From: Tribonema minus | Lineage: Eukaryota; Sar; Xanthophyceae; Tribonematales; Tribonemataceae | Length of the DNA: 64,000 bases | Assembly: GCA_017506865.1 (NCBI GenBank) | Contig: JAFCMP010000083.1 | Span: forward strand, 248,001 to 312,000 | Direction: 5' to 3' | In this document: piece after piece, positions 1-64,000 of the stretch | Numbering within the stretch: the first letter of the stretch is position 1 | Layout of the letters: every line of letters begins with the position of its first letter | Notes under the pieces: generated by a model | The model's input: only the letters and a program-made list of their open reading frames with translations | What the model was told of the DNA's origin: nothing | The model's database searches: none | Program-made: the position numbers and the translations under genes

Positions 1-476
1 AAATGCGCTACTCGGCGTCAATGCATGATGCGCCTTAAGAGTGTGTGCTGCACTGGCCCGTTATGCGTATGTGCACTGGCAGTTCAGTGCCCGTCGGCAT
101 ACGTTTTCCTTGCAATGAGAGGGTGCGCTCATGGCCGCAGTGGGACTAAAGTGGCGGGCAGCAACGCTCAACGTACGCCTGGTCCATCGTCTGTTGTGAC
201 TGCCAACTGCGCGCCATGCAATATTTCTAGGAATTTGACAGCTGGATGCTAGGAAGGCTCGTAGCAGCAACACATTTGCACTCAGTCTACGGTGCATGAA
301 GGCCAGCCCAGAGAACTCCACGATGATTTGTACCTACATCATATCAGTAGAAAAGCCTGAAGTTGTTGCTCAGGCAACTACAGGGGGCAGCTGATGGGCA
401 GGTACTCAATCAGCGCAGCTGTTGAACTTCCAGAGCTTATCGAAGACACCGAAAACTGAAATCCAAGCAGTCTCAC

Positions 477-632
477 CAGCTTGGTGACCCCTGTCGCCCA
501 CCAGAGGAAGCTCACTATCTCAGCTGGGATCCATGCTCCCACCGCGAGGTCTGATGGCTTCCTGATATTCACTAGCAGTGTGAGCAACAGGATGACTGCC
601 GCCGATATCTTAAAGCCCAGCGGCATCGCCAT
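477..632 (-). CDS. N-terminal exon of a probable second HSL-type hydrolase (partial)
   Basis: The minus-strand exon begins at an ATG in a good Kozak context (ACCATGG, 632) and reaches a GTGAGA donor after 477. It encodes about 52 residues with one strong hydrophobic segment. Its layout matches the N-terminus of the hydrolase at 1512-5021: a hydrophobic stretch, then a KP-x-D motif, then AWI about eight residues later, then a Trp/Gly-rich patch. This suggests a tandem paralogue whose remaining exons lie off the left edge. A longer in-frame start exists at 695. It could also be a broken leftover, since no catalytic motif is inside the window. Moderate to low confidence. Confidence 0.42.
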
Positions 633-1511
633 GGTCGAGCTTCTCCAGCTCAAGGCTGCGACAGCGCCTGCTTCAGCAGTGACCGACAAGGACACTCGGC
701 CTGCTTCACTTTACACGAACCTTTTGGCACTTCAACAAGTAGTTGAACCTACGGGGTTGAACTTTCCATGGATCTTGAACTTTTGTTCTGGAGAGCGCGG
801 GGAGCGCTGCCGCTAGGTGTGTCGCAGAATTGGCTTTATTACGAATCTGCAATCATGTCCTCGACGACGAATGCTTGCCGATGCGCATCAAAACATTCCA
901 TTGACAGTGACTCAGATCAGTACAAGTGGCTGCTGCGTTGACGCAAGCTTTTCGATTGCATAGGCAACCCGGCCTCCCTTGGGCCTTTATAAATACAAGT
1001 CCATACGTACAAGTAGGATACAACTTCAACACCCAAATGGGGGCTTTTGCGTCCAGCACTTCAAAGGCATGCAAAGAGAGGTGAGTTATAACAATTACAG
1101 TGTACAAGTATGTGCTATTTACACCCAGCACATATGCTGTGATTACAGATGATATGCTCATGAGCGTATCTGCTCTGAGCTACAGAGAGTGCTATAGCCG
1201 AGTGACAGGCGCACAAATCACAAGTAATTTAAAGGAAGGCGCGTGACCAGCCCGCAGCACATCCAATACGGACACTATGCCAATCATTATATGGTAGCAT
1301 AAGGTGCAGCAGTGATCCTAGCGCCGGTTAAAAACCCTCTCGGCCCTGCAAAACCAGCACACCTGCAGCCAAACCCCCAGGTTGCCAACACATCAAACGA
1401 CGCAAAACCGCGCATCGCGTCAGCGCGCGCTGCTGCATCACAAACACTTCAACTTCACCCTACGCCGCTCGCCTGTGCGAGCCACAAGCGTTGCTCGAGG
1501 GGCAGTACTAC
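633..1511. other. intergenic, no gene recognised
   Basis: This is the 3' flank of the minus-strand hydrolase and the upstream side of the partial paralogue. I see no coding signal with the GC-rich codon bias of the real exons, no RNA gene and no repeat beyond short AC-rich patches. Confidence 0.5.
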
Positions 1512-4500
1512 CTAGGCGCACCGTTCGCGCAAAAACTCCGCGGCGTGCGACAGCGACTCCGCGCCGTACGGCAGCTGGTCGTGGCCGAAGAACGCGTGCA
1601 CCGTGCCCTCGTACACGCGGAGCGTCACCTCCGGCGCCGCCGCCGTGCGCGCCGCCGCCGCGAAGCGCTCGATCTCGTCGACGAGGACCTCCGCGGACGC
1701 GAGCGGGATCAGCGTCGGCGGCAGCGCGCGCAGGCGCCACGCCGGCGCCTCGAGCGGCGACGCGCGCCAGTCGCGGCCCGTGACCGCCACCCTCTCGGGG
1801 TCCGGCTTCAGCCCGCCGAGGTACAGGTTCCAGTAGGCGTTCATGAGGTGGCGCGAGAGCAGGTAGCCGCGGGCGAAGCGCGCGTACGAGCCCGTCGGCT
1901 CTGCGCACGCCTGGTGCGAGAGGACGGGGCTGGCGAGCACTGCCGCGCAGAGAGGGGACGCCGTTGCGCTGCAGGTATGCGGGGGGCATGGGGGGTTCAA
2001 GGGGGGGGGGGGGGGGGGGGGGGGGTCCTGGAGCTGCTCAGGCATGTGGGTTGCCGAGAAGCTTCCATGACGAAGCAGTTGCGTTGCGGCTTGGTGTGAT
2101 CAATTTGCGTCAAAACGGCGTGGTCGGGCCTGTCACAAGGCTTCAACGGCAGCATTGGCCGCTCCTTGAAGTTGTGCGCGTGTCGTGTTAACATAAAGGC
2201 AGCTGGCCTCTACAGTCTATGTGCAGATCGTCGTCAAGGCTAATGCTCAAGAAGCGAGATGATTGCTTATGCATGGTCCACACTGGGAGCGACTGCTGAA
2301 GTGTGCAGCCATTCATCTGCGCTTCAAATAATATGTATGATTCAGCACCACGTGGAGGTTGCAGCCAGCGTGTGGCACGCCATCACCGACGCATCTATGT
2401 ATCCCACACTCAAAAAGTCTAGACCCCATTGCTGACATCATAGATACACATGTAATCTCCAACACCATGCTGATTAGCTGATTGTTGAGAGTTGTGTATT
2501 TTTGCAACGAAAGCCGTAGTCTATAAGACACCCTGTCGCACTCACTCCTGAAGGTTTACTTTGAATTATCAATCATCCGGGCTTCTTCGCGTCCTCGGCG
2601 AGGATCAAACACAAGTGCACAGAGGGACGTGCAGCGCATATAGCCAGGAGCGTCACCTGGACTCGTCGTCGCCCGCCAGCGCCAGGGCCACCGCGGCGGC
2701 CAGGTTGCCCCCTGCAGAGTCCCCTGCCACCGCCACGCGCCGCGGGTCAGCGCCCAGGCCGGCAGCATTGCTCAGCACCCACTGCGCGGCAGCGAGGCTG
2801 TCATCGAAGGGGGTGGGGAAGGGGTGCTCCGGGGACAGTCGGTAGTCGACGCTGACCACGACGCCATTCGTCTCCAGTGCCAGTGCTCGCGTGAGAGGGT
2901 CGTAGGAGGGCACGGAGCCGACGGCCCAGCCGCCGCCTGTGATGGTGCAGGGTAGGTGGCAGGGTAGGTGTCAGTAGTTGGAACTAGGGCTAGGGTGGGG
3001 TTGAGCGTTGACGCACGGAGCGTATGACGCATTTTCGCCTGTGATGCAACAGACGGCATGGCGAGCAGCAGCGGAGCAGAGGCGAGTGGAAGCGCCAACC
3101 CAGCACGTATCGGTCAGAGGCACGCGGTCTCGGCGTGCGATCTGTGAATGTGCAATATGCCGCTGTCATTGCATGTAGGTTCAAAATCTTTGGTACCTGC
3201 TGCGAGACAACAGTGTTCAGTCTACATGAGCAGGTGCCGATTGCGCCTTCCACTGCGCCTGCTGTTTCACAGCAGCACATGCTACTGCTGCTGCACTCCC
3301 ACTGTACATCTCATGAGCCAGCCGAGGTCAGCTGATGAGTCCACCTGTGAGTGAAGCCATCGACAACAGCGCTCTGCTGGTTAAGACGCACCTGCATCCA
3401 AGTCACTGCCGATTGTGCACCAAGATGACTATGTGCATCTCTTGTGCACAAAGAAGACCATGTACATCTCATGTGCAAAGCAGCGCAGGCACTGTGATGC
3501 GTGGTAACCACAGATTCTGCAATGCTTGCATGTGTTGTGCAGAGCGTTGCAGGCACTGTGTTCACGGTGACCACAGGTTCTCCTACGCTTCTCTGAGTGT
3601 GTACAACCAGGTCTGATTGTGCTTGATTGACTCCAGGCAATGCACAACCTCTCACGCTGGGATGAATGACCAAGGCTAGACAAGAGACCAGGTTAATGGG
3701 AGTTGCTGTTGTTCGGCAACTTGAGCTGGCAGTCGCAGACCATCATGGCATTCACTGGCATGCTCACACGGCAGATGCCAGCATAGACATCAGCATCCTA
3801 GCAGGCTTTGACATGCAGCTACCGCCGGGTGATGCTGGGCAGCGCTGCAAGTGGATCTGCAGCTTGCATGCTTGCGTGGTGAGTAGGCTCCTTGAAAGGT
3901 GTGCACATGTTGTCGCCCTGGGCTCAAAGTACTGCAGCTTGCAACAGCTGACACACCAGCTCGTCCAGCCCCTGCGCAGCATGCGCCAGCCGGTCATCTC
4001 ATCTGCCTGTGTTTGTCACTGCTCTACAAGTGCAGAGAAAGTGAGTCAGCTGGCTAGCCGTACAATGCCAGCCACAGTGCCTGCAAACGCTTCGTTTCAT
4101 GCCAGTTTGTTCAGTATTGTAGAGAGGAGGTAGTTCTTGCAGTGCAACCGTGACGGGCTGGCCCAGCTCCAGCACAGCCAAGCTGAAGTGGTACGCGCAC
4201 ACTGACAGCATGTGACACATGTCAACGTCGCCCTAGTATGCTGCCTGAAGTACCCGTGACATACACATATACTTACACCAGGCTTGATTTGCTCAGCGGA
4301 TGCCTTACCGTGCAGGAAAACGGTGACCATGAGCGGCTGGCCCAGCTCCTGTGCAGTCGCATTGGGATGGTACACACGCACTGGCACATTGTACCCATCG
4401 CCACTCGGTACGGTCATGTCGTATATTTTGTCCACGGTGAGGTTGGTGGGCTTTGTGAAGAGAGCCTCCATTCGAGCCCTGACTTTTTTCACGCCGTCGG

Positions 4501-5021
4501 CATCCAGCGATTCAATGTTGTTGAGCCCCGAGCCCCAGGTCGCAGCGGCGGCAACGCTGCACCCGATCCACGCAGGTGTGAGGATGTCCTCGGGCTTGAT
4601 CAGCATGATGAGCGCTGCTGCTGCTGCGATGACCCCTGCATGGCGTAAAACGAGGTGTTGACTAAGATGTGATGGGAGACATGTATGCAGATGACGATTG
4701 TCACCTACATTTCTCTCGGTTTTCGGTGGCTTGACCGCGCCAGCAGCAACTTGATTTGAGTTGACGTGAGAGGCTGGGTGCACAAACAGTCAGGTGATTC
4801 AAAAGTCGCCGTGATCTCATTTTCGTCTGCCCTGCTTACTGCTTGGTTGACGTAATCGCCGGCTTCTGGCGATGGAGGGATTGGAGTATGCAGTGACCAT
4901 GACTCCGGCTGTGCGCAGCAGGTTGTCATCAGACCTTGGCAAACCTTCAGCAATACCCAATTGATCCTGTCATCAAGCACAGGAGCAGACACTGACCTGC
5001 CAGCAGCGCGAGGATAGCCAT
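1512..5021 (-). CDS. alpha/beta hydrolase, HSL (hormone-sensitive lipase) family esterase, 362 aa
   Basis: Carboxylesterase/lipase-like enzyme expected to hydrolyse carboxylic esters. Four phase-compatible exons on the minus strand: 5021-4997, 4635-4309, 2936-2657 and 1968-1512. The 25-nt first exon plus the start of exon 2 make a hydrophobic N-terminus (MAILALLAG, then an Ala/Leu/Ile stretch): a signal anchor or membrane segment. The oxyanion-hole motif HGGGW (residues 117-121) is split by the second intron and restored exactly on splicing. The nucleophile elbow is GDSAGGN, Ser191. The acid position of the usual DPLRDE motif reads EVLVDE, giving Glu304, and the histidine is His335 in VHAFFG. 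Length fits the family. Intron 2 holds a partial copy of the end of exon 2 (about 4133-4205). The acceptor of the last exon is preceded on the transcript by a 25-nt poly-C tract. Substrate cannot be predicted. Membrane-anchored HSL enzymes such as arylacetamide deacetylase are the closest architecture. Confidence 0.88.
2001..2025 (-). repeat. poly-C (transcript sense) polypyrimidine tract of hydrolase intron 3
   Basis: Twenty-five uninterrupted G on the plus strand, C on the transcript strand, about 30 nt upstream of the acceptor at 1969. It is in the right place and orientation to serve as the polypyrimidine tract. Confidence 0.6.
4133..4205 (-). repeat. ghost copy of the end of hydrolase exon 2
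   Basis: Diverged copy of about 70 bp of 4309-4395 (minus-strand frame, LGQP-V-V motif retained) lying in the intron just past the real donor. It is no longer followed by an equivalent open exon. Confidence 0.65.
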
Positions 5022-5518
5022 CTGCGATACAGGTGTGAGCTGCAGGCACCGCACACCACCACAGCACAACACTCTGTCGGGTCCCGGGCAAGTTCCGCGG
5101 TTCCAACGGATCCATGAAACGGTTTCTGCAAACTTCAAAGTCAGGAGGAGGGAGCAGCAAGAATGGCAGTGATGGCGCTGGTTTTCAGCATGGAGCCGAC
5201 GCCGGCGCAGTGACAACAGCGGCAGGATAGCGATGTCGACCATGTCATCGGCTTCTGGCCGGCAATCTTCACAGAGGACGTGCAATGGCGAGGCAGCAGC
5301 ACATAATCGTGCAGCTGCCAAACACATTTCGATAGCAGATCTGGAGCCTCACCTGCATGATGCCTTTTGTGATGTGAGCACAACTAGGATGTCATGGTCA
5401 TTGTCATATACAGCATCGGTGAAAGATCGCATCGCAAGCGCGCACTGAGGTCTATCGATTTGGTGCTTCGCTTTGTTGCCGAGTGATTGTGCATTTTAAC
5501 GCGAACTGATGCATCAAA
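5022..5518. promoter_or_regulatory. divergent intergenic gap between hydrolase and giant NTPase gene
   Basis: About 500 bp separating two outward-facing genes, so it should hold both promoters. No TATA box or other element stands out. It contains a short degenerate copy of hydrolase exon 1 (about 5200-5240, reading MVDIAILPLLSL on the minus strand). If the giant gene has an upstream exon it must lie here or be missing. Confidence 0.4.
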
Positions 5519-6917
5519 ATGCTTGTATTCCTATCGCAGGTACGGCTGTCTTCTCAGGCAGTGTACGTGCAGGAGCATGCATTACACACGGCCTTGAACA
5601 ACTACTGCAACCTGGACTCCATCGATGAGGCGGCGGCGCCTCTGTCTATAGTTGGGCCTACAGGCAGTGGCAAGTCTGCTCTCTTAGCAAACTGGATGGC
5701 GGACTTTCAAGGGCGGCTCGCTGCCAGGGCAGGACGCAGCGGCCAGGAGCCCCCGTTTTTTTTCTACCATGCGGTCGGGTGCTCGCGGCACGGCGTGCAC
5801 GTGGAGCAGCTGCTGTGGCGCTTGCTGGGGGACCTGAAGCGGGCGTTTGACCTCGGGCGTGATGTGAGCCGCGCCCCCAGTAGACAACAGTTCTTGATAT
5901 ATAACTAACGAGACTAGTTTTTGATTGCCGCGTGTAATGCAGACTCGGTGGCATGCGGTACGGCAGAGAAGGTGCGGCAATGCGCGCTGCGGCAGATGAA
6001 CCGTGAACTTCGAGTGCGTGCTGAGCACTTTCTTTCCTGTAATTCTCGAGGAAGTCTGTGCCATGCATGTGCAACGGTGGGAGCGGGCCTGCATGGCACA
6101 GGTTCAGATCTGCCTGCTTGCCGCACATGTAACAATTTGCCTTGGAGCGCCATGAGGACACTGAGTTTTGCGTAAAGACTGGGGTATGCAGCAGCGCACG
6201 CTGGAGCCAGCGCTCTGTGACTGTCGCGCTGATGATGCGTTCCGCAGTGCAAGCTGACTCCTGTGTGGCGGTAGAGATGTCGTCGAACGAGCTTCATGCT
6301 GGATCATTCTGACAAAGACTGTGGGGCCGCCTGGACTGAGCTTGAAGCTTGCGTAGCTAAAGTAGTGTGCATCCTGGCGGCATGGCGTTTCAGCGGTCCC
6401 GACGGCGGAGGCAAGAAGCATACATGCACTACATCGGATCCAATCACAACAGTCCACGCCAGATACACTGTGGCACCCGTGATGTACATCCCGTGTGCCA
6501 GTCTGGCATTTTCAGTTCTCGCCTGCAGAAGTGGCGCTGCCAGCTCGCAAAGCGCCCCAGACAAGACAGCATGAGAGGAAGTGCACGTCGCCGCCTCATC
6601 CGCACGCCAGCGCTCAGAGCGCAGTACGCTCACGCAAAGACCCTTCTCGGCCACTGCAGCATCATTGCTCAACTGCAGCATCGCTCATCCCTCCAGCCGC
6701 CGCTCTCTCACGCACACGCAGGTCCCCGACGAGCCGGAGCGCCTTCCGTGGGACCTTCCGCGGTTCCTGGAACTCGCCGGGCGGCGCGGCGCGAGCATCA
6801 TCATCATCGACGGCCTGCACCGGCTGCGCACCGTCGGCGGCGCCGCGTCCACAGGCGGCCTCCAGTGGCTGCCGCTCGTGACGCCGCCGAATGTGCGCCT
6901 CATCGTTGTGGCGGCGA

Positions 6918-6950
<33 letters not shown>

Positions 6951-7035
6951 GCCACGCGCGCGGCTCGCCCATCGCCGCCGCTGCCGCCGTTGGCGCGACG
7001 GCATCGCCCGCGCAGCCGCCGCCGCTGCCGCCGCC

Positions 7036-7082
<47 letters not shown>

Positions 7083-7446
7083 GCTCGCACGCGGGCGACG
7101 CTGCGAGCTCCGCGCTGCGCCGCAAGGTCATACTGGAGCTGCACCGGCGCCGCTGGCCTGTGCTGGAGCTGCGCGGGCTGTCCGCGGAGCAGCGCACGGA
7201 GGCAGTGCTCAGCTTCCTGCGCCGCAGCAACGGCGGCGGCGGCGGTGGCAGCGACGACCGCCGGAGACCTTTGGGGGGCGGCGGCGCGACATTTTTGACA
7301 GGGGTGGAGGGTCTGGACGATGAGGGGGGGGCACTGGGGGAGGGGGAGGGGGAGGGGGGGGGGGGGGGAGGGGACTGAAGCTGTTCCCGAGCATGGTGGA
7401 GGCAATCGCGGCGTGCGAGGCGTGCAGCAGCGCTCTGTTTCTGCAG
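5519..7446 (+). other. NTPase core of the giant gene (exons 1-2)
   Basis: Exon 1 carries the P-loop; exon 2 starts VPDEPERLPW, followed by the hydrophobic Walker B strand and a beta-strand reading RLIVVA, as in NPHP3/NACHT NTPases. Low-complexity inserts follow: Ala-rich, about 15 Gln (CAG/CAA, near 7039-7080), and Gly/Glu-rich up to a poly-G run. The exon end reads SMVEAIAACEACSSALFLQ, typical of the helical region after a STAND NTPase core, but it is in another frame from the Walker B part (see findings). Confidence 0.75.
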
Positions 7447-10400
7447 GTGCGCGCGGCGACTGTCTTGCATGTAAAGCCGTACTGTTAACTACTAGTTGGA
7501 ATATCAAAGTGTGGTCGCTGGTCGTCACGGCCATGAGGCAGCCGGGTGCGGTGCTCAGCGGACGTGTATGTAGGTATGCCGCTGACTGGATTTCGTCACT
7601 CAACTTACGCCAACCGGTTTTGAGGGGCGAACTGTTTGCATCATGTACACTTACACATCAGCAACCCGTGCCATATCAGCACACATACACACACACATGC
7701 ACATGTGACATATAATCATATAACCCTCAGTATACATCGTACATTTTGGAGGTAGCCAACGTTACCGCAGCATTTACTGGTCTCAGCAGGGGCCAGCATG
7801 CATGGTCCCTGCAGCAGCCCTCGTTTCCATGTACATCAGGTTAGAGCACACCAGCTGTGAACGTTGGCCATGAAATCATGGCAATGCGGGATGCACCAGA
7901 GCCCTAGGTTTTGGCTGCGAAATGGAGGCTTCAATCCTAGACGCGACCCCCCAACAAGTACCGGCTCAAAGTTGGCCCTGGCTCTTAGCACCACGCGTGC
8001 CCTGCATCGTGACTGCCTGCGTCTGCGGTGAAGCTCAGCTCGTGCAAGCGACGCTCCGCTGGCGCAACCGTAGCAGCCACCGCCAGAACAGCGGTCACCG
8101 GTCAGGCAGCCTCAGACCTTGGTACAACCCCCAGTGATGCACTTCTGCTTCCCTCCCGTCGATGAGACCGCGACTGCAGCGCTCGCGCGCGCATGCACAC
8201 AGCAGTGTAGAGTTAGGGTTAGGGTTAGGGTTAGGGTTAGAATTAGGGTTAGGTTTAGGGTTAGGGTTAGGGTTAGGGTTAGGCATGAGCCCTGCAGCCG
8301 CGTCCCGCTTCATGCTCCGCTGAACTCGTGAAACCATCAGCCGTGCAAAGCAGACATGTGTGTGAGCGACCCCTCATGAGTGGCTATATGTGCGCAAAGT
8401 CAGTGCTCGGTGTGCTATCCGTGCCGCCAACGGTGCTGCAGCGTGTGCCGCAGTAAGCTGCCGCAGCAGTGGGATGCGCCTTTTGCCACAGTACTGCGCG
8501 CTGGCCCGGGCACGATGTTACGTGGCGCATACAGCAGCGCTCACGCAGCGGTTATGCACCATCCGCAGGCTCTTCAAAGTTGCGTGTGGACGTGCGCACA
8601 TGCAGATCACTGCCACCAAATGTGAACCAGCGCCTCTCTCTGCTCGCACGCATCAAACCGCTGCCGAGCATTGCTATAGCCAGGCGCCCACCGCCTTCCA
8701 CTGCGCTCGGCGCCTTACCGCCCATTGATACGCGTCCACGCACAGCAACACGCCCATCGCATTGTCCTGCATTGTCAAGACTGAGCCTCGCGCAGGCATC
8801 CCTCTTCTCCAGAGCAGGTAGTCTAATATGTGCTGACCCGCGCCCCGCGCCGCGCACTCCGCCGCCACCGCCGCCGCTGCCGCCGCCGCCGCCGCCGCAG
8901 ACGCTGCTGCGCGCGCTGCGCTGGGCCGCCGCCGCGGGCCACAACCTGCGCGGCCTCCTTGCGCACTGGCTCGCGCTGCGCAGCGTCGCGGACCTCTACC
9001 ACGCCGTGCTGGACGCGCTCGAGCTCGGCGCCGCCGCGCCGGCGGCGGAGGCGCGGCGCGCCGCGGAGCGCGCGGCGGCGGCGGAGGGCGGCGCGGCCGC
9101 GCTGCAGCCGCGGCGCGAGGCGCCGCCCGCGCGCATGGCAGCAACAGTGGCGGCAGCATCAGCGGCGCTGCCGCCGGACGCTCCGGCAGGGGGTGGCAAC
9201 GCAGCAGCGGCAGCGGCGGCGTGGGGCGGCACGAGCGGAGTTGACGGCGGCGGCGGCGGCAGCGGCGGCGGCGGCGGCGATGATGAGAAGGAGGACGCTT
9301 ACGGCAGTGAGGAAGACTTTGAGTCCTATGATGATGAGTTTGAGGATGAGGAGGGGGCGGCGTCGCCACGCTCGAAGCAGCGCTCCAGACCCCCCTCCCC
9401 TACAGCTGCCTCCTCCCCGAGAGGTGCCTCTTCCAGAGGGGCCTCCCCTCGAGCTGCCTCGCCACGGGGTAAGGGTGCCGCTGCGAAGGTGGCTTCACCT
9501 GACAGAGCTGGCGGCGCCGCAGTTGCGGCAAACGCGCAAGCCGCCGTCGCATGTGAGTACAGCCAAGTGCTTTACAGTGCGCATGTCCCTGAAGCGCAGA
9601 TGATTGAAGGCAGTATCCGCAGTGTCTGCAGGCAGTAAACGAGCTACTCTGCAGCCCAATGCGGCTGTGATGTTGGTGCCCTGCCTCAAAAAACACAAGT
9701 GGTAGCTGGTACCATGCGCCGCGGTGTTCATGAAGCCTGAGCAAGGCAGGCTGCAGCATTACATGAGTATTTGAAGAGAGTTACCTGCACCGCAAGAAGA
9801 AGCACCCGAGAAGTATATCTTACACAGTTTGTGACCAGAGCCGCCCATTTACTAGAGGTATGCTTACAATTGTACCAGACCTTTGTATTTGCCTCAAAGG
9901 GGTGGGGTGGGTGTATGTAGACTAGACTGCAGCGAAGCTTCTGCTTCAAACACCTGCTCCGCACAGGACAACTGCAACCTATATGAGCGGTGCAGCTGTA
10001 TTGGCGGCTTGGGTATGCATCACGATTACACCATTCGATTATCACCGCAGCAGACGGCGCATGCCCGTGGAGTGACTGCAAAAGGCTACACATTGTTGCC
10101 CTTGTCTAAGCACCATCCCAATCCGACCTCAATCTTCCCTACACCTTGCCATCACCCGCAAACCGCCTTCCACATCAGCAGCAGCACCATCAACTTCGGG
10201 TTCAATGCACGACGATCCAATGGCCGGGGTCCCTGTATACTTGCGCGGCGGCACGCGCGTTCCCGTGATCGGCAAGGTTCTGGGGCGCTCCCTGGCGCTG
10301 CTTTGGGTGGCACGCCACGGCCTGCGGGAGCAAGAGCTGTGCAGCCTGCTGGCGGGGCTCAAGGTAAGTGCCTCGGGCAGTTTTTCTGCTGGGTTTAGGA

Positions 10401-13400
10401 CGAACTGACACCATATTCCAACAGAATTCTAGTATGATTTCCAGTATAAGCAGCGATGCTTCAGAGTACGCAGTTCTCATGTTGGTCGGCATGTTGGGGT
10501 CTGTTGAGGAGCAGTGCAGCCTCCTGGCAGCACTCGAGGTCAGTGCCTCAGGTTGTTCTGCTGGGTTCAGGCCAAACTGACACTCTACAAAAATGTAAAT
10601 TCAAGTACAAAAAGTGATGCTTCAGAGTATCAACTTGTCATGTTAGGTGGGGTATGTAGGGGCTTGTTGAGGAGCTGTGCAGCCTGCTGGCGGGACTCAA
10701 GGTCAGTTGCTCTGCTGGGTTCAAGATGAACTCATACTATTGTTCAATTGAAATTCTAAGTACTTTTTATTAATTCTCGCTCAGGGCGCGAAAAAGCCCA
10801 GATGATTGGCTTCTACTACTTCTAGTACTTCGAAGTACTTCTGTGATTTCCAGTACAAATAGTGCTTCAGAGTACGCAGTTCTCACGCTGGGTCCGTATG
10901 TTGGGGTCTGTTGAGGAGCTGTGCAGTCTGCTGACAGGACTCAAGGTCAGTGCTTTGGGCACTGATTCTGCTGGATTCAAGCAGTACTGACAGTTTTATT
11001 TTGATTGAAGTTCAACTGTTTCAATAGACTCCAGTCTTGATTGTATGCTTCAGAATGCACACTACGCACGTTGGACATCTGACATTTTCATTTGATCGGG
11101 ATTGCAGTACGAATAGTGACATTTCAGTGCACATGTACACACTTCGCATGTTGACAATGCAGGGGCTTGATGATAAGGAGCCCCCCAGCTTGCTGGCTAG
11201 ACTCAACAGCAGTGCTCCTAGGGTCTCGTGTCAGTGCTAAGTGGTTGCCCGCAGCTCATTGACAAGTGTCAGTCAGCTCCCAGCGGCTGCCCGAGTCAGC
11301 TGATGAAACACACACCTGAAGGTACTGCAATAATTGCTCTGTAGCGCTCCTTTCATTCATCGTGTACATCTGAGACATAAGCACACGTGCACTCCGTCTA
11401 TGCCCCCATGCAGGCGGTGGAGGCGACCGCAGCGGAGGCCGGCAGCAAGGAGCGCGAGCCATTTTAAGTTTACCATGACATCAGACTGTTACCGCTTTGC
11501 ATCGCAATTGCCTGAGACGCAGCAAGACGGCTCTGCCCTATGCACATCACGTGATATTTGTCAGTATGACACATTGTGCGCTCATCCCGTGTCGCCATGT
11601 CAGGCGGTGGAGGCGACCGCAGCGGAGGCCGGCAGCAAGGAGCGCGAGCTCACAGAGCTGCTCGTCAACGAGCTGCTGAAGCACCAAGGTGAGGCGGCGT
11701 TGCGCATTGCAGCTGAGGCATGCCTCGACCGTGAGCATGCTCAACACCTGAACTGCCTGACGCCAGATGCAGCAGTAGTGCTCTTGGACGTTGATCTGCC
11801 GCCGCCTTGAGACCTGCAAGCGGGTTTGAGCGGGAAGCACTGCCATGCGGTAATGAAGTGGCAGGTGTGAACCTGCACTTGTTGACTTGCATACACCTTC
11901 GAGAGTCTGCAAGCATGCTTTCACTCCACCCCCCGCAACTCTGCCACTTGAAGTTCGACACCCCGCCTGCGTGACCCCCTCAGGACGGCTGGTGGACCAG
12001 ATCCACGCCATGGACAAGGACCGCAACGGCTGCATCGACGTGGATGAGCTGCGCACGATGGTTGCCTCGCTGGAGCTCGGGCTGAGCGATGATGAGGTAA
12101 GACAAGTAGGGCTGCGGCTAGGGTTTGGGGGGCGAAGCGAGGGCAGGTGCTGGGGCGTAGCGAACCCCTCGCTCGTGCTCAGCAAAGACAAGTTAAGAAA
12201 TTAAGTAGGGCTTAGGGGTGAGTTTAAAGTCAGGAATAGGGGGTTGTTGGGCGTGGGCTCAGGGCTAGGGGTTGTTGCATGGGTGAGCGCTGGGCTCCAG
12301 GCACATCACGAATGCGGCGCATGTTTGGCATTTCAGCACCTTTGTATTCACCACCAGCTCCAGCATGATGCGTGCACACGCACTCCAGAGCGCATGTGTT
12401 GTGAGCCCTGCCCAGAACCTGTCCACACCCACCGGAGGGCTAGCAGACCCCCTTGACTGGAGTTCTGCGCCTAACCCTAAACCTAACCCTAACCCTAACC
12501 CTAACCCTAACTCTAGTCATGACGGCAGTGTTTCGGTTCCTTGCTGGTCATGGCGCCACTGCGTTGATCATGCCGCCAGGGTTCATGACGTCCTTGCGTC
12601 TTTGACCGCTGTCTCGTACTCGGCGCAGATGGACTTCCTGCTCAAGAGCCTCGACACCGACGGCTCCGGCACCATGAGCTTTGAGCAGCTGCTCGCGCGC
12701 TTCCAGGTCGCCGCCAGAGCGCTGCGGCACCGCGAGTCGCCCACCACGGGCAAGGTGCGCACACGTCTGGATCGTTCCTGATGCTCATCAGTCGTGTGAG
12801 TCGTCACATGGCAGGACTGTTGCGGGGGCAATCGAGTACCTCTCAGGCGTTGAGACCCCCATCTGAGTGTTTGGCATGGCTGCTGCCGCACGGCATAGTG
12901 AAGGAGCCCTGGCGTGCCCTGACCGAACTTTGATCCCGCTGCAGCATCATGGAGCCTTGCGGAACGCTGATTACACCAGCTTTGACGTCCTCACGACTCG
13001 TCCCCTCGCCCTCTCCCCCCCTCCCATCCCCCCCAGCAGGCACCGCGAAACTCAATGGGGGGGGGCTTTCCACAGACGGCCACCGCGCTGCTGGCGGGCG
13101 TCGAGAAGGAGACCAGCCCGTGGCTCTACTACGCGCTCAGCGACAAGGAGAAGCGCGAGCTGTTTGACGTGCTGCGCATGCTCGGCGTCATGTTCGTGCC
13201 CCTGGGTGAGTCTTAGGAGACTCAGAGTCGCCACGTCGTGCGAACGAGTCAGAGTTGGAGTGACGTGCTGTGTGTGTCCGGGGGCGGCGTGTTCATGCCG
13301 CCGAGTGAATGAGTGAGTCGCACACACGCTCCAGATTTGGAGTCGCCACATTGTGTTGTATGGGTAGAGTAGACTCAGAGTTGCCGCAGCGTGCGACGAG

Positions 13401-16400
13401 TCAACTGGAAACGGCATCGGGGCGAGGGCCTCCAGGGCTGGCCGTGTTTCTAGTGGATGCGCAGTGCATCGGTAAGGTGTGTTGTGGACTTGTCCTGTTG
13501 AATGTCAATCATATCAGACGTCTCCTGCTGGCTGTGTCAGCACCCGCAAGGCGTGCTTGCCTGCACCTCCCCGGCCCGCTGAGCATTGCTCACGCATTCG
13601 TGTACAGATCAGTGGCTCGATGTCAGCATGCATGCCTGCCGCGCGCCAGCTGCGGCAAGCTAGGCAATACACGCCACCATTCAAGCACTGTCACAGCACC
13701 TGAATGGCGTCAATGCCGCCGCATCCGCTGCAGGCGACGGCGGGGTCGACCACGCAGACGAAGCACTATCGCCGCCGCCGCTCGCGCGTGCCCCCTCCCC
13801 CTCCAGCCTCCTCCTCATCATGGGCCTCGAGGGCGAGGACCTGCGCGACGTGGTGCTGCGGCGCTACGTCGGCACGCCCGACCTCTGGCACTCGCGCCTC
13901 GTCAAGTACTTCGACGCGCAGCCGCCGAGGTGAGAGAGAGCCCGCGACAGAAAGCGCTTCACGCTTGAAGTACTTCTGAGCTGAGCACTGCCCAGCGGCA
14001 TCCTTGAGCGCGCGAGGGCACGGTACACGTCCGCCCGAACGATCTGCTCCCTGCGAGAAGACTGTCGCGTGGAGGGCTGCCTCCACGGGCCAGCGCTGTG
14101 GCGTCCACTTGCCGCATGTCGCTGCCTGGGATGGGCGGCCACGAAGCGCGCACGCCAGTATTCAAGCGCTGCTGTGTGCTCAGTCATGACCGTGCTCAGA
14201 AGTCACAGCATCGAGCGTCTGCATTGCGTTTTGAAGCCGGCCCTCGGCACCATCACCGCACGTGGCTCCATCGTTTCGGCCCGAGGGGCCTCAGAGCGCG
14301 CCTCTCGCGCCCCCCAATTGCGCAGCATCGCAACTGGCAGGCGCGGTGCCGGAGCGGTGCGCACTCAGCAGCGCTCAGGGCAAGGGTCCAGTCTCAGACG
14401 AGCGCACGTCTCACGTCATTCTGGTTTTATGCCTAGGGTACAGCGAGACGTGAGCTCCAGCAGCACCTACGCGCGCGGTAGCTGGCCGGGGCTCTCAAGG
14501 TTGCCCCCGCTGACCGCTGCGCCTCTGCGTTGGCACCTGTGAGTGTGCTGCAGCAGCAGTAGGCATCACCGGTGGGCGCTCAGCGTCGTGCTGAGCGTCA
14601 CTGCCTGTCACCACTCCACCTTACCCCCCCCCCCCCCCCAACTCTCGCCCTGACAGTACGATTGTACCTTCAAGTACGACTCCGCAGCAGCAGCAGCAGC
14701 AGCAGCCCTGGAGTCCTTCTCGCTGGGTGCAGTTCTGTCGGCTCAGCCTCGCCACTCAGTCTGCCTGATGCTGCGCCGTCCCGCGTACGGGCGCGCACTT
14801 CTGCAACACCAGGCGCTATGTAACGGTGTGCCTGTTGCTGCGCAGTCCCTCGCACGCGCACGCGCTTCCGCGACAGCAGGCGTTATGAAACGGTGTGCGG
14901 TTCATGTGCTGAGCGCTGCTGCCTGCCGCCCCCCCCCCGCCCCCCCCCGCAGCCTGCGGCGCTGCGAGGAGCTCCTGTGGCACCTGCGCTCGTGCCACAA
15001 GTAGTAGTAGCAGTACTACTAGGAATAGTAGTAGACGCTATGAAACAGTACGCGCTTCGTGTGCTGAGCGCTGCTGCCTGTCATCCGCAGCCTGCGGCGC
15101 TGCGAGGAGCTCCCGTGGCACCTGCGCTCGTGCCACAAGTGGCAGGCGCTCAAGGGCACGCTCGCGGACCTGCGCACGTTCGAGCTCATGTGGGGGCGCC
15201 GCCAGCTGCGGCGCGAGCTGTGCGCGTACTGGCGCCTGCTGACGGAGGGCCCGCTGTACGTGAGCGCGGAGGCGGAGGCCGCTGACGCCGACCGCGAGGC
15301 GCTGCGCCTGCTCAGCCTCATGATGCGGGTGAGCGCTGCGCACAATAGCTGAATCAATCATCATGATCGTAGCCATACTACCTCAAAGAACAGAATGTAG
15401 AAGTAAGGAAGTATGTATACATGTATATGTGTGTGCGTATTGGTGTACACTTGCCATTTACTCGTGACCGCGAGGCGCTGCGCTTGCTCAGCCTCATGAT
15501 GCGGGTGAGCGTTGTGGCCATACCATACTGACTACGTGTGCGTGTGTATGTGTGTGGGCGGGGGGGTGTTTGTGTGGGTGGGTGTGTACTTATATAGTAG
15601 GTACCAGATATCATGACTACGAGGCGCTGCGCCTGCTCAGCCTCATGATGCGGGCGAGTGTAGAGCGCAGTCATCCCTTCATTGCGACTGTACCGCATCT
15701 ATGTTGTACGGTATTCATACTGATGTAGGTGTGTGCTTTGAACACCACCTATCCCTTGATGCGCAGTGTATGCTGATTCATTATCCACAGCTGCCGCAGT
15801 CCAGCGCGCATCGGCGGCCAGACAGTGCGCGGCGCAAATATCATCGCGCTTGAGACAAAAATAGAGTTACTCATGGCGAACTGCTCACTCCTGCTGGACG
15901 CGCTGCTCGATATCTGCATTTGACCGCACTGATGCTACCCGTATGACCCTGTCCCTGACGATGATCGCGCACAGGAGTCCAGCGCGCACGGCGGCGGCGG
16001 CGGCGGCCAGACGATGCGCGCCGCCGACATCATCGCATGTGACTGACATAGAGACAAAACTAGCTCTACTTGTAGCGCACTGATCTCTGCTGCTCGAGGT
16101 ACGAATACACCGGATGCAGCCCGCGTGTGACTGTACGTATATCACCTGACCATCAACATAAATGTTGGCGTTGCATGGTGCATGCTGACTGGTTAACCAC
16201 AGGAGTCAAGCACGCACGGCGTCGGCGGCGGCGGCGGCCAGACGGTGCGCGCCGCGGACATCATCGCGCTCGAGACAAAAGTAGCATCCCTCGTAGCGCA
16301 CTACTCACTGCCGTCGAAGGCGCAACCTTACTGCTCAAAACCTGCGTGCGGCCGCACTGATGCTACTCGTCACTGATTGATCACGTGCAGGAGTCCAGCG

Positions 16401-19400
16401 CGCACGGCGGCGGCGTGGGCGGCCAGACGGTGCGCGCCGCCGACATCATTGCGCGCGGCCACAAGCTGGCCATGGACGGCAAGGTGGCGCCCTTCGACCT
16501 CGTCTTTGAGTACAACCGCGCGGTGGAGGCGTGGCAGGTGCGTGTGGGGCAGCGCTCGGCAACGGTGCGCACGTCCTTGCGCAGCGCGCGTGTCGGCCCG
16601 GGGGCGGTGTCGCGATGCGCAGCGCTCGCAATGGCGGAAGCGCCGCCTCAGAGGGTCGGGCAGGCAGCACGCGTGGCCACCAGCTGCGCCACTCAAAACG
16701 CAATTCACGTCCAGCTGAGTATGTTGTCTGAAAGTTGCATCTTACGACTTCTTCCCGCAGGGCGAGGTGCGGCCGACGGTCCTGCGCCTGGGCGGCATGA
16801 TAGGGACGATCGCGGAGTTCATGCGCGGCATGAGCGCGCTGCTGCAGCGCCAGTACACCAGCCCACCGTTCCTGCACTCGCCGTTTGACTTCCGCCAGCT
16901 GACGGGGCTCGGCGTGCCGCAGGTACGTGCTTCATCTGCTGATTGGTTGACGTCAAATGGTCGTCGACACAAAATTGTGAGTGACATGGAAGTATACAAC
17001 TTCCAAGTCTCCAATGTGAGTCTGTAGGTGCGATGAACATATACTGAATCTCGTATCGCTGCATACTTTTGTGGCTGTGAGTGTAAAGGCGTCGTGCGGC
17101 ACTGATGACGTCCTTCACCGCTGTTTAGCTCGTCTTTGCGTGGTCTGTCAGCTTGCAGGGCTGCGCATGCTGCTCATGCACGCTGCCAATTGATGCAACT
17201 CTCACGAGCTTGTACTCGGCGACGTATGCAGCGGCATGTTGCTGCAGCATCGCCTGCTTGTGTGCTAGCTAAAGTGCATGCCTTCCTTGTACACATCACT
17301 TCAGCCTCGCTTGACATGCACTGGTCTACCCTTCAGGACATTGTCGCGAGCACCAGCTCTGCTGCCGCGGAGAGCACCGGCAGCGGCGGCAGCGACGCGA
17401 GCGTCGACCGCGGCGGCAGCAGCGTCGGCGACGAGCACGGTTCCAAGAACGGAAGAACAGCGCTGGTGGCGCTGCAGAGCGTTCCCAAGGAGCAGCGCAA
17501 CCGATACCACACCGCACCATTTTACTACTTTGAGCGCTGGCTGTGGGTGAGTGATTTGAAGTTGCTTGCGGGCCGGGCGTTGGACTTGACAGCAGCACTT
17601 TTTCAAGGGGGGGGGAGGGGGGGGGGCTGCAGCTTCCACTGTTCAAGCATTCTGTAAGACGAGGAAGATGGCGGCACAGAAGCATGTTGCCAACACCCCA
17701 CGTATCGGCAAGTCAGTATTGCCAAAATGAGTGTAGCCAGAGCAGTCTGCCAGCACATGCTACATCGCATGGATCAGACTCCTTTCTTGGGGTGCCAGTG
17801 ATGCCGGCGCATCATCAACCCCACTAGGCTCCAGGAGACAAACAGATATCGCACCGCGCGCGCTGCATCAAGGCCTGCGGCATGCCCAGATCTCAGGCTG
17901 AATGAGACAACTTGTGCCGCTCCGGCTCCCGGCGCCGATCCGCCTCAAACCGACTCAAACCCTAACCCTAACCCTACGCGCACGGCCGCACGAGTGCCAA
18001 TCAGTCTGCCTCATACCCCCGCTGCGACCTGCTCCGCACATGCGCGGCGAGAGCACTGCTACATGCAGCGCGGCACGCGGACTCTGGCCTTTCAGCACCA
18101 GCACTGCCGCCGCCGCTGCGCCGCCCCTGCACAGGTGCAATTTCCGTGGATGGTCCTGGCCAACGCGACCGCGATCGTGGGGGGCGGTGCGGAAACCGCG
18201 GCAGCGCCTGAAACGGAGGCGCCCATCGGCAGCTCAGCCACGACGGCGGAGCTGCTGCTGCCGAGCAGCGGCGCCGCTGGCGCAGCGGCGGCGGCGGCGG
18301 CGGCGCAGGGGGGCGCCAGGGGCGACCGGCGGTACTGGCAGGTCAAGAAGATCGACCCCGGGCGGGGGGCAAACGCGATGAGCGCGGCGCAGCTGAGGGC
18401 GCACGTCAAGGTAGGCATCTGTGTCGTGCGCGCCCTTGCCTGCGGCAGAATGGCGCTGCTGCGCTGTCGTCGGCACAGCGTACGGGACGCCGCTTCTTTG
18501 CTGTACTGAAACACCGCCACTCATCCTTCACTCTACGCATGCCACAGTGCTCATCTGAAGCCCCCCCCCCCCCCCCCCCCTCCCCTGTCCCTCGCAGGCC
18601 GCCATGATACCGCACTCGGGCCGCGCCCCCTGGGCTCCGCGAGCTGCACCAACCTGCTCGCCGCCACCTGCCGCGCGCTGCCGCCGAGCGCGCTGTCGCC
18701 GGCGTCGCCGCGGCTCTCGCGCTCCGCGCTGCTGCCGCCGCCGGGCGGCGGCGGCGGCGGCGGCGGCGCGCGGCACGCGGGCACGCTGATCGACGAGGAC
18801 GCGGCGACGGAGTGCGGCGGTGCCAGCGTCGACTCGCACTTGCAGGTATGTATGGAGAGCGGGCCTGAGCGCTGAGGGTGACCTCATCACGCAGTGCACT
18901 GTGAAACACGCATAGGGGCTGGAACAGCCCTGTGCACAGTGGCGCCTGTCGCCGCTGCTGCCGACGGTGATGCCGTCAGCGCCGGCCGCAGACGCCAGCA
19001 TGCTGCAGCCGCGCAGTGCTTTCGACACCTCTCAGAGGCACGCTGACTTCGTGCCGCTGCCGTCGGACATTTCACGCTTTGCACATGTCTGCCACTAATC
19101 CGACACTGCCAACGCCATGAGATGATGCGCGCTCACTGACTGCGTGCCGCGTGCAGGCGCTTGCACACAGCGTCAGCCAGCTGCCGCCGCTGGCGACCGT
19201 CATACAGGCGGCCGCCGCGGAGGCGGCAGGGCTGCCGGCTGCAGCGGAGACACCGAAGCCGGAGGCCGGCGCGCGCGCTCCCGCGTGGGCGCAGGGCGGC
19301 GACGGGCACGCCATCAGCGGCGGCAACGCCACCACGTCCGCCATGGGGGTGCTGGACCCCAATGACGTGAGTGGGGGGATTGATTATTATTGCTCTGTTT

Positions 19401-21228
19401 TCATGGTGGATGTATGAGTGTTGCTGAGGCAGTGCTCGGCGATGATGGTGGACGTGGATGTGCGGGGGTGGGGAGGTGGACCCTCGTCCGGCACATGTGC
19501 GCATGCACCCAGCGGAATCTGCTCTGTCTGGCCGAGCCCTGCCTAACCTATGCCTGCGTTATTGCTTGCTGCGTAGTTTTTGACTCGTTCGCCCAGGCTC
19601 GTATATGGTCTTCTTTTCGGGTTCAGGTCAGCAGAAGGTGACGCCCTTCACAGCAGCGCCGTCATTGCAAGTCGCCGAGATGCGTTGCCTGTGCAGACAG
19701 TCGCGCGGTGGCGGTGCAGATGATGACAGTTGCGGCGACGTACGCCCGTCTAGCCCTAGTCCTGACCTGGCCAGCGGGTGCCTAAGCGCCACTGCATGCA
19801 CGCAAGCCCCCCCCGCATTCGCCAAGTGCCAAGTGGCGCCGCTGCAACCACAAAACCCAAACCCTGCTCCTGAACCTAAACCGACCACACAAACAAACAA
19901 ATGCACGGAGGGCCTGCACTCAATGCGGTCATCCATTGCCCCCCCGCATCGATTGAATCGCAGACGCTGGCGGTCGCCAAGTGCGCGTGCGCGGTGAGCC
20001 AGCTGCAGTCAGTGCTCAACAGCCTGCATGCGGAGCGTCGGCGCAAGAAGTTGCAAGTCCGGCACCTCCGGCAAGCGGCAAGCCGGTGAGCGCCGTGTCC
20101 GGAGAGCGAGTACGATGTACTTTGCTCAATAGGAGCACGCGTGTTGTACGCTGTTTTATACGGCGTGGTGCAGAACAGAGTATCAGCAGGGAGCCAGTGA
20201 ACGCCGTGTCCCGTGAAGCAGTATGGTGTACTTTGCTCAATAGGAGCACTCGTCACACGGTGCTGGATGCTGTTGCATCTGACATGGTGCAGAAGAGGGT
20301 GTGCGCCCCTCAGGTGTCAGCAAATAAAGTACCCTGCTTACACTTGCTTGACAGGCAGTGACCCTATGGAGCTCTGCAAGATGTGAAGCTGTTGCGCTTG
20401 TGCAGTGCATGAGCTCACAGCGCACCTGCACCCTCAGTTGCAAGCGAGACAGTCAGACAGTCAGAGACTCAGAGTGTTGTGAATTGCCTGCTGATGGCGC
20501 CACGTTGAGTGCCCTCTGATGAACTCAGAGCTGCATGCTAGAAGTTGGATGTGTTGGCCGCTGGCTCCAAGAAGTAGTCGACTGCAATTACGGCGCCGAA
20601 AGAAGAAGCATGCACATCAGCACAAAATTCAAAGAAGAAGATGTTCGGTGAACACGTTGGCATGCAACGCAAGCAGTACTGACACTGCTGCACGTGGTGA
20701 CAGGTATGCCAGCGCCGACTCCTGTACAGTGGGCTTTTTTTTTTCACGCCCTAAGCGAGCATGTAAAGCGTACACTTACACACTGCAGATGCCAGCTGAA
20801 CCTGCAGAAGCCCTACCAAACAAATAGCGAATCTCTTGTCCCTTTGCAACCATGCCTACACGGCAGAGTTCAGCACATCTGAGCGAACTGTCGCTACGCC
20901 GCCTTGACCCTGCACAAACTCCCCGGACCGTAGCGACTCCCTTGTCCACAAGAGTCACCTGTCGCCCCCACTGTGCCCATTGCCCTGTACTGGCGCCATC
21001 AGCCACCCCAGCGCTCAGCCTGTCTCTGCTCACATGGCACGCCCATGGATGCCTGTCCAAACCCATCACAGCTCTGTTGATTGTTGTGGAGGCGTGCTGC
21101 ACTTTTTGCAGGTTGTGTGCTCAAAAAAGGCAACTACTCATTGCAGTGTTGACAACAGTTGCGCTGCTCCGCAGAGAGTCAGCGCGCGGCCCTCGCACTC
21201 AAAACTTGAAGTTATGCCCCCCTGTGAC

Positions 21229-21263
<35 letters not shown>

Positions 21264-24200
21264 TGCAGGCGCCAGGACGAGGACGCCTACCTGGTGGCGC
21301 GCACCGCGGCCGGCGAGCGCGTTATCGAGGCGCTCGAGCAGCGCGTGGACCGAGTGGCTGCCGCCGCCGCAGAGGTCAGCCCCCCCGCAGCATCGCTCGC
21401 CCAATGTTTACTACTGTCATTGCCCCTTGCTGCCTCAGCACGTGCGGCCGGCAATGCCCGTGTCAGGCGGCACCGTGGGGACCCTTTGTGGGCTGTGCTT
21501 GCCTTTCGCCAGCCGACCGGTTGCGCTGTGCGGAGGTAGCGAAATCAACCAAGGTGGCAATGAGGGTGGCCGTTGCGGCGCAGTCTACACGCCGTTGAAG
21601 TTGTCTTGGAGTCCACATGCCGTTGCAGTTGACGCAGGGCACGCCTCCGCCTCCGGGGCGGAGCTATGCACGTAATGCGGAACCCGGCGCTGTCCTCGCC
21701 AGGTCTCCTGCAGCACTTGCCCCTGCCTGCGTTGAGCATCGGCATGTAATGCGGCGGCAGTTGCGTAGGCCAGTGGCTGCTGCCGCGCTGCGGTTTCTGA
21801 TGTGTGCCGTGCGCCGTCCTGAACACTGTCCCGCGCGTGCATAGGTGGACGGCCTGGGTGCGTTCTACGACCGCATCATCACCATCTGCGCGAGCAACCC
21901 GCCCAAGGACGAGCCGCACCTGTCCGCGCTGGAGGAGCAGGTGAGGTCAGGTCGGGGTTTGTGGTTAGCCGAGCGCCGCCGCTGGCGCTCTGCGCACTTT
22001 CGCGCTGCCGCTTCTTCAGGCGAGAGTAATGCTAGCCGCTGCGCAGGGCGCAGCTGAACGGCCACATCACTGCTCAGACCAGGACTTAGGGCTGACTCTG
22101 ATGCACCCTGCCACTAGGGCCGAGTCCGCTGTAGGCAACCACCACGGCTTTGTGCGCTGATGCCCTATGCAGCTTCAGATTGGTTGCGACATCGTACGTG
22201 TCGCAGCTTGCTCGATTCAACTATTATTCAAACAGGTCGATATTCACATCGCGTATGGTGGCTTTCACACGTGCGCTGAAGGCGGTGTCTACACAAGCGC
22301 ATCGATTGCTGCGAGATGCTGCCGGCCGCTGTTGTCTGTGACGAGCGGGACGCTGCATTTGAGCAGTGGCAGTGCCCTCCCTCCCCACAGGTACTCCCCC
22401 TGTGCGCCAAAATCTGAGCTCGTTGTCGGCATTTTCAAAAGCTGTCTGGCTGCGGACACCACAATTCTTTTTTTACTAGTGGCAAGGTTGACCTTGTGCT
22501 AAAGGGCCTCCCAGTCATCGTCGTCTCGACGGTCACGATTTTGATGGCGAAATCAGCCCACACTTATCTCTTACAGTCATGCCAGCTGGATGCCTCGGTC
22601 CTGTCTATGTTCCATCCCCCCCCCCCCACACACACCCTTCACCCCCCTGCAACACTTGACACCGCCCCCCCCCCCCCCCCCACCCCCGCCGACCCCCCTT
22701 CAGGTGAAGCTCGCAGGGCAGCAGGCGCAGGACCTGGTGGCGCGCACCCAGGTGCTGCTAGGCGAGACGGAGGACATTGAGAGGGGCGGCATCCGGCAGC
22801 TGCGCGCACACCTCGCGCACACGCGCGACGTGCGCCAGCGCGTGCGCGCCAAGGCCGAGGACCTCCGCGCGCAGCTCAAGTGCGTGAGCGCTGCCTCATA
22901 GACATTAATGCGTACATGTGTAGGTATGCTACGATGTGCACAGAGCGTCCCTGATGCTTCTAACGCGTGGCCGGCAATGGCGGGCGCGTGGTGTTTGCGT
23001 CGTCACCACGCGCACGAAAGGCTGACAATACATCGAGAGCATGTTGAGTACATGTGTGTAGCACCAAGGGGTGCGTGAGTGCGCGCTAGCGTGCGCCTTC
23101 ACATCAAGTAGTAGAAGCAGCAACGGCGCCTGCACGCATATGCACCACGCAGAGCGTACTGCCGACTGGAGGAGCCGTGATGGTGACATGAAATACGATG
23201 CCCATACTGTATGACTTTAAGGTGCACTGCATGATACGTGATGAAACTTTGCAGTGCTATACTTTGAAGTACATGACACCGTCTGACAACCGAACTCCTG
23301 CGTGGACCCCAGCCTCTTGACACCACACTTGCTGTGCTCTCTTCCCTAGGGTAACCACTTCCTAACCCTCAGCTGGACCCCCCCCTCCCGCTTTGCCGCC
23401 GCATGTCAGGGCGCTGCGACTGGCAGACCGTAGAGCCGGTGGGCTGGGGGTGGCGCAGGCCAACCCTGACGCGAGCACTGGCAGCAACCCCTGGCCGCTC
23501 AGGTCAGTCATTTCTGCCTCGCCTTTTTTGACACGTGAGCGCTATCGCAAGAGGTAGGTTAGCGTACAGGTGAGGGAGGGGGGGGGGGGGGGGGGCATTT
23601 GAACTCTCGCTGTTGACACGCTAGCGCCGTGGCGAGGGTCAGAGGCAGCGAGGTGAGGCATAGGGTGTGAGGAGAGTGTCAATTGTGATGAGGCAGTCGG
23701 CTCCCAGAGTGGCGAAGGGCACCAATCCGGAGTAAGCATACTTGCTCTACTGCTAGTCTGCACATTAAAGCATGAAGAGAAGTTGAAGCAAGTGCTGCTT
23801 GAACTGCATTCCTTGGGCTCCATCAAGCGGTGCCGGGGTGTGTGTGTGTGTGTGTGGGGGGGGGGGGGGGCAGGGGCTATCCACGGCAGTTTCTGGGTGT
23901 CCCTAGCAAATTTGCAAACCAGCAGCGCTGTTACAAAGACTCGTCACGCTGTTTTGGTCAGCCTGCCCCAATGATATACTTCAAAGCACAGCCTGAGTAC
24001 GCACTGAGCTCACAAAACCGCCCCTCCATTCCCTTCCGCCAGCGCCACCGGCCCGAACCGCAGCACCGTCGTGCGCCGCACCACCCAGGCCGCCTCCACG
24101 CTCCCCTTCGCCGCCAAGCGCGCCGCCGCCGCCGCCGCCGACGCTGCCGCTGCCGCCGCCTCTGCCGCCGAGGCCCCGCCAACGCCCGGCGGGGGGGGGC

Positions 24201-27200
24201 GCAGGGGGCGTGCGGGGGGGGCGCGCACGGCAACGCCGCTGGCGCCGGCCACGAGGGAGGGGGGCAGGAGCGATGTCAGCACCGCTCAGCTCATGGCGCT
24301 CGCGGGCGCGCAGCATCCGGAGGAGCTCGTCGAGAAGTGAGCGCTGCTGTTGCGCGCTTGGTGGTGAACCGGCGTTGCTCGTGCGCGCTTCGCAGCGGCT
24401 GTGCGCCGTTGTGTAAATGTGTTCTGCATGGTGGCGCCCTATGCGACTGCTGTAGCGAATTTGACGTGCACGCTAGGGGGTGGGGCACAGGGAGCCTGTC
24501 AGCATGGCTCAGCCGATGGGGCTGTCTGGAGTTTAAGGCGCCCTCATCCGCAGGGGTGGCTATCATGCAAGCGTTGCAGTGCAGACTTTACTGCATGACA
24601 GTGCTGCTGAGCTTTGACTCCAGCAAACTAGCATACACTACGCACAGGGAAGTCGCCACCGCCCGCGTGACAACGCCATCTGCGCGCGCATGCACCCATG
24701 CCCGCGGCCGTAACACCCACACCCCCTAATTTCTCTGGCGCCCCGCGCCGTGTGCGCGCAGGTTCGAGGCGCAGCGCCGCAAGGGAGAACTGCTGGCCGC
24801 GCAGGCCGCGGCGGTGCAGGAGAAGATGGAGCGCCTGCGGCAGGGCCTGGAGGAGCAGCGCGCGCAGTGCTCCGCGCTGCTGCAGCACGGCGCGCTGGCG
24901 GAGCAGGTAATGCTACGCAGCTTGCTGAGGCGACGTTTTAGGTTCTTGTGCTTGACGGCCACCGCACCTGCCGCGCTCGAGGTAGGGGTCGGTCCCGCAT
25001 CGAGCAAGCGCGCCGCTGCACCCAGCGCAGCGATCACTCCCGCAGGGGGGCGCCAGTGACAGCGTCCACATCGACGCCGGCACGGCAGTCTTGATGAGCG
25101 CTGCCGACAATCAGACATCACACGATCGCAAACTGCGTGAAGCACCAACGGTCGCCACCGCCGCTGCAAATGCTACACTCACGCTGGCGAGACGGCTTAT
25201 CCACTCGCCTTGCGCACGCAAACGCGGCCATGTTGCTGCTGCTGGCCATGTCTTCTGCAGGACACGAGCAGCAGCGGCGACGGCGGCGGCGGCAGCGCGC
25301 CGGCGGATTCAGCGAGCGCTGCCGAGGTGCACCGCCGCGAGCGCGACCTGGGTGAACGGCTGCAGGCAGCGCAGATGCGCCTGGACCAGGGCAAGCGCAG
25401 GCTGCACCGCACCGTGTCAGCGTTCCAGGTGCGCAATGCTTGCGACGCGGCGGCCAACTGTCGTGTTTGAGTGCGTAAAGTGTGCACGCAAACTGCGGCA
25501 CGCGCGCGTGCGCACACTTGAACAGGCGGCGCAGTCATGCATGTGGATAACTCACGTGTTGACGTTGTGCTCGTTGCTACAGTACCAATGCATACTTCTG
25601 GAGGTGCATGTACTTCAAGGTACACAACGGTAGTGTCAGGCCCACTTTTGACAAAGCGTCACCCTGTGATGCATTGCGCGTACGATGCGCAGCGCACTGC
25701 GAGCATGTTGGCGCATCACATTCAACACCATGCTGTGCGACATTGGCAGTGCAGTGCCTCACAGTAGCTTCGCGCAGCAGGCGCTGGGCTTGTCGCGAGT
25801 GAACGTCGGTTTGCCATGATGCGCATTTCAAGTGAGGCACTCGTTACTCCTGCCTTGCCGGTTGCTGTCGCCGCTCCGTCGGCTTAGGCATCTGCGATGG
25901 AAGCTGATCCATCATTGTCTCAAACAAAAGTGCTGCTAGCACTACTGACGCTGCTGCTGCCGCTGCTGCTACTCCTTTGCCCTGCGTTCTGCAGGATCTG
26001 AAGACTGGGATTATTCATCTTGCGCACCTGTACGACGCTGCCGAGGTACGGACCACAATTGCATAGTGCCCCAGCAATGGCAATGGTCAAGCTTGCTTTA
26101 AGTTGAAGTTACGGCCGATGGTCCAACGTCATCACCCAACCTGAGCCGCAGTTCAGCGCACCTCTCACGTGTGGCTGCACCTGAACGCTTTTTGCACCAT
26201 GTGGTGCGAGTGGTCCTTCTCGGAGCGCAAGTCCATCACTCTTCCCTGTTGAATCACTCGCGCCCGTGCCCGGCCCTCGAGCTGCGTCAGCGCTGCCCCA
26301 TTGAGCCGTAACACCGACCTCAAGCTGCAATGAGTCCTCGCCATGGTCGCAGCGTACTTGAGTCAACTTGAACACACACGCTGCATCAGCACTCAACGGC
26401 GGTGACGGCAGCGAGACAGCGCTGCACGCTTTGCGCCCGCATGACCCAGCGTCAGCGCGCTCAACCCCCCCCCCCCCTCGCTTCCCCCCTAGTCCTGACG
26501 CACCGCTGACTCCTCCCTCCTTCACCTCCGACCCGGGTGGGAACATTGCCAATGCTGCATTGCGCTCTCCGGCTGAGCAGACGTCTCAGCCTCCCACCGT
26601 CGCCGCTGCCGCTGCCGCTGCCGCCGCAGTTGGAACATGGACCTCACTCATATTCGAGTGGCTGATTCACCATCAGCGCTCACCAGTTGCGTGTTACGCG
26701 ACGACGTACTCGCGACTACCTGATGAGAATGGCCGTAATGGCTGCATTTTGCGCTCTCAGGGCCTGCCACACGAGGACGACGCAGCAGCGCTCGGCGGAG
26801 GCGACAGCAACCAGGCGGTCCTGGACCTGCTGGCGTCGTGCGAGAGGCGCCAGGAGGTGGTGCTGGCCGTCATCGGCCCGGAGGCGGCGCGCGCCGCGCT
26901 GAGCGGGCCATGTAAGCGGCGTGTTGGAGGATGAATTGAGTTTGAATTTGAATTTGGAGTTGGGGTGCAGCCCTGCCGGAAGCGGCCCTTGATCCGCAGC
27001 AGCACAGTCCGTCAGGGTGGCGTGGCTGATGCCAGAGAAACTGTCACAGCATGTAGGGACGTGTCCGTGTGGCAGCATTGGCATCAGTGCCACCCGCAAG
27101 CACATGCCCTGCTACGCGGTACTCTGCAGGTAGCCACGTCACCTCCAAAAGTTGCAGTTGAGCCATGTTTACGCGTACTGTGTAATACATGCTGTGCTCT

Positions 27201-30200
27201 TTCTGCTTGGCGGTAAATGCGCCACCGCCGTGTCAACAGTGCTTGCGGTCGGTCGTCCCCGAGTTCCTCACATGCTCCCCCCTACGCCCCCTGTGCCATT
27301 GCCAACTTCGCCGAGCAGCGGCGGTTGCGGTGACACTCCACGACGCGCCATACGAGCTCTTCCCCGCGGACGCCTTCTGGCAGAGCCAGAGCGACATCAT
27401 CTTCAGCACCATGGTCAAGGGCATACAGGACAAGGCCGGGAAGCACAATGATGGCGGCGGCGGGGGCGGCAGCAGCGGCGGCGGCGGCGCCAGTCACTCC
27501 CCCGCACACCTGGCGCTGCTGCAGCGCCGGTGAGAGCGTGGCCGCGAGTACAAGTCGCGTTGCACGTGCCTCAGACTCGCACTTGAAGTTGTGGTGGGGA
27601 CTTTTATTCTGTTGCTGCCTCCTCCCCAAGTCATAGCGGTGTGTTGACATGCTGTGCTGGGCGTCTGAGCATGACCAGCGCTGTTATTTCCGAAGCACTT
27701 TGCGACACAGGTGCTGCTGCTGCGCGGTCGAGCGCTGCTGCAGTAATGTGTTGTCAACTGCGCGCTTTGAACTCTAGCAGCCGAGCAGACTGCCTCGAAC
27801 ACGCTGCCGCGCAGAGCCTGGTTCGCTCGTGCCCACTCTGCTTCGCCATGCTGCGGCAATGACCAGCCCTGCAGTGGTCGTGCCCTGACGGAAGAGGCTC
27901 CTGGCGGCTATCGCCACCATGATTGTACCGGAAGCGGCAAACAGATACTTCAACTACTGAAACCAGGTCTCTGCAACCTGCCGAAACTTGCTCCTGGCCG
28001 CAATTGAAACCTTCACAAGACCGCAAGGTTTGCTGACTGTCACTCAGTCTGTTTGCGCTGTGCGCGACTCTCCGCCCCCAGGCTGGAGACGCACACGGCG
28101 GCGGTGGCGGAGAGCAAGCGCACCGCCGCGGGCAGGAGCGACGCGACGCGGCGCGTCGCCGCCGCCGCCGCGTCCAGCGCCGCCCCGCGCGTGGTGCCCA
28201 AGCGCCAGACTGACGTGCTGTTCGAGCGCAGCATTGAGGACCTCGTGCGCCAGCAGGTTAGGGTTAGGGCTAGAGTTAGGGTTAGCCGCCGTGTCGAGCG
28301 CCGCATCGCGCGTGATGCCCAAGCGCCAGACCGATGTGCCGTTCGAGCGCAGCATTGAGGACCTCGTGCGCCAGCAGGTTAGGGTTAGGGTTAGGGTCAG
28401 CGCAAGCAGGTAGGGTGAGGGTTAGGGTTAGGGTTGGGGTTGGGGATTTAGCATTAGGGTTAGGATCTCGTTCGCCAGCAGGCGACGGGTCTTGCGCAAC
28501 CGCTGGCTACTGCACTACTCGCCGTGCGTAGTTGATGAGCGGCCGTTGCGGCTGCAGACGCTGGTGCGTGCATGGCCGCGGCGCGGATATTGAGCGCTGC
28601 TGATGTGTCGTGCGCTGTGGCCTGCACAGCGCTCTGGTGCCATAATCATTGTGCACTTTGTGTACCACACAGGATCTGCTGCGCCAGTAGACGGCGCCAG
28701 CTCACCCCAGCCACAACCTCTGCGCCTGCCACTGTGCGCCTACCCTGACCCAAAACCACCATAGGCATCTCACCCCCCGGCCTCTGCCCCCAGAGGCAGA
28801 TGGATGGCCGCAAGCTGGTGTCAGTGCAGCGCAACCCTACATCTGTGACCAACATTGCCCTCATGACCATGTGAAACACCACCTCCTTGTTGCCAACCCC
28901 ATTCCCCTCAATTGTATTGCCTCTGCCTACCAGGATGGTGAGCTGGAGATCGCCGAGGCCAAGGCGCAGTCGCTAGGCGAGATGTCGCGGCGTCGCGGCA
29001 TGGAGTCCTTCCTGGCTGGCGCGCTCACCGCCGGCGAGTCGCTGGGGCACCTGCGGCGCTCCAACATGCTCGTCAGCGGGCGCCAGGGCAAGTACGCCGG
29101 CTTCGGCATGGTGAGTGATAAGTGAAGTCCTTTTGAAAAGTGTGTGTTTCTGCTTCAAGTTCAAGTAGCTTGTGAGGGCTTGCGGGGGGGTCACTGGGGC
29201 ACCTGCTTCTTCACCATGCTCGTCAGTGGGCCCAGACCAAGTACGCCGGCTTCGGCATGGCGAATCTCGCACAGGCATGCGTCAATTTGAGGCTATCCTC
29301 TGATTGGCTGCTCATCGTAACTGCTTCGTGCATACCATTGTTCAGACGGTTCTTGCCTGCAATGTCGCCGGTGGTGTGAACACACCACAACGCGCAGTCC
29401 GGCAGCAAGTCGCCCGTACCCGGTGACGACGACTAAGCCCAATGCCGTCGCCGCGTGCGCTGCCTCCACAGATCATGGACGACGTACTGCGGCAGGCAGG
29501 CATCGACTTGGCGGCGCTGGAGGCGACGGCGAGCAGCACCACGCGCCAGGCGCGCCGCTCCCCGCACCACGTCAAGTGAGTGCCGCAGCTTTGCCGTTTG
29601 CCATTTGGCGGTGTTGCTTGGGAGTGACCATCGATGCGCATGGAGGTACTTTGTCACAAGCTTGACATCAGCCACTTGAGCTTTTCCACGTCCTGAGCAA
29701 GAATACATGGGAAGTACTGTCTGTGCGTCCACGGGTCGTCAGGCAGGCCAGGCCGGGATGGTGGCACGCAATTCGCATCGACTGCGCCGTCGTCTCGGAG
29801 GCCTACGGCCGCAGCAGCCATGCACACGCTCACACGCTCACCTGCTCCAGTAACAAAGCAGACAGAAGCGACCGCGACTGTCAGCACTGACGCTCACACG
29901 TGCGTTGTGCCGCACCAGGCGTGCACGCGCTCATCAGCTTCAGTAGCAAAGCAGTCAGAAGCAACCGCGTGTGTCAGTACTGATGCTCACACCGTGCGCG
30001 CTGCGCAGGCTGGCGGCCAAGGAGGGGCGCCCGCGCACCGCCGGCGACGGCGAGGGCAGCAGCGGCGGCGCGCGCGACAACGACAGCAGCGCTCAGCAGC
30101 AGCAGCCGCTGACGCGCAGGGAGCTCGCCGCGGCCGTGCACGAGCGGCCCAAGCTCAAGGGCAGCGCCAACGCGTTCGCGGCGCGGCGGCGAGCGGCGGC

Positions 30201-30264
30201 GCGCAAGCAGCTGGCGCTGAGCCGGCGGCGCGGCGTCGCGGGGGGCGCCGGCAGCGATGAATGA
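5519..30264 (+). CDS. giant STAND/NACHT-like P-loop NTPase with EF-hands, nephrocystin-3-like module and coiled-coil tail (~2,100 aa)
   Basis: Exons followed by phase: 5519-5863, 6722-7446, 8901-9552, 10179-10363, 11604-11688, 11984-12096, 12629-12754, 13076-13205, 13734-13929, 15091-15328, 16391-16537, 16761-16922, 17337-17546, 18135-18410, 18598-18845, 19157-19366, 19964-20085, 21269-21374, 21845-21940, 22704-22879, 24043-24336, 24762-24906, 25261-25428, 25995-26045, 26761-26911, 27316-27529, 28082-28256, 28794-28817 (uncertain), 28934-29110, 29472-29575, 30009-30264. Seen: Walker A GPTGSGKS (residues 46-53), Walker B IIIIDG (Asp ~145), a poly-Gln tract, acidic and Ser/Pro-rich linkers, two EF-hand loops, a CEELLWHLRSCHKWQALKG stretch resembling nephrocystin-3-type proteins, then Glu/Arg/Gln-rich coiled coil to the stop. 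Known of the family: STAND NTPases act as ATP-driven switches or scaffolds; nephrocystin-3 relatives are ciliary. Inferred: a Ca-responsive flagellar or signalling scaffold. Exons 2 and 15 need one extra base each. No start-proximal DUF4062-type domain is visible, so the N-terminus may be incomplete. It could be two genes, but no internal stop separates them. Confidence 0.72.
8211..8283 (+). repeat. interstitial telomere repeats (TTAGGG)n, about 12 units
   Basis: Slightly degenerate tandem TTAGGG units inside intron 2 of the giant gene, sense orientation. Too short and internal to be a chromosome end. Confidence 0.92.
8901..9552 (+). other. exon 3 of the giant gene: helical segment plus long disordered linker
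   Basis: Begins TLLRALRWAAAAGHNLRG, continuous in phase with the end of exon 2 and resembling the helical region after the NTPase in NPHP3-like proteins. It then becomes Ala/Gly-rich, with an acidic Asp/Glu/Tyr block around 9286-9355 and Ser/Pro/Arg repeats of SPRGA type. The linker is probably disordered and a possible phosphorylation target. Confidence 0.65.
10320..11240 (+). repeat. tandem ghost copies of the end of exon 4 and its donor (five copies)
   Basis: The real exon end and donor (10329-10400, CTCAAG/GTAAGT) is followed by diverged copies at about 10506-10590, 10671-10740, 10911-10990 and 11175-11235. The first three keep a GTCAGT donor-like site at the matching position. Spacing is about 165-265 bp. 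The region between copies is also repeated (TTCAGAGTA...CAGTTCTCATGTT and variants). Confidence 0.85.
11411..11460 (+). repeat. near-exact ghost copy of the start of exon 5
   Basis: About 48 bp identical to the acceptor AG plus exon start at 11602-11650 (AVEATAAEAGSKERE), 191 bp upstream. The copy diverges immediately after the shared segment, so it lacks the rest of the exon. Confidence 0.9.
11984..12754 (+). other. two EF-hand exons of the giant gene
   Basis: Exon 11984-12096 holds a canonical EF loop, DKDRNGCIDVDE, with Glu at position 12. Exon 12629-12754 holds DTDGSGTMSFEQ, with Gln instead of Glu at position 12, which should weaken or change Ca binding. The loops are about 35-40 residues apart after splicing, as in a paired EF-hand. 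Adjacent exons are phase-compatible on both sides. Confidence 0.85.
12471..12510 (-). repeat. interstitial telomere repeats (CCCTAA)n
   Basis: About six units in the intron between the two EF-hand exons; TTAGGG lies on the strand antisense to the gene. Confidence 0.88.
13734..15328 (+). other. nephrocystin-3-like module of the giant gene (exons 9-10)
   Basis: Exon 13734-13929 ends in LWHSRLVKYFDAQPP and joins, with a Ser codon split AG/C, to exon 15091-15328 starting LRRCEELLWHLRSCHKW and continuing LADLRTFELMWG and LCAYWRLL. The pattern of an EEL-WHL helix followed by W-x2-L-x3-L-x-DL-x2-F is what I recognise from NPHP3-type STAND proteins before their TPR region. No TPR units are obvious afterwards. 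Confidence 0.6.
14947..15003 (+). repeat. ghost copy of the start of exon 10
   Basis: Fifty-six bases almost identical to the acceptor and exon start at 15086-15141, 138 bp upstream. The copy runs into TAG codons directly after the shared segment. The sequence before it is also repeated. Confidence 0.9.
15287..15662 (+). repeat. three copies of the end of exon 10
   Basis: The real end (EALRLLSLMMR, then GTGAGC) at 15287-15335 is followed by copies at 15466-15520 (GTGAGC donor kept) and 15613-15660 (donor changed to GCGAGT). The intervals between copies are GT-rich. Confidence 0.88.
15789..16450 (+). repeat. four copies of the start of exon 11
   Basis: The real acceptor and exon start (ESSAHGGGVGGQTVRAADII) at 16386-16450 is preceded by copies near 15789-15850, 15970-16035 and 16196-16265. 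All keep the AG and the Gly-rich coding, followed by related tails (GAGACAAAA-type). Period about 200 bp. Confidence 0.88.
17955..17976 (-). repeat. short interstitial telomere repeat (CCCTAA)n
   Basis: About three to four units in the intron before exon 14 of the giant gene, antisense to it. Confidence 0.75.
18561..18580 (+). repeat. poly-C tract before exon 15 acceptor
   Basis: Twenty C followed by a mixed pyrimidine stretch and CTCGCAG at 18591-18597; acts as an intron polypyrimidine tract. Confidence 0.6.
21231..21261 (+). repeat. 31-nt poly-C tract abutting the exon 18 acceptor
   Basis: Thirty-one consecutive C directly followed by TCTGCAG and the exon start at 21269. It is the longest homopolymer in the window and forms the entire polypyrimidine tract. 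Confidence 0.75.
28255..28465 (+). repeat. telomere-like repeats at a splice donor, interleaved with exon-end ghosts
   Basis: The exon ending in LVRQQ at 28256 has donor GTTAGG, which is the first unit of a TTAGGG-type tract (28257-28286). A second copy of the exon end (28287-28379, about 90 bp, same frame) is again followed by GTTAGGG repeats (28378-28465). A third fragment of the exon end lies at 28466-28486. Confidence 0.9.
29190..29268 (+). repeat. ghost copy of the end of the exon at 28934-29110
   Basis: Diverged copy of the exon end (MLVSG..., KYAGFGM) about 150 bp after the real donor. The donor dinucleotide is changed (GCGAAT), so the copy is not spliceable there. Confidence 0.8.
29825..30008 (+). 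repeat. tandem duplication of the intron end before the last exon
   Basis: Two diverged copies of about 90 bp (CACGCTCA...CAGTAGCAAAGCAG-type) ending near GCACCAGG (29920) and at the real acceptor CGCAG (30008). Confidence 0.65.
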
Positions 30265-31668
30265 ATGAACGAATGAATGAATGAATGAGTTTGTTGCAGA
30301 CACGCATACTGTACACATGCTTGTGATGTGGATGACTTGCCGCGGGTAGATGCAAGGGTGAGTGATGAGTGACGGGCAGCAGCATCAATGCACTCTACAG
30401 CTTGGCGGTGCGCGTCTGTGCACGCAACAGCACTCATGATGAGGCCTCTTGCTCATGTGATGCGACGTGCAGGCGCAAGACGCTGTGAAGTGGGCCTCTC
30501 TGAGGCACCTGCGCATGCAAGAGATGGATACCTACCCTGCTCAACAGTGCTCGGTACTGTCCCTTGTCAGAGCGTTGCCTCCAAGCATGCCACCAAACAG
30601 CTGTGCTGTCGCTGCAGTCTGCAGTGGCGGGCCTGAACATCAAAAGCACAGCTGACGAATGTTGTCGCCGTCGCTTCATTATTCAGTGTGTGGGCTGGCG
30701 CCATGCTCGTAAACATTTCAATGCATCGCAATGCGGAAGGACAGTGATGACAGCCATCAGAAACAGGCGCATGCATACATATGTCAGGGTCCGCTCATCA
30801 TGGAGCCGGGCGGGCAAGCAGGAACATGAGCGACGCCTGCATTGTCGACGCGTCTGACTGACACTGCAAGAGCAATGCCGCACCTGCCGCAACATGGCTG
30901 CACTGCAAAGGAAGCAACGAGGAAGACCAGAAACCGCCAGAAGGAATAAACATTGCAATAACATTGAATGCTTAATGCCTTGCTGGTGCCGGCCAGGGCA
31001 CATTGGGTGTCTCTTTCTTGCGCCACATGGGGCAGAGAAGATGGTCACGCTTACGCCTCCCAGATCTGGGCTCGGGCCAGCATCTGGCGATTGCTCCTGG
31101 CATCTGGGCACTGTCACGGTCGCCGTAGCAGTCGCTGTGTACGATTTCAGCGCCTGCCTCAGAGAGCAACGGACGCGCCAGCCTGTACATTGTCACAGCA
31201 GCGCTGGTAGCGCCTCTCCGCAAAGGTAGGCATGTAGGTAGCCTGCGGCATATGGCGAGCTGAAGCGCACCAGCGAGCAGCGCATGTGGCGCGGAGCGCG
31301 TGCTGCGGCCGACGCTCACGTCGCAGCGTCAAGTCAAGTCTACGCAACGCACGAGGCGCTGCGTTCAGCAAAGGAGTCCTCTGCTGCGCGACAGGCGCCG
31401 CCAGCGCTGCGCGGCGGCACGTGTCGTCATCACACTACCAGAACTTTACGCACACAAACACACCTACTGTAGCCTTGAGGGCGGGATAAGAAGGCCAGTG
31501 CCGCGCAGCGGCACGCGTGTGTGTGTGCAAACATTCATACCCTGGCCTGGGGGAGGGGGGGGGGGGGGGGGGGAACAGCGGCGCGCGGCTTTCCTGCTAC
31601 CAACAATGATAGCGCTCCCTCCACTCACAAGCACACCGGCATCGACAAAATACGAGAACGCGACGACC
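30265..31668. other. convergent intergenic region
   Basis: 3' flanks of the giant gene and of the minus-strand glycosyltransferase. It begins with a GAAT tetranucleotide microsatellite (about 30257-30289) and holds a G-rich homopolymer near 31550-31573. I see no convincing gene, RNA or terminator in it. Confidence 0.5.
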
Positions 31669-34233
31669 TCACGAGACGGCGGAGCGACGCGGCTCCGTAC
31701 GCAGCGGGTGCTGCGCGGTGATGGCGTCGATGCTGCCGGCCGCGGCGGCGTCTGCCAGCAGCTCCAGCCAGTACTTCTCCGTAAGGCGGCGGAAGTCCCA
31801 CTCTGCGGCGCGCTCCATTGTGTACTCGCGCCAGACTTCCTCCAGGAGCTCCTGCGGGCGTGGCAGCGCACGCAAAGGAGCAGACGTCGTTTGCTCAGCA
31901 ACAGCGCGCACTGCGCTGGAGAAGCACGACTGCGAGGCCGGGCTGCGAGGCCGCTGTGACCAGACGCGGCACAACGGTGCGGTGACGCACTCAGAGCGCA
32001 GAGTTGGCAGCGCGCTGCTGCCAACTGCTCATGTACCATTCCTACATGTGGGGAAGTCCCACTCTGCGGCGCGCTCCACGGTGTACTCCTGCCAGACTTC
32101 CTCCAGCAGAGACTGCGATGGGGGAGCAGCGGGTGTGTGCGGTCAGCGATCGGCGACGAATTGGCGTGCGCGACTGTGGTCGCCGCGGTGAGGGGGGTGG
32201 ACGGGGAAGCGCTGCTGCTGCCGCCGTTGTTGCGCATGCTTGTGAGGAAGCGGAGGCGCAGTTTGTAGGTGACTCGAGGGCTGCTGCGCTGCGCTCCGCA
32301 ACGCGATGGCGCGACTCTGTTGTGACCTCCATGGGCGTCGGCGAACCGAGCGCACCCGGCACGCTCGTCAGCACCGCGGAGTGTGTATACGCTCGTGCAC
32401 TATTATAATTCCACCTTTAGGCGATGCAGGCAGGGTGCAGCGCGTGATTGCTTAACGCCGCACGGAGCAGCGGGTGCTGCTTAGCCCTGATGAACGCGCG
32501 AGCGCCGCCGGCCGCGCGAGCGCGCAGCAGGCGCCTGCGCTGGCTCCGCCGTCCGTGGTATGCTATGCACATGTTCCCATACACAGTGTATGGAACAGCG
32601 CCTGCGCAGTTTTGAGGCCGGCCGTCACAGGCAATGCGTGGCTCGCTGTCTCTATGTCGTTGACGACCTCTGTACATCGCAGCAGTTCAACAACGCGCTG
32701 GCCCCATGCTTGTGCAGACAGCGACACAGCGCTGCTCTACATGATGATGCCGGCGCCTGCTTCTAGCGGCAGGAGCGTCAGAGCCCCAGGAAGGAGCATG
32801 TGTGCCGCAGCCTCCTTGGATTGGTCGTTCTCTGAAGACGCACCAGGACACTCGCACGGCGTTAGCAAGCATCAGAGTATCGGGAGAACGTGCAGATTTC
32901 GGGCACCACACTCCTGCAGATAACCATCGCATACTGTAATGCGTTCCATCCCGCAGGTGACCTACTGTAAGTCTTGAAAACCTGCGAGGAAGGCGCAAAC
33001 GCGCAAGCACAAACACACACACACACACACATACACAAAGCCCACACAGCGCCTCTGTGCTGCACGGCCAGCAAAGCTCACTGGCGGACAATCAGCAGCA
33101 GCGGCGCTCACCGGAGTTACGTCGGCCCAATCCGCGATCGTCAGCACCGGCAACGCCGCGTACGTCCTGTCGAGCCCCGGGCTCCACTCCACTATCGGTA
33201 TCGCGCCGTGCGCCAGCACCTCCCACACCCTGTAGCAGTCGTAGCCCATGCCCGAGGGCGCGAGCACGAACTTCGACTCCAGCAGTATCTCCCAGTACGG
33301 GCGCCCCGACGCGTAAGAGTTGACGAGCGCGCCGCCAAAGGTCGCGTTCACGCGCGCGTTGACCGCCGCGCGGTGCTGCCAGCCGCTGTTGTTGACGGCG
33401 AGCAGGACGCGGCGCGGCGGCAGCGGCAGCGCTGCCCCGCCGCCGCCGCTGCCGCTGCCCCCCACATACCTCCTGTACGTGCGCCACAGCTCCTCGTCGC
33501 CGTGCGTCGGCAGGCCCAGCGGCAGCGACAGCAGCTTCGCGTGCGGCGCCGGCGGCGCCGCCTGGTGCTGATTGACCGCCCACAGCAGCAGCCGCTCGTC
33601 GTCGAGAAACGCCTGCAGGCCTTCCATCCCCACGTAGCGGCGCGGGGGGGCTCCGGGGGGCTGGAATTCGGGGTCCGCCGCGGGCGCCGCGTCCGAGTCG
33701 GGGAGGCAGCGCTGCAGCTCCTCCGGTACGTGGACCCAGTCTACGGTCCTGTTGGCGACGACCGTGCTGAGCATGCCGAAGTTGCTGTCGAAGTCGCCGA
33801 TGAGGACGACCTTGGTGCCGGGGGCGGGTGGGGGGTTGAAGACCTTGCCGCCGTCCAGCACGGCGCAGAGGTTCCAGCGGTACTCGTGCAGGCCCACGAC
33901 CAGGGTGAGGCCGCCGTCCTGCCGCTCGTACGTCACGCCGGAGGCGTCCCAGCGGTGGCGGCTGGCGTGTGCAATGGTCTCCCACAGAGTGTTCCCTTTT
34001 TGGAGGTTCACGGTGAGGGACTCCACGCGGTGAGTCAGAGTGCCATCTGGCGAAGTCATCCTGTCGTAGACGACGGGCGGGCCGTGCGCAAGGAGAGCGT
34101 CTGCTGCGAGTTTGAAGAGCACGTGCTCAACAGAAGTGTGATCTCGGGATATGTCTGCTTGTAATTGAGGATCTTCAGCCAGAACAAATGACACCAGGGC
34201 CAGCACCAGCAGCAGCCAGGCAGCAACGCACAT
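31669..34233 (-). CDS. exostosin-like (GT47-type) glycosyltransferase, 434 aa
   Basis: Two exons on the minus strand: 34233-33112 (374 codons) and 31851-31669 (60 codons plus stop), joined in phase 0 at a CCG/GTGAGC donor and a CGCAG acceptor. A cleavable signal peptide or signal anchor is visible (MCVAAWLLLVLALVSFVLA). The C-terminal half has the exostosin hallmark: SKFVLAPSGMGYDCYRVWE, then HGAIPIVEWSPGLDRTY, LPVLTIADWADVTP, then ELLEEVW after the intron. GT47 enzymes transfer sugars from nucleotide donors in the Golgi; here the acceptor is unknown, perhaps a cell-wall polysaccharide or glycoprotein. Several N-x-T/S sites are present (for example NRT, NNS, NAT). The intron holds an AC microsatellite and a ghost of exon 2. 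Length is typical for single-domain exostosin-like proteins. Family assignment is from motif pattern only. Confidence 0.82.
32045..32115 (-). repeat. ghost copy of the start of glycosyltransferase exon 2
   Basis: Reads LLEEVWQEYTVERAAEWDFP against the real LLEEVWREYTMERAAEWDFR at 31790-31848. It is preceded by an AG-like acceptor and located upstream of the real acceptor in transcript direction. It diverges after the Phe codon. Confidence 0.88.
33009..33034. repeat. (AC)n microsatellite
   Basis: About twelve AC units in the glycosyltransferase intron, close to the donor. Confidence 0.85.
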
Positions 34234-37200
34234 GGGTGCGTGCGTGTCGTGTCCTGGATTGTCAACAACGTCAACAACGGATTTTTTGTTTCACTCTCAA
34301 CTACTGTCGATCACACTTCAACTGTATCTTGAAGTTCGAATTATTTGAAAAAAAGTGTGGCTCCCGTCTGCGGCAGCACCACGCGTCCGCTGTCGCAATC
34401 TGGCGATATGACACCGTACCACATGAAGCAGCCTACCGACGCTGGACAGACTCCTTGCTTACACAATGCGCGCGGGCGCTGTTTTGAGCAACACCGTGCC
34501 TCTCCAGGGCCCATATGCCATCACTGCAGCCAGGGTCCAAGTACGACGTCGATCAGATCCTCACTGACTGCGCGTGTCGCTGCACAGGAGCCGGCAAAAC
34601 GTGTCGTGGCGTACAAGCGCGGTGGATCTGTTGCAGCAACGTCCAAGTTCTCGCGGCGAAGTGCCGAGCGGGCTGCTGCATAAACACTTGAACCCTGGGA
34701 GCACACGCACCCTGCCTCTCTTAAGGCCTTTGTAAGCAGCCACGAGTCCACGACGACGTTGGATGATGTCCATCGGAGGCTTCAGACCGTTTGTGCAGGC
34801 GATTCTACGAGGCAAACTCCTGCGCTCGGCCAAGTAGAAGTACCGTGCAAGTTACCATTTTGCCAAACATCGGACCCTGACTGCTTTTAAGCTAGTCTTG
34901 GCGCAGTGATCTGTAGAGCATGACGAAACGCTGTCGCTTGTAGCACAGGTTATCGGCTGCGTGTGCGCTCTACAGGCCTCTCCTTGCCAACGGATCCTGT
35001 ACCAATGAAGGCTGCGATAGCCATGGATATTTACATGGATAAAACCACCAACCCTCCCAACAAACATCAGTGTACGTCCCCCACGATCCTTCAGCAGAGG
35101 CATGTATCGTGCAGAGAAGTCTCCACCAGATGGCATCAGAGCTAGCAGTACCCCAACACGCGGGTGTGAAAGTTGCACTTCAACCACCATGGAACCACTG
35201 CCTGAAAAGTTCATGAGATCTGTACAATACCTTGCCAAGATCAACAGTATAACCTCAGCACCACACTGTGCATGAGCAGGTAGATGTGGACACATGCACT
35301 GTGCTGCTGTGCAGGTGCAGGCCTCCCTCTGGGCTGAGGAAGCTGCTGGAATGCTGGACTGGCTGCCAGTTCATTGCAGACCCCGCTGCATGGTGCTGCT
35401 GGCTCAGCGCCGACTGCTGTGGCTTTGTGAAGACCTGGCCATCACGACGCCTCCCAGCATAAATGCAGATAATCTAGAAAAGTACAACGAACAGTACAAG
35501 GCTCACTGCAGCAACCAACTTGTCTGCCTGCCTTGTTCGTCATTAGCCTTGTTCTGCCACCACGCATTTGCCCCACAATGCTCATCATCTCTTGCCAACA
35601 TTACTCGTTACGTTGCTGCGCTCGGACGTTTTGATACGCATCTGTTGAGGTGTGATGACGTAGTGCAGCAACAAGCTGGCTACCTCACAATCAAAGCAAG
35701 TGGGAACGGATTGCAGCAGTTGTGGATTCTGGCGTACACATTTGCCCTTGGGAGAGAACTTGCAAGCATGACCAGTTAGTTGTCATAATTGTTCACAATC
35801 TAAAACGACGATAACTATCACGTGCGTTGTATGTACCAATGAAAAACCTTATTGCAGACCAGGGCCTTACTTAATGCAACGTCAGGCCTTGCGACAATCA
35901 ACAGGTAAGGTGCACCCTAGACACATCATGTTGGACAATCTGAATGCAGTGTGTGTTCAGGAGTTCCGCAGGAAGCACCACAAGCCCTGAAACCAGCGCT
36001 CAACTAGAATTTGTGCTGAGCACCATCGTGTGTAGGCCTACCTCGACACTTCCGTCAAAGCGACTTCTGAGGAGATCAGGGGGATGTCAGCAGTGCGCAC
36101 AATAAAGCGCGAGTCATCACACATGAGAGCACATGTCTTTCTCTCTATATGCACACAGCAACACAGCTAATTGTGCATGCTCAGTGTGCGATGGCACCTG
36201 TGCGACAAGACGTCATTGCAAGACCGCACGCGCTTGCAACAGATCACGTGCCCCACACGATGTGTGTGCACAAACAAGAAGATCTACGTCAGGCGCTGCA
36301 CGCGCGCAGGTGCGAAGTTGCAGGCATGCATCACTACACATAGCAGGCACGTTGCACAACACGCCTTCAATACAGACATAATTACATCCAAAGCGCAGCA
36401 TGCACGTCAACGAGATATGACAGCAAAAGACAAGCGCCCCCCAGCATGAGCGACACATGCAGCATTGATAGCATTGACTTCGCTCACCGGACCACGCAGC
36501 ATGAGCAGCACAGCGCGTGCTCGCGAACGAAGCACGGCTGGCGCCCAGCCTCTACCAATCTCGACATTCCCTCCCCACTGCCTCCTGCTCTTCCCCCGAG
36601 AGCAGCGCAGGCAGGCAGGCACACACGAAACACAAAGGTATTGATCCCTCCCTACTGCCGCCTGCTGTGTCCCCCAGAGCATAGCGCACGCAGGCACACA
36701 CTGAACACAAAGGTATATGGTCCCTCCCCACTGCCTCCCGCTGTGTCCCCAAGAGCATAGCGCAGGCAGGCACACACTGTCCGCAAATCTGCCGTTGTCA
36801 ATCTACCTCTTGAAGCAAACTCACTGCGCTGCGTGCATCGTGAAAGCCGCAGGCACCTTCGTCCCCTCTGTCGCTCCGACATGCCCGAGGGAACTTGAGT
36901 TTGATGGGCACGTCACGCAAATCATGCAGTGACGCCCCCTCTCTCGCCCACCCCTTCGCGCAGCCCCAACAGTCGTCTACGCACCCGCACCTCGCGATCT
37001 CGATCTCATATCGCGCACACAATCTTGTCCTTTCCACGCCGCGTCAGAGCACCCCAGTAGAGCCTCGCGGCCGCTACGACGGTGACACTCCAACTTCAAC
37101 TTCTCAGCCCGTTTTCTCCTCCTTGAATAGATAAGACACACTCGCCTCACATGGGCTTACGGTGACTGGCTCAGAGACGCGTCCCTGGCCAGCCCCGCCC

Positions 37201-38130
37201 ACTACTGTCATCACACTGCCCCGCCCCCCCCGAGCCCGTAAGAGCGCGCGCACGGGAGCGGCGGCGCATAGCGCCATAGGCGCGTGTCACAAACTATTGT
37301 GCCCCCCGCCGCGCTCCCGCCGCGCGCCGCCACGGCCGGTGCGGACGCGCTTCCTGTCCCCTTGTCTCCTTAGTACTTGTACCCCCCGCACATTTCCTCC
37401 TTCCCCCCATTGCTGTCGCTGCAGCGCGGTAAGAGCACTGCGTGCCGCGCGGCTCCCTCCCCGGCAGATTTCCGCGTCCCCAACCCCGCCCCGCGCTCGC
37501 CTCACGTAGAGTGACGCAGAGTGATCCCATACCGCATGTACTTGCGGACCCCCAGCCCTGCCCCCGCGCCGCGACGGTTGACGCCCTGCAGCTCCGCAGA
37601 GCCGCACAGCGGTACCGCCTGGCGCTGGCTGATGTACCGTCCCGTTGCCCCATCCCCCCCCCCAATTGCGCTTAGTGGCTCAGCGCCTAACTACCCCCTC
37701 CCTCTTCCCCACACACACTGTTCTATCCTGCCCCTTTCCCCCTCCCCCCCCCCCCCCCCCCCCCGCTCTGCAGAGTGCCGCGGCGCGCCATTCCATGCCA
37801 CCACCGCCAGGCAGCATGGAATGATTTTTTCTTTTTTCTGAACGACGAGATTGCGCCGTCGCCTGCCGTGCAACCCCGTACGCTGGCTACGCCTTCAGCA
37901 CTCTGCAGACTTGTGCACTACGCCCCCCCCCCCCCCCCCCATTCCCCCTCCCCCGCGCCCCCCCCTGAGCACTGCCGAGCGCTGTCCGCAGCAGCCCCCA
38001 CGCCCAGCCGCGCAATCAGGAGCGGCACGGCCTCTTACCCCCACACCGCGGCTGCAGCGCCGTCTGTCTCCCTCGCCTGCGCGCTGCCGCGGCGCTACCC
38101 CCCCCCCCCCCCCCCCCCGCTGCGCCCCCC
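34234..38130. other. large intergenic region, no confident gene
   Basis: Lies upstream of the glycosyltransferase and downstream of the ankyrin-type gene. It contains three ~75-bp tandem repeats (36560-36790), several poly-C tracts (37747-37764, 37924-37940, 38101-38118) and two open frames without recognisable domains: plus 35294-35779 (161 codons) and minus 34852-35295 (147 codons). Neither has the GC-rich third-codon bias of the six real genes, so I do not call them. Confidence 0.5.
36560..36790. repeat. ~75-bp tandem repeat, about three copies
   Basis: Units share CCCTCCC-ACTGCC-CCTGCTGT, a GAGCA-AGCGCA core, CAGGCACACAC and (first two) CACAAAGGTAT. The shared CACAAAGGTA lies at 36631 and 36706, giving a 75-bp period. 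The third unit is incomplete at its end. Confidence 0.85.
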
Positions 38131-41100
38131 CTAGCGCTGCGGCGCGTTGTTCTGCATTGCCCACGCGTAGACCGCGGGGTGGCGCCGCGCGTTGATGAGC
38201 ACGCGCTTGTCCCACGGGCAGTTCTGCTGGCGCAGGTACACGAGCACCGCGAGCTGCCCGCCCATCGCCGCCTCCGCGGTCGTGCTCGCCTTCCAGCGGA
38301 GGCCGTTCTCGCGCGCCCACTGCAGCAGGTCGAGGTGGCCGCGGCGCGCGGCGTGGTTCGCGCAGTTGACGTCCTGCGCGGCGGCAGCGGCAGCAGCAGC
38401 GGCGGCGATCAGCGATAACGTCCTATTACCATGTGACGATGATTTTGCGCGGTTCATACTGTGTTGGCGACGTCGCTTGAGGCGGCGCGGCGGCGGCGGC
38501 GGCGGCAGCAGCGACTGGCGATCTGGCTATGAGATCCCATCGGAATTCCGTGTGGTTCGCGCAGTTGACGTCCTGCGCGGGGGCGGCGGCGGCGGCAATC
38601 AGCAATCCCATTCTATGACCACATATACGTGAAAAACGAATCAAAAGATTCGTTGAGCTCTAGGTGACAAGGGATGGTTAGCCGCAAATGCCTTCTATGA
38701 CCATATATATATTTTTGTGTTGTTCATACAGTGTTGGTGACGTCGCGTGCGCGGCGGCATGGCTTCGGCGGCAGCAGCAGCGACTGGCAGTCTGGCTCTG
38801 AGATCACATTGAGAGTCTGTAAGGTTCTCGCAGTTGACGCCCTGCGCGGCGGCGGCAGCGGCAGCGGCGGCGATCAGTACTCCCATTCCATGACCGTATC
38901 ATGGTTTTGCATGATTCGTGCAGTTGGTGTCGTCTGCGCTGCAGCTCGGCGGCGGCGGCAACGGCGGCAGCAGCGACTGGCGATCTGGCTTCGAGATAAC
39001 AATGGAGATTCTATATGGATCAGTTGCTAAGGTCTTGCACGGCAACGGCGGCGGCAGTTGCTAAGGTCTTGCACGGCAACGGCGGCGGCAGAAGCGCGTG
39101 ACGCTCTTGCTCCGTGACGACGTAGGGGTATTGCAATTGCAGAGTGCGGACGCGGTGGGGGGGGGGGGGGTGCAGCAGCAGCGCGCAGCAGTCTCGCTCA
39201 CTACGAGTGACAATGTCAGTCAGGCTTCCAGAAGCAGTGCGGTCGCCAATCGCACTGCCGCCGCCGCCGGAATCGAGCAGACTCGCCGAGCGTCGGCGCT
39301 TTCCGCCAGCTGGAAGCGCACATTGCGTTGGTGCTACTGAAAGAGAGCCGGTTGCCGAGCACTGCGAGCACGTGCGCTGGCCCCCCCACGGCGCGGCGCC
39401 GCTCCGCACTGAGGTCGCGGCGGCGTGCGGCACGATGCGCCTGCGCAGTGCGTGTGCCGCGCGCAAGACTACAGCAGCGATCGCTTGCAACCCACAAACA
39501 CTAGCCGCCATCGCGCAATGATCGAAGCGAAAGTGTGATCATGACGTTTGCCGAGCGAGGGGACCCGCCGCCGCACTCAGCGAGGGGGCCAGTGCGACAG
39601 TGCCGCGCCACTAGCCTCTACTTCAACAGCGATCTGACCGGCGTCGACGGGCGCAGCGTAACAGCGGCAGCATCATCCCCCCCCCCCCCCCCTAAACACC
39701 CCCCAACGCTCAGCGAGGGGGGGGGGGGGGCGCATCACGGTACTCACCCACGGGCAGTTGTTCTCGCGCAGCCATATAAGGACGTCCTTGTGGTTGTTGT
39801 ACGCCGCCGCGTTGCAGGCCTGCACGTCCCAGGGGCAGCCGCGCGCGCGCGCCCACTTGAGGATGTGCAGGTGACCCTTCAGCGCCGCCTTGTTGCACGT
39901 CTCGCGGTCCTGTCAGAGGCGGGGGGGGGGGGGGGGGGGGGGTATGGGTATGGGTATCAGTTTGTCGCATTCGAAAACATGCCAGCGCGTCGTAGTGCGC
40001 TTCTCGAGGGCCTGCCACGACCGAGAGAATGGCGGGTTGGGGGGGGGTACATAAGTATCAGTTGATTGCGCATTTGAATACGTACATGCCAGTGCCGTCT
40101 TGTTGCACGTCTCGCAGCCCTCTCGCGACCGCGGTGGGGGGGGGGGGGTATGGGTATCAGTTGACCGCATTTGAATACATATACATACCAGTGCCGTCCT
40201 GTTGCACGTCTCGCAGTCCTGCCACGACCAACAGAACCATGAGGAAGGGGTACAAGTGGGGTGGGGGGGTGGGAACACAACGAGTATCGGTTGGGTCGCG
40301 ATCGCAGGTGTACCGGCACCGCCAGATGGCACGTCTCGCGAACCTGCCACAATCGACAGAACCACAGGGTGGGTGGGTGGGATATAAGTATCGGTTTGGT
40401 CACGATCGCTGACATGTCAGCACCGCCGTGTTGGACGTGTCACCCTCCTGCAACATTGAGCAAATGCAGTGAGGAGGTGTGTGTGCGGGCATCAGTTTTT
40501 GTCGCAGTAGCGCATATAATACCAGCGCCGTCTTGTTGCATGTGTCGAGGATCTGCCAAGACCGCCAGAACCATAAGGAGGGGGGGGGGGGGGTAATGCA
40601 CAGGTGCCGGTTTCGTTCGTGATCGTATACATACCAGCGCCGCCGTAATTGCTGGTGTCACGGTCCTGCATCACCGGGTGGACAACGAGATGCGCGTGCG
40701 GGGGGGGGGGGTTGAGGGTTTCGGTTCAGCGTCGCAATCGCATGCACACCCCAGGCGGGGAAAATTACAGAGGAACGTCAACTTCAATCTTGGAGGCTGG
40801 CAGACAACTGTCGCGCCGCAGCGGGGGGGTCTCGAGGGGGGTGCAGACTGCCTCCGCGGCACTGCCTGTCGCGCCAGAGCCTTGAGCGCACGGCACATAC
40901 GTCCAGAGCATCTCCATGAGAACCAAGTGTGCGACGGTCACCGCTGGAAGTCGGCGGCAGGCGGCGCCTGCGAGCAGAACGTCACCTCACGAACACCTCA
41001 CCTTACATCAACTTCAAGTTAACTTCTCTAAACAACCGCAACTCACCCACCGGCACCCCTGCGCGCGCAGCCACTGCAACGCCTCGAGGTGGTCCCCCTC

Positions 41101-44100
41101 GACGGCGGCGGCGCACGTGGACGCGTCCCACGCGCAGCCATAACTTCAACTCTCAACTTCAATATCACTTTTCAGGCAGAGAGACCTGATTTCAACTTCA
41201 AGTTCACTTCCCAAAGCAAACCGCAACTCACCCACGGGCACCCCTGCGCGCGCAGCCACTGCAGCGCCTCGAGCTGGTCCCCCTCGGCGGCGGCGGCGCA
41301 CGTGGACGCGTCCCACGCGCAGCCGTTGACGTGCGCCCAGCGCAGCACGTGGATGTGCCCCGCCTTGGCGGCCTCGTTGCACGTGCCGGCGTTCCACGGG
41401 CACTCGCGCTCGCGCGCCCAGCGCAGGACGTTGAGGTGCCCGCCCGCGGCCGCCAGGGGGCACAGCACCTGGGGGGGGGGGGGGGGGGGGGGGGGGTCAA
41501 TTGGGAGAGTCACAGCGTGCAGCACGCAACCGTCAGTAACTAGAGAGAAGCGTCACACGCGTGCGAGTGTAAGGTGTCCGCCTGTTCTGCGTCTGTCAGG
41601 GGAGCGCGGAGCGAGGGGCACTATCTAGAGCGGGAGTGTCGCGTGCACGCGTGTGAGGCCAGTACAGTGAAGATTGAGGTGTCCGCCCGCGGCCGCCAGC
41701 GGGCACAGCACCTGGGGGGCGGACGGGGGAAGTCACCACGTGACGCGAGCTTGAGAATCTACAGAGGGGAGTCGCGTGCGCGAGTGTGAGGTGCCTGCCC
41801 AATCGGCCCTGCCAGGGGAGCGGAGGGCGTGGCATTGTGTAGCACGGGAGTGTTGCGTGCCACACGTGTGAGGCTGGTGAGTGAAGTTTGACGTGCCCGC
41901 TCTCGGCCGCCAGCGGGCGCAACACTTGGGGGGTGGGGTGGGGTGGGGGGGGGGGGGGCGGGGGAGGGCCACCACGCGACGCGAGCGTGAGGTCTATGGA
42001 GGTGGAGAGTTACGTGCGAGTGCGAGGTGCCTGCCCATTCCGGGTCTGCCAGGGGAGCGGGAGCGAGCGGCACTGGAGCGGGGGAGCCACGCACGTGCAT
42101 GTGAGACCGGCGAGTGAAGTTTTGCGCAACTGCGTGTGACGCGCCCGTTGCGGCACGGGTTAGAGTGGCGGCAGCGCTCACGCGGCGGCGGAGCGACGAT
42201 CGATCGAGCGACGACTCGACAATGAATCAGCAGTGCTCAGCGCGGCGCATCGGCGGCAGCGCTCGAGCGGCGGCGCAATCAACGATCAATCGACAGATAA
42301 GGCCGACAATCCCGTCTGGGCATCATCCCAAGCTTCCACCATCGCGGTCAGCGTCACGCTCGCCCGATCGACACTGCGCTCAGCGCTCACCTGGTCCTCG
42401 CACCCGCAGCCGTTGAGGCGCGCCCAGTGCAGCGCGTGTTCATCACACGGTCACAACACCTGCGCGGTGGCGCGCCTGCGATCAATCGACGCATGAGGCC
42501 GTGAATTCCGCCTGAGTCAGCGCTACGCTAACCTGATCGACAGCGCTCAGCACTCAACGCGCGCGCGCTCACCTGGTCCTCGCACCCGCAGCCGTTGAGG
42601 CGCGCCCAGTGGAGCACGTCGACGTGGCCGTTGGCGGCCGCGAGGTGGCACGTGCGGTGGTCCCACGGCGCGTTGCGCTGGAGCTTCATCCACTTGACGA
42701 TGTGCAGGTGGCCCGCGGCGGCCGCCTGGTTGCACGCCTGCGCCGTCCACTTGAGGCCGCTCACGTCGCGCGCCCACTTGAGGATCTCGAGGTCGCCGTT
42801 CGCCGCGCACCAGCTCGACATCCAGACGTCCCAGGGGCAGCCGGCTGCGCGTGCAGCAGGGGAAAAAGGGGGGGGGGGGGGGGTGTGTGTTCAGGTGAGC
42901 GTCGCAGCGAGCGTGCTACTTGTGAATGGCGTATCAGGGGCAGCCGGCTGCGCGCAGTGCGGGGGAGGGGGAGGGGAGGGGGGGGCCGCTGTTTGGGTAG
43001 GCGTTGCAGCGAGCGCGCTACTTCTGGATGGCGTCCCAGGGGCAGCCGGCTGCGTGCTGGCTGAGGGGGGAGAAACGGGGGGGGGGCTTCAGTGGGTGGA
43101 TGAGGGGGGAGGGGGGGGTGTATACTGCTTCTGACGAATATTTATGAGTTTTGGGGCGCGCTGAGGTTGCCATTTGCCGCGGACCACAGCATGTAAACAA
43201 GCCACAGGCACTTGGCTGCGCGTAGCGGGGGGGCGAGGGGGGCTGTTCTGACGAGCGTTGTCGCTTGAGATCGTCAACTTTGGGGCGTTGAGATTGCCGT
43301 TTGCCGCGCGCCAGCTCGACATCCGAACCTTGCCACAAAGTACATGGCTGCGCAACCGGGGGTGGTTGTGGGCTGTTCGACTGGGCGTTGCCGCGAGCAT
43401 GCTCCCTCATGTCGCATGTCAGCAGTGGGGTGTGGAGATGAATGACAGTGTGTGTGTGTGCCACAAGCTGGGCCTGGATGACGAGGCAAACCTCACGAAG
43501 GAAAAATACCAGCACATCATCTCGGGCGATTCATGACACAGGACGTTGTCCATCTTTGCCGAGACATGCCGTCATGCCGTGCCACGCGCTAGGGACTTGC
43601 CTGCCTTCGCCATCTTCATGAGGCCGATGGACTTGACCATGTACCTGCGCGATGTGATCCCGCCCCACTGTGCCCTGTAGTCCGCCTTCCAAGCCTTGTT
43701 GAGCCTCAAGGGCAGGTACCAGCGAGGTCCCACGTACTGGATAATGCGCTCCCTTATCACGGCGGCTGCCTCGTCGTGGAGCCCGCCAAACAACCCCGCT
43801 GTTGATCAACGAGTTGTCGAAGCAACAAAAGGCGTATGTAGTGCAAAAGGCGATCAACATCCGTGCTCAAACCTGCTGCATGGGCTGCAGCAACGTGCGT
43901 CGAGCACTTTTGTGTCCAACGTAACGGTGTGGTACGAGGGTAGCGCATCGCAGGCAGGCAGCAGGCAGCAGGCAGCAGGCAGCTGATCATGGTCATCACC
44001 AGGAAGCACTGCACAGGCATACGCAGGGCATTCGCGGTTCCAGCCATAGCCATACGAGGTTGTCGGCATGCTTCGCTTCGTTGGACGTTGACGGATACAC

Positions 44101-44483
44101 ACACAAAAATCAAACACACACATTGCTCGAGATAACTACGGTTCACTTCAGCAGGGGAGGCGCATCTACTCAGATAGACTGCCTGCAACTAGTCTGGCAA
44201 TAACAGCGTGAGGCATTGTCTACTCACTTAGTTGACGAAAGTACATCGTCCTCTGCGCCTGTTTGTTCGCCTCAATCATCCTCCTCCTCTCCTCCCTGGC
44301 CTGCCTCTCCACCACCTCCCGAGGCCTCACTAAGGTCTTGCCGCGGGGGCCGCCCACCACCATCTTGATTGCGAGCGAGGGCCCCTTCTGCTTCCGCAGT
44401 GTAATTTTGATTTCACGTTGAGGTGATGAACTGGTTAATTCATGCATGAGAACCCCCGTGCAGAGACTGTTGACAAAAAACAT
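38131..44483 (-). CDS. ankyrin-type repeat protein with N-terminal F-box-like segment (~455 aa)
   Basis: Minus-strand exons: 44483-44228 (tentative first), 43798-43601, 42844-42573, 41468-41232, 39909-39748 and 38373-38131, all phase-compatible, stop at 38131-38133. The first exon is basic and helical (VVERQAREERRRMIEANKQ). Exon 2 has IIQYVGPRWYLPLRLNKAWK, which resembles the F-box-like start of stramenopile ankyrin proteins. Exons 3-6 contain roughly ten repeats of about 26-34 residues with pattern CNxAAxxGHLxVLxWARxxGCPWD. Such proteins are presumed protein-interaction scaffolds; partner and location are unknown. The intron after exon 2 uses a GC donor (AAGGCAG/GCAAGT), and the Ala codon is restored by the CC at the next exon start. 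Every intron from exon 2 on carries ghost copies of an exon edge. The repeat family also occurs in large DNA viruses, but the introns argue for a resident nuclear gene. Confidence 0.82.
38420..39080 (-). repeat. ~140-bp tandem ghosts of the last-exon acceptor of the ankyrin-type gene
   Basis: Copies of the acceptor and exon start (real: 38361-38380, reading Q/DVNCANH) lie at about 38551-38580, 38817-38850 (reading QGVNCENL) and 38910-38945. Each sits with a GGC-rich segment and an AT-richer spacer (GATTTTG...TTCATAC-GTGTTGG-GACGTCGC). A 34-bp direct repeat at 39018-39085 (CTAAGGTCTTGCACGGCAAC) ends the array. Confidence 0.82.
40075..40690 (-). repeat. ~110-bp tandem ghosts of the exon 5 acceptor of the ankyrin-type gene (six copies)
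   Basis: Related to the real acceptor and exon start at 39885-39915 (DRETCNKAAL). Copies near 40088-40130, 40190-40240, 40308-40370, 40410-40450, 40505-40570 and 40630-40680 carry CAGCGCCG-TTGTTGCACGTCTCGCAG-like cores followed by CCAGAACCA-type and G-rich segments. Divergence varies between copies. Confidence 0.85.
41047..41143 (-). repeat. 97-bp ghost copy of the end of ankyrin-type exon 4
   Basis: Intact frame reading GCAWDASTC, EGDHLEALQWLRAQG and GCRW, then GTGAGT, nearly the same as the real exon end at 41232-41330. It lacks an in-phase acceptor, so it cannot be a normal extra exon. Confidence 0.88.
41471..41496 (-). repeat. 26-nt poly-C (transcript sense) directly abutting acceptor
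   Basis: On the transcript strand 26 C are followed immediately by AG and the exon start at 41468. There is no spacer between tract and acceptor. Confidence 0.7.
41540..42120 (-). repeat. ~240-bp tandem repeats with ghosts of the ankyrin-type exon 4 acceptor
   Basis: About three diverged units, each with GGTG-CTGCC, GTC-GCCAGGGGAGCG-G, GCGGGAGTGT-GCGTGC and GTGTGAGGC blocks. The acceptor plus exon start (reading VLCPLAAA) is copied at about 41676-41712 and 41885-41935; real site 41430-41471. Confidence 0.82.
42385..42445 (-). repeat. ghost copy of the end of ankyrin-type exon 3
   Basis: About 45 bp matching the exon end and donor at 42565-42612 (ARLNGCGCEDQ, then GTGAGC), located about 180 bp into the intron. 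Confidence 0.85.
42855..43365 (-). repeat. ghost copies of the ankyrin-type exon 3 acceptor region
   Basis: Copies of the GGGGCAGCCGGCTGCGCG junction (real 42833-42850) lie near 42936-42960, 43028-43055, 43150-43222 and 43290-43360. The last two also copy part of the downstream exon (TTGCCGTTTGCCGCGC). Poly-G/C tracts accompany each copy. Confidence 0.82.
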
Positions 44484-45507
44484 TAGTGTGACAATTGTTG
44501 GCGACCCTGCTCACGCTGAGCCACCACGTGCTGGTGGTACTGCAGGCACCAGCACACAGGCAACTTCTAACCCTAAACCTAACCCTAACCCTAACCCCCC
44601 AGTGTGGGTCTGCAACTGATGGGTTGCACAAGCACCATGCCTGACAACACGGCATGTAACATGCATCTAAGAGAACGAGAAGCGGAGGTATAGTTCACAA
44701 GATATTGCGAATTTATGTAGGGTGTTTTGGTCGATGGGTAACGACACAATGTATGTGACTTTGTGAAAAGCGAGGGAGTGCATGAAAAATAGTTGATGTG
44801 TCTGTCAATTGAGCAAAACACAGCAGAATATACCTCAAGTGATGTCCATTTCACGAAGCTTGGGATGCGTTCTCTGAACGCTGACAATGCTGTATGGCAT
44901 TGCCTGCTGCACCCTTGCCTCACTCTGTTCCCCTTGAAGCAAGGAGCGCACAGTCAGCTTGCACAAGCAAGATGCAATGGTCATGGCATCGACACGGCTT
45001 GCACGCACGCATGATGGAAACCGCACTTTTCCTCTCCTTAGCGCTTGTTTTTGTGCATCGCCGCAAGCACCCGTCACTGCGTGCAGAGTTCCCGCTGCGG
45101 AATCTTTGCGCCCCCCAGAACCGAACCCTTCTGCGGCGCGCCGCCAACTGCCGTACTGCACGCACTGCTGACCTCGCATCGGTGGCAGCAGCAGCAGCAG
45201 TCGCAGCGGGCATGCCGGAGCAGGGACGGTCCTCAGTCAACTATCATGCTACACGCCATGACGACAATCGCGCGAGCGGCGGCGGCGGCGTACGCCGCCG
45301 GCACTCGCCGGCACCGAGCACTGTCACACAGAACGCCACTGATCATCACCACCGTCACACCGGATAGCACGGAGCACTGTTGTCACATCAACACCGGGGG
45401 GGGGGGGGGGGGGGCACTGCAGTGGAGCACCGCAGCTGGGCAATGCTGAAAGGCTGCATTTCCGAGCGCTGCCACACCGTCGAATCAGCGCATCGCGTGC
45501 GCCGCTA
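44484..45507. other. intergenic region with telomere-like repeats
   Basis: Lies between the ankyrin-type gene start and the transporter stop. It contains a (CCCTAA)n tract at 44567-44600 and a 19-nt G run near 45396-45414. No gene recognised. Confidence 0.5.
44567..44600 (-). repeat. interstitial telomere repeats (CCCTAA)n
   Basis: About five units, about 85 bp upstream of the tentative start codon of the ankyrin-type gene. Confidence 0.88.
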
Positions 45508-48500
45508 GTGGTTGTCGAGGATCGTTGTCACGGTCCCCGCGACGCACGCGACGGCGCCGAACGCCGCCATGAAGAACGCCCAGTAGAAGGGCCGGAACGC
45601 CGCCGCGCGCTCGCGCCTGGGGGCAGGGGGCGTTGAGCGGCGACACGGCGGCAGCAATGGAGACGTGTCAGTGGGCGGGGAAAGCAGAAATGTCGGAACA
45701 GTGGTCTCGTCCCATGGATGCCGCGCATATTTCTGCCCGGCGAGTAAGCGGATCGCCATGCTTGCAGCAAGTCCCCATTTTGAGATCACATCATTCACGT
45801 CATTCAATTATGTACTGAAGGCTCCAGTCTGCAAGCGCTGCCACGCACAGTGCCGGGCGCAGAATGCCCCTTACTCAAACGGCCGGAACGTAACTGCACA
45901 CGCTCGTGCCTGAGGTCATCATGCGTACACCTCCGCTGCTGGCGATAGCACTGGCCACGCAGACCAAGTAAGTAGGCACCTGAGTATCAAGTACCTCATC
46001 TGTACTGTCTGTCATGCCCACAAGCACGCAGGGACCATGAGAGGCAGCGCTCAACACCGCAAAAAAAAACCCCAATACAATTAGGTACACTTCAACATTG
46101 AACTCCAACTTCCACCAGTGTGACTCACCACGACGGCGCGTACGCGCCGCCCGCGCCCTTCCACACGAGCGCCGCCGCGCGCAGCTCCCCCTCGTGCGAC
46201 TTGAGGTACAGCAGCGACGGCAGTACGTAGCCGATGACGCTCGCGGCAAACGCGCCAAAGATCTCGAGCACTGCCCCGAGGTCGTCCGTCGCGAGCGCCG
46301 TGACCGTCGTGGCGGCCCAGATGAGGATCGTTATGACCATGTGGCGGCCGAGGCGCGCCTGGGGCGGGTAGGTAGGTAGAGATCAAAGATCAGAATCCGC
46401 ATGTACTCAGATGTACCCCTCGCGTGCATGTCGGGTACTGCGGCATGAGAGCTCGGGGCATCAGGACCCCCAGCGAACTGATGCGGGGTCCTCGGCGTCC
46501 CCGCCAGATCAGTAGCAAACAACCAGAATCTCGTTACATTCGACACTTCAACTGGAGGCGCGCAGAGCAGTAGCCATCGGTGCAGTACGAGGTGCAGATC
46601 ATCATTGTGTGCAGTACGAAGTGCAGATCATCATGGTATTTACGTATATTACCCCGAGGACGGTGATGGCCATGTGGCGGCCGAGGCGCGCCTGGGGGGG
46701 TAGGCGGGTGGCAGCGCGCGCCGGCGCGCGCCGGCGTGGTGAGTATGAGTCGATGAGTAATTGCTGTGCCCCCGGGGCAGGTACTTGCCCGAGCGCATGG
46801 CATTGTCCAGCGCTGATGGCGGGTGATGTACAGATCGATATGGGCTACGCGATGCATCGCTTTCGACGAGAACGGTAACATGTGGTTTGCGAGGTTCAAA
46901 TGCTTTCAAGGTGTGTTCGGGAACTATGAACCGGAGAACAGGGAGGTAGCAGCGTGCAGACGCGATGGTGTCAGAGCCTCAGTCATCGAGTCATCACTGC
47001 CTCCAGGGGTAGGCAGGTAACATTGGCCTGCACATGATGCTAGAACCTAGGTCACTGCATATCACTAAGATGGAGCTTGCGAGGGCGTCTGCAGCTAGCG
47101 TGCAGACGCGATGGTGTCAGAGCCTGAGTCAACGAGCAATCACTGCCTTAGGGGTATGCAGGTAGCATTTGCCCACACATGATGCTAGAATCGAAGGCAC
47201 TGCATATTGCCAAAATGGAGCCTGTGAGGTCGCCTGTGCCTGACGCGTGGTGAGGGCCCTGGCGGTCCAGCTGAGGTTGAGCGCTGCGATGACCGTGTGC
47301 ATACCTGAGGCGCGCAGTGACGTGCGCGATCGCGGACAAAGCTGCTCAAGCCTTCTCGCCGCAGTCCCCTCATGAAGCTGTTAACGCAGCACACGCCACC
47401 ATGAGCATAGTGATGCGACAGGCCAGCGGTTCGCACTGAGAGCATGCAGTAGGGAAGTACTCGTCGAAATCTGTACACATCCATACATGAAGGGGTGCCG
47501 CGCCCAGTGCCCGCGCGCAGTCCGAGAACAGTACCTACGCTTTTCGCGCCCCAAGCGAAAACAATCAAAGCACGCATTGATGAGATTTGATGTGTGTAAG
47601 CCAACTTCAAGGCATGTCGGCTAACTTCGACTTGAAGGCGGCGCGCGCGCACCTCCTCCCACCGCAGCAGCGCTCTGCATACGCTCGCGTCCAGCACGTG
47701 CCGCGCCACCACCATCTCCATCGGGTACGTGAGCAGCATGGCGACGGCGAGGAATGCGCGCGCCGCCGCCGCCGCCGCGCCGCGCGCGCTGAAGTTGTTG
47801 AGGATGTCCCCGCGCGTCTGGTCGCCGAACGACAGGTAGCCCAGGGTCGCCATGGCCATGGTCATGGCCCACGCGATGCTGAGGGACATGTGCGTGATGC
47901 TGCGCGGCGCGACAGGGGGATGGGGGGGGGGGGGGGGGGAGGGGGGGGGGGGGGGGGGGGGCCGGGCGGGGTAGAAGGGGGGGGGAGGGTCGATGGCTAC
48001 AGTAGGTTATTTGCGCGCAGGTTGTGCGAGCAAGAGTCACAGGGGGTGCCGCACTTGATAGCGAAAGATGGGTGGCAGCTCGCCGTGGCCAAGCGCTGGC
48101 TCAGCGATTCGCGTGTGGAACGGGGGGGGGCGGGGGGGGCGCACATGGCCGGGATGCGAGTCCTTATGTCAGGGCTCGGGCGACTGAATGATTGAGCCTC
48201 GTCCCATCAAGTGGTGGCTCAGAGTGTGGTGACCTGGGGCGGGGATGGCCATGGTCATGCAGCACAGCTCAGCATCTTGCCCGTGCTGTGCGCGTGCGGG
48301 GCTGGCGTCAGGGCATGAGCTAGAAATAGCTCAGCGGTCCATGCAACGGGGCACTGCTTCAGCCGTGAACTGCTCAGACAGAGTGGGGTCCTGGCACCCC
48401 ATGAAAGGGACGGCTACCCCGCAAGTGTTTACAAGCTCTTCAGCTCAGTGGCAAAGCCAGGATTGCCACAACTGCGACCCACAAGCACTGGACACTTAGA

Positions 48501-51500
48501 ACTATAAAAGTAGTAAATAGAACTTCTAGAAGTTCTATTTACTACTTCATGAGTTGTTGGTCATGCATGCGCACCTCAGTCATGTGCATGTGGGGGTTTG
48601 GTATCGGGGCAGGAGGGCCAGGAACAGCTCAGTGGTCAGCGCACCGGAGCGCTGCCTCAGTGACGGACCGCTCCCGCCGCATGCAACCAGCATTTGACAT
48701 TCAAAACAATGTTGCGCCATATCATTGTCTGTTGGTAAGTCACGCACGCGCACCTCGTTTGAAACCATAGTAAACAGTACCATTTGCCGGTCATGTATGC
48801 GCACCTCGTCCACGACGCGACGCTGCGCGCGCCCTCGCCGAGGCTGCGGTACACGATGAATGTGCTGCTCTGGCACACGAACGCGAAGGAGATGGCGCCG
48901 AGGCCCGCAAAGAGCGTCCCCCGCGCAAAGGTGAAGATGTCTGTCCTGTCGATGGTGTCGTACGTGCGTCCCTCCGCCGGCGCCGCGAACACCACGATCA
49001 GCACCAGCAGCAGCGTGCTCAAGACCTGTGCGGCGCAGCGAAGGGCGGTATTGAGTCAGGTTCAGAGCCATGGAATGTGATGGATTGCAAGGTCGAGTTG
49101 CAGAATACCGTGCGCATCCCCCTTCTCAAACACTGGTGTGCTGTGTTGCACATGCGTGGCCGATGCGCGGCCCTGGCGACGGCAGCGCCCTCGGAGTGCG
49201 CGTGTCACTAACCCTAACCCTAACCCTAACCCTAACCCTGAAACCTAACCCTCATCCTAACTCTCTGAACGCCGTCCCCACAATGAAAGCATGCATAACT
49301 AGCAGCATCAAATCGCCGCTGTAGTGGATGCGGCCGTAGCGGATGAAGCCGCGAGCAGATGATATAAGTTCTACTTGCATTTCGCCCCAGGCAAAGCGCC
49401 TCTACGTGAAAGCGCAAGCGGGTTCGCACTCACACTGATGAAGCTGGCAAAGCTCAGCTTGTGCAGGTCCCGGAAGGAGCTCACGGGGAGCACCACGAGC
49501 AGCGACAGCAGCGCGATGACGACGCGGCGGTCCGTCAGCGCTCCGCTGGCCACGCCGCACGCGCGCAGCACCTGCGGCACCGTGTCCCCTGCGGAAGAGG
49601 AAACAAAAAAGCGATAGCGTTCGGACAGCACGAACACAATATCAGATGATGCCACTGGTTTGGCCGCCGGCACATGCACGCAACACCTGCTGCACCGCGT
49701 TTCTGGCAAACCTGATAGCGTATGCAAGATGGCCGCAGGCACTGCGGTCAGATGACACACGCGTAACGGCGTCAGCGCCGTCTTGAAAGAAGGAAGGTCT
49801 GTGCGCGGAAAGGCGCGGCCTGTCGGCGGCCCGCATCAAAGAGCGCGCGCCGGTCCCCGCGCGACCGTTCACAAGAGCGCGCATGCGACAATGAGGCTGA
49901 CAGCCAGCACAGCGCCATCGTACATGAGGCACGTATACAACGTCGCGAGCAGCGGCTGTGGCAGCAGCGCGCAGCCGTGCTCGCTCTGGTGCCTGCAGCG
50001 GAAGAAGCTCCGCAGGGGGGGCGGGGGCATCCGCTCACCTATGATGATGAGGTACGCCGCCATGGCGCCAAACGCCATCACAAACGCGAAGAAGCAGAAG
50101 GTGTGGTACCCCGCGGCGCCGAACATGGCGCCCATGAGCTCCTCGTAATTGAGGCGCCCCGTCTTCTCGCCCGCCTGCACGAGCATCACGCTGCTCTTGT
50201 CGATGAGCACTGCCGCGAGCGTCATCAGCCCCAAGCCCTGCGAATGCGCGCAGACACCGCCGGTGTCACCGGCGTTGACAAAGTGTTGTTGTTGGTATAC
50301 CGCGAAGAGGCCTGCATAGAGACCTTGCATGCGCGGCAGACAGGCAGAGACTCTGAGGTATGTGGCACAGCAAAGTAGCTCAGATTGTGGCGCATGACGC
50401 TGCTCTTGTCAATGAGCATTGCTGCTAGCGCCATCAGCCCCAGGCCCTGCGCAAAATGCGCCGCGTGCGTGCACAGGCCGGCGTTGACAGAATGGAGAGG
50501 CTGTAAGGTGGGACGCACAGATTTTACTTCAGCGTACGGCGGGATGCACTGTCTGTCTTGTCGTCGAGCACTGCCACAGTTGCCTCCAGAGCCTGCGCGC
50601 GTACGCGAACCAGCGTCGACAGAAGCGGTCGGCGACGGCGAGTGCCTCTGATAATACTCGAACAACCGCGCGTGTGTGGACTGCCAGAGTGTCCGCGGCG
50701 CATGGTATGTAGCTCAAGGCGAGGCGCGTGCTGCTGCGGCGGACGAGCGCTGCCGCTGCTGTGTTACACTACAACTGACAGTTACACAACAACTGACATG
50801 CGTATCTGCCGCGTGGCACAGTAAAACATGTAGCTCAGATTGAGCCGCATGCTGCTATGTGGTCGATGAACGAGCACTGCTGCTAGTGCCATCAGCCCCA
50901 GGCCCTGCGGGACACGCGTTACGCACGTGCACAGGCCCGCGTTGACTGAAGCTGTCAGGGAGAGGCTGTAGGGTGAAACGATTTTGTCAATGAGCACTGC
51001 TGCAAGTGCTATCAGCCCCGGGCGCTGCACATGCGGGCCAGCACCGCCGTTGACACACTTGTGCTGTTGGTATGCCGCGGAGAGGGCTGTACTGAGACCA
51101 TGCATGCATGAACGGTTAGAGACTCCGCGGTACGTGGCACAGTGAAGTAGCTCAGATTGAGGCGCATGCTGCTATGTTGACCCTGAGGACTGCTGCAAGC
51201 GCCATCAGCCCCAGGCCCTGTGGGAAACGCGTCACGCGCGTGCACAGGCCGGCGTTGACGGAAGCTATTAGGGAGAGGCTGTGAGGTGGGATGGTTTTGA
51301 TGGTGAGCACTGCTGCGAATGCCATCTGCCCCAGGCCCTGCGCATGCGCGCCTGGCATTGACTCCGTGGTGCTGATGGTATACTGCAAAGAGGCCTGTGC
51401 TGAGAGCATGCATGCGCGGCGGACAGGCAGAGACTCCGCGGCATGTGGCACAGTGAGGTAGCTCGGATTGAGGCGCATGCTGCCATGTTGTCGGTGAGCA

Positions 51501-53572
51501 CAGCCACGAGTGCCATCAGCCCCAGGCTCTGCGCGAGCGTGTCGCGCGCATGCACAGGCTGGCGTTGACAGAAGCTTTTAGAGCGCGGCTGTGAGGTGGC
51601 GATTTTGTCGATGAGCACTGCTGCGAGTGCCATCGTTGACAGAAGTCATCAAAGCGAGGCCTGCACATAATCCATCAATACAGTCCACATTTTGTGTCGA
51701 CAGCAATGGCTTCTGGTGCAATTGGACGTGCATGCGTGGACTGCCAAGTGGTCCGTAGCACAGGGTGTATTTCAACGCAAGCCGGGATGCACTGTCTGTC
51801 TCGTCATCGAGCACTGCCGCGATTACCATCAGCCTGAGGCCCCGCGCGTGCGCAGACCAGCATCGACAAAAGCGATCAGCGAGTGCCTCTTACTTTGACA
51901 ACCGCGCGTGCATGGGCTGCCAGAGTGTCCGCGGCGCATGACGTGTAGCCCATGGCGAGGCGCATGCTGCTCCTGCGGACGAGCGCTGTCGTTACTGTGT
52001 TACACTAGCACACGTGTGCGCATCTGCCGCGCGCTGCCACCGCAGCATACGTTAGCATTCAACGGTACAAATGAGCGAGCGGGTCAGTGCAGAGGCGCAT
52101 CAGAACGCGCCCGCTGAACAGTGGCGGCTCGGGCGCATGGAGTCGGACGAGGCGCACCACCACATGCGCAAGCGTGTGGCGCACATACTTCAAGTGACTT
52201 TCAGTTGAAGTGGATCAACACCTACATAGCAGGTGCGGTTTCAAACAGAGACCGCCAACACTCACCGTCCAGAAGCCGCACTGCAGTATGGCAAACGGCA
52301 GGCCGATGATGCCCGCCCCCACGATGGTGTTCACCTGGAGCGCACGCAGTTGAGCATCGCTGCGCGTTCATTGATGCTGACCGGGCCGTGTGAGCAGAGT
52401 CGACATGCGGGGCAGGCCGCGCTCTTGAGCACTGGACCTTCTTCACAGGGCATCGTGATGGTGTGTCATCGTATTCCTTGAAAGGACTTAAGTGCTTCTT
52501 GAAGTATGTTTTCCGAGCTTTGAATGTCAAAGAACGAGGCAGCCGCCGCAACCTGTAGCTCATGCCACTTGACGTCGGATGTTGAGATCGCGTTCTGCAG
52601 CCCGTTAGCACCTTTTGGCACACCCCGAACGTTGCGTACATCAGTGTAGTTCACACTTGTCAGCGTAAGCCATATTGAAGTTTGCACACCTGGGCTCTCA
52701 GGCAGGCCATACGTGCATACATCATGAGCTGCACTAGGTACGCAGCAGGCGCTCCAATGCCCCCCCCCCCCCCCCCCCCCCCTGTGGGCTTGCGCGATGT
52801 GTCAAACGCTCAATCGCGCAGTATCAAGAGGTAAATGAATCATGCATGCATGCGCACGTGATATACAGCTCTTGAGGGTTGCAAACTCTTTACGGCGACT
52901 TCTCAATGCTGCTAGCTGTCACAGTAGTTAGAGCCTCCTGTTGTTCGTTCTTCAAGTAGGTGTCCATTCCACTAGACGGCTGATGTCTCACAACCTTGAA
53001 AATACTAAGGTGAACAGCAATTTCACATTTGGTTTGCAGACGCGTACGTGGATGAGCTTCTTTGTCAACTGGCGCTGCATGTACTGCAACAGGATGGTCT
53101 GGTCTTACTTTGCGTTTCTCATGATTGCCAGAGTTGATGCTGACTTGCGCGCGTGTACGCATGATTTGGAGTCACAAAGAGGCCCGTTTGAAGTGCCCTG
53201 TTGTGCTCAATATGTCTAGGAAATCAGAAAGGTGTGCTAGTGCAACAGCCTGCAATAGCGCAAACTGCGTGGTCAGCTACACGAACGGCTTTGCGCACGA
53301 CTTACAAAATTAAAGACGGCTCCCCAGTGTCCCGAATGCCCTTCCGGATATTCATTGTGCACATCATCGCTGCCCGCGCCGACAGCGACCCTCTCTGGCT
53401 GCACAGAGAACTCGACTCCTCCGTTGTCATGCCAGGCTCCAGCCAGCTCCTCGCTGCCAAAGCTGTTCTGCTGCGCCACTCGTGCACCTCGAGTGGCTAG
53501 TTGAAAGCCGAAGGTGGGTGATTGCGCAGGAGACCCATAGTCTGCCTTACGTGGGGTGTCATGCAGCATCAT
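45508..53572 (-). CDS. SLC38/AVT-type amino-acid transporter, 498 aa
   Basis: Eight exons on the minus strand, all phase-checked: 53572-53306, 52334-52266, 50237-50039, 49588-49434, 49025-48805, 47899-47653, 46358-46129 and 45616-45508 (499 codons with stop). The first exon gives an 89-residue hydrophilic N-terminus ending GHWGAVFNF, which splices to VNTIVGAGIIGLPFA, the hallmark first membrane helix of the AAAP/SLC38 family. Other family marks: AAYLIIIGDTVPQ, split by intron 3 with its Gly codon restored; GLGAISFAFVCQSS; ATLGYLSFGDQTRGDILNNF; and LLTYPMEMVVARHVL. About 11 membrane helices are expected. These proteins move neutral amino acids with H+ or Na+ across the plasma or vacuolar membrane; which applies here is not visible. 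Introns carry ghost copies, most densely before exon 3. Length and topology are normal, and this is the most secure model in the window. Confidence 0.94.
46640..46705 (-). repeat. ghost copy of the transporter exon 7 acceptor
   Basis: About 40 bp matching the real junction at 46330-46365 (ARLGRHMV; CCATGTGGCGGCCGAGGCGC on the plus strand), about 320 bp upstream in the intron. A weaker copy lies near 47230-47315. Confidence 0.82.
48508..48547. repeat. perfect 40-bp palindrome without loop
   Basis: Arms AAGTAGTAAATAGAACTT and its exact reverse complement meet at a central CTAG. AT-rich, inside transporter intron 5. No similar element is seen elsewhere in the window. Confidence 0.93.
49207..49250 (-). 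repeat. interstitial telomere repeats (CCCTAA)n
   Basis: About six to seven units in transporter intron 4; TTAGGG lies on the transcript strand. Confidence 0.9.
50390..51870 (-). repeat. up to nine ghost copies of the transporter exon 3 start
   Basis: The real acceptor and exon start (50190-50240, GLGLMTLAAVLIDK) is preceded in transcript direction by copies near 50390-50460, 50560-50600, 50860-50925, 50985-51035, 51170-51235, 51295-51350, 51490-51545, 51605-51640 and 51800-51860. Most read QGLGLMALAAVL. Units also share TTGACAGAAGCT-GAG and GCATGC-GCGGCGGACAGGCAGAGACT spacers. Confidence 0.9.
52760..52782 (+). repeat. 23-nt poly-C tract
   Basis: In transporter intron 1, but C lies on the non-transcript strand, so unlike most other long tracts here it cannot be a polypyrimidine tract of this gene. 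Confidence 0.7.
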
Positions 53573-55330
53573 GCTCCGACAACACCCAGCAAGTGTGTTT
53601 CTTGTTTCTTTGTTTATCGACTTCTCGTCGTCACTCAGTTAGGCCAGGTGATGTCGCCATAAGGCGGTGGATATCGATTCAGCATTGACAACACTCATCG
53701 TTCCGCTCCAGCAAGGGCATAATGTTTTAACTTCAACTCCTGAGAATTCGGTTACGGGATGAAACAGTAGTCGTGGTCGGGGTGTGTGTGTGTGCGTGTT
53801 GTGTGGTGGTGGTGTGTGGTGGTGGTGATGGGTGGGTGTGCTTTTTGTGTGAATAAGACTTCAACCCCAAAATGCTCATTTCGACTCGCTGCAACGTCAA
53901 TCATAGCTGGCCGGCCCAACTGCCAGTCGACCCTGCTTACTGCTCTTGCTCCCAGAGCGTCAGCCAAAGCGCGGACTCCTACTTCACGTGGACATGTGCT
54001 GGGCCTGTGTATACGATGACTTTGCAAGCCCTACGCGACATAACACCACCCAAACTGGGGGGCCATGCCTACGCAGTTTACAACCTGCAATGATGCTGTA
54101 GCTTGAAAAAATTCATGCTGGCAAACAGTCCCCACAGCAGCACGTGACACAGAGCCGAGTAAGACAGGTCCACCAGCAGCAGATGCGCCTGGAATCAATC
54201 GATGCGTTTGCAGGCTGACTACAGCGTCTGGAACTGCCGTGGGCCTTTGTTGAATCAGATGCAACCATCTCTGAAGGCCGATGCCTGCTGGCTGGACCAT
54301 GTGCCAGCCCCCGTGCTCAGCGAGCATTTTCCATGGAGTATCGCGATGTGCTGGTGCGGCGCGGTGCATCGCAAAGCACTGAGCAGGTCATACGCCGTCG
54401 CCAGATGCTCACCCTTTGGCAGGACAGTACAACACTGAGTTGTCACGGCGCACCATATCAAGAGCACTGCTTCCAGAAAGCCTGTGCAGCCTGAATATGG
54501 ATGCAGCAGCCTGCGCTGCAGCCGCCGTAATTGGGGGACACGGCCTTGGTCACATTAGACAGGCAGCCCTGGGGCGCTGAAGCTGACGTGCGTTACGCAA
54601 CAGCTGAGAGGCAATGAACATCTGCATCGATGGCGCAGAGCAACACGAGTGTTCAAACAACGCTCGAGTACAGCAGGTCTACTCCCTGTGTGGCGCTGCC
54701 AAAGAATTTCACATGGCGATACGCAATGATTTTATTGCTCCTTGAGCGGTGCCACCAGCTCCCTCGCGGCCAGCAGCGCGCCGCGCAAGACGCCCAGATC
54801 TTGCTCCACCTGGCGACATGGCAACGAGGGGAGCATTGCGTTGATGAGGCACACGAGCTTTATCTCGCAAGACGAGGAGAGTAGTGCATCAATGAGGTAT
54901 ATGATATTTTCACAATCATCCAGTTGCGAGCAGGAGTGCGCGCGCCTCTCGAGGTGCTCGGCAGCATATACAAGCGTCCCATGCAGTCAGTACAAGTACT
55001 TTCTGCAGGATCATGCACTTACTATGAACTGAGCTGTGTTCACATGACAGTCAGAGGCGTGGACAGCTGCGGAGCTGCGCTGGTTTTGCGTTTGAACATG
55101 CTGAAATCGAACCCACGTACTGCCGATGCAACTCATGTGGTCATTGCCCCTGCGGCTGTGCAATACCATGCCAAGCAAGCATCGCAAGAAGACAGCTGAA
55201 GGTGCTTGCACGCCTGGCGTTCCAAAACTCGCCGCCCAGTGCAATGTACCAAGCACTGTCGCCTATGCACATGAGTAGGTGATTGTTGCATGTTGCGGGC
55301 GTGAGCGGCGCTGCTGCGAACCCCAAACAC
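53573..55330. other. intergenic region (transporter promoter side, LdpA 3' flank)
   Basis: Contains a GT/GGT-rich microsatellite at about 53782-53842 just upstream of the transporter start. Short open frames here show no recognised domain or exon-like codon bias. Confidence 0.5.
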
Positions 55331-58300
55331 TCAATGCAACTGCCACGCAAATCGGCCAATGGGGCGTTGAACACGTGCCTTGGTGCAGTCGTCGGGCAGC
55401 CGCTGGAGCCAGTCGCTGACGACCTTGCGGGCGTAGCCGCCGAACGCCGCGCCGGACGCCTTGGCGCCGCCAGCGTCGCTGCTGCCCAGCAGGCCCATCG
55501 CTTGCAACCTGCAGACACACGGCATGCCAGTTGAGTAGAGTCCTTCGCACATATTTCACCACCTTAATGAGCTGCGTGTGAAGAGAACAAGGCGTTGCCG
55601 AATGCGCTGCGCCACGCTGCGCTGGGTAACACGTGCGGCACTTGCCCCCATGTTGCGATGCCTATCCCCCTCCGACCCCTCCCCCCCCCCCTAAACGCCA
55701 GTGCTCAGCAGGCGAGGCATCGGATGGCACACATGCGCAGCATCGACGGCTACTGCAGCAGCGCCACTACAACCACAACGAGCGAGCAAGTCGCAGCATA
55801 TGAACAGCGCTTCAACAATCAATAACACCGCCGTGCAGCCCCCACAATGATTTACGGAAAAAGCCAACATTTTTTTAATACATGTGCTGCTCCAGTACCA
55901 ACTTTGTACCATCTGAGGGCCGGAAATTAATGGTTCGTTTTTCATTACTTCTTCAAAAAAAGTAAAACAAAATTATTGTACTGTTCTAAAATCACCTAGG
56001 TACCGTCGCGGCGTTAGTGCCCCCAGCCAGCTGCACGTGGTGCCGGCCTGCGCCGAACGGCAGCGCTCCGCTCTTGAGAACTTTCTCCGCGAAGGCAACG
56101 CTCGCCAGCGCGGTCCCCTTGCCAATGTCGCCGCTCATGGGGCGCCCGTCTGTCTGCCATATGCGCAGGCCGACGCCGCCCTGGTGGTGCAACCCACATC
56201 GGCAACGTGGTATCGAATGCAGGAATTAGCGGGGTGCTGTTACCTTGTGTTGGTGGGGTGGTTGCCACGGGCAGAGTGCGCATCGGCAACGCGGTGCCGC
56301 ACGCAGGTGGTTGATGAGCATCAGCAGAGTGCGATTATTTTTCATTGACTCAGATCGGACGGTCGTTGCTGTAGCACGTGCACGCCGCCATGCAAAGTGT
56401 CAATGGCATGTGCAGTTGGTATATTTTTGCGTGCTACATGTCATGTTTCGAGAGGTTTTGGCAAGACACACTTGCAGAAAGGTGTCAAGGACTAAATGTG
56501 CACGGCTGTCCCTGGAGAAACGTCTTTTGAATGCTGCCACAAGAAAAGGCAATCACCACGGATACAATAGCTGAGCACCTGAGGAACTCTAAAGGCCCCA
56601 TTTTCATGGGTAAAAGGCACTGCCAGGTGCACAGCTCCTGCCACCCACTGTCCTGTTGTTCAATCCGCACGTGGCTCACTTCAGATCCTGGTGGGCTCTA
56701 TTTGACACCCGATGGGCAGTGTCGACAACGGTGCTAAGGTTATGATTTCGCTCAGCAACTACTGCGCGCGCGCGGTCTGCTGGGATGCGCTGCGCGTCTC
56801 CTCTGCCGGGCACTTCAAGCATAAATAACGGATGCGCGCACGCACCACGATACCTCAGAATACTACGCACAGCGCGTCTAGCAATGCGCTGCTGCTGCTG
56901 CTGACGCAGCATACACTCGTCCGCATTCTCACATTTTCTTATTTGCGTTTGCGTGCAGCTGCGGCGTTCTCCCTCTTACCTGCAGAACGTCCGCCCACTG
57001 CTGCAGGTACTCTGGGGTCTCCTCTCCCATGTCGGGGAAGCTGATCTGCAGAGGCATTGAAGTTGAAGTTGCGCCAGCGCGGCGGTGGCGTCAGGATAGT
57101 ATTTGCTAGTCTACAGCTCATCATGATGCGTTCAAGAACAACCTGCAAGTCATTGCGGCCATGCACATGTCGGCGTGGAGGCAGACAAGCAGCGAAGAAA
57201 TGCAGTTTGAGCCCATTGGGATGCCAGCAGCATAGCGGCTACGATGTAAAACGTGCAGCGGCGCGCCCGTGGGGTAGATGGTGCAAGAGCTGCCGCATGG
57301 TCGGCAATGCAGAGGAGCGCAGCGCCGTCTATTGGCGCTTGGCCAGCGAGGTACATATTTGTATACAGATTTGTACGCCATCTGATGCGCTGGCCAAGAG
57401 GGCAGTCGCTGCACTTCTTGCAGGCCTGCCGAGGGAGCGCACTCGCATCGCAGACAGATGCGCCTTTGGCGCTGCGTTGCTGATGCTTGACGCTGCATGA
57501 CATGAGTCACAACTAGGAATGCACGCCGTGCGAGCAGAGGGCAGGCTCTTCAGGATCTTCGGCAAAGGGAGTCGCAGAAAAAATGTACACGGACGTCAAC
57601 ATGAAGTGGCGACGCACCGCTGCCGCGTAACACACACGCGTCACATGCGGCACACGCAGAGCGCAGGTGCTTGGAGAAGCATCACCCGCAAATATATCTT
57701 GAGGGAATAAACATGCAAAGACTTCAACAACTTGAAGCGGCGACGCACCGATACCGCACGCAGCGTGGTGTCCGCCTCCGGCCCAATGTGAGCCCAGAGA
57801 TCGCGGAAGGCCTGCACGTCGCCCTTGGTGTGCACCTGAATGCAACACGCACGTTAACAGGGGGTCAGTCCAGGCAGGATTAATGCAGCCCGTATGCAAG
57901 GCCATGCAGGATGCCACAAATCAAGGGGGGGGGGGGAGGGGGGGGGCAGCTGGTATTGAGAAGCCATTTCATCCTCAGCATAGAAATTCATTCTCAGCTT
58001 AGGCATGTTGGCGAGGAGTTGGGGTGGGTGGGGGTCAATGACATCAAACACATGATTATGATACTGTAGCACGCTGGCATAATGTTGCGCGGGGTCGTGG
58101 CGATGCTCAGAAGCCCTTCTTTGTGTGACCACGTGATCGGCAACTGATGGCCAGTCACAGTGCGCCAATTGATGTCAGTAGAGACCTAACCCTAACCCTA
58201 ACCCTAACCCTAACCCTACTGCCAGGCTGCAGTTGGCGTGTGCCAGTTCAGCTTCAGCGCGAGTGAAACAGTCATCGAATCGAGATTGTTTGCACGCGAT

Positions 58301-61300
58301 AAAGTATGCAGAAAGTTTTGGTCGGTTTCAAGGGTACACTGCCTGGAGCAGGTGACTGGCACACCAGACCTGCGCATTGGAGGACAGTACATGATACAGT
58401 CACCTTCAACTTTAATCGAGCAGGGACCTACGTTAGTATACAAGAGTATTTGCCGGACTGCAGCTTCCGTGGAAACGCACCCAATCGGCCATTAGTCGCC
58501 CTACACTTACACTATGGTAACCATCAGCTTACGGCCATCTCAAACTTCAACATTTAGCCAGGTGCACCTGTTTCGTGTGGACACAGCAGAACCACCACGA
58601 GGATATGCACAACTGCGCAGCGATGCGCGTGCTGCGTCACGCAGCAGCGCACCGCAGGTTTACTTTACCAGGTGACGCACCTCATTGGCCTCCACCATGC
58701 GAGCAGCAGCGACATGTCAGCTGGGACACGCAGGTACGTCACTAGTAATATTTCAACAGATGATGCACCTGGAAGGTTTCCCTGCGCCATGCAGCGGCGA
58801 CGCGTCAGCGGGGCTACGCAGGCACGTCACCACTACTACTTCAACAGGTGACACTACTTCACCGAGTGACGCACCTCACTGGCCTCCACCATGTCAAGCA
58901 GTGTTAGCACGTCAGTGGGGCTACACAAGTAAATCAGAAGTGATATTTCAAAAGGTGATTATACTTCACCAGGTGACGCACCTCGATGGCCTCCACCATA
59001 TCAAGCAGCGGCAGCACGTCAGCGGGGGTACGTAGGTATGTCACCGCGTCGATGATGCCCGGAGGGCACACGGGGATGCAGCGGCCGCAGCCGTAGCACC
59101 TGCGCACACGCGCAAGCGGCGGGCGCACGCGTATCAATGCAGCTGCATCAGACGCGTTGATTTTATGAAGTGCGCATCCTGCGCACTGCGTCATAAACAC
59201 GGCAAGCTCGGTGTGCCTGGCGACAAGTGCAGTTGAAAGCGCCCCCCCCGAACGCCCAACCTACGGTTCACAGGAATGCGACAACGGTCAGATCCACGCC
59301 TAGTGTCGTAACGCTGGTTGAACACCATCGTGTCTGTGCAACAAACCGGATGCTAAGGGCGACATGCGCACACTCGAGTTGGCGGCATGCTCACCAACTG
59401 AGCTCCTCTGCACAAGCGCTAGTCATGTCAGCTCGCGCTGGACGGCCATGGCAGTTGCGGCTGTGACGATGGTCGCATGCACGGCATGCATCATTCAATC
59501 CTCACTGGTCACCACTGTTTCAATCTAGCATTTGAAGTCCATCATCAAAGGCGCCATGCAAACCCTATAAGCCATGGCATGTGCATCTGCTGAGTTCGCC
59601 CGCCCATCGCACGGCAACTCACGCCCCCAATTACGACAGTTACGGCAGTTACGGCGGTTGTCACCTGTCCTCCACCACGCCGCCCAGCGGGTGCGCGCTG
59701 AGGTGCGCCGCCAGCGCGGAGCTGCGCAGGCCGCTGTCTGCGGAGCGCTGCTGCAGAGGATTCACACAGAGACATCGCAGCTGAGTTTCAGTCCAAATCC
59801 ACAGCGGAGATGATCACGGGAGCTGAAGGCAGGAAGTTTAGTGGGAAGATTGAGTTGAATCCGTACTTCAAGTATGGGAGTGTGCATCGGGCCCCGTCTC
59901 GCATTGCTGCGGATACTCAATTATGGGAGTCCTCCAACTGGATTCCAGCGCGCGCGTGAGACTTCAACTTCAATGCAGCACTGCACCGCCCCCGTTCATG
60001 CTATGTCATGATCATCGACATGGCGACTTTGTGTTGAAGTGCACCGCCGGAAAGCCACACACCATGTGCGTTCCGAGGCTGAAGTCAACATCCACATTTG
60101 TGAACCCCAGCACCCACGGCGTGGCAATGCCCCTCAGCCTCCTCTGCTGCCTTCGCATAAATAATGCGCACTGGCGAAGGCACCACGTTTCCGACCAGGG
60201 ATTGCAAGCAGTTAAAGTTTGCACTTGATGTTTACAGTGAAGTTCACAGTATCTGCCCACCTACCTCATCCGGGAAGGCGATGGCCTGCGCGGGGCACAC
60301 ACGCACACGGGCACGGGCAGTCTGGCGGGCAGCTGGCACGCGTCAGAGGCTTCCTAGCGCCTGTCCTCAAGCACTACCAACATTCATGAGCCCCAGCATC
60401 CACGGCGTGGCGATGCCTCGCAGCCTCCTCTGCTGCTCTGCTATGCATGGTGTGCACTGGTGAGGGCACCGCGTCTCCAACTGGTGACTGACTGCACTTG
60501 TTACACACACTTAATGTTTGCACCTGAAGTTTACAATTGAAGCTCACAATGATGTGTGCACTGCAAGTTAAGTTTACACCTGAAGTTTATGACAACCTTA
60601 CACACCTACCCCATGTACCTCATCCAGGAGGGCGATGGCCTGCGCGGGGCACACCCTCTCGCACGGGCGCGGGCAGTCCGGGCAAGCACTTGAAATTGAA
60701 CGTGAAGTTAACGGCAACGATATACGTGCCCCCCACGTTCCTCATCGGGGAAGGCGATGGCCTGCGTGCGGCACACCCTCTCGCATGGGCGCCGGCAGTC
60801 CGGCAAGCTTCTGAGGTTTACAATTGCATTTAAATCTTGAGAAGTTTACAGCAAAGGCGCACCGTACCTACCCACGTACCTCATCCGGGAAGGCAATGGC
60901 CTGCGCGGGGCACACCCTCTCGCAAGGGCGCGGGCAGTCCGCCGGGCAGCGGCGCGCGTCGAAGGCGGCCTTGCGGAAGTGCGGGTCGCGCGCGTCGTCG
61001 TTGACGGAGATCATGGTCCACGGCCGCCGCAGCGACGCGCCGCAGTCCTTGGCGATGGCGAGCGCCGTGTCGATGCCCTGACGCACGCAGCGGCGGATGG
61101 GTGCGGTGCGGCACCGAAGGAAGTGTTTAGTAATGTAAGGATCACAACGGAGCGGCGGCGCGTGCAGCTGTTGTCGAAGGTGACGGTCGCGTGCGGCGTT
61201 TACAGGAAGTGTTTACAGTACCGTAACGTGATGATCGTAATGGGGCGGCGGCGCTGTGCGAAGCGGTTGCTCAAGGTGTCGATGCCTCGGCGGACGCGGT

Positions 61301-62612
61301 CGCGGCGCCACACGAAGTGGGGTTCGCCGCATGAAGTGGTTACAGTATGTACTGTAAGGGTGATAATCGTAGTGGTGTGCAGCGGTGCGGCAAGCGGGCT
61401 GCCGGACGCGGCGACGGATAGGTGCGGCACCGCGTGAAGTGTTTGATCACAGTACTGTAATGTGATGATCGTAATGGGGCGGCGGCGCTGTGTGAAGCGG
61501 TCGCTGAAGGTGACGGATGGGTGCGGCTCCGCGTGGGGTGGTGGTTGGTGAGCACTGGGTTACTGCCACATGGCGTGCGAAGTGGACGCTGCCTGAAGGG
61601 GTGGCGGCGTGTGAAGTGCGGAACACAGTTTGGACACGTGTGCTCACCTCCTGCGCGGCGGCGACGGCGGCGCGCTCCGCACTGCGCCGCATCGCCATCC
61701 ACACCAAACGCAGTACACCGCGTATGCACTTTGGCAACAAGTGTAAATATACATACATACCGGTATGCGCTCACCTCCTGCGCCGCGGCGACGACGGCGC
61801 GCTCCACGGTGCATACGCTGCACAGCGATCCACATCAGCAACAGTAGACCGAGTATGCACTTTAACAAAAAGTGATACTTCAACTACTTGAAGTATACAT
61901 ACCGGTGCGCGCTCACCTGCTACGCCGCGGCTAGGACGGCGCGCTCCGCGCAGTATACCAGGTATGCACGCATTTCAAAATACTCCGAAGTAGTGCACTT
62001 CTTCTTGAAGTACATATACACGCTCACCTCGTGAGCCACGGCAACGACTGTGTGCTCCGTACGTTATACCTGGTACGCACTGCAGCAGCATATGTATATA
62101 CTTCCAAAGCACGTGTATTATGCGCTCACCTCCTGGGCCGCGGTGACGACGGCGTGCTCCGCGGCGCAGTCCACGCAGTCCGCGCCGGCGAGCGTGTAGA
62201 CGAGGGCGAGGTTGCACTTCAGCACAAAGTGTATACTTCAAGTACCTGAAGTATGCATGCTCACCTCCTGCGCGGCGGCACTTCAGCACAAAGTGTATAC
62301 TTCAAGTACTTGAAGTATGCATGCTCACCTCCTGCGCGGCGGCACTTCAGCACAAAGTGTATACTTCAAGTACTTGAAGTATGCATGCTCACCTCCTGCG
62401 CGGCGGCGACGACGGCGCGCTCCGCGGCGCAGTCCACGCAGTCCGCGCCCGCGAGCGTGTAGACGAGGGCGAGGTTGCGCACGTCGCTCGCGTCCTCGAA
62501 CGACGCGCCGCAGATGAGCTTGAAGAACTCGCCGCGCGCCAGGGACTGGTCCGGCGGCTGGCGCCGGATCTCAGGTGGCGGCAGGTGCGGCCGCACCGCA
62601 TCGTACACGGAT
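55331..62612 (-). CDS. ldpA: LdpA-like two-cluster iron-sulphur protein (379 aa visible, 5' exon missing)
   Basis: Minus-strand exons, phase-checked: 62612-62393, 61077-60880, 59750-59665, 59099-58982, 57835-57749, 57045-56980, 56180-55996 and 55508-55331. Order of landmarks: FFKLICGASFEDASDVRNLA and TLAGADCVD near the visible start; RRPWTMISVNDD; first Cys cluster CPADCPRPCERVCP; second, ferredoxin-type, CYGCGRCIPVCP; IWQTDGRPMSGDIGKG; VQLAGGTN; GGYARKVVSDWL. These match cyanobacterial LdpA, which carries Fe-S clusters and passes redox/light state to the circadian clock. In an alga a plastid stroma location is inferred. The first visible exon starts in phase 2, so an upstream exon, likely with the transit peptide, is missing; it lies beyond 62613 or off the window. 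The 55508-55331 exon may instead end at a GC-type donor after DDCTK. Ghost arrays flank at least five exon edges. Confidence 0.92.
58185..58218 (-). repeat. interstitial telomere repeats (CCCTAA)n
   Basis: About five to six units in the LdpA intron between the ferredoxin-type exon and the next; TTAGGG is on the transcript strand. Confidence 0.9.
58665..58935 (-). repeat. three ghost copies of the end of the LdpA ferredoxin-type exon
   Basis: Real end and donor at 58972-59035 (LLDMVEAIE, then GTGCGT). Copies near 58672-58735, 58766-58830 and 58862-58920 keep the GACGCACCT-A-TGG-CTCCACCAT core (plus strand) and the CAGGTACGTCAC-like tail. Period about 100 bp. Confidence 0.88.
60250..60810 (-). 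repeat. three ghost copies of the end of the LdpA first-Cys-cluster exon
   Basis: Real end at 60872-60950. Copies at about 60255-60335, 60607-60690 and 60728-60805 preserve CTCATCC-GG-AGGCGATGGCCT, the CGGGGCACAC run and GGGCGCGGGCAGTC, encoding parts of PCERVCPAQAIAFPDE with its donor. Confidence 0.9.
61085..61580 (-). repeat. ~120-bp degenerate tandem repeats before the LdpA exon at 61077
   Basis: About four to five units sharing GCGGATGGGTGCGG, a GAAGTGTTTA-AGTA-TGTAA-GTGATGATCGTAATGG-type segment and GGCGGCGC. They border the acceptor of the 61077 exon and copy its CGATGCC start loosely. Confidence 0.75.
61640..62350 (-). repeat. seven ghost copies of the end of the first visible LdpA exon
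   Basis: The real end (VDCAAERAVVAAAQE, then GTGAGC; 62391-62470) is copied near 61640-61700, 61768-61815, 61905-61950, 62025-62060, 62125-62220, 62262-62280 and 62325-62345. The last two belong to an exact-looking 64-bp tandem (starts 62215, 62279, 62343) that also carries the palindromic ACTTCAAGTACTTGAAGT. Confidence 0.92.
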
Positions 62613-64000
62613 CTGCGCGTGCAGTAGCATTTATGTATATATCTGTATACTTCAGAAGTACATGAACAAAAAAGTGGTAATTGAATGGTCTGAGTTGAAG
62701 TGAATCGCATTGCATACAATTGCGGGCGGCGGCAGATGCGGCCGTACTACACTGATCTGCAAGAGCAACGGCATGTACCTTTGAGTATATAGGTGTTGCT
62801 GCATCAGTGTAGCATCTTATTCCATAGAGTCTCAGCCGGCCTCCTGATGATGTGGAATGTCAGGCGGCTTCAGCTGCGGCCGCACAGCGTCGTACTGACG
62901 TGCGCAAGCACCGGCACTCATATTTCATGAGCATTGAACCACTTCGGAGATGGCTGCATCAATGGCATTCAATTTGGTACCTGGCACCAAAGCCACCTGT
63001 ACACACGGTGGCAACGCAGTCAGCTGCTATTGTTTCCAAACAAATGACTTCAGCTTCTCCTCGAAGCATGAGATTCGTCACCAGTTGATAGCAATCATGC
63101 GCAGCGCAGGGGGACCGTTGCGCACCCCTGTTCAGCCCCAGGTGACTGGTGGTCATACAACTGCGAGCAGGCCACGCGTGATCATCGGATTCACCACGCA
63201 CGCAGCCGGTGTTTCCGCAACACGTACAGGCGAAAGTACACTACAGCGCCAAGGCAGCTGTCACGCAGTGTTAAGTGTTACCTTCAGAAGTGTGCTGCCT
63301 CTCGGTGCGGCGAGGAGTTGGCATGTGAAGCGCCTGCAGCTGCTGCCTCTGCAGGCCACGCGCCAGCTCCTGATGCCGACATCAGCAGCAGCGCTATCCT
63401 CTACAGAAGTTCCTGTGCTGTTCACCGAGTTGATCTACATGTATACTTGTTGTTGAAAGTGCTGTTGCCTTCGAGCCTCGCGGAGGTGCTCGACACCCGG
63501 CGTGTGTCAACATCAATTGCCCACTGCAGCTCTTGTGCGGATGTGTGCGCGATTACTGCAAGCAAGTCCACTGTGTGTCAGCAGCTAAAATGAGTTGGGG
63601 ACGAAACTGGCAGTTTGTTGACATCGACCGCCAAGGATTGCCATTCCAAATGAATGGCGACAGAATAGTGAATCAGCGTTTTGAGGAGCTGTCAGCGTGT
63701 TTTCTGTCACTGTAGTCAAATAAGTGACACCGAACATCCTGACAGCGGCCCTAGGCCTTGTATAGACACTGTGACACTGGCAGCAAAATTATGAGCAACT
63801 CAGGCAAAGTCGCTGCTGCAAGCTCGATGTTAACGTGGGAACTCGGATCGTTTCTCACTACTGACAATGAACTGCAGGCAGTATCACACACCTTGGCTCT
63901 GCAATGTTTGCACCACTCAGCACTCTGGCGTACTTCAGCTGGCTCCCGCTGCAGCCATGTCCCAGAAACCCATCCACATGTCCTCCGTGCCCAATTAGCA
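62613..64000. other. upstream region of LdpA, first exon not identified
   Basis: Holds two ghost copies of the acceptor region of the first visible exon (about 62722-62765 and 62860-62905, plus-strand GCGGC-TCAG-TGCGGCCGCAC-type). No exon ending in the required phase could be recognised. A short plus-strand frame at 63590-63715 (MSWGRNWQFVDIDRQG) has no known family and is not called. Confidence 0.45.

Follow-up and report, generated by a model that had tools for sequence, protein, structure and literature searches.

What leaves partial copies of exon edges in the introns that flank them? The question is raised by a stretch of 64,000 nucleotides from the genome of Tribonema minus (the window), for which an initial annotation had described such copies in every multi-exon gene and had proposed that the genome grows, and possibly makes, introns by local duplication at splice junctions, with selection for decoy or alternative splice sites as a second reading. 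The window was analysed together with 14 other 20-kb pieces of the genome (15 segments). Exons were taken from the models of a self-trained gene finder, which recovered six of the eight annotated exons of an amino-acid transporter gene exactly, and which in an LdpA-like gene called two high-confidence exons (60063-60146 and 62130-62216) that are absent from the annotated protein. The 224 high-confidence predicted exons were searched for noncoding copies at E ≤ 1e-3 after low-complexity filtering; reverse-complemented exons, reversed exons and the flanks of another gene served as controls, run without the filter on exonic targets. For intron-level counts, Smith-Waterman alignment was applied to introns of at least 120 bp, with mismatched introns as the control.

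Exon-edge copies in neighbouring introns

Copies of exon edges in neighbouring introns are real, but the earlier description overstated them. By Smith-Waterman alignment, 43 of 171 introns (about a quarter; 17/58 in the window and 26/113 in the other pieces) carry a copy of the adjacent exon edge, against 0.5% in the mismatched-intron control. The E-value search found 141 noncoding copies, on both strands, for 58 of the 224 exons. Their order along the gene is as first described, with end copies after the real donor (53 donor-spanning copies downstream, 8 upstream) and start copies before the real acceptor (45 acceptor-spanning copies upstream, 3 downstream); the remaining copies comprise 4 of whole exons, 21 near an edge and 7 of exon cores. 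Control matches numbered 24 for the reverse complement, 13 for reversed sequence and 9 for another gene's flanks, amounting to 0-2 for each junction-spanning class and side and up to 7 for the near-edge and core classes, so that the seven core matches are no more than chance.

The duplicated unit contains both the exon and the intron sequence of one junction, as had been noted: 83 unique copies of this kind, here termed ghosts, lie at 55 exon edges in 11 of the 15 segments. The proposed one to nine copies per edge agrees with the maximum of eight found at exon 50039-50237. For the unit size, first given as about 60-250 bp, the smallest spacings in 46 intron clusters are 93-359 bp, apart from one of 971 bp. 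The statement that every multi-exon gene carries ghosts did not survive the stricter E-value test, in which a junction-spanning copy was present in only 15 of 63 window introns (24 of 143 elsewhere). The alpha/beta-hydrolase gene (1522-5358) yielded no copy in the search at E ≤ 1e-3, and the glycosyltransferase gene (33112-34103) is essentially a single long exon. Divergence between a copy and the real edge ranges from 0 to about 37% and is mostly 15-30%; the copies are therefore not duplicates introduced by assembly, and that explanation was rejected, most copies being 70-90% identical and of graded age.

Ghost arrays in the window

The most copied edge in the window is the acceptor of the third annotated exon of the amino-acid transporter gene:

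50039-50237, minus strand: third annotated exon of the transporter gene (PF01490), whose exons join into one open frame that matches the annotated T. minus protein P0001 at 100% identity
50392-51853, minus strand: eight upstream acceptor-edge copies of exon 50039-50237 in the transporter intron 50238-52265 (72-90% identity, E 6e-6 to 1e-16), at 50392-50494, 50842-50909, 50984-51056, 51165-51259, 51292-51351, 51476-51533, 51605-51634 and 51799-51853
46656-46709, minus strand: acceptor-edge copy of exon 46129-46358 (87%, E 2e-12)
48177-48305, minus strand: weak acceptor-edge copy of exon 47653-47899 (64%, E 1e-4)
49661-49700, minus strand: acceptor-edge copy, exon part only, of exon 49434-49588 (78% over 40 bp, E 3e-4)

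None of the copied edges is present in P0001. Part of the copy at 46656-46709 was called as an exon (46653-46691) that P0001 does not contain; ghost edges can thus be miscalled as exons, as happened with the gene finder used here.

The gene for the LdpA-like Fe-S protein carries copies on both sides of its first strongly supported exon, and further arrays downstream of two others:

62393-62612, minus strand: first strongly supported exon (PF12617, PF25160, by Pfam), to which the annotated T. minus protein P0109 maps at 62557-62393
61641-62343, minus strand: six downstream donor-edge copies of exon 62393-62612 (72-100% identity), at 62269-62343, 62206-62279, 61988-62059, 61857-61950, 61719-61813 and 61641-61680
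62725-62777 and 62857-62921, minus strand: two upstream acceptor-edge copies of the same exon (70-72%, E 4e-5 and 3e-7)
60704-60802, 60582-60680 and 60208-60359, minus strand: three downstream donor-edge copies of exon 60880-61077 (77-83%, E 8e-22 to 1e-28)
58815-58936, 58748-58831 and 58661-58742, minus strand: three downstream donor-edge copies of exon 58982-59099 (74-82%, E 2e-12 to 3e-22)

The two nearest donor-edge copies of exon 62393-62612 lie in a 64-bp unit present three times at 99% identity (tandem repeat 62214-62407). The annotated donor of exon 60880-61077 is placed 8 bp further on, at 60872. An apparent ghost pair at 60063-60146 and 60366-60490 proved false: it is explained by a dispersed 53-bp stretch, and P0109 lacks its 'exon'. 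None of the copied edges occurs in the internal exons of P0109. Its annotated first exon (62804-62748) runs through the nearer ghost acceptor and ends at a GT approximately 10 bp inside the ghost's exon copy. This is probably a misannotation, because homologues agree better with the start of the real exon itself, and the public annotation may here have miscalled a ghost edge in its turn; judged from sequence, it could also be real use of a ghost.

Further ghosts are distributed across the window:

11387-11459, plus strand: acceptor-edge copy of exon 11604-11688 (exon part 46/46 identical, intron part 19/27; E 8e-19)
14878-15007 (acceptor), 15466-15514 and 15615-15669 (donor), plus strand: copies of both edges of exon 15091-15328 (77-96%)
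20185-20253, plus strand: donor-edge copy, 12 bp of exon and the rest intron, of exon 19964-20085 (81%, E 4e-14)
28285-28407, plus strand: contiguous tandem donor-edge copy (93 bp of exon, 30 bp of intron) of exon 28082-28256 (89%, E 2e-36; tandem repeat of period 121)
29182-29263, plus strand: end copy of exon 28934-29110 (81 bp of exon, 4 bp of intron; 82%, E 2e-17)
32007-32131, minus strand: acceptor-edge copy of predicted exon 31673-31851 (74%, E 8e-19)
38844-38961, minus strand: acceptor-edge copy of exon 38438-38572 (66%, E 3e-10)
40090-40595, minus strand: four upstream acceptor-edge copies of ankyrin-gene exon 39748-39909 (63-86%)
41648-41729, minus strand: acceptor-edge copy of ankyrin exon 41236-41468 (82%, E 3e-16)
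42347-42437, minus strand: donor-edge copy of ankyrin exon 42573-42844 (79%, E 1e-19)
42930-43086, minus strand: two upstream acceptor-edge copies of ankyrin exon 42573-42844 (72%, E 2e-9 each)

Decay of the ghosts and their origin

In the best copy for each of 57 edges, the exon part is 0.857 identical to the real edge and the intron part 0.791, and this lower divergence of exon parts is in line with free drift on the ghost side alone; mismatch rates at the three codon positions are 0.139, 0.116 and 0.217. In a few ghosts the exon part is strikingly well preserved (46/46 exonic positions with 19/27 intronic, or 62/64 with 46/64). Such intact parts, the retention of AG in 35 of 45 and of GT in 30 of 41 ghosts, and the end of the annotated P0109 first exon inside a ghost could be taken as signs of selected decoy or alternative splice sites that regulate splicing or make alternative exons. 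Retention nevertheless equals the neutral expectation (31.8 for AG and 30.8 for GT; 65/86 combined against 62.6, with no excess), and splice scores have fallen as under simulated neutral mutation (2.46 against 3.06 for acceptors, 3.34 against 3.43 for donors). Of the kept sites (AG, GT or GC), 72 of 75 would, if used, introduce a stop or a frameshift, and neither P0001 nor the internal exons of P0109 include the copies. Selection for decoys, one of the two initial readings, is accordingly quite improbable. Among junction-aligned ghosts only, AG or GT was kept in 72 of 83 against about 63 expected from mismatches at codon positions 1 and 2, an apparent excess that vanishes once edge-truncated copies are counted.

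That the ghosts mark introns born by tandem duplication of exonic AGGT segments, a route established elsewhere (PMC3443670; PMC4974935), is very improbable. It predicts a match in register between a donor and its own acceptor region, and mean identity across 312 introns was 0.280, while mismatched pairs gave 0.267; no more than two introns reached 0.5, both of them 15-bp artefacts in CAG repeats, and the third-best match (0.48) comes from an intron called within the LdpA ghost array. The copies, moreover, contain pre-existing intron ends. The suggestion that this genome makes introns by duplication thus found no backing.

Insertion of mobile or dispersed, introner-like elements carrying exon-edge-like sequence is scarcely credible. 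Two short stretches in ghosted introns (10757-10815 and 60392-60444) are indeed dispersed genome-wide, but neither overlaps a copy of an annotated or strongly predicted exon edge, and the copies match the adjacent exon, not the introns of other genes (the 0.5% control). The transporter array (50812-51634), compared with the 158-Mb genome, gave two matches among the best candidates scored, both at its own locus; a second array query gave only one weak 104-bp match on another contig. Over four genome queries, two had no match or one weak match elsewhere and two had only short dispersed stretches.

Short local direct repeats abound in the sample, and many of them span one splice junction. Copies are local and in the same orientation: 231 pairs are direct and 4 inverted (117:4 once the satellite-bearing pieces L007 and L017 are set aside), with coverage of 13.0% against 0.44%. 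Local direct repeats make up 13.9% of intron bases, and the introns they touch are longer (n = 76, median 697 bp) than clean ones (n = 116, median 456 bp), a difference to be read with the caveat that long introns are also a larger target; the proposal that introns grow by repeated local duplication is borne out to this extent. Across 117 pairs, the median ratio of aligned length to spacing is 0.44 and contiguity is visible in a minority; the similar stretch is often much shorter than the spacing, and a clean tandem origin is therefore not visible in those pairs.

The ghosts are best read, with a probability of about three in four, as neutral leftovers of ordinary local duplications that crossed a splice site, not as an intron-making machine. 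The repeats would originate in the tandem duplication of units of about 100-300 bp. A unit within one intron or across one junction would leave the message unchanged provided that the outermost junction (first donor, last acceptor) is used, the outer sites presumably being picked via exon definition, and the inner exon-edge copy would then be stranded in the intron. Junction-crossing duplications would be tolerated, since the message is preserved when the outer site is spliced, and coding-only duplications removed because they change the protein. The ghost would go on to mutate as neutral intron, its splice signals eroding with no selection to keep or kill them, and repeated events would lengthen introns and build arrays of up to about eight ghosts.

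Junction preference and comparison with known systems

Whether duplications favour junctions was addressed with 80-bp windows having a local direct copy through their centre (E ≤ 1e-4). Such copies occur at 16.7% of junctions (11.5% outside the 64-kb window), 18.8% of intron-interior positions (10.0%) and 2.3% of exon-core positions (0.8%). Junction-biased duplication or retention, for example through transcription- or splicing-linked breaks, with introns growing mainly from their ends, would predict an excess of junction crossing. Such an excess appears in 19 of 27 arrays against 9.4 ± 2.4 by sliding, in 9 of 10 against 3.5 ± 1.5 at 85% identity or more, in 16 of 21 against 7.4 ± 2.1 with stricter exons, and in the 21 of 46 intron clusters that end within 12 bp of a junction against 13.9 ± 3.0. 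This last figure comes from exon-masked detection, which lowers the excess. Against it, local copies are about as frequent in intron-interior windows as in junction windows, and the coverage profile has hardly any slope on the intron side of junctions. Forward simulation gives chance junction crossing for 38-49% of detected duplications with clean introns as the starting point and for 56% with all introns. An ungapped match of at least 65% to the next 20 exonic bases is seen in only 7 of the 21 abutting clusters; several may therefore stop short of crossing. The samples are small and clustered, four of the nine arrays in the strict high-identity set lying in one gene (L021), and the slower decay of exon parts makes the excess at 85% identity in part an artefact of detection. 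The junction excess (19/27 arrays) is thus only suggestive, and the bias as an alternative to neutral leftovers is unlikely. The fuller proposal, in which exon/intron junctions are the preferred places for tandem duplications to occur or survive and introns grow outward from their own splice sites, leaving arrays of near-perfect decoys for the spliceosome to ignore, is likewise unlikely; were it true, such outward growth would be a natural experiment on the choice of real sites.

Read as neutral leftovers, the ghosts give a clear view of intron growth via small duplications that the coding sequence tolerates. They also provide, in one genome, dozens of natural pairs of real and decoy splice sites of known ancestry, with decoys of graded age, useful for testing the signals that decide splicing (site strength, position and exon definition). 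A method for transforming T. minus is reported (PMC7139823).

In the titles and abstract openings of the open-access papers searched, we found no description of genome-wide exon-edge ghosts and no paper describing the T. minus genome itself. Intron gain through tandem duplication of exon segments that contain AGGT (Rogers 1989; Hellsten 2011; Gao and Lynch 2009; via PMC3443670 and PMC4974935) resembles the situation in T. minus in its local tandem duplication by splice-site-like sequence and in the preservation of coding sequence through splicing; it differs in that T. minus units already hold an existing junction and intron, with no register match between donor and acceptor. Introners, which are copies of one element across genes (PMC9860276), similarly place repeated sequence within many introns of a single genome, whereas the T. 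minus copies match their own exon edge. In the potato RdRp gene, a tandem duplication across an intron/exon boundary was followed by splicing of the copy, giving a new intron and inserted exonic sequence in one event (PMC4974935); T. minus, by contrast, has many diverged copies, and its annotated proteins are without them, save for the doubtful first exon of P0109.

Gene models and copies of exon edges

The window lies on a contig (C83) of 313,934 bp, in a genome of 158 Mb and 554 contigs, and carries the following Pfam-assigned genes and telomere-like arrays.

1522–5358, minus strand: alpha/beta hydrolase
5696–13929, plus strand: EF-hand-bearing protein
33112–34103, minus strand: RXYLT1-like glycosyltransferase
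about 39–43 kb, minus strand: ankyrin repeats
to 62612, minus strand: LdpA-like Fe-S protein
8213–8284, 12469–12510, 17960–17977, 28379–28445, 44571–44594, 49206–49241 and 58184–58219: telomere-like (TTAGGG) arrays

Across the 344-kb sample, 22 such interstitial arrays were present (16 intronic, 6 in other noncoding sequence, none exonic), reading CCCTAA in 9 cases and TTAGGG in 7 on the sense strand; two arrays of segment L025 lie 7–11 bp from an acceptor.

Exons were predicted with a hidden Markov model for gene finding, whose self-training used the window together with 12 more pieces of 20 kb; pieces were chosen by contig number and fixed coordinates, blind to content. The model was then run on 15 segments (344 kb), yielding 379 exons, 245 of them of high confidence (length ≥60 bp and score ≥6). 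The transporter protein joined from six minus-strand exons is 100% identical to the annotated Tribonema minus protein (P0001), so that the window is assigned to this yellow-green alga. Of the eight exons annotated for the transporter, six were reproduced exactly. Agreement was close for most LdpA exons; at exon 61077 the annotated donor lies 8 bp beyond the predicted one. Some counts take in false exons, because at least two high-confidence LdpA calls (60063–60146 and 62130–62216) are missing from the annotated protein. The gene finder fuses adjacent genes, which leaves edge tests unaffected. Segments L007 and L017 were excluded from some totals; L007 holds a satellite-like array (1–3744, spacing about 236 bp) and L017 holds 96 local direct repeat pairs.

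A search of the first 13 segments (224 high-confidence exons; E ≤ 1e-3, with a complexity filter) found 141 noncoding local copies, derived from 58 exons. Acceptor-spanning copies numbered 45 upstream versus 3 downstream and donor-spanning copies 53 downstream versus 8 upstream, the remainder being whole-exon (4), near-edge (21) and core (7) matches. Control matches totalled 24 for the reverse complement, 13 for reversed sequence and 9 for another gene's flanks, with 0–2 per class and side in the junction-spanning classes and up to 7 in the near-edge and core classes, so that core-class matches are background. When each exon edge was aligned with its own intron by Smith–Waterman, either edge was copied in 17 of 58 introns in the window and 26 of 113 elsewhere, compared with 0.5% for mismatched introns; a stricter E-value count gave 15/63 and 24/143. 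These partial copies, or ghosts, occurred in 11 of the 15 segments. Exon-edge copying is therefore real, the window is representative and the feature is widespread in the sample, although it affects about a quarter of introns, not all, where the initial annotation had placed ghosts in all six genes.

Local tandem duplication as the probable process

Local repeats were direct in 231 cases versus inverted in 4, covering 13.0% versus 0.44% of the sample. When 80-bp intervals were scored for a local direct copy crossing their centre, the proportions in the window and elsewhere were 16.7% and 11.5% at junctions, 18.8% and 10.0% in intron interiors, and 2.3% and 0.8% in exon cores. The coverage profile changes little across the intronic flanks of junctions (0.12–0.18 before acceptors, 0.09–0.13 after donors) and drops into the exon. 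Both the direct-repeat excess and this profile are as predicted by local tandem duplication and removal of coding changes. Duplications altering coding sequence would be eliminated, and copies stranded on the intron side would persist; end copies follow the donor and start copies precede the acceptor because only intron-side copies would keep the message intact. A 64-bp unit, present three times at 99% across an LdpA donor (62214–62407), suggests that duplication is recent or ongoing.

Junctions are perhaps slightly special as duplication sites. Junctions were crossed by 19 of 27 classifiable arrays, versus 9.4 ± 2.4 expected by sliding (a further 15 contained a whole exon, 21 lay outside gene contexts and 3 were too long), and crossing by chance in forward simulation reached 38–49% for clean introns and 56% for all introns. 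With repeat detection restricted to intron sequence, 46 clusters were obtained, of which 21 stop 12 bp or less from a junction versus 13.9 ± 3.0 expected; in only 7 of these 21 does the similarity clearly run on into the exon without gaps. These numbers are small and clustered, with some bias remaining.

Probable decay of ghosts and the origin of introns

Taking the best copy for each of 57 edges, identity was 0.857 in exon parts versus 0.791 in intron parts. Mismatch at codon positions 1, 2 and 3 in 83 unique ghosts was 0.139, 0.116 and 0.217 (introns, 0.171), a pattern that fits a ghost drifting freely beside a constrained exon. Selection for decoy splice sites had been offered as an alternative. 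With edge-truncated copies included, AG was retained in 35 of 45 ghosts versus 31.8 expected from the exonic identity of each ghost, and GT in 30 of 41 versus 30.8. Donor splice scores fell about as far as in simulation, and acceptor scores a little further. Near acceptors, a pyrimidine in the real tract stood against a purine in the ghost in 56 mismatches versus 30 in reverse, as expected of decay. AG, GT or GC is retained in 75 of the 83 ghosts, and splicing there would cause a stop or frameshift in 72 of the 75. No copied edges were found in the annotated transporter protein, and the annotated LdpA protein likewise has none in its internal exons. Two ghosts, at window 11387–11459 (exon part 46/46, intron part 19/27) and L027:17874–18005 (62/64 and 46/64), have near-intact exon parts beside diverged intron parts; chance, fast acceptor-side evolution and gene conversion are candidate explanations.

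The sole hint of ghost use is the annotated first exon of the LdpA-like protein P0109 (62804–62748), which crosses a ghost acceptor, stops about 10 bp into the ghost's exon copy and is spliced, as annotated, to 62557 within the real exon. The annotated N-terminus (62557–62804) looks wrong and is taken as a misannotation, because the open frame from the real acceptor at 62612 to 62557 is closer to homologues such as P0112 and P0113.

Under the AGGT model of intron gain by tandem duplication, the donor and acceptor regions of an intron should match each other in register. Across 312 introns, no such match was found: mean identity was 0.280 versus 0.267 in mismatched pairs, and only two introns reached ≥0.5, both 15-bp CAG-repeat artefacts. 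As the copied units also already hold intron ends, intron creation by AGGT duplication was rejected; there is no sign that ghosts make introns, a possibility raised by the initial annotation.

Dispersed repeats and known systems

None of four genome queries resembles an introner. Two were without comparable copies elsewhere, bar one weak 104-bp match from one query, and in each of the other two a short sequence dispersed in the genome lies outside the copied exon edges. The roughly 59-bp repeat at window 10757–10815 has more than 50 genome matches (a lower bound), which lie in either orientation and reach 98% identity, with ten matches in the 344-kb sample counting itself; this repeat may represent one end of a mobile element. 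Other contigs carry at least 39 more matches (78–91%) to a 45–53-bp stretch in an LdpA intron (60392–60444), part of which also recurs at 60106–60150, in the predicted exon 60063–60146 absent from the annotated protein.

In the open-access literature searched, no description of a comparable genome-wide pattern of exon-edge ghosts was found. Intron gain by tandem duplication is an established route (PMC3443670), and one tandem duplication in potato spans an existing intron/exon boundary (PMC4974935). The potato case and the T. minus ghosts probably represent mutation of one kind, boundary-crossing tandem duplication; unlike that single case, in T. minus the mutation would recur through the genome, mostly without consequence.
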